A stretch of DNA of 64,000 bases from Acinetobacter sp. NCu2D-2 (GTDB taxonomy: Bacteria > Pseudomonadota > Gammaproteobacteria > Pseudomonadales > Moraxellaceae): NCBI RefSeq assembly GCF_001647675.1, contig NZ_CP015595.1, positions 245,965 through 309,964 of the forward strand, in the 5' to 3' direction. Of the stretch, positions 1 through 64,000 are shown in pieces. The first letter of the stretch is position 1; each line of letters opens with the position of its first letter. Below the pieces are notes generated by a model, which saw only the letters and a list, made by a program, of their open reading frames with translations, did not search any database and was not told the DNA's origin. A program made the translations under genes and the position numbers.

Positions 1-2230
1 TATTTGCGTATTCTGGTGCTAAACGACACAAAGCGATCGGTTTCTTTAAGAGGGGTGATTTGACACAACTTGTCACTACTCCAACAGGGAAACGTCCTGC
101 ATAAATTTCATCACCATGATTGACGGACTCATTACCGTCCAAAATTAATCCCATTAACTTGTGGCGACTCGCAGGATTTTGATTTTGCATGGCTTCCTTG
201 CCAATAAAATCTTCTTCCTTAGTCTTCATAGGTACAGTAAAACCAATACCAGCTTCGTAAGGATTGATATGTGCATCGAATTCATGATTTGCAAAGATAA
301 GACCTGCTTCGATTCGAAGCATATCTAAGGCATCAAAGCCCATTGGTGCCAGTCCATAATTTTTACCTGCTTCCCAAATACTATCCCATAGTTGTTCTGC
401 ATGGTTAGGGTGACACCATATTTCATAGCCCAATTCACCAGTATACCCCGTACGTGACACCATTAGCGGAATGCCCTGAGGCCCGCCAAGTTTAGCCAAA
501 GTGAAATGAAACCATGCAAGGTGTTCAATGTCTGGTTGATGTTCAGGTGTCCAAATGATTTTTCGTAATAAAGCACGGCTATTTGGGCCTTGGACTGCTA
601 AATTATGAATTTGAGATGTTGCATTTCTAATGCTCACCTTAAAGCCCATTTCTAAAGCTTTTTGCTTTAACCAAATACCTGAAAACTCATCTCCACAAAC
701 CCAACGGAAATTATGCAATCCCAATTTGAAAATCGTTCCATCATCAATCATTCCACCAGTTTCTAAACAAGATGCAGAATAAGCGATCTCGCCTATTGCT
801 AATTTGCGTATATTTCGGGTTAACACAGATTGAAGAAAGGTTTCAGCATCTGGACCTACGATATCAAATTTACGCAGAACACTTAAATCCAACAGTGCGA
901 CACGTTCGCGGCAAGCAAAGTATTCTGCTGTGGCGCCAAATCCATCGTATTCATTTGCAATCCAAAAGCCCTTATATTCGCTAATTCTAGAAGTGAGTGA
1001 CTTGATACGATTAAAAAATCCTGATGATTGCGTCATTCTTGGTTGCTCCTCAGGCAGTAAACGATAGTGCTGAGATCGTTTAAAAGTTTCGGTTTCGGCA
1101 TAAATGCGAATATGAATATCTGTAGGGATCCAACCATTGGATGGATCAATATCATCTGGACAGGCAGAGCTAGCGCAGACTAGGTCACGATTGGCACGCA
1201 TTAAAATATAGTCGCCCGGTTGCGACCATGGTTCATCCATACTGATCGTGCCACAGTGTTCGACCATGGTGTTGTAGAAAAAATTAATCGCAGGCCATGA
1301 CGTTCGAGGCGCAATGCCATAGTTTTTAAGTATCTGATTAAAATTATCACTACAGGAAATGTGACCAAAATATCCAGCATCATTATAAAATTTAGGACTA
1401 CATGCCGTTAAAAACATGTCATGGCGTCCGACAGTGTCTTGAACCACTTCTACCATGCTATGTAAGTCTGTGCCGTAAAAGCGTGAATGGAGTCCTGGCT
1501 TTGGCGTGGAATGACCCAATACAGTTCGCGTTGCTACCGCATCAAGTCCAATTTCTTCTCCACGTGCTAAGGCTTCGGCATCAAAGGCTAAAAAATCTGA
1601 ACATTGTTTCCCTGCGACATCAATGACTTGAATCCATTGACCTTTTTTAACCAAATAGCTTCGAGCAGAAGCACGTGGAATATGAATTTCTTGAATGGGC
1701 TTGGCTAGAGGAGGGGGCAAATACTCAAATTTAGGTTGTGCTTTATGCACCTTAATTTGAATTTCCTCACGCTCATGTGAGCTACAAACATCGAGATCAC
1801 TACATGTATTCCATACATAAACATTCACAGCCTCATGAGCGATTAAGCGGGCTGTGTTTTCAGCTTGGAGTTCGAAAAGTTGATCAATAACTTCTGAACC
1901 AAGATCAAATTGAAGCATTTCCTGCTTTAACTGCACTGCGCTCAAACTATTTTGCTGAAGCTGTTTTTGTGATTGACCTGAGGGTTTAGAAGTCAGCTCA
2001 CCATTTAAACATTCAATAGACTTTAATGCAGGTTTACTTGTGAAAGAACGAACCCATATTTCTACTGACTGACTTAAAAGTATGAGCTCAATCTGATCTT
2101 GTGGCTCAAGACAAACTTCAGTGATATGTTGCAAATCTGCACGTAAATGGAGGTTATGAATGGGCTTTTGTAAATTTATAAAGGCTTGGTCTAATACGGT
2201 ATCACTAGATAAGTCAGCGATATGTCCCAT
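1..2230 (-). CDS. tdm: Trimethylamine N-oxide demethylase (Tdm), 3' end beyond window
   Basis: Translation from the ATG at 2230 is open to the window edge (743 codons read, stop not seen). After about 160 unassigned residues comes a DUF1989-type region (about 165-385) with cysteines in GKQCSDF, VEHCGTIS and VCASSACPDD. A GcvT-like tetrahydrofolate-binding region follows (about 405 onward, with SRTGYTGELGYEIW). DUF1989 fused to GcvT is the architecture of TMAO demethylase, which splits TMAO into dimethylamine and formaldehyde, the latter caught by the folate domain. About 30-40 residues are probably missing. The tmm gene 3 kb away supports the call. It is divergent from the histidine kinase gene. 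A related N-demethylase of similar architecture is the main alternative. Confidence 0.85.
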   Translation of the reverse strand, partial: MGHIADLSSDTVLDQAFINLQKPIHNLHLRADLQHITEVCLEPQDQIELILLSQSVEIWVRSFTSKPALKSIECLNGELTSKPSGQSQKQLQQNSLSAVQLKQEMLQFDLGSEVIDQLFELQAENTARLIAHEAVNVYVWNTCSDLDVCSSHEREEIQIKVHKAQPKFEYLPPPLAKPIQEIHIPRASARSYLVKKGQWIQVIDVAGKQCSDFLAFDAEALARGEEIGLDAVATRTVLGHSTPKPGLHSRFYGTDLHSMVEVVQDTVGRHDMFLTACSPKFYNDAGYFGHISCSDNFNQILKNYGIAPRTSWPAINFFYNTMVEHCGTISMDEPWSQPGDYILMRANRDLVCASSACPDDIDPSNGWIPTDIHIRIYAETETFKRSQHYRLLPEEQPRMTQSSGFFNRIKSLTSRISEYKGFWIANEYDGFGATAEYFACRERVALLDLSVLRKFDIVGPDAETFLQSVLTRNIRKLAIGEIAYSASCLETGGMIDDGTIFKLGLHNFRWVCGDEFSGIWLKQKALEMGFKVSIRNATSQIHNLAVQGPNSRALLRKIIWTPEHQPDIEHLAWFHFTLAKLGGPQGIPLMVSRTGYTGELGYEIWCHPNHAEQLWDSIWEAGKNYGLAPMGFDALDMLRIEAGLIFANHEFDAHINPYEAGIGFTVPMKTKEEDFIGKEAMQNQNPASRHKLMGLILDGNESVNHGDEIYAGRFPVGVVTSCVKSPLLKKPIALCRLAPEYAN

Positions 2231-2297
2231 AATTCACCACCAATAGCGTTATTAATTGTGCTGATTTTTACCTGTTTATCAGTCCGGTGCTATTTCT

Positions 2298-2314
2298 CAG
2301 AGGGAATACCTCTG
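2298..2314. promoter_or_regulatory. Inverted repeat between divergent tdm and kinase genes
   Basis: CAGAGG and CCTCTG arms flank a 5-base spacer (GAATA) in the 169-bp divergent intergenic region. It lies 68 bp upstream of the tdm start and about 30 bp upstream of the sigma-54-like element for the kinase. A dyad here could be an operator for the NarL-type regulator encoded next door, but nothing in the sequence proves binding. Confidence 0.3.
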
Positions 2315-2330
2315 TGGAGATAAGTCGAGA

Positions 2331-2347
2331 TTGGCATGATTCATGCT
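2331..2347 (+). promoter_or_regulatory. Possible sigma-54 promoter for the kinase operon
   Basis: TTGGCATGATTCATGCT has a -24 GG and -12 GC separated by exactly ten bases. The -24 half is good. The -12 half reads ATGCT rather than TTGCT, so it is weaker than the other sigma-54 sites in this window. It ends 52 bp before the kinase start. Confidence 0.4.
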
Positions 2348-2399
2348 CAAAAAATATAACTACGAAGAATAATGAGCTGGTTTGGTTAAATAGATCGAA

Positions 2400-3584
2400 A
2401 TGAGTGCAAAAATGATGGGGTTGAAAGAAAATGCATCGTTTGAGCAGGATAAAATAACTACACCTGCACAAGTCGCACAGTTAGAGCAGCAATTGGCGAC
2501 ATATCGATTTGAAGCCTATTGCTTAAGGCTAAAAAATCACATTAGTCGTATTCAAGATCTGAATGCAGAATTACCCAAATGTCTTGAATATCTTAAACAG
2601 CAACAACCGCTTGGGCATGTGCCTGAATTTGCAGTGGTTTTGTGTTATCCCTTTACCCAGGAATGTTTTATCTATCATGCTGTAGAGAGTGGCTTAGGCT
2701 CGGCGACTATTAGTCAAATCCAGCAAACATTATTGCCTTTGTCCTCCCACAGTGACTTAGAAAATTGGACAGAAACTGTGCGGATTGCATCGCATTTAGC
2801 TGATTTAATCATGGTCGGTCAAGATATGATGGTGTGGCGCATGTTTTTGAATGTGAATGAAAAACATCAGATTCATCAGCCCTTTCTGCGACAGCTTGAT
2901 GAAACTATTCAGCAAGGGTTTCAAGAACGCGATCTACAAAAACGACATATTCAAGACGTATTGGAACAAGAGCGCAGAGCCTTTTCGGCAGATTTACATG
3001 ACAGTATTGCGCAAATTCTAGGTTTTTTAAGACTCAAGTCTGCACAGCTCAGCCAACAATGTAAGCAACTACCAGATATGCAATTGGCCAACCAAGCTGA
3101 GGAAATTGCCAGTTATACCCATTACGCCTATCAGCAAGTGCGTGAGTTAATTACGGCATCACGTTTGGCTTATCAAGAACTTGATTTTATTGTCGCGCTG
3201 AAAAAAATCATCACAGAGTTTGAGCAGCAGTCTGGCATTGTGTTTGAACTTGATCATCGGGTGCATCATGTCGCTATTCAACCCAAACAATCTGTTCAAG
3301 TGCTGTATATCGTGCGTGAAAGCTTAAGCAATGTTGTCCGTCATGCACATGCTTCTCATGCCAAGATCATGCTAGATGTGGAAGCTGAGCAACTGCATCT
3401 TAAAGTTTTAGACAATGGTCAAGGGATTCAACCTGACTTAAAACGTAAAGACAGTTTTGGGTTAGAAATCATGCAAGAACGGGCTGGTCGGATTGACGCG
3501 CAGCTTCGTATTTATCCAGCAACACCACAAGGCACCTGTGTGGAATTAAAATTGGCACTGAAAGGGGAGAATGCAGATGTCTAA
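2400..3584 (+). CDS. Cytoplasmic NarX/DegS-type sensor histidine kinase
   Basis: A 394-aa HisKA_3-class kinase. Residues 1-170 are an unassigned input region with no membrane segments, followed by a coiled-coil-like linker. The phosphorylation box is ADLHDSIAQ with His200. The ATPase region has an N-box (RESLSNVVRHAH), a G1 box (LDNGQGI) and a final SFGLEIMQERA stretch. It should phosphorylate the NarL-type regulator whose gene overlaps its 3' end. The position between tdm and tmm suggests that it controls methylated-amine genes in response to an intracellular signal, which is inference from location. Confidence 0.85.
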   Translation: MSAKMMGLKENASFEQDKITTPAQVAQLEQQLATYRFEAYCLRLKNHISRIQDLNAELPKCLEYLKQQQPLGHVPEFAVVLCYPFTQECFIYHAVESGLGSATISQIQQTLLPLSSHSDLENWTETVRIASHLADLIMVGQDMMVWRMFLNVNEKHQIHQPFLRQLDETIQQGFQERDLQKRHIQDVLEQERRAFSADLHDSIAQILGFLRLKSAQLSQQCKQLPDMQLANQAEEIASYTHYAYQQVRELITASRLAYQELDFIVALKKIITEFEQQSGIVFELDHRVHHVAIQPKQSVQVLYIVRESLSNVVRHAHASHAKIMLDVEAEQLHLKVLDNGQGIQPDLKRKDSFGLEIMQERAGRIDAQLRIYPATPQGTCVELKLALKGENADV

Positions 3585-4272
3585 AATTCAAGTCAGTATT
3601 GTCGATGATCATGCGCTCTTTAGACGAGGTGTCGTGGATCTTATTTGTCAATCAAGCCACTTCAGTTTGCTACAAGAATATCAGGCCGGTCAGGATTTTT
3701 TAAATGAGATGCACGCCCAGTGCCCCGATATTTTATTACTTGATATACAAATGCCGACCATGTCAGGTCTAGAGGTGTTAAAGACTTTAAATTCACGGCA
3801 ACATCCGTTCAAAATTGTCATGCTTACTGCATGTGAAGATGAACAAGCGTTATTGGATGCATTACGTTATGGTGCACATGGTTTTTTAGCCAAAGATACG
3901 TTGCCTGAACTAATTTTAGAGCACTTGCAACAGGTATATGTCGGTAAGACTGTCTTACAAGAGCGCTCAATTGACATTTTGGCACAGCAATTTCGATCAA
4001 GAGAACATGTAGTGCTCAGTCCACCCGCGCAAAATCATCCAGTCTGGTTGCATGATATGACGCAACGTGAACAAGAAACCTTAAGACTAATTGCCAAAGG
4101 ATTAAACAATAAACTCATTGCACGCGAGCTTGGCATTAGTGATGGCACGGTAAAAGTATATGTAAAAAATTTACTTCGGAAACTGAATGTGCATTCGCGC
4201 TTAGAACTTTCGGTATGGGCACATCAAAATTTAAACTTGGCTGCCCTTGATCCTATGAAGGAGCATGAATAA
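3577..4272 (+). CDS. NarL/FixJ-family response regulator
   Basis: A receiver domain (residues 1-120, acidic pair VDDH, likely phospho-acceptor Asp56 in LLLDIQMP) is joined to a LuxR-type helix-turn-helix (MTQREQETLRLIAKGL through DGTVKVYVKNLLRKL). An ATG also exists at 3571, but GGGGAG at 3564-3569 sits 7 bases before 3577 and only 1 base before 3571, so 3577 is preferred. The gene overlaps the kinase gene by 8 bp and is co-translated with it. Predicted cognate regulator; targets unknown but probably the adjacent tdm/tmm/dmm genes. Confidence 0.88.
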   Translation: MSKIQVSIVDDHALFRRGVVDLICQSSHFSLLQEYQAGQDFLNEMHAQCPDILLLDIQMPTMSGLEVLKTLNSRQHPFKIVMLTACEDEQALLDALRYGAHGFLAKDTLPELILEHLQQVYVGKTVLQERSIDILAQQFRSREHVVLSPPAQNHPVWLHDMTQREQETLRLIAKGLNNKLIARELGISDGTVKVYVKNLLRKLNVHSRLELSVWAHQNLNLAALDPMKEHE

Positions 4273-5061
4273 ATGTTATCTGTGAGGTCTGAAATTTATG
4301 CGAGTCAACAGGATGTTTTACTGGACAGTTGTTGGAGTCCGGTATTTGATCAGCTCAAAGAATGGGTCATTTTATTTGATGAGAACTTACAGATTTTAAA
4401 AGCCAATGTGGCATGGAGAAATTTTGATCAAGGAAGGTTACAAGCACTGAATCGTTATATATATCCTGAAGACCTCTATGTCTGTGTCAAAGAAATGCAG
4501 TCACAGAGTACACAATCGGTTTATCTCCGTTTGATTCATTCCGATCAATCTTTGAGATGGATTGACGCCAATATTCAAAAAATTGAAGTGCCAGACAAAA
4601 GTTCACTGCAAAAGCGACAATTGTGGTGCTTACTTGCGCGAGAGCAAACTGAACAGATCAATGCTCGCTCAATAAAAGATGCGCAGCAACGTATGCTTAG
4701 AGGTATTTTACAGCGAATGCCGATGATGCTGTACCGATCACGGAATAATCGTGACTGGACGATGGAATATGTCAGTGAGGGGTGTAAAAAAATAACAGGT
4801 CATAGCGAAAAAGAATTAATCAACACGCCTTTATATGGGCAATTGATTCACCCACATGATCGAGATGATGTTTGGCACAATATCCAACTTGCTTTAGAAG
4901 TGCATCAAAGTTTTCATATTCGTTATCGATTGATGACTGCACAACAACAGACTCAATGGGTACAGGAAATTGGTCAAGGGGTTTACTCGCAAAGTGGTAT
5001 GGTACTCGGTATTGATGGTATTGTTTTCCAAACACAAGCAGAACGCGAATTTATACCCTAA
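4273..5061 (+). CDS. Tandem PAS-domain protein without an output domain
   Basis: A 262-aa protein starting on the base after the regulator's stop codon, so clearly the third cistron of the kinase operon. Two PAS folds are visible: residues about 18-115 (EWVILFDENLQILKANVAWRNF) and about 150-258 (PAS_3 type, with MEYVSEGCKKITGHSEKEL and a terminal GIDGIVFQT strand). No kinase, GGDEF, EAL or DNA-binding domain follows. It could be a sensory partner of the kinase or bind a small ligand or cofactor. No membrane segment or signal peptide is seen. Confidence 0.75.
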   Translation: MLSVRSEIYASQQDVLLDSCWSPVFDQLKEWVILFDENLQILKANVAWRNFDQGRLQALNRYIYPEDLYVCVKEMQSQSTQSVYLRLIHSDQSLRWIDANIQKIEVPDKSSLQKRQLWCLLAREQTEQINARSIKDAQQRMLRGILQRMPMMLYRSRNNRDWTMEYVSEGCKKITGHSEKELINTPLYGQLIHPHDRDDVWHNIQLALEVHQSFHIRYRLMTAQQQTQWVQEIGQGVYSQSGMVLGIDGIVFQTQAEREFIP

Positions 5062-5154
5062 GGCTTACTCATTCTGAGGAATGTCCAGTCAAGATCACAC
5101 GCGCTAATTTAATTGCAACGTCGAATTTTTGACATTCAACATGGGAGAATCACC

Positions 5155-6522
5155 ATGACACGCGTTGCAATTATAGGGGCAGGGCCAAGCGGGATGGCGC
5201 AATTAAGAGCGTTTCAATCTGCACAAGCCAAAGGAATTGAAATTCCAGAAATCGTTTGCTTTGAGAAACAATCGGATTGGGGAGGGCAATGGAATTACAC
5301 ATGGCACACTGGGATGGATGAACACGGCGAACCTGTACACAGCAGTATGTATCGCTATTTATGGTCGAATGGTCCAAAAGAATGTTTAGAGTTCGCCGAT
5401 TATAGTTTTGATGAACATTTTGGTCGCCCTATTGGGTCTTATCCACCGCGCGCGGTGCTTTGGGACTATATTAAGGGGCGTGTTGAAAAAGCCAATGTTC
5501 GCCAATATGTCCGTTTCAATACAGCAGTGCGCTATGTCAGTTATGACGATAACAGCAGCCAATTTAGCGTTACCGTACAAGATTATGATCAGGACAGGAT
5601 CTATACTGAAGTCTTTGACTATGTCGTGGTAGCTTCAGGACATTTCTCGACACCAAGAATTCCCGAGTATCCCGGTTTTGAACAGTTTGGCGGACGTATT
5701 TTACATGCGCATGATTTCCGCGATGCACTCGAGTTTAAAAACAAAACAGTTCTGATTGTCGGTAGTAGTTATTCAGCCGAAGATATTGGCTCACAATGTT
5801 ATAAATACGGTGCTAAACGTATTATAAGTTGCTACCGCACGGCACCTATGGGCTATCATTGGCCCGAAAATTGGACTGAATGCCCGCAGCTCACCCATGT
5901 AGATCAAACGCATGCCTTTTTCCAAGATGGAACTTCAGCCGAAGTGGATGCCATTATTTTATGTACAGGCTATCTGCACCATTTTCCATTTATGACGGAG
6001 TCTCTACGTCTTAAAACCAATAATATTTTGTATCCTAAACATCTGTATCAAGGGGTGGTGTGGGAGCAAAACCCAAAACTGTTTTATTTGGGGATGCAAG
6101 ACCAGTGGTATTCCTTCAATATGTTTGATGCCCAAGCATGGTTTGCTCGTGATGTGATATTGGGTCAAATTACATTGCCAAGCCTGAGTGAGATGCAAGC
6201 GGATACAGAAGCATGGCATGAGGCGGAAAAATCTCTAGAAGATGTACACGCGATGTACAAGTTTCAGGGAGATTATATTATGCGGTTGATTGAGCAGACG
6301 GATTATCCAACCTTCAATATTGAAGGTGTACGCCAAACCTTCTTGGCATGGAAAAAACATAAGAAAGAAAACATCATGACCTTTAGGGATCATACCTATA
6401 GGTCTTTAATCACAGGTACAATGGCTACGCCACATCATACGTCATGGCTTGAAGCTTTGGATGATTCTCTAGAGGCTTACTTAGCCACGAAAGCCACTGA
6501 AATACAGCAAAAAGCAGGCTAA
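5155..6522 (+). CDS. tmm: Trimethylamine monooxygenase (flavin-containing)
   Basis: A 455-aa class B flavin monooxygenase that converts trimethylamine plus O2 and NADPH to TMAO. It has an FAD motif ([12 protein letters not shown]), the FMO-identifying region [11 protein letters not shown] and an NADPH-binding motif ([19 protein letters not shown]), which read like bacterial Tmm. The ATG at 5155 is preceded by GGGAGAA at the right distance; an in-frame TTG at 5113 lacks a ribosome site. Its partner enzyme Tdm is encoded nearby on the other strand. A trailing hairpin terminator at 6552-6584 separates it from the dimethylamine genes. Other N-oxidising FMOs are the alternative. Confidence 0.88.
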
Positions 6523-6551
6523 CTCAGCCCTCTATACGATATTTCCTTTTT

Positions 6552-6584
6552 GCAGGGCCATCTTCTTCGGTCCTGCTTTTTTTT
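6552..6584 (+). terminator. Rho-independent terminator after tmm
   Basis: GCAGGGCC pairs with GGTCCTGC (8 bp with one G-U pair) across a 9-base loop, followed by eight T residues. Confidence 0.85.
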
Positions 6585-6702
6585 ATCTTTTTAAGTTTTA
6601 ACAAAGCTTTACCTCAAAGGGGGTATGTTTTTTAGGGAATGTTCGACTGCCTTAGAATCCTTTAAATATAAAGCTATCAGTAATTAAGCAGGATACGCTG
6701 CC

Positions 6703-7224
6703 ATGTCCAATGCCATGTACAGCACACCGATTTATCAGGACTATCCAGACATTCGTGCCTATGCATTAGGGTATGTCATTGTGCTTGAAACAGATGATGA
6801 CGCTCTACTTGTAAAGATTTATGAACATTTAACACCTGAAGCTCCCTATCACGTCTTAATTCAAGCCTCGCTTGGTGAACAAGGTCTGATGGACGTCAAA
6901 AAGGTATTACAACAATATCTTAGTCAAGCCAAAGCAGGCATACATATAGTCGTGGCTGGCAGTGAAGCTTTTCTTTGGCAAATTCAGCAAACAATGGCTT
7001 CACAAGGCTGTTTGCGTGATGAATACAGTTTGATTGTTGCGGGTGAAGCACAAAGATTGGTGTATTGCGTGCATTGTGGGCATCAGCAATTGAGTGCTGT
7101 ATCTGATTTTTGTCACTGTGAGTCCTGTGGTGTGCATTTACTGATTCGTACTCATTTTTCACAGCGTTTAGGGGCATATATGGGCGTGTGTGCCAATGCC
7201 CAACAACCGATGGGAGTTCAATGA
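6703..7224 (+). CDS. dmmA: DmmA-family small subunit of dimethylamine monooxygenase
   Basis: A 173-aa protein with no catalytic signature. Its C-terminal third has clustered cysteines (C122, C125, C137, C139, C142), which look like a zinc-ribbon or metal site. Its place at the head of the reductase, heme subunit and folate subunit genes matches the small subunit of the heme-dependent oxidative N-demethylase / dimethylamine monooxygenase system (DmmA family). The stop codon overlaps the next start (ATGA). AGGA lies a suitable distance upstream of 6703; a second ATG at 6715 is possible. The family assignment leans on context, and the letter naming of subunits in the literature should be checked. 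Confidence 0.7.
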   Translation: MSNAMYSTPIYQDYPDIRAYALGYVIVLETDDDALLVKIYEHLTPEAPYHVLIQASLGEQGLMDVKKVLQQYLSQAKAGIHIVVAGSEAFLWQIQQTMASQGCLRDEYSLIVAGEAQRLVYCVHCGHQQLSAVSDFCHCESCGVHLLIRTHFSQRLGAYMGVCANAQQPMGVQ

Positions 7225-8168
7225 TGAGCACATCTGTTCAGGTTCGTGTCAAAGCAATTCAGCCCATCACACCCGTCATTAGTGAATTTAGTTTTGAGCC
7301 GGTTGACCAAGATTTACCTGCATTTTCATCAGGTAGCCACATTGTCGTGGAATTGCCATTAGCAGATCGCGTTATTCGGAATGCCTATTCATTACTAAAT
7401 GATCCTTTTGATTATCGGGAATATAAAGTTGCGGTGCGTTTGCAGGAACAGTCTCGTGGTGGTTCACAATATTTACATCAACAGGTGAAAGTCGGTGATC
7501 ACTTACAGGTCTCTGCACCATTAAATCTATTCGCACTGCATTCTCAAGCACGTCACCATATTTTTATCGCGGGTGGGATTGGCATAACGCCATTTATGTC
7601 ACACATGCGTTATATGTTGCATGCAGGGGCTAGTTTTGAATTGCACTATGCGTGTCGTGATGGCATTAGCAATGCCTATGAAAACGAGCTGAAAAGCTTA
7701 TTTCAAGATCACGTCCATATCTATTCGGAAAAAACTGCACAACGTTTAGATGTTGATACTTTGCTTCGCAAGCAACATTTAAACACACATGTGTATATCT
7801 GTGGTCCAGATCGTTTAATCAAAGCAGTCGCACATAGCGCAGAACAATTGGGATGGTCAGCCAACCGTGTCCATTGGGAAGCATTTAGTTCACCTGCACC
7901 TGGCTTACCCTTTGATGTTGAGTTGACTCAATCTCTCCGAAAAATTCATGTAGCTAGTGATTTTAGTTTACTTGAAGCCTTAGAGGCAGAAGGTATTTAC
8001 CTGCCGAACTTATGCCGTGGTGGCGTGTGTGGACAGTGTGCAACTGGCTATAGCCAAGGTGAAGTGGAACATCTCGATCATTATTTAAGTGTCCAAGAAC
8101 AACAACGATTATTGATGCCTTGTGTATCACGTGCCAAAGAAGGGCAATGTCTATATCTCGACCTATAA
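7221..8168 (+). CDS. Reductase subunit of dimethylamine monooxygenase (PDR/VanB family)
   Basis: A phthalate-dioxygenase-reductase-like flavoprotein: flavin-binding RNAYSLLNDP, pyridine-nucleotide loop AGGIGITPFMSH and a C-terminal plant-type [2Fe-2S] domain (CRGGVCGQC plus a later PCVS cysteine). It would pass electrons from NAD(P)H to the heme subunit. The start is 7221, overlapping the previous stop, or 7224 (Met2), which has the better spacing from GGGAG at 7212. It corresponds to the beta subunit of heme-dependent oxidative N-demethylase. Confidence 0.85.
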   Translation: MMSTSVQVRVKAIQPITPVISEFSFEPVDQDLPAFSSGSHIVVELPLADRVIRNAYSLLNDPFDYREYKVAVRLQEQSRGGSQYLHQQVKVGDHLQVSAPLNLFALHSQARHHIFIAGGIGITPFMSHMRYMLHAGASFELHYACRDGISNAYENELKSLFQDHVHIYSEKTAQRLDVDTLLRKQHLNTHVYICGPDRLIKAVAHSAEQLGWSANRVHWEAFSSPAPGLPFDVELTQSLRKIHVASDFSLLEALEAEGIYLPNLCRGGVCGQCATGYSQGEVEHLDHYLSVQEQQRLLMPCVSRAKEGQCLYLDL

Positions 8169-8193
8169 CGATAGTCACAACAGGGGAAGCGTC

Positions 8194-9219
8194 ATGACAA
8201 TACAATTTAATCTCAATGAAAACATGCATGATCAATTTAGCTATTACAACAGTCCAAAGGCGATCGAGCGTTTCCCATTTCCATTTCCCGAAGATCAGTA
8301 CATGTATTCGGTCAATATCGAACCGGCAACTTCAAAACCGGATACGATCTTTGAACATTGGTTTGATGTCGATGAACATTATGTGACGGAAATGAATGAG
8401 CGCCGCTTAACTCTCGAGCAAGATCCGAAGCGTTGTATTGTCATGCCACATATGCTGCAAGCCAGTTGGGATTTTTTGGCTTTGGTGATGGAGCGCTACT
8501 CTAATGATTATCCTAAGCATTTTAGTTTAAACAAACAGGGCAAAGCATGGCATTGGATCAATCGACCTTTAAATATTGATCAGGAATTTCGATTTGGAGA
8601 TTGCGATTCATTGCCAATGCATCCTTTTGAATATATCAGTCGTCAGTTTCAAGGTGATGTTGCCATTCTCGATCAACGTGATGGTGACTTGTATATGGAT
8701 GCCGGCATGATCACTGGGCCTGCGGATTGGTCATTGAACTTTGATGCAGGCATGAGTTTTAAACAGTGGCATGCACCTGTACCCCAACTGGCACATAACT
8801 TAGGCGTGTTTGATCGAGCATTGAAATTTTTGCTGAATATTCAAGTCGATCAACCTTATCGCCGATTGAATTGGACCATGACGGTGAATCCTCGTATGGA
8901 TACCTCATCCGAAACCTATCATTTGTGGGGACATGAGCGTGGCATGGTCACGGCTGACAATGTCGGTGAACTTTTACATTTAAGGGTTGAACTGCAAATG
9001 ATGCCACGTCTAGCCCTGAGCAATGCGTTGTTATTTAGCATTCGCACCTATTTGATCAGTTTAAATGACCTCTGTTCGAACCCTGCATGGGCACGACGAC
9101 TATACCGTGTGATTCGAGATTTACCTGAGCCGATTGCAGATTACAAAGGCATTAGTGAATACCGCGAACCTTTGGTGCAATGGCTTAGTCAATTTGACCG
9201 CGAAATAGAAGCGGCTTAA
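8194..9219 (+). CDS. Heme-dependent oxidative N-demethylase, alpha-like subunit (DUF3445)
   Basis: A 341-aa DUF3445 / HODM-alpha family protein, in which a PAS-like fold binds heme and oxidatively removes a methyl group from a secondary amine. Family-like stretches include FPFPFPEDQYMYSVNI and RRLNWTMTVNPRMDTSSETYH. The ATG at 8194 follows AGGGGAAG at 8182-8189. With its neighbours it should convert dimethylamine to methylamine and formaldehyde. The gap to the reductase gene is 25 bp and to the folate-domain gene 37 bp, consistent with one operon. The heme ligand cannot be assigned by eye. Confidence 0.85.
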   Translation: MTIQFNLNENMHDQFSYYNSPKAIERFPFPFPEDQYMYSVNIEPATSKPDTIFEHWFDVDEHYVTEMNERRLTLEQDPKRCIVMPHMLQASWDFLALVMERYSNDYPKHFSLNKQGKAWHWINRPLNIDQEFRFGDCDSLPMHPFEYISRQFQGDVAILDQRDGDLYMDAGMITGPADWSLNFDAGMSFKQWHAPVPQLAHNLGVFDRALKFLLNIQVDQPYRRLNWTMTVNPRMDTSSETYHLWGHERGMVTADNVGELLHLRVELQMMPRLALSNALLFSIRTYLISLNDLCSNPAWARRLYRVIRDLPEPIADYKGISEYREPLVQWLSQFDREIEAA

Positions 9220-9256
9220 GCCACATTTTATTATTTAATGGAAGGAACATAAATTC

Positions 9257-10387
9257 ATGGCAAATTCTTGGCGTATTTCTGCATTGGCAACGCATCATCG
9301 TGCCTTAGGTTCTCAGCTTGAAGATTGGAATGGCATGGGAACAGCTTGGACCTATGACAGTGATATTGCAGATCATTACACCGCAATTCGAACCAAAGCG
9401 GGTTTAATGGACGTTTCGGGTCTAAAGAAAGTCCATTATGTGGGTCCACATGCTGAAAGCTTACTTGAATACGCAACCACAAGGGATATCTCGAAGTTGT
9501 ATCCTGGTAAATCGGTCTATGCCACCATGCTGAATGAGCAAGGTAAATTTGTCGATGATTGTGTCATTTACCGGACAGGTCCAAATGCCTTTATGGTGGT
9601 ACATGGCACTGGTATTGGTCATGAAATGTTGGTGCGTTCAGCAGTCGGTCGACAAGTTGCGGTATTATTTGATGATGATTTACATGACCTGTCTTTACAA
9701 GGTCCCTTAGCAGTTGATTTCTTAGCAGAGCATGTACCAGGTATTCGTGATTTAGCTTATTTTCACCATATACAAACCAAACTTTTTGGTGCGCCAGTGA
9801 TGATTTCACGAACTGGTTATACTGGTGAGCGTGGCTATGAGATTTTTTGTAAAGCTGCTGATGCTCCGATGATTTGGGAAACCATTTTGGACAAAGGTGC
9901 ATCTTACGGCATTATTCCATGTTCATTTACCACTTTAGATTGGCTGCGTACAGAAAGTTACTTACTTTTCTTCCCATATGACAACTCAGAATATTTTGCA
10001 TTTGAAAATGATGTGTGTGGCGATACCTTATGGGAATTAGGTCTAGACTTTACGGTATCTCCAACAAAAGGGGAGTTTCGTGGTTGTTATGAGCATCGTC
10101 GTTTGCAAGGAAAAGAGCGCTTTAAAATCTTTGGGGTATTGCTTGAAGGGGATCAAGCCTCAGCCATGGGTGATGAACTGTGGGATGGTGATCGTAAAAT
10201 TGGCGTCATTACCTGTGGTATGTACTCACCACTGACTAAAAAATCGGTGGCACTAGCACGTGTCGATGTGGATTATGCTGTTCAAGGAAAAGCAATACGA
10301 GTGACAGGAAGTCTAGACGTGAATGCGATGACACATACCTTACCGTTTGATGACCCACAAAAACTTAAACGTACAGCAAAAGGTTAG
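9257..10387 (+). CDS. Folate-binding (GcvT-like) subunit of dimethylamine monooxygenase
   Basis: A 376-aa GCV_T family protein with YTAIRTKAGLMDVSGLKKV near the N terminus and SRTGYTGERGYEIF in the middle. Family members bind tetrahydrofolate and trap formaldehyde as 5,10-methylene-THF. As the last gene of the cluster it fits the delta subunit of heme-dependent oxidative N-demethylase (the DmmD-type component). A classical glycine cleavage T protein is unlikely because no gcvH or gcvP is near. Confidence 0.82.
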   Translation: MANSWRISALATHHRALGSQLEDWNGMGTAWTYDSDIADHYTAIRTKAGLMDVSGLKKVHYVGPHAESLLEYATTRDISKLYPGKSVYATMLNEQGKFVDDCVIYRTGPNAFMVVHGTGIGHEMLVRSAVGRQVAVLFDDDLHDLSLQGPLAVDFLAEHVPGIRDLAYFHHIQTKLFGAPVMISRTGYTGERGYEIFCKAADAPMIWETILDKGASYGIIPCSFTTLDWLRTESYLLFFPYDNSEYFAFENDVCGDTLWELGLDFTVSPTKGEFRGCYEHRRLQGKERFKIFGVLLEGDQASAMGDELWDGDRKIGVITCGMYSPLTKKSVALARVDVDYAVQGKAIRVTGSLDVNAMTHTLPFDDPQKLKRTAKG

Positions 10388-10405
10388 ATTTTTTCCTTTC
10401 CAACC

Positions 10406-10430
10406 ACCTGCCTTCGGGCAGGTTTTTTTT
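10406..10430 (+). terminator. Terminator of the dimethylamine monooxygenase operon
   Basis: ACCTGCC and GGCAGGT form a 7-bp stem closed by a TTCG tetraloop, with eight T residues at the 3' side. Confidence 0.9.
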
Positions 10431-10682
10431 ACGTTTTCTGTTTTAAATGAGGACATTTCTACTTGGGAGTCAGAGGTTTTGGCTTCCTCTTTTATAACAT
10501 TGTATTTTGTCGCTATGAAAATCCCAATCATCTACGATTGGTTTTTTATGGATCCTTCACGTTCCACGCTTGCTTGTTCATCAATGTTCCACGAATTTAT
10601 CTAGATTATATAAACGCAAAAGGTTTAAACAATTTCAGATCAAAAGATTCTAAATTATATTTATCCTCGTCTTAAGCAAAAA
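10431..10682. other. Intergenic spacer without a convincing gene
   Basis: Short open frames exist here but have no ribosome site or recognisable product. A second terminator-like hairpin (CCAATC/GATTGG at 10524-10541, then TTTTTT) suggests an unrecognised short transcript or a decayed gene end. Confidence 0.5.
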
Positions 10683-10702
10683 AAGCTGTCCTTAGACAGC
10701 TT
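10678..10702 (-). terminator. Terminator of glnK
   Basis: AAGCTGTC/GACAGCTT stem (10683-10702, loop CTTA). The A-run at 10678-10684 gives a U-tract on the minus-strand transcript. Confidence 0.85.
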
Positions 10703-10719
10703 GTGGAGAAAATTGACTT

Positions 10720-11094
<375 letters not shown>

Positions 11095-11104
11095 TTAAAA
11101 ATTA

Positions 11105-11121
11105 AGCAAAATTAATGCCTA
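11105..11121 (-). promoter_or_regulatory. Probable sigma-54 promoter of glnK
   Basis: On the minus strand the site reads AGGCAT, then TTTTGCT, with the diagnostic GG and GC separated by ten bases. It lies 47 bp upstream of the glnK start. The -24 hexamer begins with A instead of T. Confidence 0.55.
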
Positions 11122-11187
11122 AATTTATATTTTTAGGTGAATAAACTCAATAAATCTAAAGTAATATGAATGACTTATAGAATGAGG

Positions 11188-12051
11188 TTATTTAAACACC
11201 ACTGTACGTTCATGATTGGAAAAAACGCGATGCTCAATAAAATATTTCACGGCTTTAGACAGTGCAATGGTTTCCGTATCACGACCTAAAGAGACTAAAT
11301 CGTCGGGTAAATAAGCATGATCGACACGTTGGACTTCTTGTTCAATGATCGGACCTTCATCGAGATCGGCTGTGACAAAGTGCGCAGTTGCACCAATTAA
11401 CTTTACACCACGCGCATAGGCTTGGTGATAAGGTTTTGCGCCTTTAAAACCAGGTAGGAATGAATGATGGATATTGATTGCACGTCCTGATAATTGACGG
11501 CATAAATCATCCGACAAGATTTGCATATAACGCGCCAAAATCACCAATTGGGTGTGTGTCTCATCAATGATTTTTAACAATTCAGCTTCTTGCTGTGATT
11601 TGGTGTGTTTGGTCACAGGCAAATAGATAAAACGAATGCCTTCACGTTCAGCAATATGGCGTAAATCTAAGTGGTTCGAAACAATTGCCGTGATTTCAAA
11701 ATCAAGTTCGCCTTTATGATGGCGATAGAGCAAATTGAGTAAGCAATGGTCAAATTTACTGACCATGATCAGCACTTTCATCGGCTGCGTATAGTCAAAA
11801 AATTCAGCATGCATGGCAAAGCGTTCTTCAATCGATGCAAAGCCTGCTTTGAGCGCGGTAAAGTCACCTTGACCTGTATGAAAGCGAAACACAATACGTG
11901 TGAAAAATTGCTGCGTCAATTCATCATCAAACTGTGACATTTCACTGATATAACATCCTTGATCTGCTAAGTAGCCTGTAATAGCACCCACAATCCCAAC
12001 GGTTGCAGGACAACGAATTTTTAAAACATATGCAGTACTCGATTGTTGCAT
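11188..12051 (-). CDS. purU: Formyltetrahydrofolate deformylase PurU (copy 1)
   Basis: A 287-aa PurU: N-terminal ACT domain (residues 1-85) and formyltransferase-fold hydrolase domain with [18 protein letters not shown] and the [12 protein letters not shown] active-site segment. It hydrolyses 10-formyl-THF to formate and THF. In a methylated-amine context this recycles THF loaded with demethylation carbon. A second purU at 13182 on the other strand is nearly identical from residue 91 on. The two copies flank an SMR transporter and a small gene as a large imperfect inverted repeat. Confidence 0.93.
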   Translation of the reverse strand: MQQSSTAYVLKIRCPATVGIVGAITGYLADQGCYISEMSQFDDELTQQFFTRIVFRFHTGQGDFTALKAGFASIEERFAMHAEFFDYTQPMKVLIMVSKFDHCLLNLLYRHHKGELDFEITAIVSNHLDLRHIAEREGIRFIYLPVTKHTKSQQEAELLKIIDETHTQLVILARYMQILSDDLCRQLSGRAINIHHSFLPGFKGAKPYHQAYARGVKLIGATAHFVTADLDEGPIIEQEVQRVDHAYLPDDLVSLGRDTETIALSKAVKYFIEHRVFSNHERTVVFK

Positions 12052-12252
12052 TTTAAAACTCCTAAAAAGAGGTCGATGGCAGCGCTATAACGGCAAAATA
12101 GATGTCTTCTACTATAAAAGGCTGAGTTTGATCGTCCATATCGCAGAAGAGTGAAATCGAGGCGTCATTAGAGGTAAGCCTTATGAGGTATAGGCTTTTG
12201 CGAGCAAGCTTTGCAGTATGTGAACTGGACATAAATCAAGAGATCAGCAGGT

Positions 12253-12573
12253 ATGATGGCGTGGGTTGTATTGTTATTCGCGGGGTTGCTCGAAATAGTT
12301 TGGGCCTATTTCATGAAACTTTCAGAAGGGTTTACTAAACTCATTCCAACGGTGTTGACCTTATTTTTTGTTTTACTCAGTTTCTTTTTATTGAGCTATG
12401 CCATGAAAACATTACCGCTTGGCACTGCTTATACCATTTGGGCAGGCATTGGCGTAGTCGGTTCATTTGTGGTGGGGGTATTGGTTTTAGGTGAGTCGGC
12501 AAGTCCAATCCGAATTATTGCGGCATTGCTCATTGTGACGGGCTTAATTTTAATGAAAGTTTCTACCGACTAA
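12253..12573 (+). CDS. SMR-family exporter, SugE/Gdx type
   Basis: A 106-aa protein with four hydrophobic helices and the conserved membrane Glu in LLEIVWAYFMK. The pattern MKTLPLGTAYTIWAGIGVVGSF and GESASPIRI is that of the SugE/Gdx subgroup, which exports guanidinium or quaternary ammonium compounds, rather than EmrE. It lies between the inverted purU copies among methylated-amine genes. Starts at 12253 and 12256 are both possible. No guanidine riboswitch fold was recognised upstream. Confidence 0.85.
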   Translation: MMAWVVLLFAGLLEIVWAYFMKLSEGFTKLIPTVLTLFFVLLSFFLLSYAMKTLPLGTAYTIWAGIGVVGSFVVGVLVLGESASPIRIIAALLIVTGLILMKVSTD

Positions 12574-12749
12574 CAAAGGTGCATTTTTAAAACTATTGCG
12601 CAAAATCAATGCAATTTTTATTCATCGGAGGAAATTGCAGATTTTAAAAATCTTAGAAACCCTGCTGTTTCGGTGCTGTTTTAGATTGGCGTATTAATTG
12701 CTTATTTCACTAGGCATCGTTAGGGATGTCTTTTGCAGGAGAACACATC

Positions 12750-12983
12750 ATGAGTTATCCAGAACATTTTACCATTAAGAATATTCGTATGGTCGATCCG
12801 AGTACCTGCGAAGTTTATATGCTGAATGATGACAAAAAGACCATTAAAGCTTGGAGTATTCAGTGTAGCCAAGGGGTCGTTCATATTTTTCATGAACGTT
12901 TGAATCAATTGCTGCAGTCTACACAACCTTTTCAGGCTTTACTGCAACTTAAACAATATTACAAAGTTGATGTCCTTTGCTAA
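12750..12983 (+). CDS. Small hypothetical protein (77 aa)
   Basis: Starts at the ATG at 12750 with AGGAGA at 12737-12742, an excellent ribosome site; an upstream in-frame ATG at 12726 has none. The soluble protein opens MSYPEHFTIKNIRMVDPS and contains MLNDDKKTIKAWSI, suggesting a small beta-rich fold. No family is recognised. A strong 12-bp hairpin follows directly. Its location among one-carbon genes is the only functional hint. Confidence 0.6.
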   Translation: MSYPEHFTIKNIRMVDPSTCEVYMLNDDKKTIKAWSIQCSQGVVHIFHERLNQLLQSTQPFQALLQLKQYYKVDVLC

Positions 12984-12991
12984 AGGATACC

Positions 12992-13022
12992 TACCATGTC
13001 AGACCTAGAATCTGGCATGGTA
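12992..13022 (+). terminator. Strong hairpin after the 77-aa gene
   Basis: TACCATGTCAGA pairs with TCTGGCATGGTA (12 bp, one G-U) across a 7-base loop. No T-run follows, so it may be a processing or stabilising structure rather than an intrinsic terminator. Confidence 0.5.
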
Positions 13023-13181
13023 GAGAAACAAATATTCTTAATAAGAAAAAAATATTCATAAAACTATAGACAGATTAAAAAAAATCCAATATAAATTCCT
13101 TTAAATAAATATATTTTCCTGATAGGAAATAAATTTAAATCATTCAGATCAACTGATTGAAAAGTTTTAAGGAAAATCTAC

Positions 13182-14048
13182 ATGTCACAATCAGATCTTG
13201 CGCAGTACATTCTTAAAATTACCTGTCCAGCTGCATCGGGCATCGTGGCGGCAGTTACGGGGTATTTAGCAAACAATCATTGCTATATTAGTGAAATGTC
13301 TCAGTATGATGATGAGACCACAGGCCAATTTTTTACACGTATCGTATTTCGCTTTAATGAAGGGCAGGGCGATATCGAGGCATTAAAAGTAGGCTTTGAA
13401 ATAGTAAAAACCGAATTTCAGATGCAAGCCGATTTTTACGACTGTAAGCAGCCGATGAAAGTGCTGATCATGGTTAGTAAGTTTGACCATTGCTTACTCA
13501 ATTTGCTCTATCGCCATCACAAAGGTGAGCTTGATTTTGAAATCACGGCAATTGTTTCGAACCACTTAGATCTACGCCCTATTGCTGAACGTGAAGGCAT
13601 TCGTTTTATCTATTTGCCAGTGACTAAAGACACTAAAGCCCAGCAAGAAGCTGAACTTTTAAAAATTGTTGATGAGACAAAAACAGAACTTGTGATTCTT
13701 GCACGCTATATGCAAATTCTTTCGGATGATTTATGCCGTCAATTGTCAGGACGTGCGATCAATATTCATCATTCATTCCTACCTGGTTTTAAAGGTGCAA
13801 AACCGTATCACCAAGCTTTTGAACGTGGCGTTAAATTGATTGGTGCAACTGCTCACTTTGTCACAGCCGATCTTGATGAGGGTCCGATCATTGAACAAGA
13901 AGTCCAACGTGTCGATCATGCCTATTTACCCGATGATTTGGTTTCAGTAGGTCGAGATACCGAAACAGTAGCACTGTCTAAAGCCGTGAAATATTTCGTT
14001 GAGCACCGTGTATTCCTTAATGATGATCGTACGGTGGTATTCAAATGA
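13182..14048 (+). CDS. purU: Formyltetrahydrofolate deformylase PurU (copy 2)
   Basis: A 288-aa PurU with the same ACT plus hydrolase layout as the copy at 11188-12051. About 14 substitutions separate the two over roughly 197 residues of the catalytic part, while the ACT domains differ far more. The stop overlaps folD by 4 bp, so PurU and FolD are translationally coupled: FolD makes 10-formyl-THF from methylene-THF and PurU releases formate. It leads a probable purU-folD-mgdABCD operon. Confidence 0.94.
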
Positions 14049-14938
14049 ACAGTAGCCTGAACTTAAGTGCTCAAGCACAGATCATTGATGGTAAAGCAAC
14101 TGCCAATGCCGTGTTGGAAGAAGTCAAAGCCGAAGTTGAACAGTTTAAAGCACAAGGTATTGCGCCATGTTTGGCGGTCGTCCTAGTGGGTGATGATCCT
14201 GCAAGCCATGTCTATGTACGTAATAAAGTCGAAAAAGCTCAGTATGTGGGAATTCGTTCACTCGAGTTCCGTTTAGATGCCGACACCGATCAGCAAACCT
14301 TGCTTGCTCAAATTGATGCCCTTAATCGCGATATGTCCGTTCATGGCATTTTGGTGCAATTGCCATTACCTGAACAAATTAATGAAACCGTGGTACTTGA
14401 GTTCATCGACCCGAAAAAAGATGTCGATGGCTTCCATAGTGAAAATGTCGGTGGTCTAAGCCAAGGTCGCGATGTCCTCACGCCATGTACTCCAACAGGC
14501 TGTATTCGCTTATTGAAAGACACCATTGGCGAAAACTTATCAGGTTTACATGCGGTGGTTGTTGGACGCTCCAATATTGTCGGTAAACCGATGGCAGCTT
14601 TATTACTTAAAGAAAGTTGCACCGTTACGGTTGTTCATTCTAAGACCAAAAATATTCAGGCGCTATGTCAGCAAGCTGACATAGTGGTTGCAGCAGTGGG
14701 TCGTCCACGGATGTTGAATCAAGAATACTTTAACCCAAATGCTGTGGTGATTGATGTGGGGATTAACCGCATCCAAGAAAATGGCAAAAACCGTTTGGTG
14801 GGGGATGTCGATTTTGAAGAGGTCGCAAATCATGTCCAAGCCATTAGCCCTGTACCGGGTGGTGTCGGTCCGATGACCATTGCCTATTTAATGAAAAACA
14901 CGCTGACTGCAGCCAGATTACAAACACAGCAAATTTAA
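14045..14938 (+). CDS. folD: Methylene-THF dehydrogenase / cyclohydrolase FolD
   Basis: A 297-aa bifunctional enzyme. The catalytic Tyr-x3-Lys lies in [12 protein letters not shown]; other hallmarks are [33 protein letters not shown] and [13 protein letters not shown]. It oxidises 5,10-methylene-THF (formed when demethylases transfer formaldehyde to THF) to 10-formyl-THF. Sitting between purU and mgdABCD, it looks like a dedicated one-carbon copy, and the housekeeping folD is probably elsewhere. Confidence 0.95.
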
Positions 14939-14950
14939 AAAAATACATCA

Positions 14951-14966
14951 GGCATTTTTAAATGCC
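14951..14966 (+). promoter_or_regulatory. Intercistronic hairpin before mgdA
   Basis: Perfect dyad GGCATTT/AAATGCC in the 42-bp gap between folD and mgdA, directly upstream of the GGAGG ribosome site. It may tune relative expression by stabilising or processing the mRNA. Confidence 0.45.
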
Positions 14967-14980
14967 GTGGAGGAATACAC

Positions 14981-16219
14981 ATGCCACTTGGACTTCTGAA
15001 ATACGGTTTAAGCAACGATTATCCGGTTGAAGTGGATTTGCCTCCGCCGAAGGAACTGAAATCGCAATATGACGTGGTCATTATAGGTGGTGGTGGGCAT
15101 GGCTTAGCGATCGCTTACTATTTGGCAAAATATGAAGGCATTACCAATGTGGCAGTGCTGGAAAAAGCCTATTTGGGTGGGGGTAATACTGCACGCAATA
15201 CCGCCGTGATTCGTTCCAACTATCTGACTTCTGAGGGGGTGAAATTCTATTCTGAATCGGTCAATATGTTTAAAAATCTCTCCAATGAGTTTGATTTTAA
15301 CATTATGTATTCCGAGCGTGGTCAGCTCACGTTGGCGCATACGGATGCAACGGTTCGCGCATTTCGTCAACGTGCTGAGGTCAACAAACACTTTGGTGGT
15401 CGTACTGAGATGATCGATCGTCAACAAATTAAAGAACTCGTACCGTGTTTGAATTTAGATCCAGCACATCTGCCCGTCTTAGCAGGTCTGTGGCATATGG
15501 ATGGTGCTACAGCGCGTCATGATGCTGTGGCTTGGGGCTATGCTAAAGAAGCAGCCAAACGTGGGGTGGAAATTCATCAGTTGACGGAAGTGCAAGATTT
15601 TGTCACTGAGGGCAATCGTGTAACAGCCGTAAAAACCAATCGCGGCGTCGTGAAATGTGGTTGTGTGGTGCAAGCGATTGCAGGTGCATCAAGCTTACTC
15701 ATGAACAAACTGAATATCCGTGCGCCAATTCATACCTTCCCGCTCCAAGCGATGGTAACTCAGCCATTTAAACCATTTTTAGATCCACTGGTCAGTTCCT
15801 CGGCTTTGCATTGTTATGTACAGCAAACCAGTCGAGGTGAGATTGTGTTTGGTGGAGGTTCAGACCCATACCCATTGTATAACACCCGTTCAACGCTTGA
15901 TTTAAAAGAAGGTTTATTGGCACATGCCATTGAAATGTTCCCATTTATGGCAAATGCCAAACTCATGCGCCAATGGGCAGGCATTACTGATATGACGCCT
16001 GACTATAGTCCGATCATGGGACAATCGCCTTATGACAACTACTACTTAGATGCAGGTTGGGGCACGTGGGGCTTCAAGTCGACCCCAATTTGTGGCAAGA
16101 CCATGGCGGAATTGGTAGCAACAGGTAAGACACCAGATTTGATTAAACCTTTTGAATTATCACGTTTTAGTCGCTTCCAACAAGTCAATGAAATGGGCGC
16201 GACAGCGGCGAGCCACTAA
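14981..16219 (+). CDS. mgdA: N-methylglutamate dehydrogenase subunit A (SoxB-like)
   Basis: A 412-aa DAO-family flavoprotein homologous to the beta subunit of heterotetrameric sarcosine oxidase. The FAD motif VIIGGGGHGLAIAYYLAK starts near residue 32, and WAGITDMTPDYSPIMG near the C terminus is typical. The order SoxB-, SoxD-, SoxA-, SoxG-like matches mgdABCD, and gmaS-mgsABC nearby favours N-methylglutamate over sarcosine as substrate. It should oxidise N-methylglutamate to glutamate with formaldehyde leaving as methylene-THF. The start is supported by TGGAGGA. Confidence 0.85.
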   Translation: MPLGLLKYGLSNDYPVEVDLPPPKELKSQYDVVIIGGGGHGLAIAYYLAKYEGITNVAVLEKAYLGGGNTARNTAVIRSNYLTSEGVKFYSESVNMFKNLSNEFDFNIMYSERGQLTLAHTDATVRAFRQRAEVNKHFGGRTEMIDRQQIKELVPCLNLDPAHLPVLAGLWHMDGATARHDAVAWGYAKEAAKRGVEIHQLTEVQDFVTEGNRVTAVKTNRGVVKCGCVVQAIAGASSLLMNKLNIRAPIHTFPLQAMVTQPFKPFLDPLVSSSALHCYVQQTSRGEIVFGGGSDPYPLYNTRSTLDLKEGLLAHAIEMFPFMANAKLMRQWAGITDMTPDYSPIMGQSPYDNYYLDAGWGTWGFKSTPICGKTMAELVATGKTPDLIKPFELSRFSRFQQVNEMGATAASH

Positions 16220-16230
16220 GGAGATTGAGC

Positions 16231-16560
16231 ATGAAAATAATGATTTGTCCTTTAAATGGTCCGCGTAACATTAGCGAATTTAGCTATGGTGGTGAAGTAC
16301 GCGATATGCCTGATCAAAACACCTGTAGCGATGTGGAATGGGCGGACTATGTCTTTAATAAGAACAACCAAATCGGCATTGTCCGTGAATGGTGGATGCA
16401 TACCCCAAGCAGTTATTGGTTTATCGCAGAACGTCATACTGCTTCGGATGAGGTGATCCGTACCTACGACCCGAAAGAAATTTTTAATAAACGCATCGAC
16501 TTCGATTCACTAGAAACAGAAAAAACTGTAACTGAAGCACCACAAGGAGTAAGCGCATGA
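16231..16560 (+). CDS. mgdB: N-methylglutamate dehydrogenase subunit B (SoxD-like)
   Basis: A 109-aa delta-subunit homologue (CPLNGPRNISEFSYGGEV, EWADYVF, WWMHTPSSYWFIAERHT). AAGGAG at 16218-16223 fixes the ATG at 16231; an in-frame TTG at 16225 is too close. Canonical sarcosine oxidase delta subunits bind zinc through cysteines (CPxC and a GC in the RWxHxxGC segment). Here the second cysteine is Asn and the later segment is HTPSSYWF, so the zinc site is absent. This variant may define the N-methylglutamate-type complex. It overlaps mgdC by 4 bp. Confidence 0.82.
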   Translation: MKIMICPLNGPRNISEFSYGGEVRDMPDQNTCSDVEWADYVFNKNNQIGIVREWWMHTPSSYWFIAERHTASDEVIRTYDPKEIFNKRIDFDSLETEKTVTEAPQGVSA

Positions 16561-19466
16561 GTACAAAAGCATTAGAACGACTTCCTGCGCCTTACGGACT
16601 CTGGATTGATCGTGAACACAAGGTTAACTTTGAATTTGATCAGCAGCAATTTAGTGGTTTTGCAGGCGATAGTATTGCGAGTGCTTTGATCGCAAGTGGA
16701 CGTTGGATTATGTCACGTTCATTCAAATATCATCGTCCACGCGCACCCCTGACGATGGCTGGTCAAGATGCCAATACCTTAATTCAGTTACCTCAAGAAC
16801 CCAATGTATTGGCAGACTGTACTGAAATACAGGACATTGTCAGTGCAACAGGGCAAAATTTTTCAGGCTCATTACTTAAAGACAAAGACGCGTTTTTAGG
16901 GAAGTTCTCTAAATTTATGCCGGTCGGTTTCTACTACCGCTCATTTTATAAACCCAAAGGGGTCTGGAAATTGTGGGAACCTCTGATCCGTAGAAAAGCA
17001 GGGTTAGGCATTTTAGATTTAAACTTTGAACCTGAATACTATGATAAAGCCTACTTATTTACTGATGTTGCGGTAATAGGTGCAGGTCCTGCAGGGATGA
17101 AGGCGGCTTTAACAGCGGCAGATGCAGGTTTAAAAGTGCTACTGGTGGAGCAAGAAAAAACATTGGGTGGTAGCCTGAACTATGCACGTTTTGATCAAGC
17201 GGGTACAGTGGCAAGTACTCTTCGTGAGGAGTTGATTAAAGCGGTTGAAGCACATATCAATATCACTGTGTTAAAACAAGCCGTCTGTAATGCATGGTTC
17301 ACCGATCATTATTTGCCTGTGATTCAAGGCAAACGCATGTATAAAGTCCGTGCTAAGCAATGTATCGTGGCGAGCGGTAGCTTTGATCAGCCTGTGGTAT
17401 TTCGTAATAACGATTTACCTGGAGTGATTCTCACCAGCGCAGTGCAGCGTTTAATTAAACTCTATGCAGTGAAACCCGGTCAAAAAGCCGTTATTTTGAC
17501 TGGTAACGATGACGGTTATTTGGCTGCACTTGATCTACTTGATGCAGGCATCAAGATTCAGGCTTTAGTGGATCTACGCGCACATGCAGATGATACTGGA
17601 TTACAACATGCTGTTTCCAAACAAGTAAAATGTTATTTCAACAGTACTGTGTATGAAGCGCAGCATGATCGTGCGATGCAACACATTACAGCGGTAGATA
17701 TTCGTCGTATTACGGCTGAAGGTCAGGTTGAGCTAGAAAGTATCGTGCTTGACTGCGATCTATTGGCGATGTCTTCAGGGTATATGCCAGTTTATCAGCT
17801 GCTGTGTCAGGCTGGAGCGAAATTGAGTTATGACGATAGCCGTGCTCAATTTAGTATTAGTGGCTTACAAGCAGGATTGCAAATCGCTGGTTCGGTACAT
17901 GGTGTGCATGAAATCGAAAATGTATTAAAAGATGCGGTCAATGTTGCAGAGAACGCCATTCGCTCAATTCAAGACCATCAACATATTTCTACAGAATTGC
18001 AATTTGTAGAAAAGGCAGTGAATTTTCCTTGGCCAATTTTCCAGCATCCAAAGGGCAAAGAATTTGTCGATTTTGATGAAGACTTACAAATTAAAGATAT
18101 TATCAATGCGACCAAGTCCGGTTATCGCGATGTGCAATTGGTTAAACGCTTCTCCACTGTAGGGATGGGACCTTCACAAGGGCGTCACTCAGCACTGCCA
18201 ACTGCACGTTTAGTCGCGAAATATACCGAACGCAGTGTCAGTGAAACAGGGGTCACCACAGCTCGTCCGCCTTTTACCGCAGAAAAACTCGCACATGTGG
18301 CAGGTCGTGGATTTGATCCTTACCGTCAAACGCCGATGCACCGTCGTCATCTGGAGCTTGGTGCGAAAATGATCCCGGCAGGGACATGGCAACGTCCGGC
18401 TTACTATGGTTCAGTAGAAAACCGACTCGAAAATATCAAGCGTGAAGCACTCAATGTGCGTCAAAATGTTGGCATTATTGATGTTTCTACCTTGGGTGGT
18501 TTAGACATTCGTGGTCCAGACAGCGCGGAGTTTTTAAATCGCCTCTATACCTTTGCCTTTGCGAAATTACCTATCGGTAAAACCCGTTATGCCGTTATGG
18601 CAGCAGAAGATGGTGTGGTCATCGATGATGGCGTGGCAGGTCGAATTAGTGAACAGCATTTTTATGTGACTGCAACCACAAGCGGTGTCGATCGAATTTA
18701 TCAACAAATGCTGAAGTGGAATGCACAGTGGCGTTTGAACATTGATATTACCAATGTCACTACAGCATTTGCAGCGGTCAATATTGCAGGACCGAACTCC
18801 CGTAAACTGATGAAAAAATTATGTGAGGATGTTGAATTTGGCAATGAAGCATTTCCATATTTAGGTTTACGTTTAGGCACAATTCACGGAATTCCAGTGC
18901 GTTTAATGCGTGTCGGATTTGTGGGTGAATTGGGTTATGAAATTCATTATCCAGCGCGTTACGGCGAATTCCTTTGGGATCTGCTCATGGATGTAGGTAA
19001 AGAGTGGAATCTCCAACCGTTTGGGGTCGAAACCCAACGACTACTTCGTTTAGAGAAAGGCCATATTATTGTCAGCCAAGATACTGATGGTATGACCCAT
19101 CCGAAAGAATGTGATCTCAGTTGGGCAGTTGCAAAATCGAAGCCATGGTTTGTCGGTAAACGTTCAATTGAAATTTTAGCATCGCAACCGCTCAAACGTA
19201 AATTAGTTAGTTTTGAACTGGATAAAAAATCCACTCAGCCTTTAGAGGGTCATATTGTACTCAATGGTCCAGATATCTCGGGCAATATTACCTCATGTGA
19301 ATACTCACCAACGCTCGATAAAATTATTGGTATGGCGTACGTCGGTATCGATCAAAGTGAAGAAGGACAAAGCTTTCCAATTCGCGTGGAAAAAGGTGAG
19401 ATCGTACAAGCAACGGTGGTCAAAGCACCTTTTTATGACCCAGAAAATAAACGTCAGGAGATTTAA
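16557..19466 (+). CDS. mgdC: N-methylglutamate dehydrogenase subunit C (SoxA-like)
   Basis: A 969-aa alpha-subunit homologue: N-terminal ferredoxin-like domain (with FKYHRPRAP), FAD/NAD-binding domain from about residue 170 (VAVIGAGPAGMKAAL) and C-terminal GcvT domain from about residue 617 (RVGFVGELGYEIHY). In the sarcosine oxidase family the alpha chain carries the NAD and THF sites and receives the methylene group. Length and domain order are complete. Four-base overlap with mgdB and 3-bp gap to mgdD indicate one complex. Sarcosine oxidase alpha is the alternative name. Confidence 0.86.
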   Translation: MSTKALERLPAPYGLWIDREHKVNFEFDQQQFSGFAGDSIASALIASGRWIMSRSFKYHRPRAPLTMAGQDANTLIQLPQEPNVLADCTEIQDIVSATGQNFSGSLLKDKDAFLGKFSKFMPVGFYYRSFYKPKGVWKLWEPLIRRKAGLGILDLNFEPEYYDKAYLFTDVAVIGAGPAGMKAALTAADAGLKVLLVEQEKTLGGSLNYARFDQAGTVASTLREELIKAVEAHINITVLKQAVCNAWFTDHYLPVIQGKRMYKVRAKQCIVASGSFDQPVVFRNNDLPGVILTSAVQRLIKLYAVKPGQKAVILTGNDDGYLAALDLLDAGIKIQALVDLRAHADDTGLQHAVSKQVKCYFNSTVYEAQHDRAMQHITAVDIRRITAEGQVELESIVLDCDLLAMSSGYMPVYQLLCQAGAKLSYDDSRAQFSISGLQAGLQIAGSVHGVHEIENVLKDAVNVAENAIRSIQDHQHISTELQFVEKAVNFPWPIFQHPKGKEFVDFDEDLQIKDIINATKSGYRDVQLVKRFSTVGMGPSQGRHSALPTARLVAKYTERSVSETGVTTARPPFTAEKLAHVAGRGFDPYRQTPMHRRHLELGAKMIPAGTWQRPAYYGSVENRLENIKREALNVRQNVGIIDVSTLGGLDIRGPDSAEFLNRLYTFAFAKLPIGKTRYAVMAAEDGVVIDDGVAGRISEQHFYVTATTSGVDRIYQQMLKWNAQWRLNIDITNVTTAFAAVNIAGPNSRKLMKKLCEDVEFGNEAFPYLGLRLGTIHGIPVRLMRVGFVGELGYEIHYPARYGEFLWDLLMDVGKEWNLQPFGVETQRLLRLEKGHIIVSQDTDGMTHPKECDLSWAVAKSKPWFVGKRSIEILASQPLKRKLVSFELDKKSTQPLEGHIVLNGPDISGNITSCEYSPTLDKIIGMAYVGIDQSEEGQSFPIRVEKGEIVQATVVKAPFYDPENKRQEI

Positions 19467-19469
19467 ACC

Positions 19470-20132
19470 ATGCAACATTTATATGCAGCAGAACGCAGTT
19501 TAATTCAACAGACCTTTGAGCAATATGATAGTTATGGTGCAGGCAAACAGTTTTTAACCACACCAAACCAAGATACACAGCTCAAGCAATGTGGCTTAAT
19601 TGATCTGACTCATTTATCACGGGTTGGTTTTCGCGGTACTGAAGCAAGTAGCTATTTAAACCAGCAAGGATTTTCTACACCTGAACGTCCAAACACTTTG
19701 TTTGTGCAAGCAGATGGTAGTGTAGTGGGGCGACTTTCAGCCACTGAATATTTACTACTTGGCTCACTGCAAGATTTTGGTGAGGGTGTTGCGACACTTG
19801 AAGCCAATTGGTCGATGCAAAATGATGCCAGCAACTATTTACTGCCTCGACAGGACAGTCATGCATGGTTGATGCTTACTGGAGAAACTATTGCACTTGT
19901 GATGGCAAAACTGTGCGGAGTTGATTTAAGTGATAATGCATTTAAACCTGGTCAAATTGCACAGACTTCTATTGCACGAGTCAATGCAATTATACTTAAT
20001 GTGGGTGATGCCGAATCTCCAAAGTTTAGTATTTTATGTGATAGATCTGCATCATTATATCTTTGGGACGTGTTAATTGATGCGATTCAGGAATTTGATG
20101 GAAAAGTTTTGGGTATAAACACATTACTTTAA
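19470..20132 (+). CDS. mgdD: N-methylglutamate dehydrogenase subunit D (SoxG-like)
   Basis: A 220-aa SoxG-family gamma subunit, a short GcvT-like fold (QCGLIDLTHLSRVGFRGTEA near the N terminus). It is the last gene of the mgd set and is followed by a terminator at 20152-20178. The gamma chain helps build the folate-side cavity of the complex. Confidence 0.82.
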   Translation: MQHLYAAERSLIQQTFEQYDSYGAGKQFLTTPNQDTQLKQCGLIDLTHLSRVGFRGTEASSYLNQQGFSTPERPNTLFVQADGSVVGRLSATEYLLLGSLQDFGEGVATLEANWSMQNDASNYLLPRQDSHAWLMLTGETIALVMAKLCGVDLSDNAFKPGQIAQTSIARVNAIILNVGDAESPKFSILCDRSASLYLWDVLIDAIQEFDGKVLGINTLL

Positions 20133-20151
20133 TTTTTACCATATTATTATA

Positions 20152-20178
20152 AAAAACCATACTATAAGTATGGTTTTT
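20152..20178. terminator. Terminator of the mgd operon
   Basis: AAAAACCATACT/AGTATGGTTTTT, a perfect 12-bp stem with an ATA loop and flanking A and T runs. Confidence 0.9.
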
Positions 20179-20546
20179 AATTGGCTAATTGAATTCAAGC
20201 AGTGAAAATACGGGTTTTCAATTTAGAAGTCTATATTACTCAGAGCATGAATCGTGATGAGTAAATACATGGGACATAATTTTATAAAATGAATTAACTA
20301 TTTAATGGTCCTCTATATGTAGAATTTTTACTTCTACATAGTGAGATAATAAAGACAAGCTAAGATTAATATCGATAAATGACTTATCTATACTTTTTAG
20401 AGTAGCTTTATATAACTCTACCGATATTGCCATAATATATAACAGAGAAAAACTTGGTTGTAGTTATTGAGCTCTGAAAATATTGGCATATTATTTGGTA
20501 GAGATAGTACGCTTGCATATAAATTGGTGTTCATAGCACGGCAGAG
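20179..20546. other. Gene-free spacer upstream of the IS30 element
   Basis: No coding region seen. It holds a 9-bp hairpin (TATGTAGAA/TTCTACATA, 20316-20340) and a half-formed sigma-54-like box at 20482 whose -12 element is GG instead of GC. It may be the remnant of an upstream region separated from its gene by the insertion. Confidence 0.45.
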
Positions 20547-21619
20547 TAAAACTTGAAGTGCGACATAAACCACCTAATTAATTTAAAGGGTTTATGGAGT
20601 ATATAAAATTGTCATACCATCATCTTAACTTTGAAGATCGTACTGCATTAATGCTTGAGTCAAGAAAAGAAGGCTTTTCACCCAGAAAATTTGCTGAACT
20701 CATTAAAAGACATCCTAGTACGATCTATCGTGAGCTTAAAAGAAATAGCATCAATGACGTTTATCAAGCTCAATATGCTTCTGATAACACCTTCGCTAGA
20801 CGTAGACGTGGTCACAGAAAACTCAAAATCGATTCAATCCTCTGGAAATTTATTGTTGAAGCGATCCGTTGTTTATGGTCTCCTCAGCAAATAGCAAAGC
20901 GTTTAAAGAGATTTCCTGATTTGGATCAAACAATGAATGTAAGCCATACAACGATTTATTCAACGATACGAGCATTACCAAAGGGTGAGCTGAAAAAAGA
21001 CTTACTATCCTGTCTGCGTCATGAAAATAAAAAGCGAAAAGCTAACGGTGAACCTAAAAAAGATTCTATATTACAGGATATTAAAACTATTCATGAGCGC
21101 CCAACCGAAGTTCAAGAAAGAAAAATACCGGGTCATTGGGAAGCCGATTTAATTAAAGGTAAAGACAATAAAAGTTCGATAGCAACACTTATTGAACGAA
21201 ATACACGGCTCTGTATCTTGGCAACATTACCTGATGCAAAGGCAGAATCAGTGCGCAAGGCTTTAACTGAAGCTCTGAAATATTTACCCGCAGAACTGCG
21301 TAAAACATTGACCTATGACCGTGGACGTGAGATGTCAGAACATAAAATCCTCGAAGAAGATTTAGGCATAGATGTATATTTCTGTGACCCACATTCGCCA
21401 TGGCAGAAAGGCACATGCGAAAATATGAATGGTTTAATTAGGCAATATTTACCTAAAGGGATTGATTTAAACCAGGCAGATCAGCATTATTTAAATCAAG
21501 TTGCCATGTCACTGAATACTCGCCCTAGAAAAGCGTTAGATTGGCTTACACCATTAGAGAAATTTGCTCAGCTTGTTGATTATCATAAGGCTTTTGAAAC
21601 TGTCGCACCTCATGTTTGA
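20547..21619. mobile_element. IS30-family insertion sequence (ISAba125-like)
   Basis: Imperfect terminal inverted repeats (19 bp, four mismatches, shared inner core GTGCGACA) at 20547-20565 and 21601-21619 flank a single intact IS30 transposase gene. The right repeat overlaps the transposase stop. About 1.07 kb in total, like ISAba125. No target duplication is evident, so the ends may be a few bases off or the insertion old. Confidence 0.8.
20594..21619 (+). CDS. IS30-family transposase
   Basis: A 341-aa transposase with an N-terminal HTH_38 domain (FAELIKRHPSTIYRELKRN) and a DDE integrase core: Asp in GHWEADLIKGKDNKS, Asp in TYDRGREMSEH and Glu in WQKGTCENMNGLIRQYLPKG. No internal stop or frameshift, so it is probably active. 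Confidence 0.93.
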   Translation: MEYIKLSYHHLNFEDRTALMLESRKEGFSPRKFAELIKRHPSTIYRELKRNSINDVYQAQYASDNTFARRRRGHRKLKIDSILWKFIVEAIRCLWSPQQIAKRLKRFPDLDQTMNVSHTTIYSTIRALPKGELKKDLLSCLRHENKKRKANGEPKKDSILQDIKTIHERPTEVQERKIPGHWEADLIKGKDNKSSIATLIERNTRLCILATLPDAKAESVRKALTEALKYLPAELRKTLTYDRGREMSEHKILEEDLGIDVYFCDPHSPWQKGTCENMNGLIRQYLPKGIDLNQADQHYLNQVAMSLNTRPRKALDWLTPLEKFAQLVDYHKAFETVAPHV

Positions 21620-21683
21620 ATTCGCCCACCTATAGACGGGGTTAGTGTATAGTTATTAAAATAAATGTGCTTAATATATAGAT

Positions 21684-21716
21684 AAAAAAACAAGAGCTTA
21701 AAGCTCTTGTTTTTTT
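21684..21716. terminator. Terminator of amtB (bidirectional)
   Basis: CAAGAGC/GCTCTTG stem with a TTAAA loop, flanked by seven A on the left and a T-run on the right. It works for amtB on the minus strand. Confidence 0.88.
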
Positions 21717-21729
21717 ATCTATATATTTC

Positions 21730-23043
21730 TCAGGGGTTATATGCGCTTTCGTTATGATCCGTTTTATCTAGACCAGTTTCTTCTTCTTCTTCAGTTACTC
21801 GTAATGGCATGATTAAGCCTACAATTTTGAGTAGAAGCCATGACAATACGCCTACATAAATGAATGTAAAGATGATACTTGCGATTTGTGCAAGAATCTG
21901 TGGAACAACAGAAATATCCTCAACGTTTCCGCCAAGTGCTGGCAAACAGAAGATCGCTGTTAAAATACATCCAGTAACACCACCTATACCATGTACAGAG
22001 AATACATCCAAAGCATCATCTGCACCTAATTTGCGTTTAAGTACTGTAATTGCGTAATACACTGCAATACTTGTGAAGAAGCCAACACAAATTGCACCAA
22101 ATGGACCAACGAAAGCAGCGGCAGGGGTAATACCGACTAGCCCGGCAATTGCACCTGAAGCAAGACCAAAAGCGGTTACATGTCCAGCTGAGATCTTTTC
22201 AATTAGCATCCAACCTGCAATACCGCCCAAGGTTGCTAACATCGTAGTCATAAAGATAAGTGAAGAAGAGCCATCAATAGCTAAAGCTGAGCCTACGTTA
22301 AACCCAAACCAGCCTGCCCAAAGAAAAGCTGCACCAATCAGAACAAATACTACATTGTGTGGTGGAGTCGGTGTAGTTGGCCAACCTTTACGTTTACCGA
22401 GTACTAATGCACCCACGAAAGATGTCACACCTGCACTGATATGTACGGCAGTACCACCAGCAAAATCTAATACACCCCAATTGTGGAACAATGCACCATC
22501 ACCGCCCCATACCATATGCGCTAAAGGTCCATAAACAATTACAGTCCACAGTGCTGCAAAAAGTACCATCGCACCAAAATGCATACGCTCTGCAAATCCA
22601 CCTAAAGCAATTGCTGGTGTAATCATGGCAAAAGTCATTAGAAACAGAATCACAATATATTCTGGAATTCCACCTGCCATACTGTCAGGTGTAATACCTA
22701 TCAAAAATGCAGTATTTAATCCACCGACGAAGCTTCCTAAGTTGTAAACCCCTTCTTGCATGCCTGTGGTATCTGTAGCCAAGCTATATACAACGACAAC
22801 CCATAAGATACCGACAATGCTCGCGATTGCAAAAAACTGACTAAAAACAGAAAGGATATTTTTAGAACGAACCATACCCCCGTAGAACAGTGCGAGCCCT
22901 GGTATAAACATCAATAATACAATGACTGTTGATACCATGACCCACACCGTTGCTGGTGCATCAATAGCATCTGCTGCAAATGCTAATGCTGGAAACAGCA
23001 ATAAACATGCAAGTATTAATTTTTTTAAACTCTGCAACATCAT
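21730..23043 (-). CDS. amtB: Ammonium/methylammonium transporter AmtB
   Basis: A 437-aa Amt protein with a cleavable signal peptide (about residues 1-23, ending LAFAADA) and about 11 membrane helices. The conserved pore histidines sit in AVHISAGVTSF and FSVHGIGGVTG. It imports ammonium and can also carry methylammonium, which fits its position between the mgd and gmaS-mgs genes. A good sigma-54 promoter lies upstream, while its usual partner glnK is 10.7 kb away. Confidence 0.95.
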   Translation of the reverse strand: MMLQSLKKLILACLLLFPALAFAADAIDAPATVWVMVSTVIVLLMFIPGLALFYGGMVRSKNILSVFSQFFAIASIVGILWVVVVYSLATDTTGMQEGVYNLGSFVGGLNTAFLIGITPDSMAGGIPEYIVILFLMTFAMITPAIALGGFAERMHFGAMVLFAALWTVIVYGPLAHMVWGGDGALFHNWGVLDFAGGTAVHISAGVTSFVGALVLGKRKGWPTTPTPPHNVVFVLIGAAFLWAGWFGFNVGSALAIDGSSSLIFMTTMLATLGGIAGWMLIEKISAGHVTAFGLASGAIAGLVGITPAAAFVGPFGAICVGFFTSIAVYYAITVLKRKLGADDALDVFSVHGIGGVTGCILTAIFCLPALGGNVEDISVVPQILAQIASIIFTFIYVGVLSWLLLKIVGLIMPLRVTEEEEETGLDKTDHNESAYNP

Positions 23044-23151
23044 GAATGGCTCCCATAAATCCCAATATTAATTACATATAAAAAACCTGTATATAAGTAT
23101 CTAATTAACAGATTTATATTCTTAGAAAGAATATTTATTTCATTTTTACTT

Positions 23152-23168
23152 AAGCAATTCATATGCCA
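23152..23168 (-). promoter_or_regulatory. Sigma-54 promoter of amtB
   Basis: Minus strand: TGGCAT, five bases, TTGCT, with GG and GC exactly ten bases apart, 109 bp before the amtB start. Consistent with NtrC-type nitrogen control. Confidence 0.75.
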
Positions 23169-23616
23169 CTGATATTAAAAAATAGGGGAATTTAATTAGA
23201 GAAGTTATAGAGATTAAAAAATATTAAGAATGTAAGTGCTTAATAGGTATAACAAAAGGGGTAATCAAATTGTGACAAATATTAAGAGTAGATCATTTTT
23301 ACTGAATAGGTATTACTGAAAACAAATTAAGTAATACTAAAAATTATTTCTTTAGAGTTCGTTATAACGAAAGTGGTAATAAACAATTCAAATAAATAGA
23401 TAGAAACAGATTTTTCAAAAAAATCTCTACAATAGGAATATTTAAGAGCTATTTTTTGGGTCAAAATAAATTAAATTCGAAACTGCTTTGAAAAAAGATC
23501 TGGAGATTGGAGCTTTTATGAGTATTATTTTAGAGAGAATTAAAGCTAACGAAAGAGTTATCCCACATTTTTTAAATGGTTAGTAAAAGAAGGCATAAAT
23601 AGTTAGACTATTTCTG
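23169..23616. other. AT-rich spacer between amtB and the XRE regulator
   Basis: No recognisable gene. A 21-codon open frame at 23518-23583 has no homologue or ribosome site that I can see. It may include NtrC enhancer sites for amtB, but no clear dyad was found. Confidence 0.5.
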
Positions 23617-23617
23617 A

Positions 23618-23645
23618 AAAAAGATGATTGAAGTCATCTTTTTTT
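23618..23645 (-). terminator. Terminator of the XRE-cupin regulator gene
   Basis: AAAAAGATGA/TCATCTTTTT stem (loop TTGAAG) with A and T runs on both sides, 17-44 bp beyond the regulator stop. Confidence 0.8.
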
Positions 23646-23661
23646 CAAAAATATCGTTATG

Positions 23662-24261
23662 TTATTCCTCATGATGAGTGGAATAATTCACCATTGATAT
23701 AAGACGAATTGGTACTTTTATTAGTTGTTCTGGACCATGTGGGATTTCACCTTCTAAAGTCAAACAGTCTCCAGGTTGTAAATGAAAGATTTCATCGCCA
23801 TGTCGATAAGCAATTTCACCCTCAATCATATATAACATCTCAGTACCAGGATGAGCAAATGTTGGAAACTCCTCGCTAGCATCGTCCATACTGACTAAAT
23901 AAGCTTCGAAGTTTTTATGCGGTCCACGTGAATGAGTCAGTAAATGATAAGTATGTCCTTTATCTGTACCACGACGTACAACTTCCATACCTTCGCCCTT
24001 TTTCACCAGCATAGCGTGACTTTCCTGTTGGTCGTATTGGCTAAATAAAGTTGATAACGGAATTCCTAGTACTTCACACAAACGGCTTAAAGTTTCCAAA
24101 CTAGTCGAGACCTGAGCATTTTCAATTTTGCTGAGCATACCTTGGCTGATTTCTGCAATCTGTGCCACTTCAGCAAGCTTAAGGCCCTGCTCCTGGCGGT
24201 AACGTTTAATATGGATGCCAATATATTGTTCCAGCTTCATACTATTTTTGTTCTGTCTCAT
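23662..24261 (-). CDS. XRE-family regulator with C-terminal cupin domain
   Basis: A 199-aa protein. The HTH is at residues about 15-70 (KLAEVAQIAEISQGMLSKIE) and a cupin at about 115-195 (FAHPGTEMLYMIEGEIAYRHGDEIFHLQPGDCLTLEGEIPHGP is the metal-site-like core, positions about 133-176). Such proteins sense a small ligand through the cupin and repress or activate nearby genes. It is divergent from gmaS-mgsABC and is the natural candidate for its specific regulator. Met8 (24240) is an alternative start; neither start has a strong ribosome site. Confidence 0.85.
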   Translation of the reverse strand: MRQNKNSMKLEQYIGIHIKRYRQEQGLKLAEVAQIAEISQGMLSKIENAQVSTSLETLSRLCEVLGIPLSTLFSQYDQQESHAMLVKKGEGMEVVRRGTDKGHTYHLLTHSRGPHKNFEAYLVSMDDASEEFPTFAHPGTEMLYMIEGEIAYRHGDEIFHLQPGDCLTLEGEIPHGPEQLIKVPIRLISMVNYSTHHEE

Positions 24262-24417
24262 TTTGGATCAACTCGCACTATTTTGACTCTCAGAACACTG
24301 CATCTCATTAAAAAATCAGAAACAGCAACAACTATTGGAATACTAAACTAGTAAGAAAATTATATTCCCCTTAAGAATAATAATGCTTTCAGAGAAAAAA
24401 GTAAAAAAAAATTAAAG

Positions 24418-24434
24418 TTGGCAAGGGATTTGCT
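24418..24434 (+). promoter_or_regulatory. Sigma-54 promoter of gmaS-mgsABC
   Basis: TTGGCAAGGGATTTGCT matches the -24/-12 consensus closely (GG and GC ten bases apart). Transcription would start near 24445, leaving a leader of about 90-100 bases. Confidence 0.8.
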
Positions 24435-24542
24435 TTCTTAATAGGAAAGTAAGTTTCTTAAGCTGAATAATGTGATTCCAATAAAAAGATTTGCATTTTT
24501 CGAGCCAACAGTCGTTTTTGTCATATCGGGAGTATGTCAATT

Positions 24543-25934
24543 ATGTTGCAACAGGCCGTAAACGAGTTGTTTGATCAACAGAATATAATCAGCAAACCCA
24601 TGTATCGTCCAGAGGTACAGCAAGTCATTGATCAACATAATCTGAAATATGTATTGGCTCAATTTGTCGATATTCATGGTGCTGCTAAAACTAAGTCAGT
24701 ACCTATCTCAGGTCTAAAAGCCATTGAGGGTGATGGAGTTGGTTTTGCCGGTTTTGCAATTTCAGGTATGGGAATGCAACCGCATGGACCTGATTTTATG
24801 GTGAAAGGTGATTTATCTGATTTAACCCCAGTACCTTGGCAACCAGGTTATGGTCGTGTGGTCTGTGAAGGTTACGTGAATGGTCAACCCCATCCGTATG
24901 ACTCACGCTATGTATTACGTCGTCAGGTCGAGCGTTTATCTGCTAAAGGTTGGACTTTAAACACAGGTCTAGAGCCTGAATTCAGCCTGTTCCGTCGTAC
25001 TGAAGACGGCAAACTCAAAATGGTCGATGATTCTGACAACTTAGATAAGCCATGTTATGACTACAAAGGATTATCACGTTCACGTGAGTTTTTGGAAAAA
25101 TTAACTGAAGCACTTATCCCTGTTGGTTTTGATATTTATCAAATTGATCATGAAGATGCGAATGGTCAATTTGAAATTAACTATACCTATGCTGATGCAA
25201 TGAAATCAGCAGATATGTTTACTTTCTTCCGTATGGCGGCAGGTGAGATAGCCAATGATTTGGGCATGATTTGCTCTTTTATGCCAAAACCTGATCCGAA
25301 GCGTGCTGGGAACGGTATGCACTTCCATTTATCTATTGGAAGCAGTGAATCCAAAAATCTTTTCCACGATCCAAGTGACCCAAGTGGTATGGGTTTATCA
25401 AAAATGGCTTATCACTTTATTGCGGGTCTGTTAAAGCATGGTCCAGCACTTTGTGCATTCTGTGCTCCGACTGTGAATTCCTATAAACGCCTTGTGGTAG
25501 GCCGCTCACTATCTGGTGCGACATGGGCCCCAGCATTTATTGCCTATGGTTCAAATAACCGTTCTGCAATGGTCCGTATTCCGTATGGTCGTATTGAATT
25601 ACGTTTGCCAGATGCAGGCTGCAACCCATATTTAGTATCCGCGGCAATTATTGCAGCTGGTCTCGATGGTATTGAAAATGAGCTTATGCCACCTGAAGCG
25701 TGTAATGAAAACTTATATGAATTAAGCCTTGAAGAAATTGCAGCACGTGGTATCGCAACATTACCTCAGTCACTTAAAGAAGCAGTGGAGGCATTAAAAG
25801 CTGATCCATTATTTCGTGAAAAACTAGGTACTGAAATTGTCGATGAGTTTATCCATCAAAAGAGTATGGAATGGGTGGAATACTGCCGTCATGTGTCTGA
25901 TTGGGAAATTCAACGTTATACCGAATTCTTTTAA
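24543..25934 (+). CDS. gmaS: Gamma-glutamylmethylamide synthetase
   Basis: A glutamine-synthetase-like protein (463 aa from 24543, 466 from the ATG at 24534). CGGGAG at 24527-24532 is 10 bases before 24543 and only 1 before 24534, hence the choice. Key GS motifs: [34 protein letters not shown] and [19 protein letters not shown]. GmaS ligates methylamine to glutamate using ATP. The assignment over ordinary GS rests on the three NMG synthase genes immediately downstream. Confidence 0.9.
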
Positions 25935-25973
25935 AACATTTAAAAAAATTTAAAAATCTCATGGAGAATGATT

Positions 25974-26885
25974 ATGTGTGGAATTGTTGGTTTATATCTT
26001 AAAAATCCTGCTTTGGAATCAGAATTAGGTAAATTATTTGAACCGATGCTTGAGTCAATGACGGGTCGAGGACCGGATAGTGCAGGCTTTGCCATTTATG
26101 GTGATGAAGTGCAAGAAGGTTGGGTCAAACTCACTTTACAAACTACGGACGAAGCATATATTTGGGACACTTTTATTGCCGAACTTACAACTGAACTAAA
26201 TGCAGAATTAGACTGGTTTACCAATGCGACTGCAGCAGTAATTAAAGTAAAGGCGGATGAGGATACTGTCCGTGGAGTGATCGCTAAAATTGCCCCACAG
26301 CTGAAAATTATGAGTGCTGGGCTAAGCATCGAAATTCTAAAAGGTATGGGCTTGCCAGTCGAAATTTCTGAGCGCTTTGGTCTTTCAAAAATGAAAGGTA
26401 GCCATATCATCGGGCATACCCGTATGGCAACAGAGAGTGCCGTAACGATGGAAGGTAGTCATCCATTTTCTACCGGTGCGGATTTGTGTCTGGTACACAA
26501 CGGCTCACTATCAAATCATTCACGCTTACGTCAAGAATTAAAACGTGAAGGCATTCATTTTGAAACAGACAATGATACTGAAGTTGCAGCTGGATATTTG
26601 ACCTGGCGTCTACAACAAGGTGATAGCTTGGCTCAAGCACTCGACAATGCTCTCGAAGATTTAGATGGTTTCTTTACTTTTGCCATTGGCACCAAAGACG
26701 GTTTTGCAGTGATCCGTGATCCAATCGCATGTAAACCTGCTGTACTAGCTGAAACTGATGATTACGTTGCAATGGCATCTGAATATCAAGCACTTGCATC
26801 GCTTCCAAATATTGATAAAGCCCGAGTTTGGGAACCAGAGCCTGCCACTTTATATGTGTGGGAACGTTCAAAAGATGCCGCTTAA
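25974..26885 (+). CDS. mgsA: N-methylglutamate synthase subunit A (class II amidotransferase)
   Basis: A 303-aa Ntn-type glutamine amidotransferase domain. The start at 25974 gives MCGIVGLY, placing the nucleophile Cys at position 2; GGAG at 25963-25966 is 7 bases upstream. An ATG at 25968 would bury the nucleophile. Other motifs are GRGPDSAGFAIY, GHTRMATESAV and VHNGSLSNH. In NMG synthase this subunit handles the amide of gamma-glutamylmethylamide, freeing methylamine for transfer to 2-oxoglutarate. Confidence 0.9.
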   Translation: MCGIVGLYLKNPALESELGKLFEPMLESMTGRGPDSAGFAIYGDEVQEGWVKLTLQTTDEAYIWDTFIAELTTELNAELDWFTNATAAVIKVKADEDTVRGVIAKIAPQLKIMSAGLSIEILKGMGLPVEISERFGLSKMKGSHIIGHTRMATESAVTMEGSHPFSTGADLCLVHNGSLSNHSRLRQELKREGIHFETDNDTEVAAGYLTWRLQQGDSLAQALDNALEDLDGFFTFAIGTKDGFAVIRDPIACKPAVLAETDDYVAMASEYQALASLPNIDKARVWEPEPATLYVWERSKDAA

Positions 26886-26915
26886 ATTGAAATAGAACAA
26901 ATTTGGAGAATGAAT

Positions 26916-27641
26916 ATGAATAGTGCAGTTGCAGAACAATTAAATGCTGTTGAATTAAAAAATCACTATGACTTAAGCATCGATACGATCCGTGAACTTA
27001 ATCAAGCCTTACACGATGCTAAAGTTATTGCAGAAATCAAAGAATGGACGGTGAGCAATCCTGCTGGTCAACACAATATTGCAGTAGGTATTAAAGCGCC
27101 AGTAAAAGTCACTATTGATGGTCATGCTGGCTATTACTGTGCCGGAATGAATCAGGAAGCTGACATTATTGTAAATGGCAATGTTGGTGTGGGCTGTGCA
27201 GAAAATATGATGTCCGGTTCGGTACACGTTAAAGGAAATGCATCACAAGCAGCAGGTGCTACAGCACATGGTGGTTTGCTGGTCATTGACGGTGATGCAG
27301 GTGCACGTTGCGGTATTTCTATGAAAGGTGTCGATATTGTTGTAGGTGGCAACATTGGCCATATGAGCTGTTTTATGGGACAAGCAGGCCGTTTAGTGGT
27401 TTGTGGTGATGCTGGTGATGCACTAGGTGACTCACTTTACGAAACCCGTATCTATGTGAAGGGAACAGTTAAATCACTGGGTTCTGACTGCATTGAAAAA
27501 GAAATGCGTCAGGAGCACCTTGATGAACTGGCAGAGCTATTAGCAAAGGCTGGATTTGATGAAGATCCAAAATCATTTAAACGCTACGGTTCAGCGCGTC
27601 AGCTGTATAACTTTAAAGTCGATAACGCATCTGCATACTAA
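26916..27641 (+). CDS. mgsB: N-methylglutamate synthase subunit B (GXGXG domain)
   Basis: A 241-aa right-handed beta-helix protein like the C-terminal GXGXG domain of glutamate synthase large subunit (repeats GNVGVGCAENMMSGSVHVKG, GDAGARCGISMKGVDIVVGG, GNIGHMSCFMGQAGRLVVCG). It is a structural scaffold coupling the other two subunits. GGAG spacing favours the start at 26916 over 26910. Confidence 0.9.
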   Translation: MNSAVAEQLNAVELKNHYDLSIDTIRELNQALHDAKVIAEIKEWTVSNPAGQHNIAVGIKAPVKVTIDGHAGYYCAGMNQEADIIVNGNVGVGCAENMMSGSVHVKGNASQAAGATAHGGLLVIDGDAGARCGISMKGVDIVVGGNIGHMSCFMGQAGRLVVCGDAGDALGDSLYETRIYVKGTVKSLGSDCIEKEMRQEHLDELAELLAKAGFDEDPKSFKRYGSARQLYNFKVDNASAY

Positions 27642-27669
27642 TTGATAACGTAATACGGAGAATAAGATC

Positions 27670-29004
27670 ATGACTCAAACTTACCAAGAATACGAACCAG
27701 TGTTACGTGAATCTGCAACATTCGATCGTTTAGCGATTCAGGAAATTCAACGTGCAGCTGCAACGGGTATTTATGATATCCGCGGTGGCGGTACTAAACG
27801 TAAAGTCCCTCATTTTGATGACTTACTGTTATTAGGTGCAAGCATGTCACGTTATCCATTAGAGGGATATCGTGAAAAATGTGGTACGGATGTGGTACTC
27901 GGTACACGTTTTGCCAAAAAACCTATTCATCTAAAAATTCCTGTCACCATTGCCGGCATGAGCTTTGGTGCTCTCTCTGCCAATGCTAAAGAATCTTTAG
28001 GCCGTGGCGCATCAATGGTGGGTACATCAACCACTACTGGTGATGGTGGTATGACACCTGAAGAGCGTGGTCATTCAGAAACTTTAGTGTATCAATACCT
28101 GCCATCACGTTATGGTATGAATCCAGATGATTTGCGCAAAGCCGATGCAATTGAAATTGTATTAGGTCAAGGTGCAAAACCGGGAGGTGGCGGTATGCTA
28201 CTTGGCATGAAAGTCACTGAACGTGTAGCTGGTATGCGTACTTTACCGGTTGGTGTGGATCAACGCAGTGCTTGTCGTCATCCTGACTGGACAGGTCCAG
28301 ATGATCTTGCAATCAAGATTGCGGAAATCCGTGAAATCACAGATTGGGAAAAACCAATTTATGTAAAAATTGGTGCAAGCCGTCCGTACTATGACGTGAA
28401 GCTAGCTGTAAAAGCGGGTGCTGATGTAATCGTACTTGATGGTATGCAAGGTGGTACAGCAGCAACACAAGAAGTCTTTATTGAGCATGTAGGTATCCCA
28501 ATTCTTCCTGCCATTCCGCAAGCGATTCAAGCGCTGCAAGAAATGGGTATGCACCGTAAAGTTCAACTGATCGTATCAGGTGGTATTCGTACGGGTGCAG
28601 ATGTGGCTAAAGCAATGGCTTTGGGCGCAGACGCCGTAGCAATTGGTACTGCAGCTTTGATTGCATTAGGTGATAACCATCCACGTTTGGATAAAGAATT
28701 GAAAGAAATCGGTTCAGCAGCAGGTTACTACGATGATTGGCAAAATGGCCGTGACCCTGCAGGTATTACGACTCAAGATCCTGAGCTTTCTAAGCGTTTG
28801 GATCCAGTTGAAGGTGGACGTCATTTAGCAAACTACCTGCGTGTATTAGTATTAGAAGCGCAAACGATGGCTCGAGCATGTGGTAAATCACACTTACACA
28901 ATCTCGATCCTGAAGATTTAGTTGCACTGAATGTTGAAGCTGCAGCTATGGCACGTGTACCACTTGCAGGAACGAACTGGATTCCAGGACAAGTTCAGTA
29001 TTAA
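27670..29004 (+). CDS. mgsC: N-methylglutamate synthase subunit C (FMN glutamate synthase domain)
   Basis: A 444-aa protein equivalent to the central FMN-binding synthase domain of GltB. The barrel has KIGASRPYYDVKLAVKAGA, VIVLDGMQGGTAATQEV and LIVSGGIRTGADVAKAMALG. It carries out reductive transfer of methylamine onto 2-oxoglutarate to give N-methylglutamate. It ends the gmaS-mgsABC operon, followed by a long hairpin. Confidence 0.92.
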   Translation: MTQTYQEYEPVLRESATFDRLAIQEIQRAAATGIYDIRGGGTKRKVPHFDDLLLLGASMSRYPLEGYREKCGTDVVLGTRFAKKPIHLKIPVTIAGMSFGALSANAKESLGRGASMVGTSTTTGDGGMTPEERGHSETLVYQYLPSRYGMNPDDLRKADAIEIVLGQGAKPGGGGMLLGMKVTERVAGMRTLPVGVDQRSACRHPDWTGPDDLAIKIAEIREITDWEKPIYVKIGASRPYYDVKLAVKAGADVIVLDGMQGGTAATQEVFIEHVGIPILPAIPQAIQALQEMGMHRKVQLIVSGGIRTGADVAKAMALGADAVAIGTAALIALGDNHPRLDKELKEIGSAAGYYDDWQNGRDPAGITTQDPELSKRLDPVEGGRHLANYLRVLVLEAQTMARACGKSHLHNLDPEDLVALNVEAAAMARVPLAGTNWIPGQVQY

Positions 29005-29028
29005 TTTTATAAAATACTATTTATATGG

Positions 29029-29058
29029 AAAAAAGAGGATTTTTAAATCCTCTTTTTT
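29029..29058. terminator. Terminator of gmaS-mgsABC
   Basis: AAAAAAGAGGATTT/AAATCCTCTTTTTT, a perfect 14-bp stem with a 2-base loop. The following AT-rich stretch up to the sigma-54 site holds no gene. Confidence 0.92.
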
Positions 29059-29253
29059 TATTTAAATAATTTAATTTGAAGGTTTTATTATACTTCGCAC
29101 CAAAATAATGAGAATAAAGTTAATATTGGTGCATGAAAATTCATGATAATAGTTACATAAATAAACAATGTAAAAATATTCTACAATATAAATAAAAATA
29201 TTAAAAAACAAATTGTTAAGTAATAAAAATAATTGAATAATAAATTAAATAAA

Positions 29254-29270
29254 TTGGCATATAGATTGCA
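29254..29270 (+). promoter_or_regulatory. Sigma-54 promoter of the urea operon
   Basis: TTGGCATATAGATTGCA: near-consensus -24/-12 with the ten-base GG-GC spacing, 46 bp before urtA. Confidence 0.8.
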
Positions 29271-29316
29271 TTAACAGGTGTGAAACGAATTAATACTTTT
29301 TTATAGGTTCATATCC

Positions 29317-30573
29317 ATGCTTTTTGACCAAGTTAAAAATTCAAGTTTTATTGAGTATCAGCGCTCTTATATGAAAGCAGTACTACTTGCCGGACTTAGT
29401 GTTGCATCAGTAACTACTTTTGCTGCAGGGCCAGCAACGAGTGCTGTAAATACGACAAAACTTGCGGTGACAGATCAATATGTCAATGTCGGTATTTTAC
29501 ACTCATTATCAGGCACAATGGCTATTAGCGAAACAGGTCCTGCACAAGCGGAACGTTTAGCAATTGAGCAGATCAATAAACAAGGCGGTGTCTTAGGTCG
29601 TCAAATCAAAATTATCCAGGAAGATGGTTCATCGGACTGGCCTATCTTTGCTGAAAAAACAAAAAAACTCCTAGAAAAAGATCGTGTTGCTGCAATTTTT
29701 GGTGGATATACGTCTGCTTCAAGAAAGGCGATGCTACCTATTTTAGAACAACGTAATGGTTTACTTTATTACCCAACTTTCTATGAAGGTTTAGAGCAAT
29801 CAAAAAATGTAATTTATACAGGGCAAGAAGCAACACAGCAAGTAATTGAAGCGCTTAATTGGCTAGCTAAAGAAAAGAAGGCTAAGACATTCTATCTAGT
29901 AGGTTCGGACTATATTTGGCCACGTACTACAATGAAAATTGCACGTACGCATATTGAAAAAGTACTAAAAGGTAAAGTGGTTGGTGAAGAATATTATTCA
30001 CTAGGAAGTACTCAGTTTGGTTCTTTAACTAACAAAATTAAGCTCAAAAAACCGGATGCGATTATCGCTGGTATTGTTGGTGGCTCAAATGTGTCATTTT
30101 ACAAACAGTTAAAAGCAAGCGGGTTAGACTCTAAACGCCAATTACTACTTACTTTCTCTGTAACAGAGGATGAAGTACTAGGTATTGGTGGAGAAAATAT
30201 TGCAGGGCATTATAGCTCTTTTAAATATTTCCAAAGCCTTAATAACCCAAACAATGCCGCATTTGTAAAAGCATTCAAAACTAAATATGGAGCTAAAGCT
30301 GTAGTTGGTGATGTAACACAAGCTGCATATTTAGGACCATGGCTATGGAAAGCTGCGGTTGAAAAGGCTAAAAGCTTTGATGTAGCAAAAGTCACAGCAG
30401 CTTCAAAAGGTCTGGAGCTTAAAAATGCACCTGAAGGTTATGTAAAAGTTCATAATAACCAGCATTTATGGAGCTATTCGAAAATTGGTCAGGTACAACC
30501 AAATGGCCAATTTAAAGTGGTTTATACCTCACCAAAATTGATTGCGCCAAATCCATTCCCGAAAGGTTATTAA
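29317..30573 (+). CDS. urtA: Urea ABC transporter substrate-binding protein UrtA
   Basis: A 418-aa periplasmic type-I binding protein. The signal sequence is a basic N-terminus plus MKAVLLAGLSVASVTTFAAG; an internal Met at 29371 could also start it. VGILHSLSGTMAISE and IFGGYTSASRKAMLPI are typical of UrtA. The permease and ATPase genes (urtBCDE) that normally follow are absent here. The next gene, ureE, is 20 bp away, so binding protein and urease share an operon. Confidence 0.88.
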   Translation: MLFDQVKNSSFIEYQRSYMKAVLLAGLSVASVTTFAAGPATSAVNTTKLAVTDQYVNVGILHSLSGTMAISETGPAQAERLAIEQINKQGGVLGRQIKIIQEDGSSDWPIFAEKTKKLLEKDRVAAIFGGYTSASRKAMLPILEQRNGLLYYPTFYEGLEQSKNVIYTGQEATQQVIEALNWLAKEKKAKTFYLVGSDYIWPRTTMKIARTHIEKVLKGKVVGEEYYSLGSTQFGSLTNKIKLKKPDAIIAGIVGGSNVSFYKQLKASGLDSKRQLLLTFSVTEDEVLGIGGENIAGHYSSFKYFQSLNNPNNAAFVKAFKTKYGAKAVVGDVTQAAYLGPWLWKAAVEKAKSFDVAKVTAASKGLELKNAPEGYVKVHNNQHLWSYSKIGQVQPNGQFKVVYTSPKLIAPNPFPKGY

Positions 30574-30593
30574 TGGAAAGGAAATAAAATCAC

Positions 30594-31046
30594 ATGATGA
30601 TTGTCAATCAAATTTTAGGCTTAATCACTGATCATGACATCTCACATCAACTTCATGATGTTTCACATCATGGAGTCGCTGAAAAAATTGTTCTCAGTAG
30701 TGAAGATATTAGTCGTCATCGACTTAAAGTAAAAACAAACCGTGGTCGTGATGTTGCGATTCAGTTACCGCGACATCAACATTTGCAAAATGGATCTGTA
30801 CTTCATTTAGCATCTGATCATGCGATTTGGGTAGAAGTCGATGAGCCTAAATTTTTATCGTTAAAACCTAAATCTATTGATGCAGCACTTGAGCTTGGAT
30901 ACTTTGCAGGGAACATGCATTGGCCAATTCGCTTTAAAGCAGATGTACTTCAAATACAAATGCAAAGTCACGAGGCATATTATTTGGAGCGTTTGGCACA
31001 TTTTATTGAAAGTCAGACCATTGAGGTATTAGATGCCGCTTCGTGA
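30594..31046 (+). CDS. ureE: Urease accessory protein UreE (nickel chaperone)
   Basis: A 150-aa UreE: N-terminal domain with DISRHRLKVKTNRGRDVAIQLPR and C-terminal metal-binding domain with AALELGYFAGNMHWPIRF. Unlike many UreE proteins it has no terminal poly-His tail and ends LDAAS. It delivers nickel to UreC. It overlaps ureF by 14 bp. Confidence 0.9.
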   Translation: MMIVNQILGLITDHDISHQLHDVSHHGVAEKIVLSSEDISRHRLKVKTNRGRDVAIQLPRHQHLQNGSVLHLASDHAIWVEVDEPKFLSLKPKSIDAALELGYFAGNMHWPIRFKADVLQIQMQSHEAYYLERLAHFIESQTIEVLDAAS

Positions 31047-31755
31047 TCAACTTTTGATGTTGCAACATAGTGATAGTTTTTTCCCCAGTGGTGCCAGTAG
31101 TTGGTCATGGGGACTTGAAACATTAGCAGCGGATTTTCAAGAACAGTTTAAACAAAGAAATAGACGGCATTTACAGCAAGTAGAAAAACGATCCAACAAC
31201 TGCCAAATGATTGAGGATTTTGTTGTAAGCCAAATTAAACAACGTTGGTATGTTTTTGATGCAATCTTTATTGCTGAATCATGGCAGTGTGCGGATGACG
31301 TCAAGCAACTTCTTCAACTGGATGATAACTTGCATCGCCATACTTTGGTAAATGAAGCGCGTCAGGGGTCTCTCAAACTCGGTCAGACATTGTTGAAAAT
31401 TTATACAGATTTACCTGTGGCGTCTCAATTTTTTAATCATATCCAAGCTGGGCGGGGCTACGGACATCAAGCCGTGGTTCAAGGTGCTATTTTTAAAGCA
31501 CTAGGTATGTCTTTAGAAAATACCTTATTAAGTTCAGGTCATGGATTAATAACAAATATGGTGAGTGCTGCAATTCGATTGGGTCTAATCGGCTATCTAG
31601 AAGGTCAACACGTCATTCATCACAGTCATCAGATCCTTGCAAATCTTATAGAGCAGCAGATACCTACTCTACAACACCTTTCTACATTTAACCCGATGGC
31701 TGAAATTGCAATGATGCGTCATGAGCATCAGCAAAGTCGTCTTTTTTCAAATTAG
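31033..31755 (+). CDS. ureF: Urease accessory protein UreF
   Basis: A 240-aa all-helical protein with the characteristic N-terminal LQHSDSFFPSGASSWSWGLE and central HTLVNEARQGSLKLGQ. UreF forms the UreD-UreF-UreG activation complex and gates GTP hydrolysis by UreG. Start inside the ureE 3' end, preceded by GAGG. Confidence 0.9.
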   Translation: MPLRDQLLMLQHSDSFFPSGASSWSWGLETLAADFQEQFKQRNRRHLQQVEKRSNNCQMIEDFVVSQIKQRWYVFDAIFIAESWQCADDVKQLLQLDDNLHRHTLVNEARQGSLKLGQTLLKIYTDLPVASQFFNHIQAGRGYGHQAVVQGAIFKALGMSLENTLLSSGHGLITNMVSAAIRLGLIGYLEGQHVIHHSHQILANLIEQQIPTLQHLSTFNPMAEIAMMRHEHQQSRLFSN

Positions 31756-31769
31756 GATCGTAAGATTTT

Positions 31770-32468
31770 ATGTTTTTAACCCCGACTGAACTCGAAAGAT
31801 TAACGATTTATACAGCAGCTGAATTAGCACGAAAAAGACAAAAAAAAGGTCTGAAACTAAACTATCCAGAAGCTTGTGCCATCATTACAGATGAAATTTT
31901 GGAAGGCGCACGTGAAGGTAAAAGTGTCTCTGAACTTATTCAATTTGGTGCCACAATCTTATCAACTGATGATGTACTTGACGGTGTTGAAGAGTTATTA
32001 ACGATTATTCAGGTCGAAGGCTCTTTCCCTGATGGAACAAAACTTGTTACGGTTCATGATCCGATCCGTCCAGGTCTTGAAATAAAACCTCCTCGTCTAC
32101 AATCCTTAGGTGAAATTATCACACCTGATGGCTTGATTGAACTGAATCCAAATAAACCTAAAGTGACTTTGGTAGCGACAAATACAGGTGATCGTCCAAT
32201 TCAAGTAGGCAGTCATTATCACTTCTTCGAAGCGAACAAAGCTTTAGATTTTGATCGTAAATCTGCTTTTGGTATGCATTTAAATATTTCTGCAGGAACG
32301 GCTGTACGTTTTGAACCAGGCGAAAGTAAAGAAGTTGAACTTGTGCAATTCGGTGGTACAGGTGAATTGTTTGGATTTGCCGGGCTCACCAATGGCTGTA
32401 TTTTTGATGAAGAGTGTAAGGCAAAAGCTTTCGACCAGGCAAAACAGCAAGGTTTTAAAGGAATATAA
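31770..32468 (+). CDS. ureA: Fused urease gamma/beta subunit
   Basis: A single 232-aa chain combining UreA (residues 1-about 100, [20 protein letters not shown], ending [15 protein letters not shown]) and UreB (about 130-232, [37 protein letters not shown]). The fusion is the Helicobacter-style arrangement, whereas familiar Acinetobacter ureases have separate ureA and ureB. Three bases separate it from ureC. Confidence 0.92.
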
Positions 32469-32471
32469 AGT

Positions 32472-34181
32472 ATGAAAATTACACGCCAAGAATATGCTGC
32501 GATGTTTGGACCAACAGAAGGAGATGCGATCCGACTGGGGGATACGCAGCTCTACGCAGAAATCGAACATGATTACATTACACCAGGCGATGAATGTTTA
32601 CACGGTGGTGGTAAAACACTACGTGATGGTATGGGATTAATGTCTGGCTATAAAAGTGAAGATGGCGCATTAGATATGCTGCTCTCTAATGCCACAATTA
32701 TTGATCCTGTTTTAGGTGTCGTAAAAGGCGATATTGGTATTAAAGAAGGAAAAATCGTTGCGATCGGTAAAGCAGGTAACCCGCAAACCATGGATGGAGT
32801 ACATCCTGATTTAATTTGTGGGGTCGCGACAACAGTTAAAGATGCTGAAGGAATGATCGTTACGCCTGGGGGGATTGATGTCCATGTCCATTTTGATTCA
32901 GCACAATTGTGTGAACATGCATTATCTTCTGGATTAACCACATTAATCGGGGGGTCACTCGGTCCTATCACTGTCGGGATTGACTGTGGCGGTGAGTGGA
33001 ATGTGGGTAAAATGCTACAAGCATCAGAGCAATGGCCAATCAATTTCGGTTTCTTAGGTAGGGGTAACTCAAGCAAACCAGAATCTATGATCGGTCAACT
33101 TAAAGGTGGATGCCTTGGTTTAAAAATCCATGAAGACTGGGGTGCTACTCCAGCGGTTATTGATACCTGTCTAAGTGTGGCAGATCAATATGATTTTCAG
33201 GTGCAATTGCATACAGACACGCTGAATGAATCTGGTTTTTTGGAAGATACCCTAGCGGCGATCAAGGATCGCACGATTCACATGTACCATACTGAAGGTG
33301 CAGGTGGTGGTCATGCACCTGATATTATTAGTGTAACAGGTAAAAATAACTGTTTACCCTCATCAACCAATCCAACAAATCCGTATACAGTAAACACCTT
33401 TGATGAACACCTCGATATGATTATGGTGTGTCATCATTTAAGTTCTAAAATTCCAGAAGATGTGGCTTTTGCAGAATCCCGTATTCGGCCGCAATCTATC
33501 GCAGCTGAAGATATTTTACATGATATGGGTGCCATTTCTATGCTCGGCTCAGATAGCCAAGGCATGGGGCGAATTAATGAAGTGATCAGCCGTACATGGC
33601 AATTGGCTTCTAAGATGAAGCAGCAACGTGGACGTTTAAAAGAAGAAACTACAGCCTTAGGCGATAATGAACGTATTAAGCGTTATATTGCGAAATATAC
33701 GATCAATGCAGCAAAAGTATTCGGTATTGATCATTATATTGGCTCACTAGAGCCAGGAAAAATTGCCGATTTAGTCATGTGGAATCCGAAATTTTTTGGG
33801 ATCAAACCTGAAGTTGTGATTAAAGGTGGTTTTATTGTCTATGGTGTCATGGGAGATTCGGCTGCCTCTTTATATACTTGTGAACCATTAATAATGCGCC
33901 CACAATGGGGTGCTTTTGGTAATGCAAAACAATCTCTTTCAGTTAATTTTGTAAATCAGCTCGCGATTGAAAATAATACAGTAGAAAAATTAGGGCTTTC
34001 TAAACCTATGTTGGCTGCATATGGCACAAGAGATTTAAAGAAAGAAGACATGTTACATAACAGTGCTTTGCCTAATATTCGTGTCGATCCACAAACATTC
34101 AATGTCTATGTTGATGATGAACTTTTGAATTGTGAACCTGCGACGGAAGTTCCTTTATCGCGCTTGTACATGTTGCGCTAA
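32472..34181 (+). CDS. ureC: Urease catalytic alpha subunit
   Basis: A 569-aa UreC with all nickel and catalytic residues by alignment to the Klebsiella enzyme: His138/His140 (VHVHF), carbamylated Lys218 (LKIHEDWGA), His220, His247, His273, Cys320 (MVCHHL) and Asp361 (GSDSQGMGR). The loop after His140, normally a GGGTGPAxGTxATTCTPG-like stretch, reads [18 protein letters not shown] and is about 3 residues shorter. The C-terminal half ([16 protein letters not shown]) resembles Helicobacter UreB. The reaction is urea hydrolysis to ammonia and carbamate; the unusual loop leaves substrate preference open. Confidence 0.92.
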
Positions 34182-34203
34182 ATTAAAATAGAGGAAGATG
34201 AAA

Positions 34204-34839
34204 ATGAATCAATATGAAATTGGTGCAGCACGTGTCGGTATTGGTGGGCCAGTTGGAAGTGGTAAAACACGCTTGCTGGAACAATTAATCCCAAGATTAA
34301 TGCAAAGGGAAATTAATTTTGCAGTTATTACCAACGATTTAGCGACTAAAGAAGATGCCGAACGCGTGCAGAAAAGTGGCTTGATTGATCCAAAACGTGT
34401 TCGTGCGGTAGAAACCGGGGCATGTCCCCATACGGCAATTCGCGAAGATCCTACTTTAAATATCCAAACTGCAGATGAGTTAGAGCGTGAATTTCCTGGT
34501 CTAGAATTAATTCTGATCGAATCTGGCGGGGACAACCTAGCTTCGACTTTTTCTCTTGATTTAGTAGATTATTGGTTGTTTGTTATTGATGTGGCCGGTG
34601 GAGATGATATTCCTCGTAAACGTGGGCCAGGCGTTCTCAATTGTGATCTGCTCATTATCAATAAATATGATTTAGCACCTTACGTAGGTGTCGATTTAGA
34701 ACAGATGAAGAATGATGCACTTAAGGCTCGTCAAGGAAAACCATTTTTGTTGACTAATTGTGCGAATGGAGATGGCGTTGATGCTGTAATTGATTTAATT
34801 ACTGAATCAGTCTTGTTCAAACGTGAAGAGGTGATATGA
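34204..34839 (+). CDS. ureG: Urease accessory GTPase UreG
   Basis: A 211-aa SIMIBI GTPase with P-loop [13 protein letters not shown], metal-binding CPH in [11 protein letters not shown] and [13 protein letters not shown]. It couples GTP hydrolysis to nickel insertion. GAGGAAG at 34191-34197 favours the ATG at 34204 over 34198. The stop overlaps the ureD start (ATGA). Confidence 0.94.
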
Positions 34840-35696
34840 ATCAAGCCATTTCTCAATTGAAGAAGGAAAAAGTAATGAGTGTTGAGCAAATGCATTTAGT
34901 ATTTGCTCAGCGTGGTCATACTAATTCTTTTATTGAATCACAGCAGGTTACTTATCCGTATCATGTTGGACGATGTTTATATTTTCCCGATGATCCAAAG
35001 AAATTATGTAATGTTTACATTCAGTCATGTTCAGGTGGGATGTTTGACTCTGATCGTTGGCAAAGCACAGTCATTGTAAAAGAGTCGGCTAAGGTTCATT
35101 TGAGTACTTCGGCATCTAATATTATTCATCGTTGTGAATTTGATTATGCACAGCAAACGCAATACTTTGAGGTGAAAGAAGGAGCATATTTAGAATTTAT
35201 TCCCATGAGTAATATTCTATTTCCTCAATCAAAATTTCACAGCAGAATAGACGTCAGTATAGAAGACAATGCAACGGTGTGTTTCTTTGATAGTTTTCAG
35301 GCGTCTATTCTAAAAGACGATGATCGTCCTTTTGACGAAATGTATAGCAAGCTGAATTTTATTCAAAAAAATAAAACTGGACTGAAAGAACGCTTTGCTA
35401 TTGATGCGGATATGCTCGCACAAAACCAATGGGGATTTAATGCCGACTATAAATGTTTTGGCAGTTTTTATATGATTGGAGCAATTAAAGACCCTCAGCT
35501 ATTTGTACAAAAGATTCGTGAAATTGAATGTCATTCAGAGTTTTATTTAGGAATCAATCATCTAGAAGATAGTCAAGCAATTATTATTCGCTTAATTGCA
35601 AAAAATGCAGTTGAGTTTCATAAAATGAAGTTCAGAATCTTGAACCAATGGCGCCAACATCAATTTGGCATTGCTATACAAAGACTGCGTAAATAG
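34836..35696 (+). CDS. ureD: Urease accessory protein UreD/UreH
   Basis: A 286-aa UreD-family protein (LHVFAQRG-like opening [53 protein letters not shown]). It binds apo-urease and recruits UreF-UreG. Placing ureD last rather than first is shared with Helicobacter ureH. Start 34836 has GAGGTG just upstream; an internal Met15 is a weaker alternative. Confidence 0.88.
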
Positions 35697-35704
35697 CGCT
35701 GATC

Positions 35705-35742
35705 AATATAAAAACCCCAATACGATTTGGGGTTTTTATATT
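35705..35742. terminator. Shared terminator of ureD and nasS
   Basis: AATATAAAAACCCCAA/TTGGGGTTTTTATATT, a perfect 16-bp stem with a 6-base loop between convergent genes. Confidence 0.93.
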
Positions 35743-35764
35743 TTGAATATGATCTAGGCCTACA

Positions 35765-36757
35765 CTAGATACCGACTAAGGTACATTGTTCTGCAATATG
35801 ATATTTATCCTGTTCAGAAATTTTTAAATTGTCCCATTTCTGCATTTGTTCAATCATCCATACAAAGTCTTCAGATTTAGGCACTGCATCATTTATAATA
35901 AATTCGCGCAGAATGAATTGAATTTTGTTATAAGCAACAATGTGCTGTTGTGGGCTACAATCGAATTGAATAATTTTATAAGCCCTTAACATATCCCAAA
36001 CTTCAGATAGATCCTCTAAACGTTTGAGATCTTCCTGCGCACGCCGAATTGCTTGTACGATTGATTTAAGTGTATTTGGATATTGCTCGGCCCATTCTTG
36101 TGTAACTGCCAGCACCTTGTCACAAACGGCAGGAATGATTTTAGAACTTTCAGCAACGATATAACTATGACCTTCAATTTGTGCTTGAAGGTTCCAAGGT
36201 TCTCCAACACAAAAACCATCAAAGACCTGCTGTGCTAAACCCTTAACCATTAATGGTGGTGGAGATGTTTGCATAGGAATATGATGTGCTAAGGTAGAAT
36301 TACTCAATGCTATCCATTCTTTCAAACAAAAATGATGGATCGAATATTTATAAACATAAGCAAATTTCACTAAATTTTTTTCGATCATCGCTTGTGTTAA
36401 TTTGAAAGAAGTACTTTTTTCATCATCTTCAACTGTAATGCCAAATTGGTGGCACATATCTTGTCTTAAGCTGATAAATGCCTGATTAATGCTTAAGACT
36501 AAAGGTGTTTGTAACTGAATTTTTAACTGATCTTGTCCAAGTGCTGCTGCAGGAAGCATCGTGGATAGGCAATGAGCACTGTCCAAAAAACCATAGGCAA
36601 GTCGATCACGTAAACTCGCCCATGAGGATTCTTGAAATAAATTTACCTTTAATCCTTCGTCACTGAAGTAACCTTGTTGCTCTGCCCATAAAATTGCAAC
36701 ACAATCCAATAAAGGAATATAGCCAATATTAATTTCTTGTTTCTCTAAGGCTGACAT
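35765..36757 (-). CDS. nasS: Nitrate/nitrite sensor protein NasS
   Basis: A 330-aa NrtA/CmpA-like binding protein without a signal peptide (starts MSALEKQEINIGYIPLLDCV), so cytoplasmic. DGFCVGEPWNLQAQIEG is typical of nitrate-binding members. NasS holds NasT inactive until nitrate or nitrite binds. It is downstream of nasT by 11 bp. The nitrate reductase gene is not in the window. Confidence 0.9.
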   Translation of the reverse strand: MSALEKQEINIGYIPLLDCVAILWAEQQGYFSDEGLKVNLFQESSWASLRDRLAYGFLDSAHCLSTMLPAAALGQDQLKIQLQTPLVLSINQAFISLRQDMCHQFGITVEDDEKSTSFKLTQAMIEKNLVKFAYVYKYSIHHFCLKEWIALSNSTLAHHIPMQTSPPPLMVKGLAQQVFDGFCVGEPWNLQAQIEGHSYIVAESSKIIPAVCDKVLAVTQEWAEQYPNTLKSIVQAIRRAQEDLKRLEDLSEVWDMLRAYKIIQFDCSPQQHIVAYNKIQFILREFIINDAVPKSEDFVWMIEQMQKWDNLKISEQDKYHIAEQCTLVGI

Positions 36758-36768
36758 ATATATTCTCC

Positions 36769-37347
36769 TTATTGGCCTGAAAGTAGTTTTTGAGCTTCGA
36801 GTAAACGTCTTGCCATATCACCTAAAGTCACACGATGGCTCATAGAATTTTTTCTTAATAATGCAAAAGCTTGCTCTTCAGAAAGTCCATGTAATTGAAT
36901 TAATAATGCTTTAGCACGATCAATATCTTTGCGATCGGCGAGTTTATCTTGAGTTTCTTTTAAATCATCAAGTAGCTTTTTATGTTTACGGAATTGTTCG
37001 ATTGAGATTTCCATAATGTGATCGAGCTTACTAGGGTCAATGCCATCTACGATATAAGCAGTCACCCCCGCATCTATGGCACTCTTGATAGTTTCTTTAT
37101 GAGCATTTTTAGTAAACAGTACAGTCGGGAGTTCATATTGGCTGACACAGCTTTCAATAATGTCACGTTGAGGATGATCCATATTGAGTAAAATAATATC
37201 AGCGTTAAGATTTTTAACTTTAACCATGTCCAAGGTATCCACGATTAAACAAGCACTGACATGGAAGTTGTGTTTGAGCAAAGAGGCATGAATAAATTGA
37301 GCACGTTCAAGATCGTCATCAATTAAAGCAATTCGTAATTTAGACAT
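36769..37347 (-). CDS. nasT: ANTAR antitermination regulator NasT
   Basis: A 192-aa regulator: receiver-like domain (LRIALIDDDLERAQFI) and C-terminal ANTAR RNA-binding domain (LADRKDIDRAKALLIQLHGLSEEQAFALLRKNSM). The family alignment supports the ATG at 37347; a longer frame to 37422 adds an unlikely hydrophobic extension. NasT binds paired hexaloop hairpins in leader RNAs and prevents termination. Candidate targets lie in the leaders of nirB and of the transporter at 43925. Confidence 0.92.
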   Translation of the reverse strand: MSKLRIALIDDDLERAQFIHASLLKHNFHVSACLIVDTLDMVKVKNLNADIILLNMDHPQRDIIESCVSQYELPTVLFTKNAHKETIKSAIDAGVTAYIVDGIDPSKLDHIMEISIEQFRKHKKLLDDLKETQDKLADRKDIDRAKALLIQLHGLSEEQAFALLRKNSMSHRVTLGDMARRLLEAQKLLSGQ

Positions 37348-37543
37348 GAAAAAGTGTCTTAATAGGGCAAAGTAAGTAACTTGGAAACTAAAGCAAAATG
37401 CATACCATACAAAATGGCGCAAAGTTTATGGTTAATTCACTGTTTTAGCGCAGTTTTAGACCTTTATAGAAAAAAGGAAGCACAAAGATGAGTCATTGTT
37501 GATTCAGATATGCCAAATCAAGGATCAAAACAATAAAAAACTA

Positions 37544-37560
37544 TTGGCATATATGTTGCA
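37544..37560 (+). promoter_or_regulatory. Sigma-54 promoter of nirB
   Basis: TTGGCATATATGTTGCA, near-perfect -24/-12 with ten-base spacing. A start near 37571 gives a leader of about 275 bases, long for a bacterial gene. Confidence 0.82.
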
Positions 37561-37596
37561 TTATAAAAATAAGTCAAAGATGACTAATTAAAGAGT

Positions 37597-37616
37597 AACG
37601 GCCAACGATGTCCGTT
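37597..37616 (+). promoter_or_regulatory. ANTAR-type hexaloop hairpin in the nirB leader
   Basis: AACGGCC/GTCCGTT stem (one mismatch) closes the hexaloop AACGAT, with A at position 1 and G at position 4 as in ANTAR targets. A second loop AACGCT at 37668-37673 has the same A1/G4 pattern but only two flanking base pairs, so the partner hairpin is uncertain. A CACAGC/GCTGTG hairpin lies between (about 37627-37641). Confidence 0.55.
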
Positions 37617-37728
37617 CTGATCGTCGTCACAGCTGAGCTGTGGCACTTATTCGTTCAGTAACAGGATAACGCTATGGTACGTTTCATATCTCGAAAAATT
37701 TTAATTATTCAAACCCTCAAAATAGTTT

Positions 37729-37760
37729 GTCTCAGATTCTCGTCTGTGACTGTTTTATTT
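37729..37760 (+). terminator. Possible leader terminator before nirB
   Basis: GTCTCAGA/TCTGTGAC stem (one mismatch), 6-base loop, then TGTTTTATTT, ending 87 bp before nirB. It would be the attenuator that NasT overcomes; weak as an intrinsic terminator. Confidence 0.4.
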
Positions 37761-37846
37761 CATCCTTTAAATTTTTCTAATGCTTTGCTAGTTAAGCAAG
37801 CTTTTCCACGTTTGAACATTTGTAATTATCATTCAGGAGTTGTGCA

Positions 37847-40393
37847 ATGAAAATTGTCATGATTGGTCACGGCATGGTTGGCCATAAGTTTTTAGAAGTT
37901 TTATTGGCCGAACATCCTGAAGACTGTCAGATCACTGTACTCGCTGAAGAGCCTCGACCTGCCTATGACCGTGTGCATCTCACTGAATATTTAGCGGGTA
38001 AAACGGCAAAAGCTCTTAGTTTATGCCGAATGGATTTTGCAGCAGCTCATGGTATTGACCTACGTCTTGAAACAAAAGTAGTGGAGATAGACCTCAAAGC
38101 TAAACTTGTTCGTACGGATAAAGGCGAGTCCTTCTTTTATGACAAGTTAATTATGGCGACTGGCTCATATGCTTTTGTTCCACCGATTGATGGGCATAAT
38201 CGACACAACTGTTTTGTATATAGAACCATTGAAGATTTAGATGCGATTCGAGAAGCAAGTCTCACAGCAAAAGTAGGCACTGTGATTGGTGGTGGATTAT
38301 TAGGATTAGAGGCTGCAAAAGCTTTAACTGATCTAAATCTTACAACACATGTGGTTGAATTTGCCCCACGTCTGATGGCAGTACAAATTGATGATTTAGG
38401 CGCTCAAGTGTTATCTCAAAAAATTCGCCAGCTTGGGGTGCATGTTCATACTCAAAAAGCAACATCAAGTATTAGGGATGGTCTCAAACATCAACATCAG
38501 TTGTGTTTTAATGAGGGTGACGTACTTGAAACAGATTTGATTGTATTCTCAGCTGGCATTCGCCCACGCGATGAATTAGCTCGTCAAGTAGGACTTCAAA
38601 TTGGAGAGCGTGGCGGGATATTGATTAATGATTTTTGTCAGAGCTCAGATCCAGACGTTTATGCGATTGGTGAATGTGCTGCGTGGCAAAACATGATTTA
38701 TGGTTTGGTTGCACCGGGATATGACATGGCCCGCATTGCAGCTAAACATGTGCTTAATAAAACCTGTACCAGTTTTTCAGGTGCAGATATGAGTACGAAA
38801 TTAAAATTGATGGGCGTAGATGTTGCCTCAATTGGGGACGCACATGCACGTACATCTGGTGCGCTGAGTTACTTTTATGCAGATGAAGTTGCGCAAGTTT
38901 ATAAAAAAATTGTGGTCTCACAAGATAAAAAACAATTGCTGGGTGCAGTTTTGGTCGGCTGCGCTAAAGAATATGGTGAATTGTTACAGTTAATGTTGAA
39001 TCAATTACCTTTACCCGAACAGCCTGAAAGTTTAATCATGCCGGGCTTTCAACAATCGGGTGGTAAGACGGGTGGCAGTGGTGTCGACCTATTGCCTGAA
39101 ACGGCAACGATATGTTCATGCAATAACGTCTCTAAAGCTGCATTATGTCAAGCGATTGAGGATGGTGCTACTTCATTAGGTGCTTTAAAGAAATGTAGCA
39201 ATGCGGCAACGGCTTGTGGTGGATGCACACCTTTAGTGACTCAAGTATTGAAGGCTGAGCTTAAGCGACATGGTGTGATGGTGAATAACCATCTTTGTGA
39301 GCATTTTGCATATTCTCGTCAAGAGCTTTATCACTTGGTTCGTGTGCATGAAATTAAAACCTTTGACGATTTGATTCATCAGCATGGCAAAGGTCTAGGC
39401 TGTGATATTTGCAAACCAACTGTGGCTAATATTTTAGCATCTTGTTGGAATGACTTTGTCTTAAAGCCGACGCATGCAGGTTTGCAAGACAGTAACGATT
39501 ATTACTTGGGCAATATTCAAAAGGACGGTACCTATTCAATTGTCCCACGTGTACCAGGTGGGGAAATCACACCAGAAGGTTTAATTTGCATCGGTCAAGT
39601 GGCTAAAGATTACGGTCTATATACCAAGATCACTGGTGGTCAGCGCATTGATATGTTTGGAGCACAGGTCCATCAACTTCCTGAAATTTGGCAAAAATTG
39701 ATAGATGCAGGATTTGAATCTGGTCACGCCTATGGCAAGTCATTACGTACTGTAAAATCGTGTGTAGGAAGTACCTGGTGTCGTTTTGGTGTGGATGATT
39801 CAGTTGGCTTGGCAATCTTCCTAGAAAATCGTTACAAAGGGTTGCGTTCGCCACATAAAACTAAAATGGCTGTTTCTGGATGTACCCGCGAATGCGCAGA
39901 AGCACAAAGTAAAGATGTTGGTGTGATTGCGACTGAGAAAGGTTGGAATTTATATGTCTGCGGCAATGGTGGTATGAAACCACGTCATGCAGAGTTGTTA
40001 GCTTCAGATTTAGATACAGAAACATTAGTACGCTATATCGACCGCTTCTTTATGTTCTATATCCAAACTGCAGATCGCTTACAACGCACTAGTGTGTGGC
40101 GAGATAATATGGAGGGTGGGCTAGATTACCTCAAAGACGTTATCGTGCATGATTCTCTCGGAATTGCAGATGAACTCGAACGTCGTATGCAACATATCGT
40201 AGGGACTTATCAAGACGAATGGCGCACAGCTGTTGAGGATCCTAATGTTCGTAAGCGTTTTAAAACGTTTATCAATGCACAGGCTGAAGCACAGCAAGAT
40301 CCAAATATTCAATTTGAACATGTACGTGGACAAATTCGCCCTAAAACACCGGAAGAGAAAAAATATAAACGTATCCCTGCAGTACAGGCCTAA
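37847..40393 (+). CDS. nirB: Assimilatory NAD(P)H nitrite reductase large subunit
   Basis: An 848-aa NirB reducing nitrite to ammonium. Order: FAD/NAD domain (MIGHGMVGHKF, VIGGGLLGLEAAKAL), BFD-type [2Fe-2S] (ICSCNNVSKAAL, CGGCTPLV), then siroheme/[4Fe-4S] half with SCVGSTWCRFG and VSGCTRECAEAQSKDVG. All iron-sulfur cysteines are present. CAGGAG precedes the start. It is paired with the NirD-type fusion 73 bp downstream. Confidence 0.95.
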   Translation: MKIVMIGHGMVGHKFLEVLLAEHPEDCQITVLAEEPRPAYDRVHLTEYLAGKTAKALSLCRMDFAAAHGIDLRLETKVVEIDLKAKLVRTDKGESFFYDKLIMATGSYAFVPPIDGHNRHNCFVYRTIEDLDAIREASLTAKVGTVIGGGLLGLEAAKALTDLNLTTHVVEFAPRLMAVQIDDLGAQVLSQKIRQLGVHVHTQKATSSIRDGLKHQHQLCFNEGDVLETDLIVFSAGIRPRDELARQVGLQIGERGGILINDFCQSSDPDVYAIGECAAWQNMIYGLVAPGYDMARIAAKHVLNKTCTSFSGADMSTKLKLMGVDVASIGDAHARTSGALSYFYADEVAQVYKKIVVSQDKKQLLGAVLVGCAKEYGELLQLMLNQLPLPEQPESLIMPGFQQSGGKTGGSGVDLLPETATICSCNNVSKAALCQAIEDGATSLGALKKCSNAATACGGCTPLVTQVLKAELKRHGVMVNNHLCEHFAYSRQELYHLVRVHEIKTFDDLIHQHGKGLGCDICKPTVANILASCWNDFVLKPTHAGLQDSNDYYLGNIQKDGTYSIVPRVPGGEITPEGLICIGQVAKDYGLYTKITGGQRIDMFGAQVHQLPEIWQKLIDAGFESGHAYGKSLRTVKSCVGSTWCRFGVDDSVGLAIFLENRYKGLRSPHKTKMAVSGCTRECAEAQSKDVGVIATEKGWNLYVCGNGGMKPRHAELLASDLDTETLVRYIDRFFMFYIQTADRLQRTSVWRDNMEGGLDYLKDVIVHDSLGIADELERRMQHIVGTYQDEWRTAVEDPNVRKRFKTFINAQAEAQQDPNIQFEHVRGQIRPKTPEEKKYKRIPAVQA

Positions 40394-40466
40394 GACCAAT
40401 CTCATGCTATAGGCATTATGAAAAGTGATTTGTATTGGTCTATAGCTTTATAAGGAAGAAAATATA

Positions 40467-42077
40467 ATGAATATGTCTTCACAATTGGACTCACAAGATT
40501 GGGTCAAGATATGTAAATTAGATGACATCACTCCCAACACAGGTGTTGCGGCATTAGTGCAGGGGCAGCAGATGGCAATATTTCGTGTAGGGGATGAACG
40601 TCGTGTATATGCACTGAGTAACTTCGATCCATTTAGCCAAGCGAATGTGATGTCACGTGGAATTTTGGGAGATGTACAAGGTGAGCGTGTTGTCGCTTCT
40701 CCTATCTACAAGCAACACTTCAGTTTAGCTACTGGTCGTTGTTTGGAAGAGCAATCACAAAAGCTTTCGGTGTTTCCAAGTAAAATTGAAAATGGCGAAA
40801 TATGGATATCGCCTGTTGCCCAAAAAACATATTTACCAAACAACGGACAAACAATTCAGCGACAAAAACTAATCCTCATTGGCAATGGTTTAGCCGGTAT
40901 GCGCTGTATCGAAGATCTCTTAGAACTTGCATCAGATCGGTATGAAATCAGTGTTATTGGTGCAGAACCGTGGGGGAATTACAACCGTATTTTATTATCG
41001 CCAGTTTTATCGGGTGAAAAAAGTGTAGATGAAATCATGTTACACCCGCATGAGTGGTATCAAGAAAAAAGCATACATTTTATTTCGAATGATCCTGCGA
41101 AAAAGATCGATCGATCAAAAAAACGTGTGGAGACGTTAAATGGACAAATTCTTGAATATGATCGCTTAATTATTGCTACAGGCTCTTTACCATTCATACC
41201 TACAATTCAGGGGACTGATTTAGAAGGAGTGGTCAGTTTCCGCGATTTATTTGATGTCGAAAAAATGTTGGCAGCGACCAGAACGAAGCAGCATGCAGTT
41301 GTGATCGGTGGCGGTTTACTCGGCTTAGAAGCTGCTTATGGTTTAAAACAGCGAGGTATGCAGGTCAGTGTTGTTCATTTAGCTGATCGATTGATGAATC
41401 GCCAATTAGATTTTAAAGCAAGCCAGTTACTAGAAGAGCATTTAAAAGCTTTAGATATCAATATTTATACGGATGCTGCCACAGAGGAATTATTAGGTAA
41501 AGATGGGCAAGTTAATCAAGTTAAGTTAAAGGATGGTCAAATACTAACTGCCGATCTAGTTGTTTTCGCTACAGGTATTTACCCAAATACGCAACTTGCA
41601 AAAGAGGCAGGTTTAAAGTGTGAGAAAGGTATATGTGTAAATGACTGTATGCAAACTTTTGATCCAAGCATTTATGCAGTCGGTGAATGTACTGAATATC
41701 GCGGACAAACTTTTGGACTTGTTGAACCTTTGTATGCTCAAGCTTTTGTATGTGCAACCCACTTAGCAGAACATGGACGTTTAAGTTTTAAAATCCCAGC
41801 TGTGCCTGTCAAACTAAAAGTAAGTGGCTGTGATGTGTTTAGTGCAGGGGTAATTGAGCCTGAAGGTCAGTATGAAGATATTATCTATGACAATCCCAAA
41901 GCAGGAATTTATAAACGCATCATTCTTCAAAATGAGCAAATTATTGGTGCAGTTTTGTTTGGAGATATAGAAGATGGCGCATGGTATGCAGAGTTGATTG
42001 AAAATAAACAGTCTGTGAGTGAATTAAAATCAGATTTATTATATGGAAGAGAATTTTATTTAAATAAAGCCAGTTAA
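40467..42077 (+). CDS. nirD: NirD domain fused to an FAD/NAD(P) reductase
   Basis: A 536-aa protein. Residues 1-about 115 are NirD-like (DWVKICKLDDITPNTGVAAL, ASPIYKQHFSLATGRCLEE) and, as in NirD, lack Rieske Cys-His ligands. Residues about 130-536 are a pyridine nucleotide-disulphide-type reductase resembling the N-terminal half of NirB/NasC (LIGNGLAGMRCIEDLL, VIGGGLLGLEAAYGL). It supplies the small subunit for NirB and perhaps a reductase for an assimilatory nitrate reductase encoded elsewhere. AAGGAAG precedes the ATG. Confidence 0.85.
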   Translation: MNMSSQLDSQDWVKICKLDDITPNTGVAALVQGQQMAIFRVGDERRVYALSNFDPFSQANVMSRGILGDVQGERVVASPIYKQHFSLATGRCLEEQSQKLSVFPSKIENGEIWISPVAQKTYLPNNGQTIQRQKLILIGNGLAGMRCIEDLLELASDRYEISVIGAEPWGNYNRILLSPVLSGEKSVDEIMLHPHEWYQEKSIHFISNDPAKKIDRSKKRVETLNGQILEYDRLIIATGSLPFIPTIQGTDLEGVVSFRDLFDVEKMLAATRTKQHAVVIGGGLLGLEAAYGLKQRGMQVSVVHLADRLMNRQLDFKASQLLEEHLKALDINIYTDAATEELLGKDGQVNQVKLKDGQILTADLVVFATGIYPNTQLAKEAGLKCEKGICVNDCMQTFDPSIYAVGECTEYRGQTFGLVEPLYAQAFVCATHLAEHGRLSFKIPAVPVKLKVSGCDVFSAGVIEPEGQYEDIIYDNPKAGIYKRIILQNEQIIGAVLFGDIEDGAWYAELIENKQSVSELKSDLLYGREFYLNKAS

Positions 42078-42083
42078 TAATAT

Positions 42084-42108
42084 AATCAATATTATATTAA
42101 TATTGATT
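42084..42108. repeat. Perfect AT-rich hairpin
   Basis: AATCAATATTA/TAATATTGATT, 11-bp stem with a TAT loop, immediately before the terminator at 42113. Confidence 0.5.
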
Positions 42109-42112
42109 TAAA

Positions 42113-42146
42113 AAAATAAAACCATCTATTTAGATGGTTTTATTTT
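42113..42146. terminator. Shared terminator of the nirD fusion and cynS
   Basis: AAAATAAAACCATCTA/TAGATGGTTTTATTTT, a perfect 16-bp stem with a TT loop between convergent genes. Confidence 0.93.
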
Positions 42147-42520
42147 TAATTCTATAAATTAATATGTCTTATAAGGTAAAAACTTACCAGATAATACAAC
42201 ATTTACGCGATCGCCATTCGGGTTATTTTCGCGTTGAATATCCATGCTAAAATCAATAGCACTCATAATACCATCACCAAATTCTTCATGAATAAGTTCT
42301 TTGATTGTTGAACCATATACACTTACGACTTCATACCAACGATAAATAAGTGGATCTGTCGGTACACTTGTAGGTAGAGATCCCTTATATGGTACGATTT
42401 GCAACCAAGCAACAGCCTCATCACTGAGTCCAAAAATTTGACCAATCTTTTCTGCTTGCTCTTTGTCAAAAGCCATTTGACCTAAACATCCTGCTGTTAC
42501 CCATTCTTTTGATAATCCTA

Positions 42521-42529
42521 TTTCTTTAG
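42521..42529. repeat. Left 9-bp target duplication
   Basis: TTTCTTTAG, identical to 43569-43577 on the other side of the IS, as produced by IS903-group elements. Confidence 0.95.
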
Positions 42530-43568
42530 GGCTTTGTTGCACAAAGATTTGAAATGCAAAGCGCCCCTAATTGAGCCAAATTTAAGGCGTAACTTGGGTA
42601 AGTGGTCGACCTAATTCCGTAAATCTGTTGAGGACTGCTACACGTGCATGAATTTCATTCACCTGACTAGGAAAGCTTCTTGCCATTAATTTATCGCCTA
42701 ATAATTTGATGCAATGCATCTTGGTTTCCACCAAACTGCGGCGATGATAGCCTGACCATTTTTTCCATAATGTCCTGCCTAAACGTTTAACTGTTCGAAG
42801 TAATTCATTTCGCTCTAGCGAGCTACTTTTTGTATCTTTCCATGGTTTCGCATTTTTTCTAGGTGGAATCACCGCATGTGCTTGCCGATCTGCAATAACC
42901 TGACGGCATTGCTTGGTGTCATAAGCTCCATCGGTATAAACAGAGTCAATCTGCTCATCTTGTGGAATCTGATTAAGTAAATCACCAAGCACCTGTGAAT
43001 CACTGACATTATTGGTTGTGAGCTGAATAGCGCGTATTTGTAGGGTTTTGGCATCTATACCAATATGTAGTTTACGCCATTGGCGACGATATTCAGCTCC
43101 ATGTTTCTTGCGTTTCCATTCGCCCTCACCTAGAAACTTCATGCCTGTAGAGTCTACGAGTAGATGCAGCCCATCGCTACTTTTTTGGTAGCTGATTGCA
43201 ATATCAATATGCTTTTGTCTTCTACAAAGCGTACTGTAATCTGGTGCGGTCCAATTTAATCCGCAAAGTTTAATCAGACTTTGCACAAAGCCAGTGACCA
43301 TACGTAAAGATAGACGGAATAAGGATTTAATCATTAAGCAGCATTGGATGGCTGCGTCGGAGTAGGTTTGATTTCGCCCTTGTTTGCCTTTTGATGGCGC
43401 ATACCATTGCGTAGCAGGATCAAACCAAATGGCAATATTTCCGCGACTCATGAGTGCTCGGTTATATGCGGGCCAATTGGTTGTGCGGTAGATTTTCTGT
43501 GTAGGCTTATTCATTTGGAAATTATATCGCTGAAAAAGCCTTTATAGATAGGTTTGTGCAACAAAGCC
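42530..43568 (-). mobile_element. IS5-family (IS903 group) insertion sequence
   Basis: A 1039-bp element with perfect 16-bp terminal repeats (GGCTTTGTTGCACAAA at the left end, its complement at the right), one intact DDE transposase gene and a 9-bp target duplication. The terminal GGCTTTGTTG is shared with IS903. Perfect duplication and intact ends indicate a recent insertion. Confidence 0.95.
42582..43514 (-). CDS. IS5/IS903-family transposase
   Basis: A 310-aa DDE transposase: first Asp in LLVDSTGMKFLGEGEW, second in VYTDGAYDTKQC, Glu in RRSLVETKMHCIKLLGD. It has no disruption, so the element is probably still mobile. Confidence 0.94.
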   Translation of the reverse strand: MNKPTQKIYRTTNWPAYNRALMSRGNIAIWFDPATQWYAPSKGKQGRNQTYSDAAIQCCLMIKSLFRLSLRMVTGFVQSLIKLCGLNWTAPDYSTLCRRQKHIDIAISYQKSSDGLHLLVDSTGMKFLGEGEWKRKKHGAEYRRQWRKLHIGIDAKTLQIRAIQLTTNNVSDSQVLGDLLNQIPQDEQIDSVYTDGAYDTKQCRQVIADRQAHAVIPPRKNAKPWKDTKSSSLERNELLRTVKRLGRTLWKKWSGYHRRSLVETKMHCIKLLGDKLMARSFPSQVNEIHARVAVLNRFTELGRPLTQVTP

Positions 43569-43577
43569 TTTCTTTAG
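43569..43577. repeat. Right 9-bp target duplication
   Basis: TTTCTTTAG, matching 42521-42529. Confidence 0.95.
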
Positions 43578-43703
43578 CAACATCTGACCATTTAATTGAC
43601 TTTAAAACTTTAGCTGAAATAATCATATCGGTAACTTGTTGACGATGGGTAATCATAATCATCTCCGTAATAAAAAATAATAAAAAAAATTCGATTTTAA
43701 TAA

Positions 43704-43721
43704 TGCAGTTTTCATGCCAAA
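43704..43721 (-). promoter_or_regulatory. Probable sigma-54 promoter of cynS
   Basis: Minus strand: TTGGCAT then CTGCA with GG and GC ten bases apart, 48 bp from the cynS start. The -12 box has C in place of the first T. Confidence 0.55.
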
Positions 43722-43772
43722 TAATATCTTTTAAATATTGGTTATAATAAAAAATAATAATATTAAATTTAA

Positions 43773-43789
43773 TTGGCATATCTTTTGCT
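43773..43789 (+). promoter_or_regulatory. Sigma-54 promoter of the formate/nitrite transporter gene
   Basis: TTGGCATATCTTTTGCT with correct GG-GC spacing. It predicts a transcript start near 43799, just before the first ANTAR hairpin. Confidence 0.8.
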
Positions 43790-43805
43790 TTTTCTTAATT
43801 AACTG

Positions 43806-43819
43806 TGGCAAAGGTGCCA
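43806..43819 (+). promoter_or_regulatory. ANTAR target hairpin P1 in the transporter leader
   Basis: TGGC/GCCA stem closing hexaloop AAAGGT, with A1 and G4 as required for ANTAR recognition. It starts about 6 bases into the predicted transcript. Confidence 0.7.
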
Positions 43820-43844
43820 TATAAATTACAGCTTGAATTTTTTA

Positions 43845-43858
43845 AGGCAAAGACGCCT
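43845..43858 (+). promoter_or_regulatory. ANTAR target hairpin P2 in the transporter leader
   Basis: AGGC/GCCT stem closing hexaloop AAAGAC (A1, G4). Its loop and 3' arm (43849-43858) are also the 5' arm of the terminator at 43849-43887, so the two folds exclude each other. Confidence 0.72.
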
Positions 43859-43892
43859 AAGGTTTTTAATGAGCCTTAGGCGTCTTTATTTT
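43849..43892 (+). terminator. Leader attenuator of the transporter gene
   Basis: AAAGACGCCTAAGG/CCTTAGGCGTCTTT, a perfect 14-bp stem with an 11-base loop, followed by ATTTTT. It lies inside the leader, 38 bp before the start codon, so transcription must be antiterminated to reach the gene. Confidence 0.85.
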
Positions 43893-43924
43893 TAAAAAAT
43901 ATAATATTCATTGAGGGTATGACC

Positions 43925-44734
43925 ATGGCTTATCTCGCTCCTGCAGAGTTTGCAAAAAAAGTAGTGGATGCTGGTGAAGCAAAACTTCATATGGCAACAC
44001 GGGATGTATTGATTCGTGCGTTTATGGCTGGTGCAATTTTGGCATTGGCGGCAGTTTTTGCGATAACCATTGCAACTCAAACAGGTGTACCACTCATTGG
44101 TGCCTTATTATTCCCTGTCGGCTTTTGTATGCTTTATTTGTTGGGATACGATTTACTGACGGGTGTATTTGTATTAACACCTTTAGCATGGTTAGATCGT
44201 CGTCCTGGCGTAACGTGGCCGCGTATTTTAAAAAATTGGGGATTGGTTTTTTTAGGTAATTTTTCAGGTTGTTTAACAGTTGCTGTTCTTATGGCAATTG
44301 TATATACCATGGGCTTTGCAACAGATCCTAATCCTGTCGGCGTCAAGATTGCACATATTGGTGAAGATCGTACTTTGGGCTATGCAGAATATGGTTTTGC
44401 AGGTTGGATGACAATTTTTATCCGCGGAATGTTGTGTAACTGGATGGTTTCTCTCGGTGTCATTGGTGCCATGATGTCAACCACCGTAAGTGGAAAATTT
44501 ATTGCGATGTGGATGCCAATTATGCTGTTCTTTGCAATGGGCTTTGAACATTCAGTTGTAAATATGTTCTTGTTCCCATTTGCAATGATGATGGGCGGAG
44601 ATTTCTCTATTGCAGACTACTTTATATGGAATGAATTGCCAGTTGCACTGGGTAATCTAGTCGGTGGTTTAGCACTTACAGGCCTTGCTTTATATACCAC
44701 ACATGTAAGAACTGGCGACAAAAAAGAGTTTTAA
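43925..44734 (+). CDS. Formate/nitrite transporter family protein
   Basis: A 269-aa FNT channel with about six membrane helices (FMAGAILALAAVFAITIA, GNFSGCLTVAVLMAIVYT, GFEHSVVNMFLFPFAMM). The neighbouring nirB and nasST genes and the ANTAR leader favour nitrite over formate as substrate, though formate released by PurU could also be exported by such a protein. GAGGG at 43913-43917 is 7 bases before 43925 and 1 before the ATG at 43919. Confidence 0.88.
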   Translation: MAYLAPAEFAKKVVDAGEAKLHMATRDVLIRAFMAGAILALAAVFAITIATQTGVPLIGALLFPVGFCMLYLLGYDLLTGVFVLTPLAWLDRRPGVTWPRILKNWGLVFLGNFSGCLTVAVLMAIVYTMGFATDPNPVGVKIAHIGEDRTLGYAEYGFAGWMTIFIRGMLCNWMVSLGVIGAMMSTTVSGKFIAMWMPIMLFFAMGFEHSVVNMFLFPFAMMMGGDFSIADYFIWNELPVALGNLVGGLALTGLALYTTHVRTGDKKEF

Positions 44735-44754
44735 TTGTCATTTTAGCTTGATTT

Positions 44755-44777
44755 AAGGGATCGCTAAGATCCCTTTT
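44755..44777 (+). terminator. Weak terminator after the transporter gene
   Basis: AAGGGATC/GATCCCTT stem with a GCTAA loop and a short T-run. It lies just before the kinase-phosphatase gene and may allow partial read-through. Confidence 0.55.
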
Positions 44778-44790
44778 GGATTTTAAATGA

Positions 44791-46515
44791 ATGAAAAAAC
44801 AATTAGAAATTCGTTATGGACAATATTCATCCGCTGGGAAGAAAGCAAATAATCAAGATTTTTATGGCTTATATATTCCTGAAGGTCACTCATTAGGAGC
44901 TAAAGGTATCGCCTGTGCGATTGCCGATGGCATCAGTAGTAGTAATGTCAGTCATATAGCAGCAGAGACGGCCGTATCGAGTTTCTTATCTGATTATTAT
45001 TCAACCTCAGATGCATGGAGTACACAGACTTCTGCATCAAGAGTAATACGCGCAACGAATTCTTGGCTGTATGCTCAAACCCAACAAAGCCAAGGCCGTT
45101 TTGATAAAGATCGAGGATATGTATGTACTTTTAGTGCACTTATTCTTAAGCAAACTCAAGCACATATATTTCATGTCGGTGATAGTTGTATTTACCGAAT
45201 ACGTTGTGGTGAAATTGAAAAACTGACGACTGTGCATCGTGTCTCGATATCATCAAATGAGCACTATTTAAGCCGTGCACTCGGTGTCGATTATAAAATA
45301 GAAATAGATTATCAGCTTCTAGATCTCCAATTAGGAGACAGATTTATTCTAATGACCGATGGTATTCATGAATTTATTCATACGGATTCCTTGAATCATT
45401 TGATAGACGAAGAACCAAATTTAGATAATGTAGCTAAAAAAATAGCACAAACCGCCTTAGAAAATGGTAGCGCAGATAATCTTACAATTCAGATAGTTGA
45501 AGTCACAAATTTACCTCTACAGCTTCAGTTTCAACCAAAGAATGACTATCTTTTCCCAGATCAATTAAGCAGAGGAGAGCAGTTTGAGGGTTATATAATA
45601 GAAAAAATTTTGCACCAAAATCATCGCAGCAGCCTCTATTTGGCACACGATATCGATGGTCAGAATTTGGTGATTAAAACTTTATCGGTAGAACTACAAC
45701 AAGACCCATTAGCGATTGAGCAATTTCAGCTTGAAGAATGGGTATCACAACGCTTAAAACATAAGAACCTGTTACAATCCAATCCACATGCACGGGGAAG
45801 AGCATACTTATTTCAATGTTATGAGTATCTTAATGGTGTAACACTGGATCGATGGCTTCATAGTCAGAAAAAACCATTACTTCTAGATGATATTTTATTT
45901 ATTACACAACAAGTTGCGAATGCACTCAATGCAATGCATCGTCTTGAAATGTTGCACCAAGATGTACGCCCAGAAAATGTGATGATCGTAGAAAATGGCA
46001 AAGACTTACAAGTCAAACTTATTGATTATGGCTCAACGGCTGTAAGAGGTTTAGTTGAACTGAACCCAAAACATCAAAATGTACCACTGGGTACACTTGC
46101 ATTTATGGCACCAGAATATTTTATCCATCAATCACCATCTACAAAATCAGATCAATTTTCACTTGCAGTTCTAATCTATTATTTACTTAGTAAACAATTG
46201 CCGTATGGCACTGCATTAGCGGCTTGCAAAAATTTAAAAAGTTTAAAACGCGTTGAGTACCATTCAATTTTGAAATATCGAAATGATATGCCTAAACACC
46301 TTGATCAAATTTTGGCTAAGGCCTTAGCGATAGATCCTTCGCAACGTTTCAATCATATATCAGAATTTATATATGCTTTAAAGGAACGAAATGATATTCA
46401 GCAAACATTGTCACCGATGCCTATTATCAAGACGAAACCAGTGTTGTTTTGGAAAATCGCTACCGGAAGCTTATTTTTCATAAGTCTATTTTTATTGGGT
46501 ATTTTATTTAAATGA
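44791..46515 (+). CDS. PP2C phosphatase / Ser-Thr protein kinase fusion, membrane-anchored
   Basis: A 574-aa protein. Residues 1-about 245 are PP2C-like (AIADGISSS, HVGDSCIYRI, LMTDGIHEF, SADNLTIQIVEV). Residues about 265-545 are a Hanks-type kinase with Lys in LVIKTL, catalytic loop HQDVRPENVM (HRD replaced by HQD), LIDYGS in place of DFG and GTLAFMAPEYF. A single C-terminal helix (about 550-572) anchors it with the domains in the cytoplasm. Similar fusions occur beside nitrite/nitrate genes in Pseudomonas. The substrate is unknown, perhaps the transporter or NirB. Confidence 0.85.
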   Translation: MKKQLEIRYGQYSSAGKKANNQDFYGLYIPEGHSLGAKGIACAIADGISSSNVSHIAAETAVSSFLSDYYSTSDAWSTQTSASRVIRATNSWLYAQTQQSQGRFDKDRGYVCTFSALILKQTQAHIFHVGDSCIYRIRCGEIEKLTTVHRVSISSNEHYLSRALGVDYKIEIDYQLLDLQLGDRFILMTDGIHEFIHTDSLNHLIDEEPNLDNVAKKIAQTALENGSADNLTIQIVEVTNLPLQLQFQPKNDYLFPDQLSRGEQFEGYIIEKILHQNHRSSLYLAHDIDGQNLVIKTLSVELQQDPLAIEQFQLEEWVSQRLKHKNLLQSNPHARGRAYLFQCYEYLNGVTLDRWLHSQKKPLLLDDILFITQQVANALNAMHRLEMLHQDVRPENVMIVENGKDLQVKLIDYGSTAVRGLVELNPKHQNVPLGTLAFMAPEYFIHQSPSTKSDQFSLAVLIYYLLSKQLPYGTALAACKNLKSLKRVEYHSILKYRNDMPKHLDQILAKALAIDPSQRFNHISEFIYALKERNDIQQTLSPMPIIKTKPVLFWKIATGSLFFISLFLLGILFK

Positions 46516-46592
46516 ATTACTGGTAACTTAAGTGGTAACTAAAAACCAATAGGTTTATTAAAAAATAAAGAAAAACATATGATTAAAAAATT

Positions 46593-46619
46593 ATGTGATG
46601 CGTAAGATACGCATCACAT
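46593..46619. repeat. Perfect 12-bp inverted repeat before the integrase gene
   Basis: ATGTGATGCGTA/TACGCATCACAT with a 3-base loop and no T-run. It lies between the kinase gene and the recombinase, 61 bp before the latter. Candidate operator or recombination-related site. Confidence 0.5.
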
Positions 46620-46679
46620 CAAAGTCTCAATATTTGATATAATTAATTTCATTTCTATAATCTCCCTGCTGTAAAAAAT

Positions 46680-47894
46680 ATGAGTCTCACTGAAAATCAG
46701 GTTAAACGAAGTGTGCCTCGCGCAAAGATTTATTTTTTAACTGATGATGATGGCCTCAGTCTTAAGATTGAGCCTAATGGGCGTAAAAGTTGGACTTATC
46801 GATATACTGTTATTAATACAACGAAAAGACGTCGGGTCACCTTAGGGGTATATCCTTTACTATCTTTAAAAGATGCACGAAATGTGCGTGATCAATTTAA
46901 GTTAGATCCTAGTCAAGCTATTCTTACTAATAAAAAGCTGGAACTAAGTTTTAAGCAGGTAAGTGAAGAATGGCTAGATTTTAAAAAAAGAAATTCATTT
47001 AATGATCAGCCTAGATGCGGTGTAGTTGAATTAGCAAGACGTTGTTTAGAAAAAGAGATTTATCCAATTCTTTCAGATGTAGCGTTTAAAGATGTCGGAC
47101 GTTCACATCTGGTACAAGTGATTAAAAAAATCGAAGAAAGAAATGTAAAAGAACCTGTTCAGAAGGCATATAGTTATCTAAATCAAATTTATGATTACGC
47201 AGTGGCAATGGGCTATTGTGACTTTAATCGTGCCTATGGGTTAAATAAAATCATTTTAAAAACTAAGTTAAAAAAGAATTATCCGTACTTAAGAGCACAT
47301 GAAATTGGCTCATTTGTAAAAAAATTAAATCATTCACGTACACATCCGATCATTAAAAAAGCAATTTTATTCAAACTTTATACTGGGGTTCGCGGTGGAG
47401 AATTACTACTTGCAGAACCTCATCACTTTGATTTAAATAATAAAATTTGGAAAATACCTGCTTTGCATATTAAGCAGTTTAGACGCAAAGTCATGGCAGG
47501 ATATGAAATTCCAGATTTTATTGTTCCTTTATCATCGCAAGCTATGGAAATTTTAGAGTCAGCTCTGGTGTGGTCTGTCGGTGAAAAATATGTATTTTGT
47601 AGTCCTCGATTCAAGGATCGTCCAATTCATTTCAACACGATTAACAGCGTGATTCGTAATATGGGTTATGAAAAAAATAGGCTGACTTCACATGGTTTAC
47701 GTTCTACGTTTAGTACGATTTTAAATGAATCAGGGCTATTTCAGGAAAGTTGGATTGAAGCACAGCTTTCACATGTAGATAAAAATAAGACACGGGCCAG
47801 TTATAACCACGCAGAATATTTGCCTCAGCGAAAAGAAATGATGCAGTGGTGGGGTAATTATCTGCAAGAAATTCAACGTGATCTTAGCTTGTGA
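46680..47894 (+). CDS. Tyrosine recombinase (phage/island-type integrase)
   Basis: A 404-aa integrase: N-terminal arm-binding domain (LSLKIEPNGRKSWTYRYT, TLGVYPLLSLKDAR), core-binding domain and catalytic domain with Arg in YTGVRGGELLL, HxxR in SHGLRSTFS, His in LSHVDKN and the presumed nucleophile Tyr in ASYNHAEY. Full length and open. No tRNA or clear direct-repeat att site was found next to it. It marks the change from core nitrogen genes to accessory genes. Confidence 0.9.
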   Translation: MSLTENQVKRSVPRAKIYFLTDDDGLSLKIEPNGRKSWTYRYTVINTTKRRRVTLGVYPLLSLKDARNVRDQFKLDPSQAILTNKKLELSFKQVSEEWLDFKKRNSFNDQPRCGVVELARRCLEKEIYPILSDVAFKDVGRSHLVQVIKKIEERNVKEPVQKAYSYLNQIYDYAVAMGYCDFNRAYGLNKIILKTKLKKNYPYLRAHEIGSFVKKLNHSRTHPIIKKAILFKLYTGVRGGELLLAEPHHFDLNNKIWKIPALHIKQFRRKVMAGYEIPDFIVPLSSQAMEILESALVWSVGEKYVFCSPRFKDRPIHFNTINSVIRNMGYEKNRLTSHGLRSTFSTILNESGLFQESWIEAQLSHVDKNKTRASYNHAEYLPQRKEMMQWWGNYLQEIQRDLSL

Positions 47895-47903
47895 AAAATG
47901 TTC

Positions 47904-47920
47904 TGTAGCAAATTGCTACA
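47904..47920. repeat. Palindrome just after the integrase gene
   Basis: TGTAGCAA-A-TTGCTACA, 8-bp arms with one central base, 10 bp beyond the integrase stop. A possible attachment-site core or a short terminator. Confidence 0.4.
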
Positions 47921-48253
47921 TGAAAAAGTAATTGAAAAATACATGTCAAAATCAATTGTATAAATTAAATTGATAAGATTTTTTAACAACTGATCAAAAC
48001 TGTTATATAAAATTTAAAGAAGAATAAAAATAAAGTATAAAAATCAATCAAATATTCAGCCCAAAATATCTCTTTATTTTTCAAATCAACCCTAAGGTTG
48101 ATGTTTTTTATGTCCATGCCCCTTAATTTCTTTATATCGAATTTAATTTGTTTTCTAAGCCTCATAAAAAACAGATTTTTAAAATATGGTTGAGTTTCTT
48201 AATAAAAACAAAGCCATATAAAAATTAAGTAGGGGATTAAAGGTTTTAAGTAT
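47921..48253. other. AT-rich gene-free stretch
   Basis: No recognisable gene. It must hold the promoter of the downstream mu-crystallin family gene, but no clear -35/-10 or -24/-12 pair was identified. Confidence 0.5.
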
Positions 48254-49393
48254 ATGACATACGACACTAAAATTGATTTTATTTATTTGTCTGAACAAGA
48301 CATGATTAAAGCAGGCGTAACAGATATGCCGGCTTGCGTAGATACAATGGAAGAAATGTTTGGTCTACTTTATCACGGTGATTACCGTATGGCTGGACCA
48401 AACAATGATTCACATGGTGCGATGGTTGTTTTCCCAGAGGAATCACCATTTCCGACCATGCCTAAGCCAACGGCCGACCGTCGGTTTATGGCAATGCCAG
48501 CATATCTAGGTGGACGTTTCCAAAAAGCAGGTGTGAAATGGTATGGATCAAATATTGCCAACCGTGAAAAAGGGCTACCACGTTCTATTTTAATGTTCAC
48601 ATTAAATGATGCAGATACTTCAGCGCCATTGGCTTACATGTCAGCAAATTTATTATCTGCATACCGTACAGGTGCAATTCCTGGTGTTGGTGCACGCCAT
48701 TTAGCTCGCGCAGATGCAAAATCAATTGGATTAGTTGGTCCGGGTGTAATGGGACGTACAGCAGTATCCGCTTTTGTTGCAGTTCGCCCTGCGATTGACA
48801 CGATTAAAATCAAAGGTCGTAGCCAAAAAAGTATCGATGAATTTGTCGTATGGCTTAACGAAAATCATCCGCAAATCACGAATGTATCAATTGTAGATAC
48901 AGTTGAAGATGTAGTACGCGATTCAGATATCGTAACTTACTGTAATTCTGGTGAAGTGGGCGATCCGAATACTTATCCGATCGTAAAACGCGAATGGGTT
49001 AAACCAGGTGCATTCTTGGCCATGCCAGCGACATGTAATATTGATGAAGGTATGCAGTCCTCTGATGTACGTAAGGTTTTAGATAATCCTGGTATGTATG
49101 AAGCGTGGTTCGAAGAAGTTCCTAAACCTGCACATAACACAATTCCATTGATTGGCGTTAAATTCCTGGATCTCGTTGCAGAAGGAAAAATGCAACATGA
49201 AGAGTTAGAAGATCTTGGAAAAATTGTTGCAAAAGAAGCACCTGCACGTCAAAACGATGAAGAAATTATTCTAATGTCAGTGGGTGGTATGCCAGTGGAA
49301 GATGTCGCATGGGGAACAGTAGTTTACGAAAATGCCTTAAAACTCGGTATTGGCGTGAAACTGAATCTGTGGGAACAACCAGAGCTTCGTTAA
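48254..49393 (+). CDS. Ornithine cyclodeaminase / mu-crystallin family protein
   Basis: A 379-aa NAD(P)-dependent protein. The Rossmann motif SIGLVGPGVMGRTAV and substrate-lysine region AGVKWYGSNIANREKGLPRS fit the OCD/mu-crystallin family, which reduces imines or cyclodeaminates amino acids. I associate this subfamily with proteins annotated as tyramine oxidase subunit B, but that is not certain. It is followed by RidA and a DadA-like oxidoreductase, so the three probably process an imine formed from an amine or amino acid. Confidence 0.75.
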   Translation: MTYDTKIDFIYLSEQDMIKAGVTDMPACVDTMEEMFGLLYHGDYRMAGPNNDSHGAMVVFPEESPFPTMPKPTADRRFMAMPAYLGGRFQKAGVKWYGSNIANREKGLPRSILMFTLNDADTSAPLAYMSANLLSAYRTGAIPGVGARHLARADAKSIGLVGPGVMGRTAVSAFVAVRPAIDTIKIKGRSQKSIDEFVVWLNENHPQITNVSIVDTVEDVVRDSDIVTYCNSGEVGDPNTYPIVKREWVKPGAFLAMPATCNIDEGMQSSDVRKVLDNPGMYEAWFEEVPKPAHNTIPLIGVKFLDLVAEGKMQHEELEDLGKIVAKEAPARQNDEEIILMSVGGMPVEDVAWGTVVYENALKLGIGVKLNLWEQPELR

Positions 49394-49426
49394 TTCATTT
49401 AAATCAAATTTTATAGGACATATCAA

Positions 49427-49846
49427 ATGAGCAAAATCACTAAAGTAAACACAGGTTCAGTTTTCGAAGAAAAAGGTAGTTATTCTCGTTTAGTGGCTGT
49501 AGATAACTGGATTTATGTATCTAATACAGCAGGACGTAATCCTGAAACAAAACAGATTTCTGAAGATGTATTGGAACAAACACAGCAAGTTTTCGATAAC
49601 ATCGAAGCAGCATTAACTGCTGTAGGTTCATCATTAGCTGATGTAGTTATGTCGCGTGTATTTATCCAAGATCCTGCAGATACAGCAGTAGTGATGGAAT
49701 TTATTGGTCAAAAATTTAAAGGGATCAATCCAGCAACTACGGTTACATGTCCGCCATTAGGCTCACAGATTTATAAAGTTGAGCTTGAAGTAACGGCATT
49801 CCGTGGTGCTTCAAAACTAGAACTTGAACATATCAAGATCGCGTAA
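49427..49846 (+). CDS. RidA-family imine/enamine deaminase
   Basis: A 139-aa YjgF/RidA protein (YVSNTAGRNPETK, QTQQVFDNIEAALTAVGSSL, VVMSRVFIQD, KVELEVTAF). RidA proteins hydrolyse reactive enamine/imine intermediates. Between an OCD-family protein and an amine oxidoreductase, it likely cleans up imines from that reaction. The strong 11-bp hairpin at 49853-49879 follows. Confidence 0.88.
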   Translation: MSKITKVNTGSVFEEKGSYSRLVAVDNWIYVSNTAGRNPETKQISEDVLEQTQQVFDNIEAALTAVGSSLADVVMSRVFIQDPADTAVVMEFIGQKFKGINPATTVTCPPLGSQIYKVELEVTAFRGASKLELEHIKIA

Positions 49847-49852
49847 TAGCAG

Positions 49853-49879
49853 GCCGATCGATGTCAATCATCGATCGGC
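49853..49879 (+). terminator. Intercistronic hairpin after ridA
   Basis: GCCGATCGATG/CATCGATCGGC, perfect 11-bp stem with a 5-base loop and only a short T tail. It may terminate partially before the oxidoreductase gene. Confidence 0.6.
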
Positions 49880-49912
49880 TTCATATACTCCCTAAAGATA
49901 AGGATGGATTGA

Positions 49913-51205
49913 ATGGTTCCTACGATTGTTCCTGTTAGGACTTCAAATGAATTACCACAATCGGCTGCAGTTGTGATTATTGGCGGTGGTATCGTTGGCT
50001 TAAATGCAGCATTGACCTTGGCAGAACGAAATATTTCTGTGGTTGTGATCGAAAAAGGTCAAATAGCAGGCGAGCAATCATCACGTAATTTAGGTTGGGT
50101 TCGTAAAACGAATCGTTTGGCAGATGACGTACCACTTGCACTAGCTTCAGACCGCTTATGGTCAGAAATGAATGAACGTGTTGAGGGTGAGGTTGGGTAT
50201 CGTCAAGCGGGTATTATGTTTCTATCGACCGATAATGCACAAATTGAACTACAAAAAAAATGGCTGAAGTCTGTAGAGCATCTAAATTTAGATTCAAGAA
50301 TCATCAGTGCTGATGAAGTAGATGAGCTTGTTCCGCATGGTCAGGGGCAATGGGCTGGTGCTTTGTATACGCCATCTGATGGTCGCGCAGAACCTACACT
50401 TGCTTCAAGTGCCATCGCTAAAGCAGCAATCAAAAAAGGCGCTATTATTGTAGAAAAATGCGCTGCTCGACATTTAGATATCCAAAATGGACGTGTTGTT
50501 GGCGTACACACTGAAAAAGGCACCATCAGTTGCGAACAAGTGTTACTCGCAGGTGGTTTATGGTCACGAAAATTTTTAGGCAATTTAGGTATTTCATTGC
50601 CGACCCTACCATTAATTTGCTCGGTATTTAAAACTAAACCGATGCAAGGGCCAACTGAAATTGCAGTAGGTGCAGGTAACTTCTCTTTCCGTAAACACAT
50701 TGATGGTGGTTATATCATTACTCAACGTGGAAAATTGGACGCTCCATTAACACCAGACCACCTTTTAATTGGTACCAAATATTTGGATCAGTTAAAAGCA
50801 CAACGAGACTTTCTCAATATTTCTTTAGGGAAGTTCTTCTTTAAGGAACTTGTTACACCAAGACGTTGGTCTAAAGATTCAGTCACACAATTTGAGAAAA
50901 CTCGAATGATGGATCCATTAGCCAATGAAAATTTGAACCAAGATGCGTTTAAAAACTTATGTGCAGCTTGGCCAATGTTTAAAGATGTAGAAATTGAAAA
51001 TACTTGGGCGGGTATGATTGATGTTACGCCAGATTCAAACCCAATTATCGATTTTATTCCAAATATTCAAGGTTTAACGATAGCAACTGGGTTCTCTGGT
51101 CACGGTTTTGGTACGTCACCGGCTGCAGGCCATCTCGCAGCAGATTTGATTTCAGGTCATACACCCATTATTGATCCAACACCATATAGCTTTAAACGCT
51201 TGTAA
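49913..51205 (+). CDS. FAD-dependent amine/D-amino-acid oxidoreductase (DadA-like)
   Basis: A 430-aa DAO-family flavoprotein: VVIIGGGIVGLNAALTLAE, EQSSRNLGWVRK near the N terminus and GFSGHGFGTSPAAGHLAADL at the C terminus. It oxidises an amine or amino acid to an imine. Partners are the upstream OCD-family protein and RidA. The substrate cannot be read from sequence. Confidence 0.82.
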   Translation: MVPTIVPVRTSNELPQSAAVVIIGGGIVGLNAALTLAERNISVVVIEKGQIAGEQSSRNLGWVRKTNRLADDVPLALASDRLWSEMNERVEGEVGYRQAGIMFLSTDNAQIELQKKWLKSVEHLNLDSRIISADEVDELVPHGQGQWAGALYTPSDGRAEPTLASSAIAKAAIKKGAIIVEKCAARHLDIQNGRVVGVHTEKGTISCEQVLLAGGLWSRKFLGNLGISLPTLPLICSVFKTKPMQGPTEIAVGAGNFSFRKHIDGGYIITQRGKLDAPLTPDHLLIGTKYLDQLKAQRDFLNISLGKFFFKELVTPRRWSKDSVTQFEKTRMMDPLANENLNQDAFKNLCAAWPMFKDVEIENTWAGMIDVTPDSNPIIDFIPNIQGLTIATGFSGHGFGTSPAAGHLAADLISGHTPIIDPTPYSFKRL

Positions 51206-51212
51206 AAAGATT

Positions 51213-51242
51213 GGGGTTAGCCTTTCAGCAGGGGCTAATCCC
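51213..51242. terminator. Hairpin between convergent oxidoreductase and LuxR genes
   Basis: GGGGTTAGCC/GGCTAATCCC, 10-bp stem with one G-U pair and a 10-base loop. The T-run is poor. Confidence 0.6.
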
Positions 51243-51245
51243 ACA

Positions 51246-51923
51246 CTATTTATGGTTTAAAACTTTTAAAATGAGCTCACGCTTACTTTTAACCATTGTT
51301 TTTTGAAAAATATGATAAATATGCGTTTTTACAGTAGCGAGACTGACATATAAGTCGTCGGCAATTTCTTGGTTTTTTTTACCTGTTAGAATGTGTTGTA
51401 AGACTTGTCGTTCAGAACGTGTTAATAACTTAGTAATGTCGTTAGACGTTTGTTTCTCGGGTTCAGTGGTTAAATAATCTTGTGCATTGAATTGAGCTAA
51501 ATCGAAACAGCTACGGATAATTTGTATTTCTTGAGCAGAAAATGCAGATTCATTTTCGCTTCGAATTAAGCTAATACCTAAACATGATTTTCGATTTGAT
51601 TTAAAAAATAATTCTATATTGTCAATGACTTGATTTTGTTTAAGAAAGTCTTGATAAGACTCTGGAATATCCTGATTTTTCAAATGAACAATAGAGTTTC
51701 GCTGTGTGTCACTGTTAATGGCATTGATAGGATCATACTGACACATTTGAGTGACATAATGATTAATTGAGTGGCGAGGAATATTTTTAGAATAATAAGA
51801 ATTAAATACCGGTGTTGATTGCGCAGATTCTAAGTGATAGGCAAAAAAGCTTTGTAGAGGAATTATGCGACTCAATGCTGAAATAAAATTATCAACGAAC
51901 TCATTCCATGTTTTTGGCTGCAT
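51246..51923 (-). CDS. LuxR-family transcriptional regulator (first of two)
   Basis: A 225-aa protein with a C-terminal LuxR HTH (LLTRSERQVLQHILTGKK, VSLATVKTHIYHIFQK) and an N-terminal sensory region of about 150 residues. No autoinducer-domain hallmark is certain. It is paralogous in layout to the regulator at 63253. It is divergent from the APC permease gene and convergent with the oxidoreductase gene, so likely regulates this amine cluster. Confidence 0.82.
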   Translation of the reverse strand: MQPKTWNEFVDNFISALSRIIPLQSFFAYHLESAQSTPVFNSYYSKNIPRHSINHYVTQMCQYDPINAINSDTQRNSIVHLKNQDIPESYQDFLKQNQVIDNIELFFKSNRKSCLGISLIRSENESAFSAQEIQIIRSCFDLAQFNAQDYLTTEPEKQTSNDITKLLTRSERQVLQHILTGKKNQEIADDLYVSLATVKTHIYHIFQKTMVKSKRELILKVLNHK

Positions 51924-52178
51924 ATTTTAGAACTCCATAAAAGATGAGTGAAGCCGAGCAAATATTGCGATGGCATTCATCATGTATGGAACACTCAAAT
52001 GACGTTATCGAAATTGTGCAATTTTAAAATCACTAAATATTTCAAAATATTTAATTAGGAGTCTTTTAATTCAATACTTTTATGAATTTTAATACTTCAG
52101 TTAAAAAATGCTTAATTTTGATAATGCTTATTTCTGAATCTCCATAGACTGAATGAATAATTGTTCATGGAGAAAAAG

Positions 52179-53603
52179 ATGACGGACAATAATTCATTAA
52201 AACAAGGAAGCCTAGGGCTATTCACAGTCATCTTCTTTGTTGTTGCAGCAGCTTCACCACTCACAGGTGTCGTCGGTGCATTACCAGTAACTTTCTTTAT
52301 TGGTAATGGTGTAGGGGTGCCGAGTGTATTTATTATGGCGGGTCTATTGCTTTTAATATTTAGCTTTGGCTTTGTCACGATGAGTAAATATGTCGTTAAT
52401 GCAGGGGCCTTTTATGCGTATATCGTACAAGGTGTCGGGGTTCGATCAGGCCTTGGTGGTTTAAGTATTGCCTTGTTGGCCTATACAGCGATTCAACTTG
52501 CAGTAAGTGCAATGTTCGGATTCTTCACTGACGAGTTTATGCGCTCACAATGGGGGATTGAAATTCCATGGTGGGTATATGCCATAATTATGCAAACCAT
52601 TGTAGTGATCTTAGGGGTAAATAAGGTCGAAATTGGGGGCAAGGTTTTAGGGCTGATATTGTTATTAGAAGTTGGCATTGTACTTCTGTTGGATCTCTTC
52701 ATTACTAAAAATGCAACAACGCTAACATACAATTCTTTTTCTCCAAGTGTATTCTTGGATGGAAATCTTGGTATTTCTCTCGTATTTGCAATCTGTTCAT
52801 TCATTGGTTTTGAGGCGACAGCAATTTACTCGGAAGAGTGCAAAGACCCACACAAAACGGTGGCGCGTGCCACAATTATTGCGGTGTGCATTATCACCGT
52901 ATTTTATGCAATTACCTCATGGGCATTAATTCAATCGGTTGGTGAGCAAAAACTTGTAGAAGCGGCAGCTGCCAATCCAGGTTTGATGGTTTACAACATC
53001 GCAGAAAGTCATTTAGGTTCATGGGCAATTCAGCTGATGTCTCTATTGCTGATTACAAGTCTTTTTGCAGCGACACAAGCCTTCCATAATTCACTTGCAC
53101 GTTATTTGTTTACGATGAGTCGTGATGGATTAGGGTGGTCAAAAATGGCTAAGGTTCATCCGCGTAATAACACGCCATATGTTGCTAGTATTGTACAAGG
53201 GGGCTTCATTATTGCCATTATTGCAACAGCCGCTATCACAGCGATGGACCCAATGGTAGATGTGTTTTCTTGGGGATCAGTGATTGCAAGTATGGCCATC
53301 CTCATTCTTCAAATTGGTGTATCTATTGCGGTCATCAGTTTCTTTAGAAAAAACAAACATCTAAATGCGCCATTATGGAGCACATTGTTTGCCCCGCTAT
53401 TAGCTGTGGTTGGTATGGCGACAGTTTTGGTGCTCGTGATTCAAAATATTGGAACTTTAAGTGGAAGTGAATCACCTCTAATCCAAATTATTCCATGGTT
53501 TGTATTTGGGTGTGCACTGTTTGGGATCATTTGGGCGCAGTTGATACAAATGGTCAATCCAGAAAAATTCAAGAAGTTAAGAAAACTGATTGAATACATT
53601 TAA
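52179..53603 (+). CDS. APC-family amino acid/amine permease
   Basis: A 474-aa protein with about 12 membrane helices. QGSLGLFTVIFFVVAAASPL at the N terminus and CSFIGFEATAIYSEECKDP in TM6 are APC signatures. GGAG at 52169-52172 supports the ATG at 52179 over the upstream TTG (52161) or ATG (52167). It presumably imports the substrate of the OCD/RidA/DadA-like enzymes. Confidence 0.88.
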   Translation: MTDNNSLKQGSLGLFTVIFFVVAAASPLTGVVGALPVTFFIGNGVGVPSVFIMAGLLLLIFSFGFVTMSKYVVNAGAFYAYIVQGVGVRSGLGGLSIALLAYTAIQLAVSAMFGFFTDEFMRSQWGIEIPWWVYAIIMQTIVVILGVNKVEIGGKVLGLILLLEVGIVLLLDLFITKNATTLTYNSFSPSVFLDGNLGISLVFAICSFIGFEATAIYSEECKDPHKTVARATIIAVCIITVFYAITSWALIQSVGEQKLVEAAAANPGLMVYNIAESHLGSWAIQLMSLLLITSLFAATQAFHNSLARYLFTMSRDGLGWSKMAKVHPRNNTPYVASIVQGGFIIAIIATAAITAMDPMVDVFSWGSVIASMAILILQIGVSIAVISFFRKNKHLNAPLWSTLFAPLLAVVGMATVLVLVIQNIGTLSGSESPLIQIIPWFVFGCALFGIIWAQLIQMVNPEKFKKLRKLIEYI

Positions 53604-53634
53604 TTTATTCAATTAAACACCCATAAAAAAGCAA

Positions 53635-53664
53635 AAAAATGCGATTCAAAAGAGTCGCATTTTT
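53635..53664 (+). terminator. Terminator of the permease gene
   Basis: AAAAATGCGA/TCGCATTTTT with a 10-base loop, 32 bp after the stop. Confidence 0.85.
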
Positions 53665-53707
53665 ATATTTTTTGCTATTGGGGAATATTTTCCAAAAATA
53701 GATACTT

Positions 53708-53733
53708 AATTTAGTTAAAATATTAACTAAATT
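53708..53733. promoter_or_regulatory. Palindrome upstream of the AraC-family gene
   Basis: AATTTAGTTAA/TTAACTAAATT with a 4-base spacer. Possible operator; the base composition is very AT-rich, so chance is not excluded. Confidence 0.35.
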
Positions 53734-53761
53734 AAAATAAAAATATCAATCACGGATAAGA

Positions 53762-53778
53762 TTGGTATGTATATTGCA
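53762..53778 (+). promoter_or_regulatory. Weak sigma-54-like box before the AraC-family gene
   Basis: TTGGTATGTATATTGCA keeps the GG-ten-GC spacing, but the -24 box has GGT instead of GGC. Less convincing than the other sites. Confidence 0.3.
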
Positions 53779-53821
53779 GTACTTGAGATAAGTACGAATC
53801 ATTTTACAATGAGAAGAACGG

Positions 53822-54760
53822 ATGCATTTACAGTGGAAAAATGAAAACCAATGTATTACCGAGTCAGGTTTACATTCAGCAATTCTAAAAGACTGGACTT
53901 TAACTTATGACCAAGTTTCTTCGGGTCGTTTTGAAAGTTTCTTACGTGAAATTAGTTTTGATGGAATTCAAATTTATGAAGAAAAATTTAAGCCATCAAT
54001 CTTTCAAAGAGGTGAAGCTCTAAAAAATTCGCTTTGTCTTGGATTATTCTCAGAGCTGTCAAATGAAGCAATATGGTTAGGTAAGAACGTTACAGGACAT
54101 GAAATATTATCGTGTTGTGATGGCGATGAGATCCTCTTGCGAACGCCTGAAAATAGCGCATTTTATTCACTGACGATTCCCTTTGAAATGTTGGGGGCAC
54201 AACATTTTGAACATGATAATATTCGTTATAATAATATTCTAGCGACTGATTATAGTGAGAAATTTTATTTCAAATTCATTAATTTATTAAATAGTATTCT
54301 TGAGAATAGAAATTTTTTGAACCAAGAAACAACTAGGCAACAAGTGAAATGTGACATTCTAAATTTAACAGATCAATTTTTAACAGTTTCAAATGAGCAT
54401 TTCCAACCCACTAAAATTTCAGTTCAAAAAGCACGTCAAGTAGTGAAAAAAGTCTGCGGATTATTGCAAGATAACCCAGATTATTGTTACTCAATTGATG
54501 AATTATGTCAGCTCACTTTTACGTCTCGTCGTACATTACAAAATTGTTTCGAGCTGATTACGGGTCAAAGCCCCGCTTTATTATTAAAAATTATTAAACT
54601 GAATGCTGTGCGTCGTGCCTTGCTTAAATCGACTGAAAATGCATGTATTAGCAATATTGCAGCGCAATGGGGTTTTTGGCATTTATCTCAATTTTCTGTA
54701 GACTATAAGAAATTATTTGGTGAAACACCTTCACAAACTTTAACTCAGCGTAGACATTAA
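53822..54760 (+). CDS. AraC-family transcriptional regulator
   Basis: A 312-aa regulator. The AraC double HTH occupies about residues 205-308 (YSIDELCQLTFTSRRTLQNCF, ITGQSPALLLKIIKLNAVRRAL, AAQWGFWHLSQFSVDYKKLFG). The N-terminal ligand domain resembles the EutR-like group. It probably controls the neighbouring permease and amine-oxidation genes; the inducer is unknown. Confidence 0.85.
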   Translation: MHLQWKNENQCITESGLHSAILKDWTLTYDQVSSGRFESFLREISFDGIQIYEEKFKPSIFQRGEALKNSLCLGLFSELSNEAIWLGKNVTGHEILSCCDGDEILLRTPENSAFYSLTIPFEMLGAQHFEHDNIRYNNILATDYSEKFYFKFINLLNSILENRNFLNQETTRQQVKCDILNLTDQFLTVSNEHFQPTKISVQKARQVVKKVCGLLQDNPDYCYSIDELCQLTFTSRRTLQNCFELITGQSPALLLKIIKLNAVRRALLKSTENACISNIAAQWGFWHLSQFSVDYKKLFGETPSQTLTQRRH

Positions 54761-54774
54761 AATATTGAATTAAA

Positions 54775-54818
54775 AAAATAGTAAATATATTAAATAACTT
54801 AAATATATTTACTATTTT
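54775..54818. terminator. Shared terminator of the AraC and IclR genes
   Basis: AAAATAGTAAATATATT/AATATATTTACTATTTT, perfect 17-bp stem with a 10-base loop between convergent genes. Confidence 0.88.
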
Positions 54819-54834
54819 ATATTTTAATTGCTGT

Positions 54835-55479
54835 TTATATATTTAATGATTCAGTTGCCTGAGTAAGTTTCTGAACGACATCTTCAATATTGATTTTACC
54901 TAAATGTACGATGCCAATCGCCATATGACGCCCTTGTAATGGCATAAAAATACCAATCGCATCTTTTTGAAAAATCCCTTCCGAATAAGCATAACCTTGA
55001 GCACGCGCAACTTTTATGTCTTCTGAATCATTTTCGGAAGCGGGATAAGTGGATGCGATCGCTAGCCCTGAGGCAGCATACCCAAGTGGCAAGCGTGAAC
55101 CGAGTTGATAATTGATTTGTATCACATTTGAATGCGCTGCGGCTGTTTTGACCACCACACAATCCGGGCCTTCTGCAATAACCAGTGAGGCACTCGATTG
55201 CGTTTCTTTTGCCAGCCAATTGAGTACGTGCTGGGTAGCAAAAGGGATGGTTTTTTCAAATAGCGCATGCAAAGAAGATACTTTGGAAGTTAATTCCAAA
55301 CATTGATTGTCATTGGTTTTGATATAACCCAACGCGGTCAATGTACGTGTAATACGGTATGCAATTGTCCGATTAATTTGTAGCTGCTCTGCCAATTGTG
55401 CAACAGTCAGTTGAGCATGCTTATTTGCAATTAATTCAAGGGCTGTCAGTCCACGCTCAAGCGTTTGCAATGTTTCCAT
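54835..55479 (-). CDS. IclR-family transcriptional regulator
   Basis: A 214-aa protein, slightly short for IclR (usually about 250): winged HTH at 1-65 (LTVAQLAEQLQINRTIAYRI) and effector domain with GSRLPLGYAASGLAIAS and AYSEGIFQKDAIGIFMPL. Divergent from the P450 gene, so the likely regulator of the P450-MFS-GMC-ALDH pathway. Confidence 0.85.
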   Translation of the reverse strand: METLQTLERGLTALELIANKHAQLTVAQLAEQLQINRTIAYRITRTLTALGYIKTNDNQCLELTSKVSSLHALFEKTIPFATQHVLNWLAKETQSSASLVIAEGPDCVVVKTAAAHSNVIQINYQLGSRLPLGYAASGLAIASTYPASENDSEDIKVARAQGYAYSEGIFQKDAIGIFMPLQGRHMAIGIVHLGKINIEDVVQKLTQATESLNI

Positions 55480-55529
55480 AATTCCAAATATCCCAATGGC
55501 AAAAACAGATTCTGTCTAACAACTAATAC

Positions 55530-55558
55530 ATTGTTTCAAATTTAACATATTAAACAAT
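55530..55558. promoter_or_regulatory. Candidate IclR operator
   Basis: ATTGTTT (55530-55536) and AAACAAT (55552-55558) form an interrupted dyad in the divergent IclR-P450 spacer. Confidence 0.35.
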
Positions 55559-55635
55559 TGACAAAAGAATAGCTCATTCATATTCTAATACTATATTAGT
55601 ACATTATGTACGATTATAGAACAAGGATGTTCAAT

Positions 55636-57918
55636 ATGAATTCAAATGTCACTTTAGATAACAAGTGTCCATTCCATGATCAAATTAAAGCTTCAGGAAA
55701 AAGCTTTGATATGTTCGCTCAGGCTTATCAAACTGATCCTGCAGATTCTCTAAAAGATTTTCGTGAACAACTCCCCATTTTTTATTCAGAAAAAATGGGG
55801 TATTGGATCGTCACGCGTTATGACGATGTAAAAGAAATTTTCAGAGATCCTATCGTTTTTTCTGCATGTAATGCCTTGGAAAAGCTCACACCTTCGTGTC
55901 CTGAATCATTAAAAATTTTAGAAAAGTATGAATACGGTATGAACCGTACTTTAGTGAATGAAGATGAACCAGTGCATATGGAACGTCGACGTGCACTAAT
56001 GGATGCATTTACACCCCAGAATTTGGAACCACATCGGCTGTTTGTTAAAAATCTTGTGAAAGAAAAAGTGGATCAATTTATCCATAAAGGTCGAGCAGAT
56101 TTGGTTCAAGAAATGCTTTGGGAAGTGCCTTTGACGGTTGCTTTACATTTCTTGGGTGTTCCTGAAGATGATATGGATGAATTACGTAAATTCGCAGTGG
56201 CACATACGGTAAATACGTGGGGTAGACCGAGCTTAGAAGAACAACTTGAAGTTGCTGAAGGTGTTGGACAATTTTGGCAATATTCAGGACGAGTGCTAGA
56301 AAAAATGAAAAACACCCCAGATGGTGAGGGGTGGATGTATGACATGATTGCCAAAAACCGAGTCATGCCAGACGTAGTAACAGATAACTATCTGCATTCA
56401 ATGATGATGGCCATCATGGTCGCTGCACATGAAACAACCGCTTTAGCATCAGCTAATGCCTTCAAACTTTTACTTTCAAACCGAAAAAATTGGCAGAAAA
56501 TTTGTGAAAATCCTGCACTTATTCCAGGTGCTGTAGAAGAATGTTTGCGCCATTCAGGTTCAGTTGTTGCTTGGCGTCGCCAAGCAACGCAGGATGTGGA
56601 ATTAAATGGTGTTCAGATCCGTAAAGGCGACAAATTATTTTTGGTTTCGGCTTCTGCAAATCATGATGAAATGCATTTTGAAAATGCAGATGATTTTGAT
56701 ATCTATCGTGATAATGCCATAGAACATTTAACTTTTGGTTATGGTGCCCATCAATGTATGGGGAAAAATATCGGGCGTATGGAAATGTGTATTTTCATTG
56801 AAGAACTCGCTCGACGTATTCCAGATTTAACCTTATGTGAACAAAAATTTAGTTATTTAGCCAACACTTCATTTAGAGGGCCGGAGGCACTTTGGGTAGA
56901 GTGGGATGTAAAACAACTACATGAAAATGATCAAGTGCCTGCTTTGAGCTTTCCAATTGGTGCACCTGATACAAAAGCGATGACCCGGCCTGTGGTTGTC
57001 AAATCTATTCGCGATGAAGCAGAGGATGTGCTGCGTATTGAATTATCTGCGATTGATGGAGACTCATTACCTAAATGGAGTGCGGGAGCACATATAGAAC
57101 TCGTACTCAAGAATGGATTAAGTCGTAAATATTCATTATGTGGCGACATCAATGATCCGTTTTATACCATTGCGGTGAAACGAGAAAGTAATGGGCGAGG
57201 AGGTTCATTGTGGATACACGACTATCTAACCGCAGGCGATGTAATTCAAATTAAAGGACCTAAAAACTTTTTTAAATTGAATTTGAATGCGAAGGAATAT
57301 GTGTTAATTGCGGGCGGTATTGGAATTACGCCAATCTTAAGCATGGCTAATACTTTAAGAGCACAGTCTAAACCTTACCGCATACTTTATTTGGCACGTC
57401 ATCGTAAGCAAATGGCACTTCTGGATGAAGTACTGGCACATGGTCACTCTGCCGAATTATATATCTCTACAGAAGGTCAAAAATTAGAGATAGAACCATT
57501 ATTAGATGGGCTATCAGAGGGGACACAAATATGTGCATGTGGCTCTGAAACCCTTCTTGACTCATTAACTGCATATCGTGAGCAGTTCCCTCATATTCAA
57601 ATCACAATTGAACATTTTAGTACGGGTTCAAGTTCATTACTCAAAGCGGATGATGTGGCTTTTGATGTTGAGCTCATCGACAGTGGTATCACTTTGACCG
57701 TGCCTAAAACACAAACTTTACTCGAGTGCTTACTCGAAAAAGGTTTCGATGTGCCTCATGACTGCTGTGAAGGTCTATGTGGAAGTTGTCAATTAGATAT
57801 TGACGACGGTGAAATCGACCATCGAGATAAAGTCATGACCAAAACAGAACGTGACAGTATGAAGCTCATGATTAGCTGCTGTTCAAGGGGGAAAGGCAAG
57901 TTAAAAATCAAATTATAG
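55636..57918 (+). CDS. Self-sufficient cytochrome P450 (CYP116B type)
   Basis: A 760-aa natural fusion. The P450 domain (1-about 430) has an I-helix AAHETTALAS, ExxR in EECLRHSG and a heme loop FGYGAHQCMGKNIGR. The reductase part has an FMN region (RKYSLCGDIND), NAD(P)H loop IAGGIGITPILSM and a C-terminal [2Fe-2S] domain (CCEGLCGSC plus a later CCSRG cysteine). This is the class VII layout; Acinetobacter CYP116B5 has been linked to alkane oxidation. AAGGA at 55623-55627 supports the start at 55636. The substrate here is unknown. Confidence 0.92.
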   Translation: MNSNVTLDNKCPFHDQIKASGKSFDMFAQAYQTDPADSLKDFREQLPIFYSEKMGYWIVTRYDDVKEIFRDPIVFSACNALEKLTPSCPESLKILEKYEYGMNRTLVNEDEPVHMERRRALMDAFTPQNLEPHRLFVKNLVKEKVDQFIHKGRADLVQEMLWEVPLTVALHFLGVPEDDMDELRKFAVAHTVNTWGRPSLEEQLEVAEGVGQFWQYSGRVLEKMKNTPDGEGWMYDMIAKNRVMPDVVTDNYLHSMMMAIMVAAHETTALASANAFKLLLSNRKNWQKICENPALIPGAVEECLRHSGSVVAWRRQATQDVELNGVQIRKGDKLFLVSASANHDEMHFENADDFDIYRDNAIEHLTFGYGAHQCMGKNIGRMEMCIFIEELARRIPDLTLCEQKFSYLANTSFRGPEALWVEWDVKQLHENDQVPALSFPIGAPDTKAMTRPVVVKSIRDEAEDVLRIELSAIDGDSLPKWSAGAHIELVLKNGLSRKYSLCGDINDPFYTIAVKRESNGRGGSLWIHDYLTAGDVIQIKGPKNFFKLNLNAKEYVLIAGGIGITPILSMANTLRAQSKPYRILYLARHRKQMALLDEVLAHGHSAELYISTEGQKLEIEPLLDGLSEGTQICACGSETLLDSLTAYREQFPHIQITIEHFSTGSSSLLKADDVAFDVELIDSGITLTVPKTQTLLECLLEKGFDVPHDCCEGLCGSCQLDIDDGEIDHRDKVMTKTERDSMKLMISCCSRGKGKLKIKL

Positions 57919-57972
57919 AAATTATTTTTAGCGTTGAGATGGATATAAAAAACTTTGGTAAAGGAATATGAA

Positions 57973-59361
57973 ATGGAAGATATAAAATCAGTGGCTGTAA
58001 CAGACTTAAATCATCAAGAGAGTCATTCTTCAGCTGCAGCAGATAAGAAAGTTGCTTATGCAACAATGATTGGTACGACTATCGAATGGTATGATTATTT
58101 TGTTTATGCTGCAGTTGCAGGTTTAGTTTTTAATCAACTTTTCTTTGCACCAGCAGGTCCGTTAATCGCGAATTTATTAGTATTTGCATCGATTGGTATT
58201 AGCTTCTTATTCCGTCCATTTGGTGCGTTCATTGCTGGACATTATGGCGATAAGATCGGCCGACGTGCGATGTTAGTGTTGACGCTGATCCTGATGGGTG
58301 GCTCTACGGTCTTGATTGGACTTATGCCGACCTATGAAACTATTGGTATTGCAGCACCTATCTTATTAATTTTACTGCGTATTCTTCAAGGTATTTCAGC
58401 TGGTGGTGAATGGGGCGGTGCTGTTTTAATGGCTGTTGAACATGCACCAGAAAAGAAAAGAGGACGTTTTGGTGCTTTCCCTCAGCTTGGCGTACCATTT
58501 GGCTTACTACTCGCGTCTTTAGTCCTTGTAGTCATGACAAAATGGGTATCTCCAGGAGATGCATTTGTAGAATGGGGCTGGCGTATTCCATTTCTTTTAA
58601 GTCTTGCTTTACTTGTCATTGGTCATTGGATTCGTCGCTCAATTGGTGAAAGCCCAGTTTTTGAAGAGATTAAGCAACGTAAATCAACAATTCAAAATCC
58701 AATCCGTGTTTTGTTTAAACATCATAAATTAAAAGTATTACTTGCTGCATTATTATGTGCAGGTACAACGGGTTTAGGATATATGACCACTGGTGGCTTT
58801 ATTCAAAACTATACGACAAATCCAGCAGGACCAATCGCACTTGATCGTAGTACAATTTTGATGCTTGTCACGATTTCAGGTTTGGTTTGGGCAGCCTTCA
58901 CTTGGTTCTCTGCATGTATGTCAGACAAGTTTGGCCGTAAGAAAGTTTATATATTTGGTGCTTTATTACAGTTATTCGCTGCTTTCGCACTATTCCCACT
59001 TGTAGGTACAGCGACTTACCTCGGCATTGGTTGCGGGATTTTCTTACTTTCAATGGGTGCAGGATTTACGCATGGTGTAAATGCGATTGTCTATACTGAA
59101 TTATTCCCAGCGTCTATCCGTTTCTCTGGTATTTCAATTACCTATGCAATTGGATCTATCATCGGTGGCGCATTTGCACCATTGATTGCTGCTTGGTTGA
59201 TTGGTGTGACGGGTACGACGACGTCTGTAACAATTTACTTAATGATCGTTGCATCGCTTGCACTTACTGCTATTTTACTGCTTAAAGATCGTACTGGTAT
59301 TCCTTTAGGTATTGAGCACGAAGAAGAGCAAAATAAATCTCCATTTATTTGGAGTAAATAA
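57973..59361 (+). CDS. MFS transporter, metabolite:H+ symporter type
   Basis: A 462-aa 12-helix transporter of the MHS group: ATMIGTTIEWYDYFVYAAVA in TM1, GHYGDKIGRRAML in the 2-3 loop, RILQGISAGGEWGGAVLMAV and SDKFGRKKVY. AAGGAA at 57961 supports the ATG at 57973 rather than the TTG at 57955. It probably imports the P450 substrate or a related organic acid. Confidence 0.9.
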   Translation: MEDIKSVAVTDLNHQESHSSAAADKKVAYATMIGTTIEWYDYFVYAAVAGLVFNQLFFAPAGPLIANLLVFASIGISFLFRPFGAFIAGHYGDKIGRRAMLVLTLILMGGSTVLIGLMPTYETIGIAAPILLILLRILQGISAGGEWGGAVLMAVEHAPEKKRGRFGAFPQLGVPFGLLLASLVLVVMTKWVSPGDAFVEWGWRIPFLLSLALLVIGHWIRRSIGESPVFEEIKQRKSTIQNPIRVLFKHHKLKVLLAALLCAGTTGLGYMTTGGFIQNYTTNPAGPIALDRSTILMLVTISGLVWAAFTWFSACMSDKFGRKKVYIFGALLQLFAAFALFPLVGTATYLGIGCGIFLLSMGAGFTHGVNAIVYTELFPASIRFSGISITYAIGSIIGGAFAPLIAAWLIGVTGTTTSVTIYLMIVASLALTAILLLKDRTGIPLGIEHEEEQNKSPFIWSK

Positions 59362-59399
59362 ATTATATTTCATATAATTTAAAGCAGTGACATTTTAAG

Positions 59400-59437
59400 A
59401 GATGCTAAGGATTTTATATCTTTAGCATCTTTTTTTA
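59400..59437 (+). terminator. Terminator of the MFS transporter gene
   Basis: AGATGCTAAGGA/TCTTTAGCATCT (12 bp, one G-U) with a 7-base loop and seven T residues. Confidence 0.9.
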
Positions 59438-59459
59438 TATAAAAATATTGTCTTAATCA

Positions 59460-59481
59460 ATTAATTAATATATTAATTAAT
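59460..59481. promoter_or_regulatory. 22-bp AT palindrome upstream of the GMC fragment
   Basis: A perfect palindrome built from ATTAATTAATA and its complement, 75 bp before the GMC start. Possible operator; low complexity weakens the case. Confidence 0.35.
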
Positions 59482-59556
59482 AGGTAGAAATGAGCTAGAA
59501 AATTCGACACAACGAGGAAGTTGGTGGTCGATCAAACATAATTTAAGGATGAGAAA

Positions 59557-59718
59557 ATGGATTTAGAATCGTTTGATTACATCGTGTGTGGTGCAGGGTC
59601 TGCTGGGTGTGTCGTAGCAACACGTTTAATTCAGGAAAATAAAGGCAGCATACTATTATTAGAAGCAGGTGGAGACGACAGTCATATTTGTATAAAAATG
59701 CCTGCTGGTCTATCTTAA
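59557..59718 (+). pseudogene. GMC oxidoreductase, N-terminal fragment
   Basis: A 53-codon open frame with the GMC FAD motif VCGAGSAGCVVATRL and LLLEAGGDD, ending KMPAGLS and then a stop formed at the IS junction. A full GMC enzyme has about 530 residues. The matching C-terminal end survives at 61573-61653 beyond the IS200/IS605 element; about 450 codons are gone. The intact enzyme would oxidise the alcohol made by the P450. Confidence 0.88.
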
Positions 59719-59770
59719 AGTGAAAGAGGGCTCCACCCGACAGTCAGGGTGGAGGTGAATTTCAAGGATT

Positions 59771-60155
59771 TTAACCTTGTTGGTTTTCAATGTATTTTTT
59801 AATAATATCCAAAGGTGCGCCACCACAAGACCCTGCAAAATATGAGCGTGACCACAAAACAGGTTTTGCATAACTACCACGTAAATCTAAAAACTCATTT
59901 CTCATTCTTCTGCTTGTTACTGATTTTAAGTTATTTACCAATTTACTGAGTTGAACTGTCGGTGGGTACTGAATAAGCATGTGAACATGGTCAGCTTCAC
60001 CATTACATTCCTTTAATTCCGCATCAAACTCTTTGCAGATTTCAGATGCACACTCAATAAAATACTTATAGAATTTTCTTTCTGTACTTAGTAATAAACA
60101 CTAAATGTACATGCAAATTAAAGGCTGAATGTCGGTTTTTATATATTTCTGTCAT
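59771..60155 (-). pseudogene. tnpA: IS200-type TnpA transposase, frameshifted
   Basis: Begins MTEIYKNRHSAFNLHVHLVF and runs into a stop after KYRKKIL. Skipping one base in the T-run at 60074-60077 (A-run on the coding strand) restores the rest: FYKYFIECASEICKEF, the HUH motif ADHVHM and the C-terminal SYFAGSCGGAPLDIIKKYIENQQ with the presumed catalytic Tyr. So a one-base insertion disables an otherwise complete Y1 transposase of about 128 residues. Confidence 0.85.
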
Positions 60156-60213
60156 TGGTGAATGGCTTAATTAGTGGTAGTATTTATACATATTAACACA
60201 TACACACTCATTT

Positions 60214-61518
60214 ATGAAAATCAACAAAGCGTACAAATTTAGGCTTGAGCCTAATGCAGAACAGGAGCTTGTTTTAAACAAGTTGCTTGGTTCTGCACGT
60301 TTTGTTTGGAATCAGATATTGGCTACATCATTCGAGATGCTTGCTAATAATGAGCGAATTAACAAAGTTAATTTAGTTAATAAAATCCCTGAATTACGCA
60401 AAAAGCCTGAGTGTGCTTTTTTAGAAAACAGTTCAAATGGTGTCTCACTTCAACAAAAAGTTCGTGATCTTGGTGATGCTTGGGGTAAATTCTTCGATAA
60501 AAAAGAACAAGCCAAGCTAAAGCAAAAACCATTCAAAGCTAAGAAGCCAAAATTTTTTAAATTACCCGATGGTAATGAAATTCAACTTAGACCACTCATG
60601 CCACGATTCAAGAAAAAATCAGATGGTTATGATTCAATTCGTATTGTTCAATTTAATAGGTATTGTTGGGTTAAAGGCAACCAAGTTAAATTGCCTAGTG
60701 ATATTGGCGTTGTAAAATTTAGAAAATCACAAGATATTTTAGGCGAGATTAAGAACGTCACACTCTCAAAGCATGTTGGCAAGTGGTATATCTCTTTTGG
60801 TGTTGAAAACACAATTGAAACACCAATTCACCCATCTAAATCAGCTATTGGTGTTGATCTTGGCATCAAGAAATTGGTCACAACCTCTAATGGTCAGGTA
60901 TTCAACCCGATCAATAGTTTTAAAGCCAATCAAGTGAAATTAGCTAGACTTCAACGCAAGTTGAAAAAGAAAACCAAGTTCAGTGAAAATTGGAAAAAAC
61001 TTAATTTAAAAGTTAACAAACTACATCATCATATTGCCAATATTCGGCATGACTACTTGCACAAAGTCACTACAACTCTCAGCAAAAACCACGCAATGAT
61101 CGTAGTTGAGGACTTAAAAGTAGCTAATATGTCGAAGTCTGCAAAAGGCTCAATTGAGAAAAAAGGAAAGAATGTTAAAGCCAAATCAGGCTTAAACAAA
61201 TCAATCCTAGATCAAGGGTGGTCAATGCTTGTTGATATGTTGGAGTATAAGCAACAATGGCGAGGTGGCTTACTTGTTAAAGTTGACCCTAAATATACAA
61301 GTCAGACTTGTAGTTCATGTGGTCATGTTGCAAAAGAAAATAGGCTCACTCAGGCAAACTTTAACTGTATTGAGTGTGGTTTTAGCGAGAATGCGGATAT
61401 AAATGCTTCTCGCAATATTTTGGCGGTGGGACACACCGTTTTGTCTGTGGAGGGTGGATGCGGTAAAGGTCGCCTTGTGAAGCAGAAAGCAAGCGAAATC
61501 CGTGAGGGAGTCGCCTAA
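60214..61518 (+). CDS. tnpB: TnpB RNA-guided endonuclease
   Basis: A 434-aa TnpB, full length. RuvC residues are Asp in GVDLGIKKLVTTS, Glu in IVVEDLKVANMS and Asp in SENADINASRNIL; the zinc ribbon is CSSCG/CIECG. TnpB proteins cut DNA next to a target-adjacent motif using an RNA from the element's right end. Because tnpA is broken, this nuclease could act only with a transposase supplied in trans. Confidence 0.93.
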   Translation: MKINKAYKFRLEPNAEQELVLNKLLGSARFVWNQILATSFEMLANNERINKVNLVNKIPELRKKPECAFLENSSNGVSLQQKVRDLGDAWGKFFDKKEQAKLKQKPFKAKKPKFFKLPDGNEIQLRPLMPRFKKKSDGYDSIRIVQFNRYCWVKGNQVKLPSDIGVVKFRKSQDILGEIKNVTLSKHVGKWYISFGVENTIETPIHPSKSAIGVDLGIKKLVTTSNGQVFNPINSFKANQVKLARLQRKLKKKTKFSENWKKLNLKVNKLHHHIANIRHDYLHKVTTTLSKNHAMIVVEDLKVANMSKSAKGSIEKKGKNVKAKSGLNKSILDQGWSMLVDMLEYKQQWRGGLLVKVDPKYTSQTCSSCGHVAKENRLTQANFNCIECGFSENADINASRNILAVGHTVLSVEGGCGKGRLVKQKASEIREGVA

Positions 61519-61572
61519 GAGCTTTTGCTTTTAGAATCCTCCACTTGAGCTAGTCGAAAGTGGTGGGAGTGT
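61400..61572 (+). ncRNA. Probable omega-RNA region of tnpB
   Basis: Position inferred from the family: TnpB guide RNA overlaps the 3' end of tnpB and the right end of the element, which here forms an extended hairpin. The guide would read into the flank starting near 61573, the GMC C-terminal fragment. Boundaries are estimates. Confidence 0.5.
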
Positions 61573-61653
61573 GTCAATCCAAGTGGAAATACCAATGCGC
61601 CAACCATTGCTGTGGCTGAAAAAGGTGTCGAACTGTTGATACAGCGTACATAA
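61573..61653 (+). pseudogene. GMC oxidoreductase, C-terminal fragment
   Basis: The frame reads VNPSGNTNAPTIAVAEKGVE then LLIQRT and stop. SGNTNAPT is the C-terminal hallmark of GMC oxidoreductases (FAD/substrate-side region). It belongs to the gene that starts at 59557. Confidence 0.88.
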
Positions 61654-61671
61654 CTGAGACTTTGGTCGTAT

Positions 61672-61718
61672 AGGTTCGGACTGAAATTCATCCTTAAGGA
61701 TGAGTTTGCTGAACCTAT
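61672..61718. promoter_or_regulatory. Nested inverted repeats before the aldehyde dehydrogenase gene
   Basis: Outer arms ATAGGTTC/GAACCTAT (61672-61679 and 61711-61718) enclose an inner perfect palindrome TCATCC-TTAA-GGATGA (61688-61703). The inner core resembles the hairpin after the last gene (63918-63939). It may be the GMC terminator or an operator. Confidence 0.5.
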
Positions 61719-61767
61719 TCACCGCTAAAATGTAAGCTAAAGTCGATCAAAGAAATAGGGATATGAG

Positions 61768-63174
61768 ATGAATACAAATTTAATAATCAATGGTGAACAA
61801 ATTCAGGGTGTTGCAGCAACGTTTGCTGTCATCAATCCCGCTGATGAAAGTGTTTTAGTTGAAGTTCCGAGTGCATCAGTTGAGCAAGTGAATCAAGCGA
61901 TCGAAACGGCAACTGTTGCGTTTAAGACATGGAAAAATACAGAAGATTCAGAAATTAATTCAACTTTTCTAAAAATAGCCGCTGATATTCGTGCTGCAAA
62001 AGATGAAATTGCTGAACTTATTACCCTCGAACAAGGTAAAACTTTGGCAATGGCTCAGTTTGAGGTTGAAGCAGGCGCAAGTTGGATTGAGTATTTAACC
62101 AGTTTAGAAATTCCAGTTGATACCATTGCTGACCCAAGTGGAAAGACGATTAAGGTATATAACCGCCCATTGGGTGTGGTTGCTTCCATCACACCATGGA
62201 ACTGGCCATTCATGATTGCGATTTGGCACATCTTCCCAGCTTTAAAAACCAAAAACTGCGTAGTTAACAAACCATCAGAATTCACACCATTAAGTACCAT
62301 TAAGTTAGTCGAGATTATTAACCGCCATGTTGCACAAGGTGTTTGCAGTGTTGTACTCGGCACAGGTGAAGTAGGAGCGACCTTGAGTGGTCATCCAGAT
62401 GTGGCAAAAGTGACATTTACGGGTTCAACGCGAACTGGTCAACGAATTTTGAGCAGCTCTGTTGATTCCTTAAAGAGCGTGGTACTTGAGCTTGGCGGCA
62501 ATGATGTCGGTATTGTACTTGAAGATGCTGATCTTGATCGTACAGCACAAGGCATCTTTGGCTCAGCATTTTTGAATGTAGGTCAGACTTGTGCAGCGCT
62601 AAAACGTTTATATGTCCATGAATCGATTTACGATGAACTGACTGAAAAGTTGGCGAATATTGCAAATTCTCAGGTGTTGGGTTCTGGCTTAGATCCTGAG
62701 GTAACTTTTGGTCCGATCCAAAATAAGATTCAATATAATAAAGTCAAAGGTCTAATTGCAGATGCAGTCGCACAAGGTGGTAAAATTATTACTGCCGAAA
62801 AAAATGTACCTGAAAAAGGTTATTTTGTAGCGCCTACATTAATTACCAATGTTGAGCAAGGTGTGGCATTAGTCGATGAAGAACAATTTGGTCCAGTGTT
62901 GCCGATTGTGAAGTATAGCGATGTAGCACAAGTTATTGAGCAAACGAATCAATCAGAATTTGGTTTAGGCGGTTCTGTTTGGACAACTGACATTGCTCGT
63001 GGTGAAAAGATCGCATCACAAATGGAAACTGGGACAGTATGGATCAATAGTCATTCAGATTTATCGCCAGCAGCACCTTTTGGTGGGTGGAAAAGTTCAG
63101 GTCTAGGCTTCTCATTTGGTTTAGATGGTTTGCTTTTATTTACACATAAACAAGCAATTCACATTTCTCAATAA
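61768..63174 (+). CDS. NAD-dependent aldehyde dehydrogenase
   Basis: A 468-aa ALDH superfamily enzyme: ITPWNWPFMIAIWHIFPAL, FTGSTRTGQRI, catalytic Glu in VLELGGNDV, nucleophile Cys in NVGQTCAALKR and EQFGPVLPIV. It would oxidise the aldehyde made from the P450/GMC alcohol product to an acid. The substrate is not readable from sequence. Confidence 0.92.
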   Translation: MNTNLIINGEQIQGVAATFAVINPADESVLVEVPSASVEQVNQAIETATVAFKTWKNTEDSEINSTFLKIAADIRAAKDEIAELITLEQGKTLAMAQFEVEAGASWIEYLTSLEIPVDTIADPSGKTIKVYNRPLGVVASITPWNWPFMIAIWHIFPALKTKNCVVNKPSEFTPLSTIKLVEIINRHVAQGVCSVVLGTGEVGATLSGHPDVAKVTFTGSTRTGQRILSSSVDSLKSVVLELGGNDVGIVLEDADLDRTAQGIFGSAFLNVGQTCAALKRLYVHESIYDELTEKLANIANSQVLGSGLDPEVTFGPIQNKIQYNKVKGLIADAVAQGGKIITAEKNVPEKGYFVAPTLITNVEQGVALVDEEQFGPVLPIVKYSDVAQVIEQTNQSEFGLGGSVWTTDIARGEKIASQMETGTVWINSHSDLSPAAPFGGWKSSGLGFSFGLDGLLLFTHKQAIHISQ

Positions 63175-63252
63175 GATCTACATGCCCCTGATAGGATATT
63201 GGGGGCATTTTAAAAACTTACGTATAATTTCCTTAGGGATAGGTGGAAATAA

Positions 63253-63918
63253 ATGTCAAATCATCAATTCTTATCAGAATTTGGTCATAATTTTATCGAA
63301 CAAGTTCAACGAGTTTTAAATATTGATGGTTGTTTAATGTATTCAGTAGATAATGCTGAAAGTGCAAATCATTATTATGAAATTAATATCCCTAAAAAAT
63401 CAGTAAATGAATATCAGAAATCGTGTTTTGAAAACGACCCTGTATCTTTTAAACGTTTTTATAATAATTCAAATAATAATGTAGAAATCTTGAGTCAATA
63501 TGAATGTGATGATTCATATAATCATTTTATGCAACGTTGGAATATACAAGATACTGCAGAAATATTCTTTAGAAAACGAAATGGTGAGCCATCTTTTGGG
63601 CTCAGTTTTGTGCGCAATATAGGGCAAAATAATTTCGTAGAATATGAACGTAAGATATTGCAATCATTTTATTTTTTATCTGAAAAACTTTTTCATGAAC
63701 ATACAGATATTGTGGATAAAGAATATCTCAGTTCTTCCTATAATTTAACCAAAAAAGAAATTGCAGTTTTAGAACAGTTATTGAGCAGTATTAATAATAC
63801 GACTATAGCAAATAATTTAAATTGTAGTTTGGCAACAATTAAGACACATATTCAACATATCTATCAAAAAGTTAATGTGGCAAATAGACAAGAATTATTG
63901 TGTAAGTTTCTAAGATAA
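63253..63918 (+). CDS. LuxR-family transcriptional regulator (second of two)
   Basis: A 221-aa protein: about 150-residue N-terminal sensory region, then LuxR HTH (YNLTKKEIAVLEQLLSS, CSLATIKTHIQHIYQKVNV). Its layout, length and HTH wording match the regulator at 51246-51923, suggesting paralogs bracketing the accessory block. GGTGG precedes the ATG at 63253. Confidence 0.82.
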   Translation: MSNHQFLSEFGHNFIEQVQRVLNIDGCLMYSVDNAESANHYYEINIPKKSVNEYQKSCFENDPVSFKRFYNNSNNNVEILSQYECDDSYNHFMQRWNIQDTAEIFFRKRNGEPSFGLSFVRNIGQNNFVEYERKILQSFYFLSEKLFHEHTDIVDKEYLSSSYNLTKKEIAVLEQLLSSINNTTIANNLNCSLATIKTHIQHIYQKVNVANRQELLCKFLR

Positions 63919-63939
63919 AATCATCCTAAAGGATGATTT
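63918..63939 (+). terminator. Terminator after the second LuxR gene
   Basis: AAATCATCC/GGATGATTT stem with a TAAA loop directly at the stop codon. The remaining 60 bases to the window end hold no gene. Confidence 0.75.
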
Positions 63940-64000
63940 AATATATTAAATAATAATTTATTCTTGAATCCATATATCTTTATGTGATGGATTTAAGGGA

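Follow-up and report, generated by a model that had tools for sequence, protein, structure and literature searches.

The window, by which we mean the entire 64-kb stretch of DNA analysed (C2:245965-309964), lies on a contig of 309,964 bp; the host genus is Acinetobacter, and this 310-kilobase molecule is likely a plasmid. Every gene named in the initial annotation was recovered as an open frame within positions 1-29004 and matched its expected family in profile searches: tdm, tmm, dmmABC with dmmD, gmaS, mgsABC, mgdABCD, folD, two copies of purU, amtB and glnK (Table 1). Judged from the encoded proteins, this one 29-kilobase stretch carries a complete predicted pathway from trimethylamine to glutamate. 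The single purU reported earlier is present as two genes with an SMR exporter gene between them. Four further genes had escaped the earlier list: those for the histidine kinase, the response regulator, the PAS protein and the XRE-cupin regulator. The regulator and the spread of the module on plasmids had likewise been overlooked.

Table 1. Genes and predicted DNA elements of the module (window coordinates)
Feature	Position	Strand	Basis or remark
tdm, trimethylamine N-oxide demethylase (DUF1989 + GCV_T)	about 1..2230	-	last 36 residues beyond window edge
predicted NarL-type 7-2-7 site	2307..2322	.	tdm/kinase intergenic; centre 85 bp before tdm start codon
sigma-54-type -24/-12 promoter element	2332..2346	+	reads towards kinase gene
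soluble NarQ/NarX-type histidine kinase	2400..3584	+	no transmembrane stretch; H200 invariant (n = 19 sequences)
NarL-type response regulator	3571..4272	+	D58 and most of helix-turn-helix invariant (n = 19 sequences)
tandem-PAS protein, no recognised output domain	4273..5061	+	profile and structure-model comparison
tmm, trimethylamine monooxygenase	5155..6522	+	listed frame starts from a TTG at 5113; ATG at 5155 preferred
predicted NarL-type 7-2-7 site	6610..6625	.	centre 85-86 bp before dmmA
dmmA	6703..7224	+	NF041259, 97 bits (cut-off 60); PF22289
dmmB, PDR/VanB-type reductase	7224..8168	+	frame opens at 7188
dmmC, haem-dependent N-demethylase alpha subunit	8194..9219	+	PF11927; frame opens at 8122
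dmmD, folate-binding GCV_T protein	9257..10387	+	profile matches
glnK, P-II protein	10720..11058	-	Pfam P-II above cut-off; Tyr51 present
purU copy 1, formyl-THF deformylase	11188..12051	-	TIGR00655 above cut-off
SMR exporter, SugE/Gdx-like	12253..12573	+	between the purU copies
purU copy 2	13182..14048	+	TIGR00655 above cut-off
folD	14045..14938	+	profile matches
mgdA, N-methylglutamate dehydrogenase subunit (soxB-like)	14981..16219	+	profile matches
mgdB (soxD-like)	16225..16560	+	profile matches
mgdC (soxA-like, GCV_T domain)	16557..19466	+	profile matches
mgdD (soxG-like)	19470..20132	+	profile matches
IS30 transposase	20594..21619	+	separates mgd from amtB
amtB	21730..23043	-	profile matches; sigma-54-like element upstream at 23153-23168 (minus)
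XRE-cupin (PuuR-like) regulator	23662..24261	-	divergent from gmaS
gmaS, gamma-glutamylmethylamide synthetase	24534..25934	+	solved relatives and active-site pattern
mgsA, class-II amidotransferase	25968..26885	+	likely true start gives N-terminal Cys
mgsB, GXGXG protein	26910..27641	+	profile matches
mgsC, glutamate-synthase-type FMN subunit	27670..29004	+	profile matches

Tmm scores 811 bits against the curated trimethylamine monooxygenase equivalog model (cut-off 675) and 579-821 bits against solved FMO/Tmm structures, among them 2xve (821 bits; a flavin-containing monooxygenase that we take to be Methylophaga mFMO) and 6kbw ('Trimethylamine monooxygenase', 589 bits). Tdm had been assigned to the right family, but the window edge cuts its gene; the full protein in the genome has 779 aa, combines DUF1989 with GCV_T, and has a TMAO demethylase as its nearest solved relative (PDB 9q59, 744 bits over residues 159-779). 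Its 966 bits against NF053776, for which the curated cut-off is 1100, were scored on the window-cut piece. With Tmm above its curated cut-off and matching FMO/Tmm structures, the possibility raised earlier that its closest relatives are unrelated FMOs falls away. The genes for DmmA, the reductase (whose counterpart on a homologous plasmid is annotated as a PDR/VanB family oxidoreductase) and the HODM-type alpha subunit are adjacent, and DmmC is alike to HODM (PDB 5lte) over 337 aligned residues, at 550 bits. A four-gene dimethylamine monooxygenase had been proposed; the four genes are there, but the enzyme consists of DmmABC only, with DmmD as a folate-binding partner, as in Ruegeria pomeroyi, whose dmmABC alone is active in E. 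coli and whose dmmD is required for growth on methylated amines, according to the available excerpt of PMC5520151.

The nearest solved relative of GmaS is a glutamate-methylamine ligase (667 bits), followed by 7cql (307 bits; presumably RhGmaS itself) and by glutamine synthetases at no more than 272 bits. Its active-site pattern (Q203.D.E......E.N, W331-R343-R348 and F71-A72) is of the GmaS type and not of the GS type; the signature given in the accessible part of PMC7948447, in RhGmaS numbering, is Q175/D177/E179/E186/N188 and W300/R312/R317, with Ala replacing GS Asp50. By both scores and residues, glutamine synthetase is not the closest relative, an outcome against which the initial annotation had asked GmaS to be checked. 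The GATase, GXGXG and FMN glutamate-synthase pieces of MgsABC are separate genes 3' of gmaS. The parallel concern about sarcosine oxidase holds for MgdC, which among solved structures comes closest to sarcosine oxidase alpha (436 bits), while the other key enzymes are clear; the Mgd subunits match the soxA/B/D/G (sarcosine oxidase) models below their cut-offs, no solved Mgd relative was available for a match, and the identity of MgdABCD rests mainly on gene context. GlnK scores 175 and 170 bits with the NCBIfam P-II models, under their cut-offs of 181 and 202.

In the route that we infer from this gene content, as we do its activities, signals, DNA binding and growth phenotype, Tmm would oxidise trimethylamine to its N-oxide, Tdm would split TMAO into dimethylamine and formaldehyde, and DmmABC would convert dimethylamine to monomethylamine, with formaldehyde passed to tetrahydrofolate via the folate domain of Tdm and DmmD. 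GmaS would then join monomethylamine to glutamate, MgsABC would turn the GmaS product into N-methylglutamate, and MgdABCD would yield glutamate and methylene-folate, from which FolD and PurU could release the carbon as formate.

Of 175 Acinetobacter genomes, one identical set of 19 has DmmC, Tdm and the PAS gene, and GmaS is found in this set plus five more (24 in all), so chance is excluded. In 25 Acinetobacter genomes there is a Tmm relative (69-74%) but neither Tdm nor DmmC. The marker set is carried by 19 Acinetobacter plasmid records, six of them labelled A. baumannii: all 19 have GmaS and Tmm alongside Tdm, and DmmC is listed in 18 and was inferred in the last, CP033753. Plasmid copies in different species are near-identical (99.88% and 99.94%; 99.9% over 11.2 kb), suggesting that pathway and switch form a mobile module that moves between Acinetobacter species on plasmids. 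The Acinetobacter with the full chain on plasmids were sampled from cattle, a stork, humans and industry. That the genes are decaying or silent after their acquisition would fit the IS30 element within the stretch and the transposases and other inserts in the same mgd/amtB gap of plasmid CP024012; however, the enzyme frames are open, their lengths resemble those in the LoGeW2-3 annotation, and the genes keep their order both there and on other plasmids. We consider decay very improbable.

At a probability of roughly 0.77, we favour the reading that this is a mobile module comprising the complete predicted pathway from trimethylamine to glutamate and a likely dedicated two-component switch, and that external trimethylamine, with its breakdown products, probably serves the host as a nitrogen source. 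Sigma-54-type promoters and the module's own amtB and glnK lend the proposed nitrogen role added support. The pathway might instead work mainly in detoxification or in carbon and energy supply: carnitine-derived trimethylamine inhibited a Psychrobacter without tdm (PMC6514802, in excerpt), the module includes a gene for an SMR exporter, and two purU copies favour a high one-carbon flux. We think such a main role improbable, as amtB, glnK and sigma-54-type elements all belong to the module, and such elements are also present at the genes for urea, nirB and nitrite transport on its right. Nor was an internal source of trimethylamine found, since neither of the two Rieske oxygenases identified in the genome is closest to carnitine monooxygenase.

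The SMR protein stays below the cut-off of the SugE NCBIfam model (117.5 bits, cut-off 126), and by sequence it appears nearer to Gdx/SugE than to EmrE/Qac (104-106 bits to PDB 8vxu/6wk5, which we take to be Gdx-Clo, and 48-49 to EmrE). Other genera also have SMR genes of the SugE/Gdx type close to dmmC/dmmD (7 of 14 loci), as does a Pseudomonas plasmid, and the available part of PMC9800807 reports guanylurea export by Gdx along with dimethylamine use. The upstream part of the pathway could on these grounds serve dimethylamine that is set free when metformin or some other xenobiotic is degraded, as happens in wastewater bacteria. We give this very little credence: among the proteins scanned (window 1-61518) no ureohydrolase-type metformin hydrolase was recognised, and tmm and tdm would be superfluous for such a role.

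The pathway as such is already known; the novel part is the kinase-regulator-PAS unit between tdm and tmm, no description of which was found in the literature searched. H200 of the kinase and D58 and K195/V196/K199 of the response regulator (the latter three presumably corresponding to NarL DNA contacts) are invariant, giving the phospho-acceptors and helix-turn-helix of a NarL-type two-component system. Both proteins stay under the cut-offs of the NCBIfam models for NarQ and NarL (194 bits for the regulator, cut-off 250). The nitrate sensors NarX and NarQ span the membrane and have a periplasmic sensor domain. Like NarX/NarQ-NarL, the unit pairs a HisKA_3-type kinase with a NarL-type regulator; unlike it, the kinase has no membrane-spanning segment (maximum 19-residue hydropathy 1.20, against 2.56 for AmtB and 2.43 for the SMR protein as controls), a tandem-PAS protein is added, and the unit is tied to methylated-amine genes.

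In all 19 Acinetobacter genomes with the unit (18 genomes and the present window) the kinase-regulator-PAS genes are divergent from tdm, and they lie within the same 20 kb as tdm in all 14 genomes from other genera of the order having both PAS and Tmm; outside the window's own genome, Tmm occurs in 14/16 genomes with the PAS gene versus 16/373 without it (Fisher p 1e-15). Across the 175 Acinetobacter genomes the PAS gene tracked Tdm and DmmC without exception and can serve as a marker. The unit could still be a mere neighbour of the pathway that senses nitrate, redox state or oxygen. Kinase and regulator are related to NarQ and NarL, genes for nitrite assimilation follow some 9 kb to the right of the module, the tandem-PAS model has its top TM-score among 50 structures listed (0.41) with the redox sensor domain of MmoS (3ewk), and in two genomes outside the genus (G227 and G276) the PAS gene has neither Tmm nor Tdm in its vicinity. 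Against this, the PAS gene is absent from 156/156 Acinetobacter genomes without tdm, and a DNA site learned at tdm recurs at other pathway promoters; we therefore hold a different signal to be unlikely, if still conceivable.

That site was defined by a 7-2-7 profile trained on tdm promoters alone, with the threshold at 99% of the null, and its best predicted instances resemble the engineered NarL site TACCCCTAAAGGGGTA in the available portion of PMC4549865. Upstream regions exceeded the threshold for tmm in 27/32 cases, for dmmA in 17/25 and for 13 other genes in only 7/307, with no site before gmaS, mgs, mgdA or amtB. All 17 dmmA sites come from the 19 Acinetobacter loci, including the window, and none from the six others; a looser mismatch count finds the dmmA site in 3/10 non-Acinetobacter loci. 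Outside Acinetobacter, dmm may thus mostly not be covered by the predicted site, and the first gene of the operon there may be dmmD or another. Within the 64-kb window the site before dmmA is the best-scoring place, the training promoter aside, and mismatch counting alone gives no enrichment (8 matches, 6.1 expected). At 4.6, the window's own tmm promoter falls short of the 99% threshold of 7.3; regulation of tmm via a 7-2-7 site is not supported at this locus. A sigma-54-type element precedes the kinase gene in 30/30 loci (0.145 expected). As the loci are related, shuffles overstate significance, and the sigma-54 pattern was drawn up with the alignment in view. RpoN is present; a search for an NtrC site close to the window's element found none, its best candidate having 4 mismatches.

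We lean, a little beyond even odds, towards a three-protein switch (cytosolic kinase, NarL-type regulator and tandem-PAS partner) that acts as master regulator when trimethylamine is broken down, in Acinetobacter as well as in eight or more further genera of the order, and that moves with the pathway between Acinetobacter species on plasmids. Under nitrogen hunger, a sigma-54 promoter would drive the three genes; their proteins would relay the signal of a methylated amine, or of a product, inside the cell; and the NarL-type regulator, once phosphorylated, would bind 7-2-7 sites and turn on tdm, tmm (at most loci) and, in Acinetobacter, dmm. The XRE-cupin protein would govern gmaS-mgsABC separately. 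If true, the switch would explain how the pathway is controlled without the regulators described in Ruegeria, and it supplies named DNA sites.

Trimethylamine as a nitrogen source has been best studied in marine Roseobacters; the full chain on Acinetobacter plasmids would let animal-associated species exploit a product of gut and decay. The Ruegeria pomeroyi/Roseobacter pathway, as far as the available parts of PMC5520151 and PMC13390433 describe it, uses the same Tmm, Tdm, DmmABC(D), GmaS, MgsABC and MgdABCD. Its regulators are the AraC-type TmaR beside mgd and the GntR-type TmoR, whereas the Acinetobacter module has the kinase-NarL regulator-PAS unit and the XRE-cupin protein instead; of the proteins scanned in 1-29004, none matched the AraC or the GntR type. 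TmaR is reported also in some Gammaproteobacteria (PMC13390433); the main text of that paper mentions no two-component system, histidine kinase, response regulator, PAS domain or Acinetobacter. AraC-type proteins do occur elsewhere, at window 53822-54760, outside the module, and, by sequence, in L002.

Methylated-amine genes on plasmids are not confined to Acinetobacter. Paracoccus pAMV1 reportedly carries such genes. The Pseudomonas RW109 plasmid (LT969519) shares a row of PuuR-like regulator, glnT/gmaS, mgsABC, amtB, dmmABCD and SugE genes; the 37 kb viewed there contain no tmm or kinase-regulator-PAS match, and their only Tdm match is partial, in an annotated aminomethyltransferase adjoining a mgdD-like gene. 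Aquabacterium olei CP029211 resembles the Acinetobacter plasmids in having matches to DmmC, Tdm, Tmm and GmaS. Rhizobium plasmids, also large, have tmm, tdm and dmm, with none over the GmaS cut-off used; in Acinetobacter, by contrast, a single molecule unites the switch, amtB and glnK with the chain to glutamate.

The initial annotation had read a trimethylamine-to-glutamate gene set in one locus at the left of the window, and this stands: open frames for every named step are present. Its reading of these genes as one predicted pathway is supported by protein families and solved relatives, with details corrected; tdm, for example, is truncated by the first base of the window, and the full gene in the genome encodes 779 residues. 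In model searches, Tmm (811 bits against a curated cut-off of 675), DmmA (97 against 60) and GmaS (682 against 470, for a model named 'type III glutamate-ammonia ligase') score above cut-off, as do both PurU copies, AmtB and FolD. The P-II protein was assigned by Pfam, with the NCBIfam P-II models scoring under cut-off; the Mgd subunits match four sarcosine-oxidase-type models, all under cut-off; and the MgsABC proteins correspond to the amidotransferase, GXGXG and FMN pieces of glutamate synthase. A comparison with characterised relatives, run against solved structures, placed Tmm, DmmC, GmaS and Tdm each nearest the expected kind of enzyme: flavin-containing monooxygenases for Tmm (821 bits, and 589 with an entry named trimethylamine monooxygenase), the haem-dependent N-demethylase 5lte for DmmC (550 bits), glutamate-methylamine ligase for GmaS (667 bits) and TMAO demethylase for Tdm (744 bits). 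For MgdC the nearest solved structure is sarcosine oxidase alpha (436 bits), and Mgd is a probable assignment made mainly by gene context. In GmaS the catalytic residues are spaced as described for RhGmaS in excerpts of PMC7948447, and the ammonia residue of glutamine synthetase is missing.

Features of the window and its left flank
Feature	Positions (window scale unless marked)
Predicted trimethylamine-to-glutamate module	1-29004
Predicted 7-2-7 site before tdm	2307-2322
Sigma-54-type element before kinase gene	2332-2346
Histidine kinase	2400-3584
NarL-type response regulator	3571-4272
Tandem-PAS protein	4273-5061
Initial tmm site (rejected)	5066-5081
Predicted 7-2-7 site before dmmA	6610-6625
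purU, first copy	11188-12051
SMR gene	12253-12573
purU, second copy	13182-14048
Genes right of module	29317-46515
Phosphatase-kinase fusion	44791-46515
P450-reductase fusion	55606-57918
TnpB-type protein	60214-61518
L002, locus left of tdm	C2:225965-245964 (contig scale)

The two divergent purU copies have a mosaic nucleotide identity (68% over the first 290 bases of the alignment, then 89% in its middle and 85% at its end), a pattern that suggests gene conversion. A SugE/Gdx-type SMR gene recurs close to dmm genes in several families (loci L164-L169, L173 and L065); among solved structures the SMR protein of the window scores 104-106 bits with 8vxu/6wk5, which we take to be Gdx, and 49 with EmrE.

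The 3.05 Mb genome consists of two contigs, and the window is the final 64 kb of the smaller one (309,964 bp). A gene for a Rep3-type replication protein lies at 209 kb on this contig, which is likely a plasmid. Among 175 Acinetobacter genomes, DmmC and Tdm occur in the same 19, all of which are included in the 24 genomes with GmaS and the 44 with a Tmm relative. The Tmm relatives of the remaining 25 genomes, which have neither Tdm nor DmmC, are 69-74% identical to the window Tmm, and this second group may act on a different compound, for instance dimethyl sulfide. When 72,556 plasmid records were searched for the four markers, Tdm and GmaS were found in the same 19 Acinetobacter records and Tmm in 21, including these 19; DmmC was found in 19, of which the 18 listed all fall within the Tdm/GmaS set, and we infer that the nineteenth is CP033753, with the gene spanning the record start. 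Six of the 19 plasmids are labelled A. baumannii. Five of the 19 come from human samples and eight from cattle or cow faeces; the other sources include a stork, a brewery and a pulp mill. All four markers are also found together on one plasmid from outside the genus, Aquabacterium olei CP029211. The LoGeW2-3 plasmid has the gene order of the window, including the SMR gene between two purU copies. Identity reaches 99.88% over 11.2 kb between the plasmid of an A. indicus from a cow and that of an A. baumannii from a human, and 99.94% between an A. baumannii pulp-mill plasmid and a plasmid of cattle strain ANC 7881; the window itself is 72-74% identical to seven compared plasmids over alignable stretches of 7.6-10.3 kb. 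Plasmids are not the only location of the module, because the tdm-tmm-dmm part lies on 2.3-3.3 Mb contigs in three other Acinetobacter (G012, G092 and G149) and several members of the genus carry module parts scattered across the genome or across contigs. There are precedents for the enzymes and for the plasmid location of such genes; for Acinetobacter, a passing sentence in PMC6514802 states that trimethylamine-use genes occur in its genomes, and apart from this the literature searched, in part as excerpts, gave no account of gmaS or trimethylamine use in the genus.

The DNA between tdm and tmm encodes three proteins, namely a histidine kinase that lacks a transmembrane stretch, a response regulator of NarL type and a tandem-PAS protein, which we propose act together as the master switch of trimethylamine breakdown. 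Within Acinetobacter, all 19 tdm genomes and 0 of the other 156 carry the PAS gene; together with the kinase and regulator genes it is divergent from tdm in all 19 (window included), even with other parts of the module moved. Beyond the genus, a search of 390 genomes of the order with a Nitrincola PAS homologue as query found the PAS protein in 17, Tmm in 31 and both in 15, these 15 holding the 15 best Tmm matches (at least 71% identity). With the source genome excluded, Tmm is present in 14 of 16 PAS genomes versus 16 of 373 genomes without PAS. These 14 represent eight genera in five families, and the 20 kb around their PAS genes encode Tdm in every case, Tmm in 13 cases and DmmC in 11, with an SMR gene close to dmmC or dmmD in seven; in the two remaining PAS genomes (G227 and G276), neither Tmm nor Tdm is nearby. 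A large protein search returned 45 PAS relatives, and the ten names from which an organism could be read are nine Acinetobacter and one Nitrincola. Among the 80 loci listed in a search of genome contigs for kinase relatives, five belong to the Acinetobacter unit and 75 are 27-40% matches. Structure models for the kinase and for the tandem PAS domains returned generic matches. No two-component system for the tmm/tdm/dmm pathway is described in the literature searched, some of it as extracts; in R. pomeroyi, unlike the switch proposed here, regulation is by the AraC-type TmaR and the GntR-type TmoR, according to sections of PMC13390433.

The methylamine genes have a different neighbour. The gmaS locus was retrieved for 17 of the 19 tdm genomes (window included), and an XRE-cupin gene is divergent from gmaS in all 17; the same holds for both loci retrieved from the five gmaS genomes without tdm. 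This arrangement suggests two layers, one for methylamine (24 genomes, with GmaS as marker) and an added one for trimethylamine and dimethylamine (19 genomes).

To examine the promoters of the switch, we collected the tdm-kinase intergenic regions of 30 loci, comprising the 19 Acinetobacter loci, that of the window among them, and those 11 of the 14 others with tdm and the kinase gene adjacent and divergent. TGGCAY-N6-TGC, a pattern composed after the alignment had been inspected, occurs in all 30 on the strand of the kinase gene, versus 0.145 expected from shuffles, and 0 times on the opposite strand. Judged by what we take to be the sigma-54 consensus, it is a predicted -24/-12 arrangement. 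Six copies of an extended pattern lie in the window versus 1.04 expected (0 of 100 shuffles reach six): one each ahead of the kinase gene, amtB, urtA, nirB and the nitrite transporter gene, and a sixth ahead of a transposase gene. RpoN is encoded on the other contig, C1. A search of the window for an NtrC site near the kinase promoter gave no convincing candidate.

Upstream of the sigma-54 element is a 7-2-7 inverted repeat that resembles the NarL site in excerpts of PMC4549865. Mismatch counting for 7-2-7 repeats in the window alone did not rise above chance, so the case for these sites rests on comparative evidence. A 33-base profile trained on tdm promoters only (16 non-redundant of 26 accepted sites) exceeded the 99% null in 27 of the 32 regions upstream of tmm (16/19 in Acinetobacter, 11/13 in others), in 17 of 25 for dmmA (17/19 and 0/6) and in 7 of 307 for 13 other genes (gmaS 0/19, mgdA 0/17, amtB 0/29), figures that are only indicative because the null includes true sites and the loci share kinship. 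Outside the training promoter, the dmmA site has the top profile score in the window. The window's own tmm promoter scores under the 99% line, as does the tmm site initially chosen there; in the profile alignment, the site of its relatives lies further upstream. Since the dmmA site is missing in all six non-Acinetobacter regions, we have lowered our estimate for the full reading, a so far undescribed three-protein master regulator expressed from sigma-54 promoters and plasmid-mobile in Acinetobacter, to somewhat better than even (about 0.57).

In the mechanism we propose, nitrogen shortage would act through some activator to turn on the sigma-54 promoter of the kinase operon. An internal amine would be sensed by the PAS protein and by the kinase, whose sequence indicates a cytosolic location, and the regulator would then switch on tdm and dmm and, in most loci, tmm. 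Carnitine as an internal trimethylamine source was rejected within this search: for the two Ring_hydroxyl_A-family proteins found in the genome, carnitine monooxygenase ranks last among the 29 solved relatives listed for the first and is absent among the 26 listed for the second.

To the right of the module, genes for a urea-binding protein, a urease operon with a fused gamma-beta subunit, an ANTAR regulator, a nirB-like nitrite reductase, a Rieske-reductase fusion and a formate/nitrite transporter constitute further nitrogen-acquisition sets on the same molecule, with sigma-54-like elements before urtA, nirB and the transporter gene. For the 42 other loci compared, the matches listed include none to urtA, ureC or nirB. 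Adjoining the nitrite transporter gene, a protein phosphatase 2C domain is fused to a serine/threonine kinase domain. The locus left of tdm (L002) holds what are presumably a Rieske ring-hydroxylating dioxygenase operon, a branched-chain-type ABC transporter, and GMC oxidoreductase and aldehyde dehydrogenase genes; aromatic dioxygenases are nearest to this dioxygenase among the solved structures listed. Towards the right end of the window are an IS605 OrfB/TnpB-type protein with a Cas12f1-like domain and a cytochrome P450 with a fused ferredoxin-reductase part, the latter matching a DmmA-like N-terminal model.
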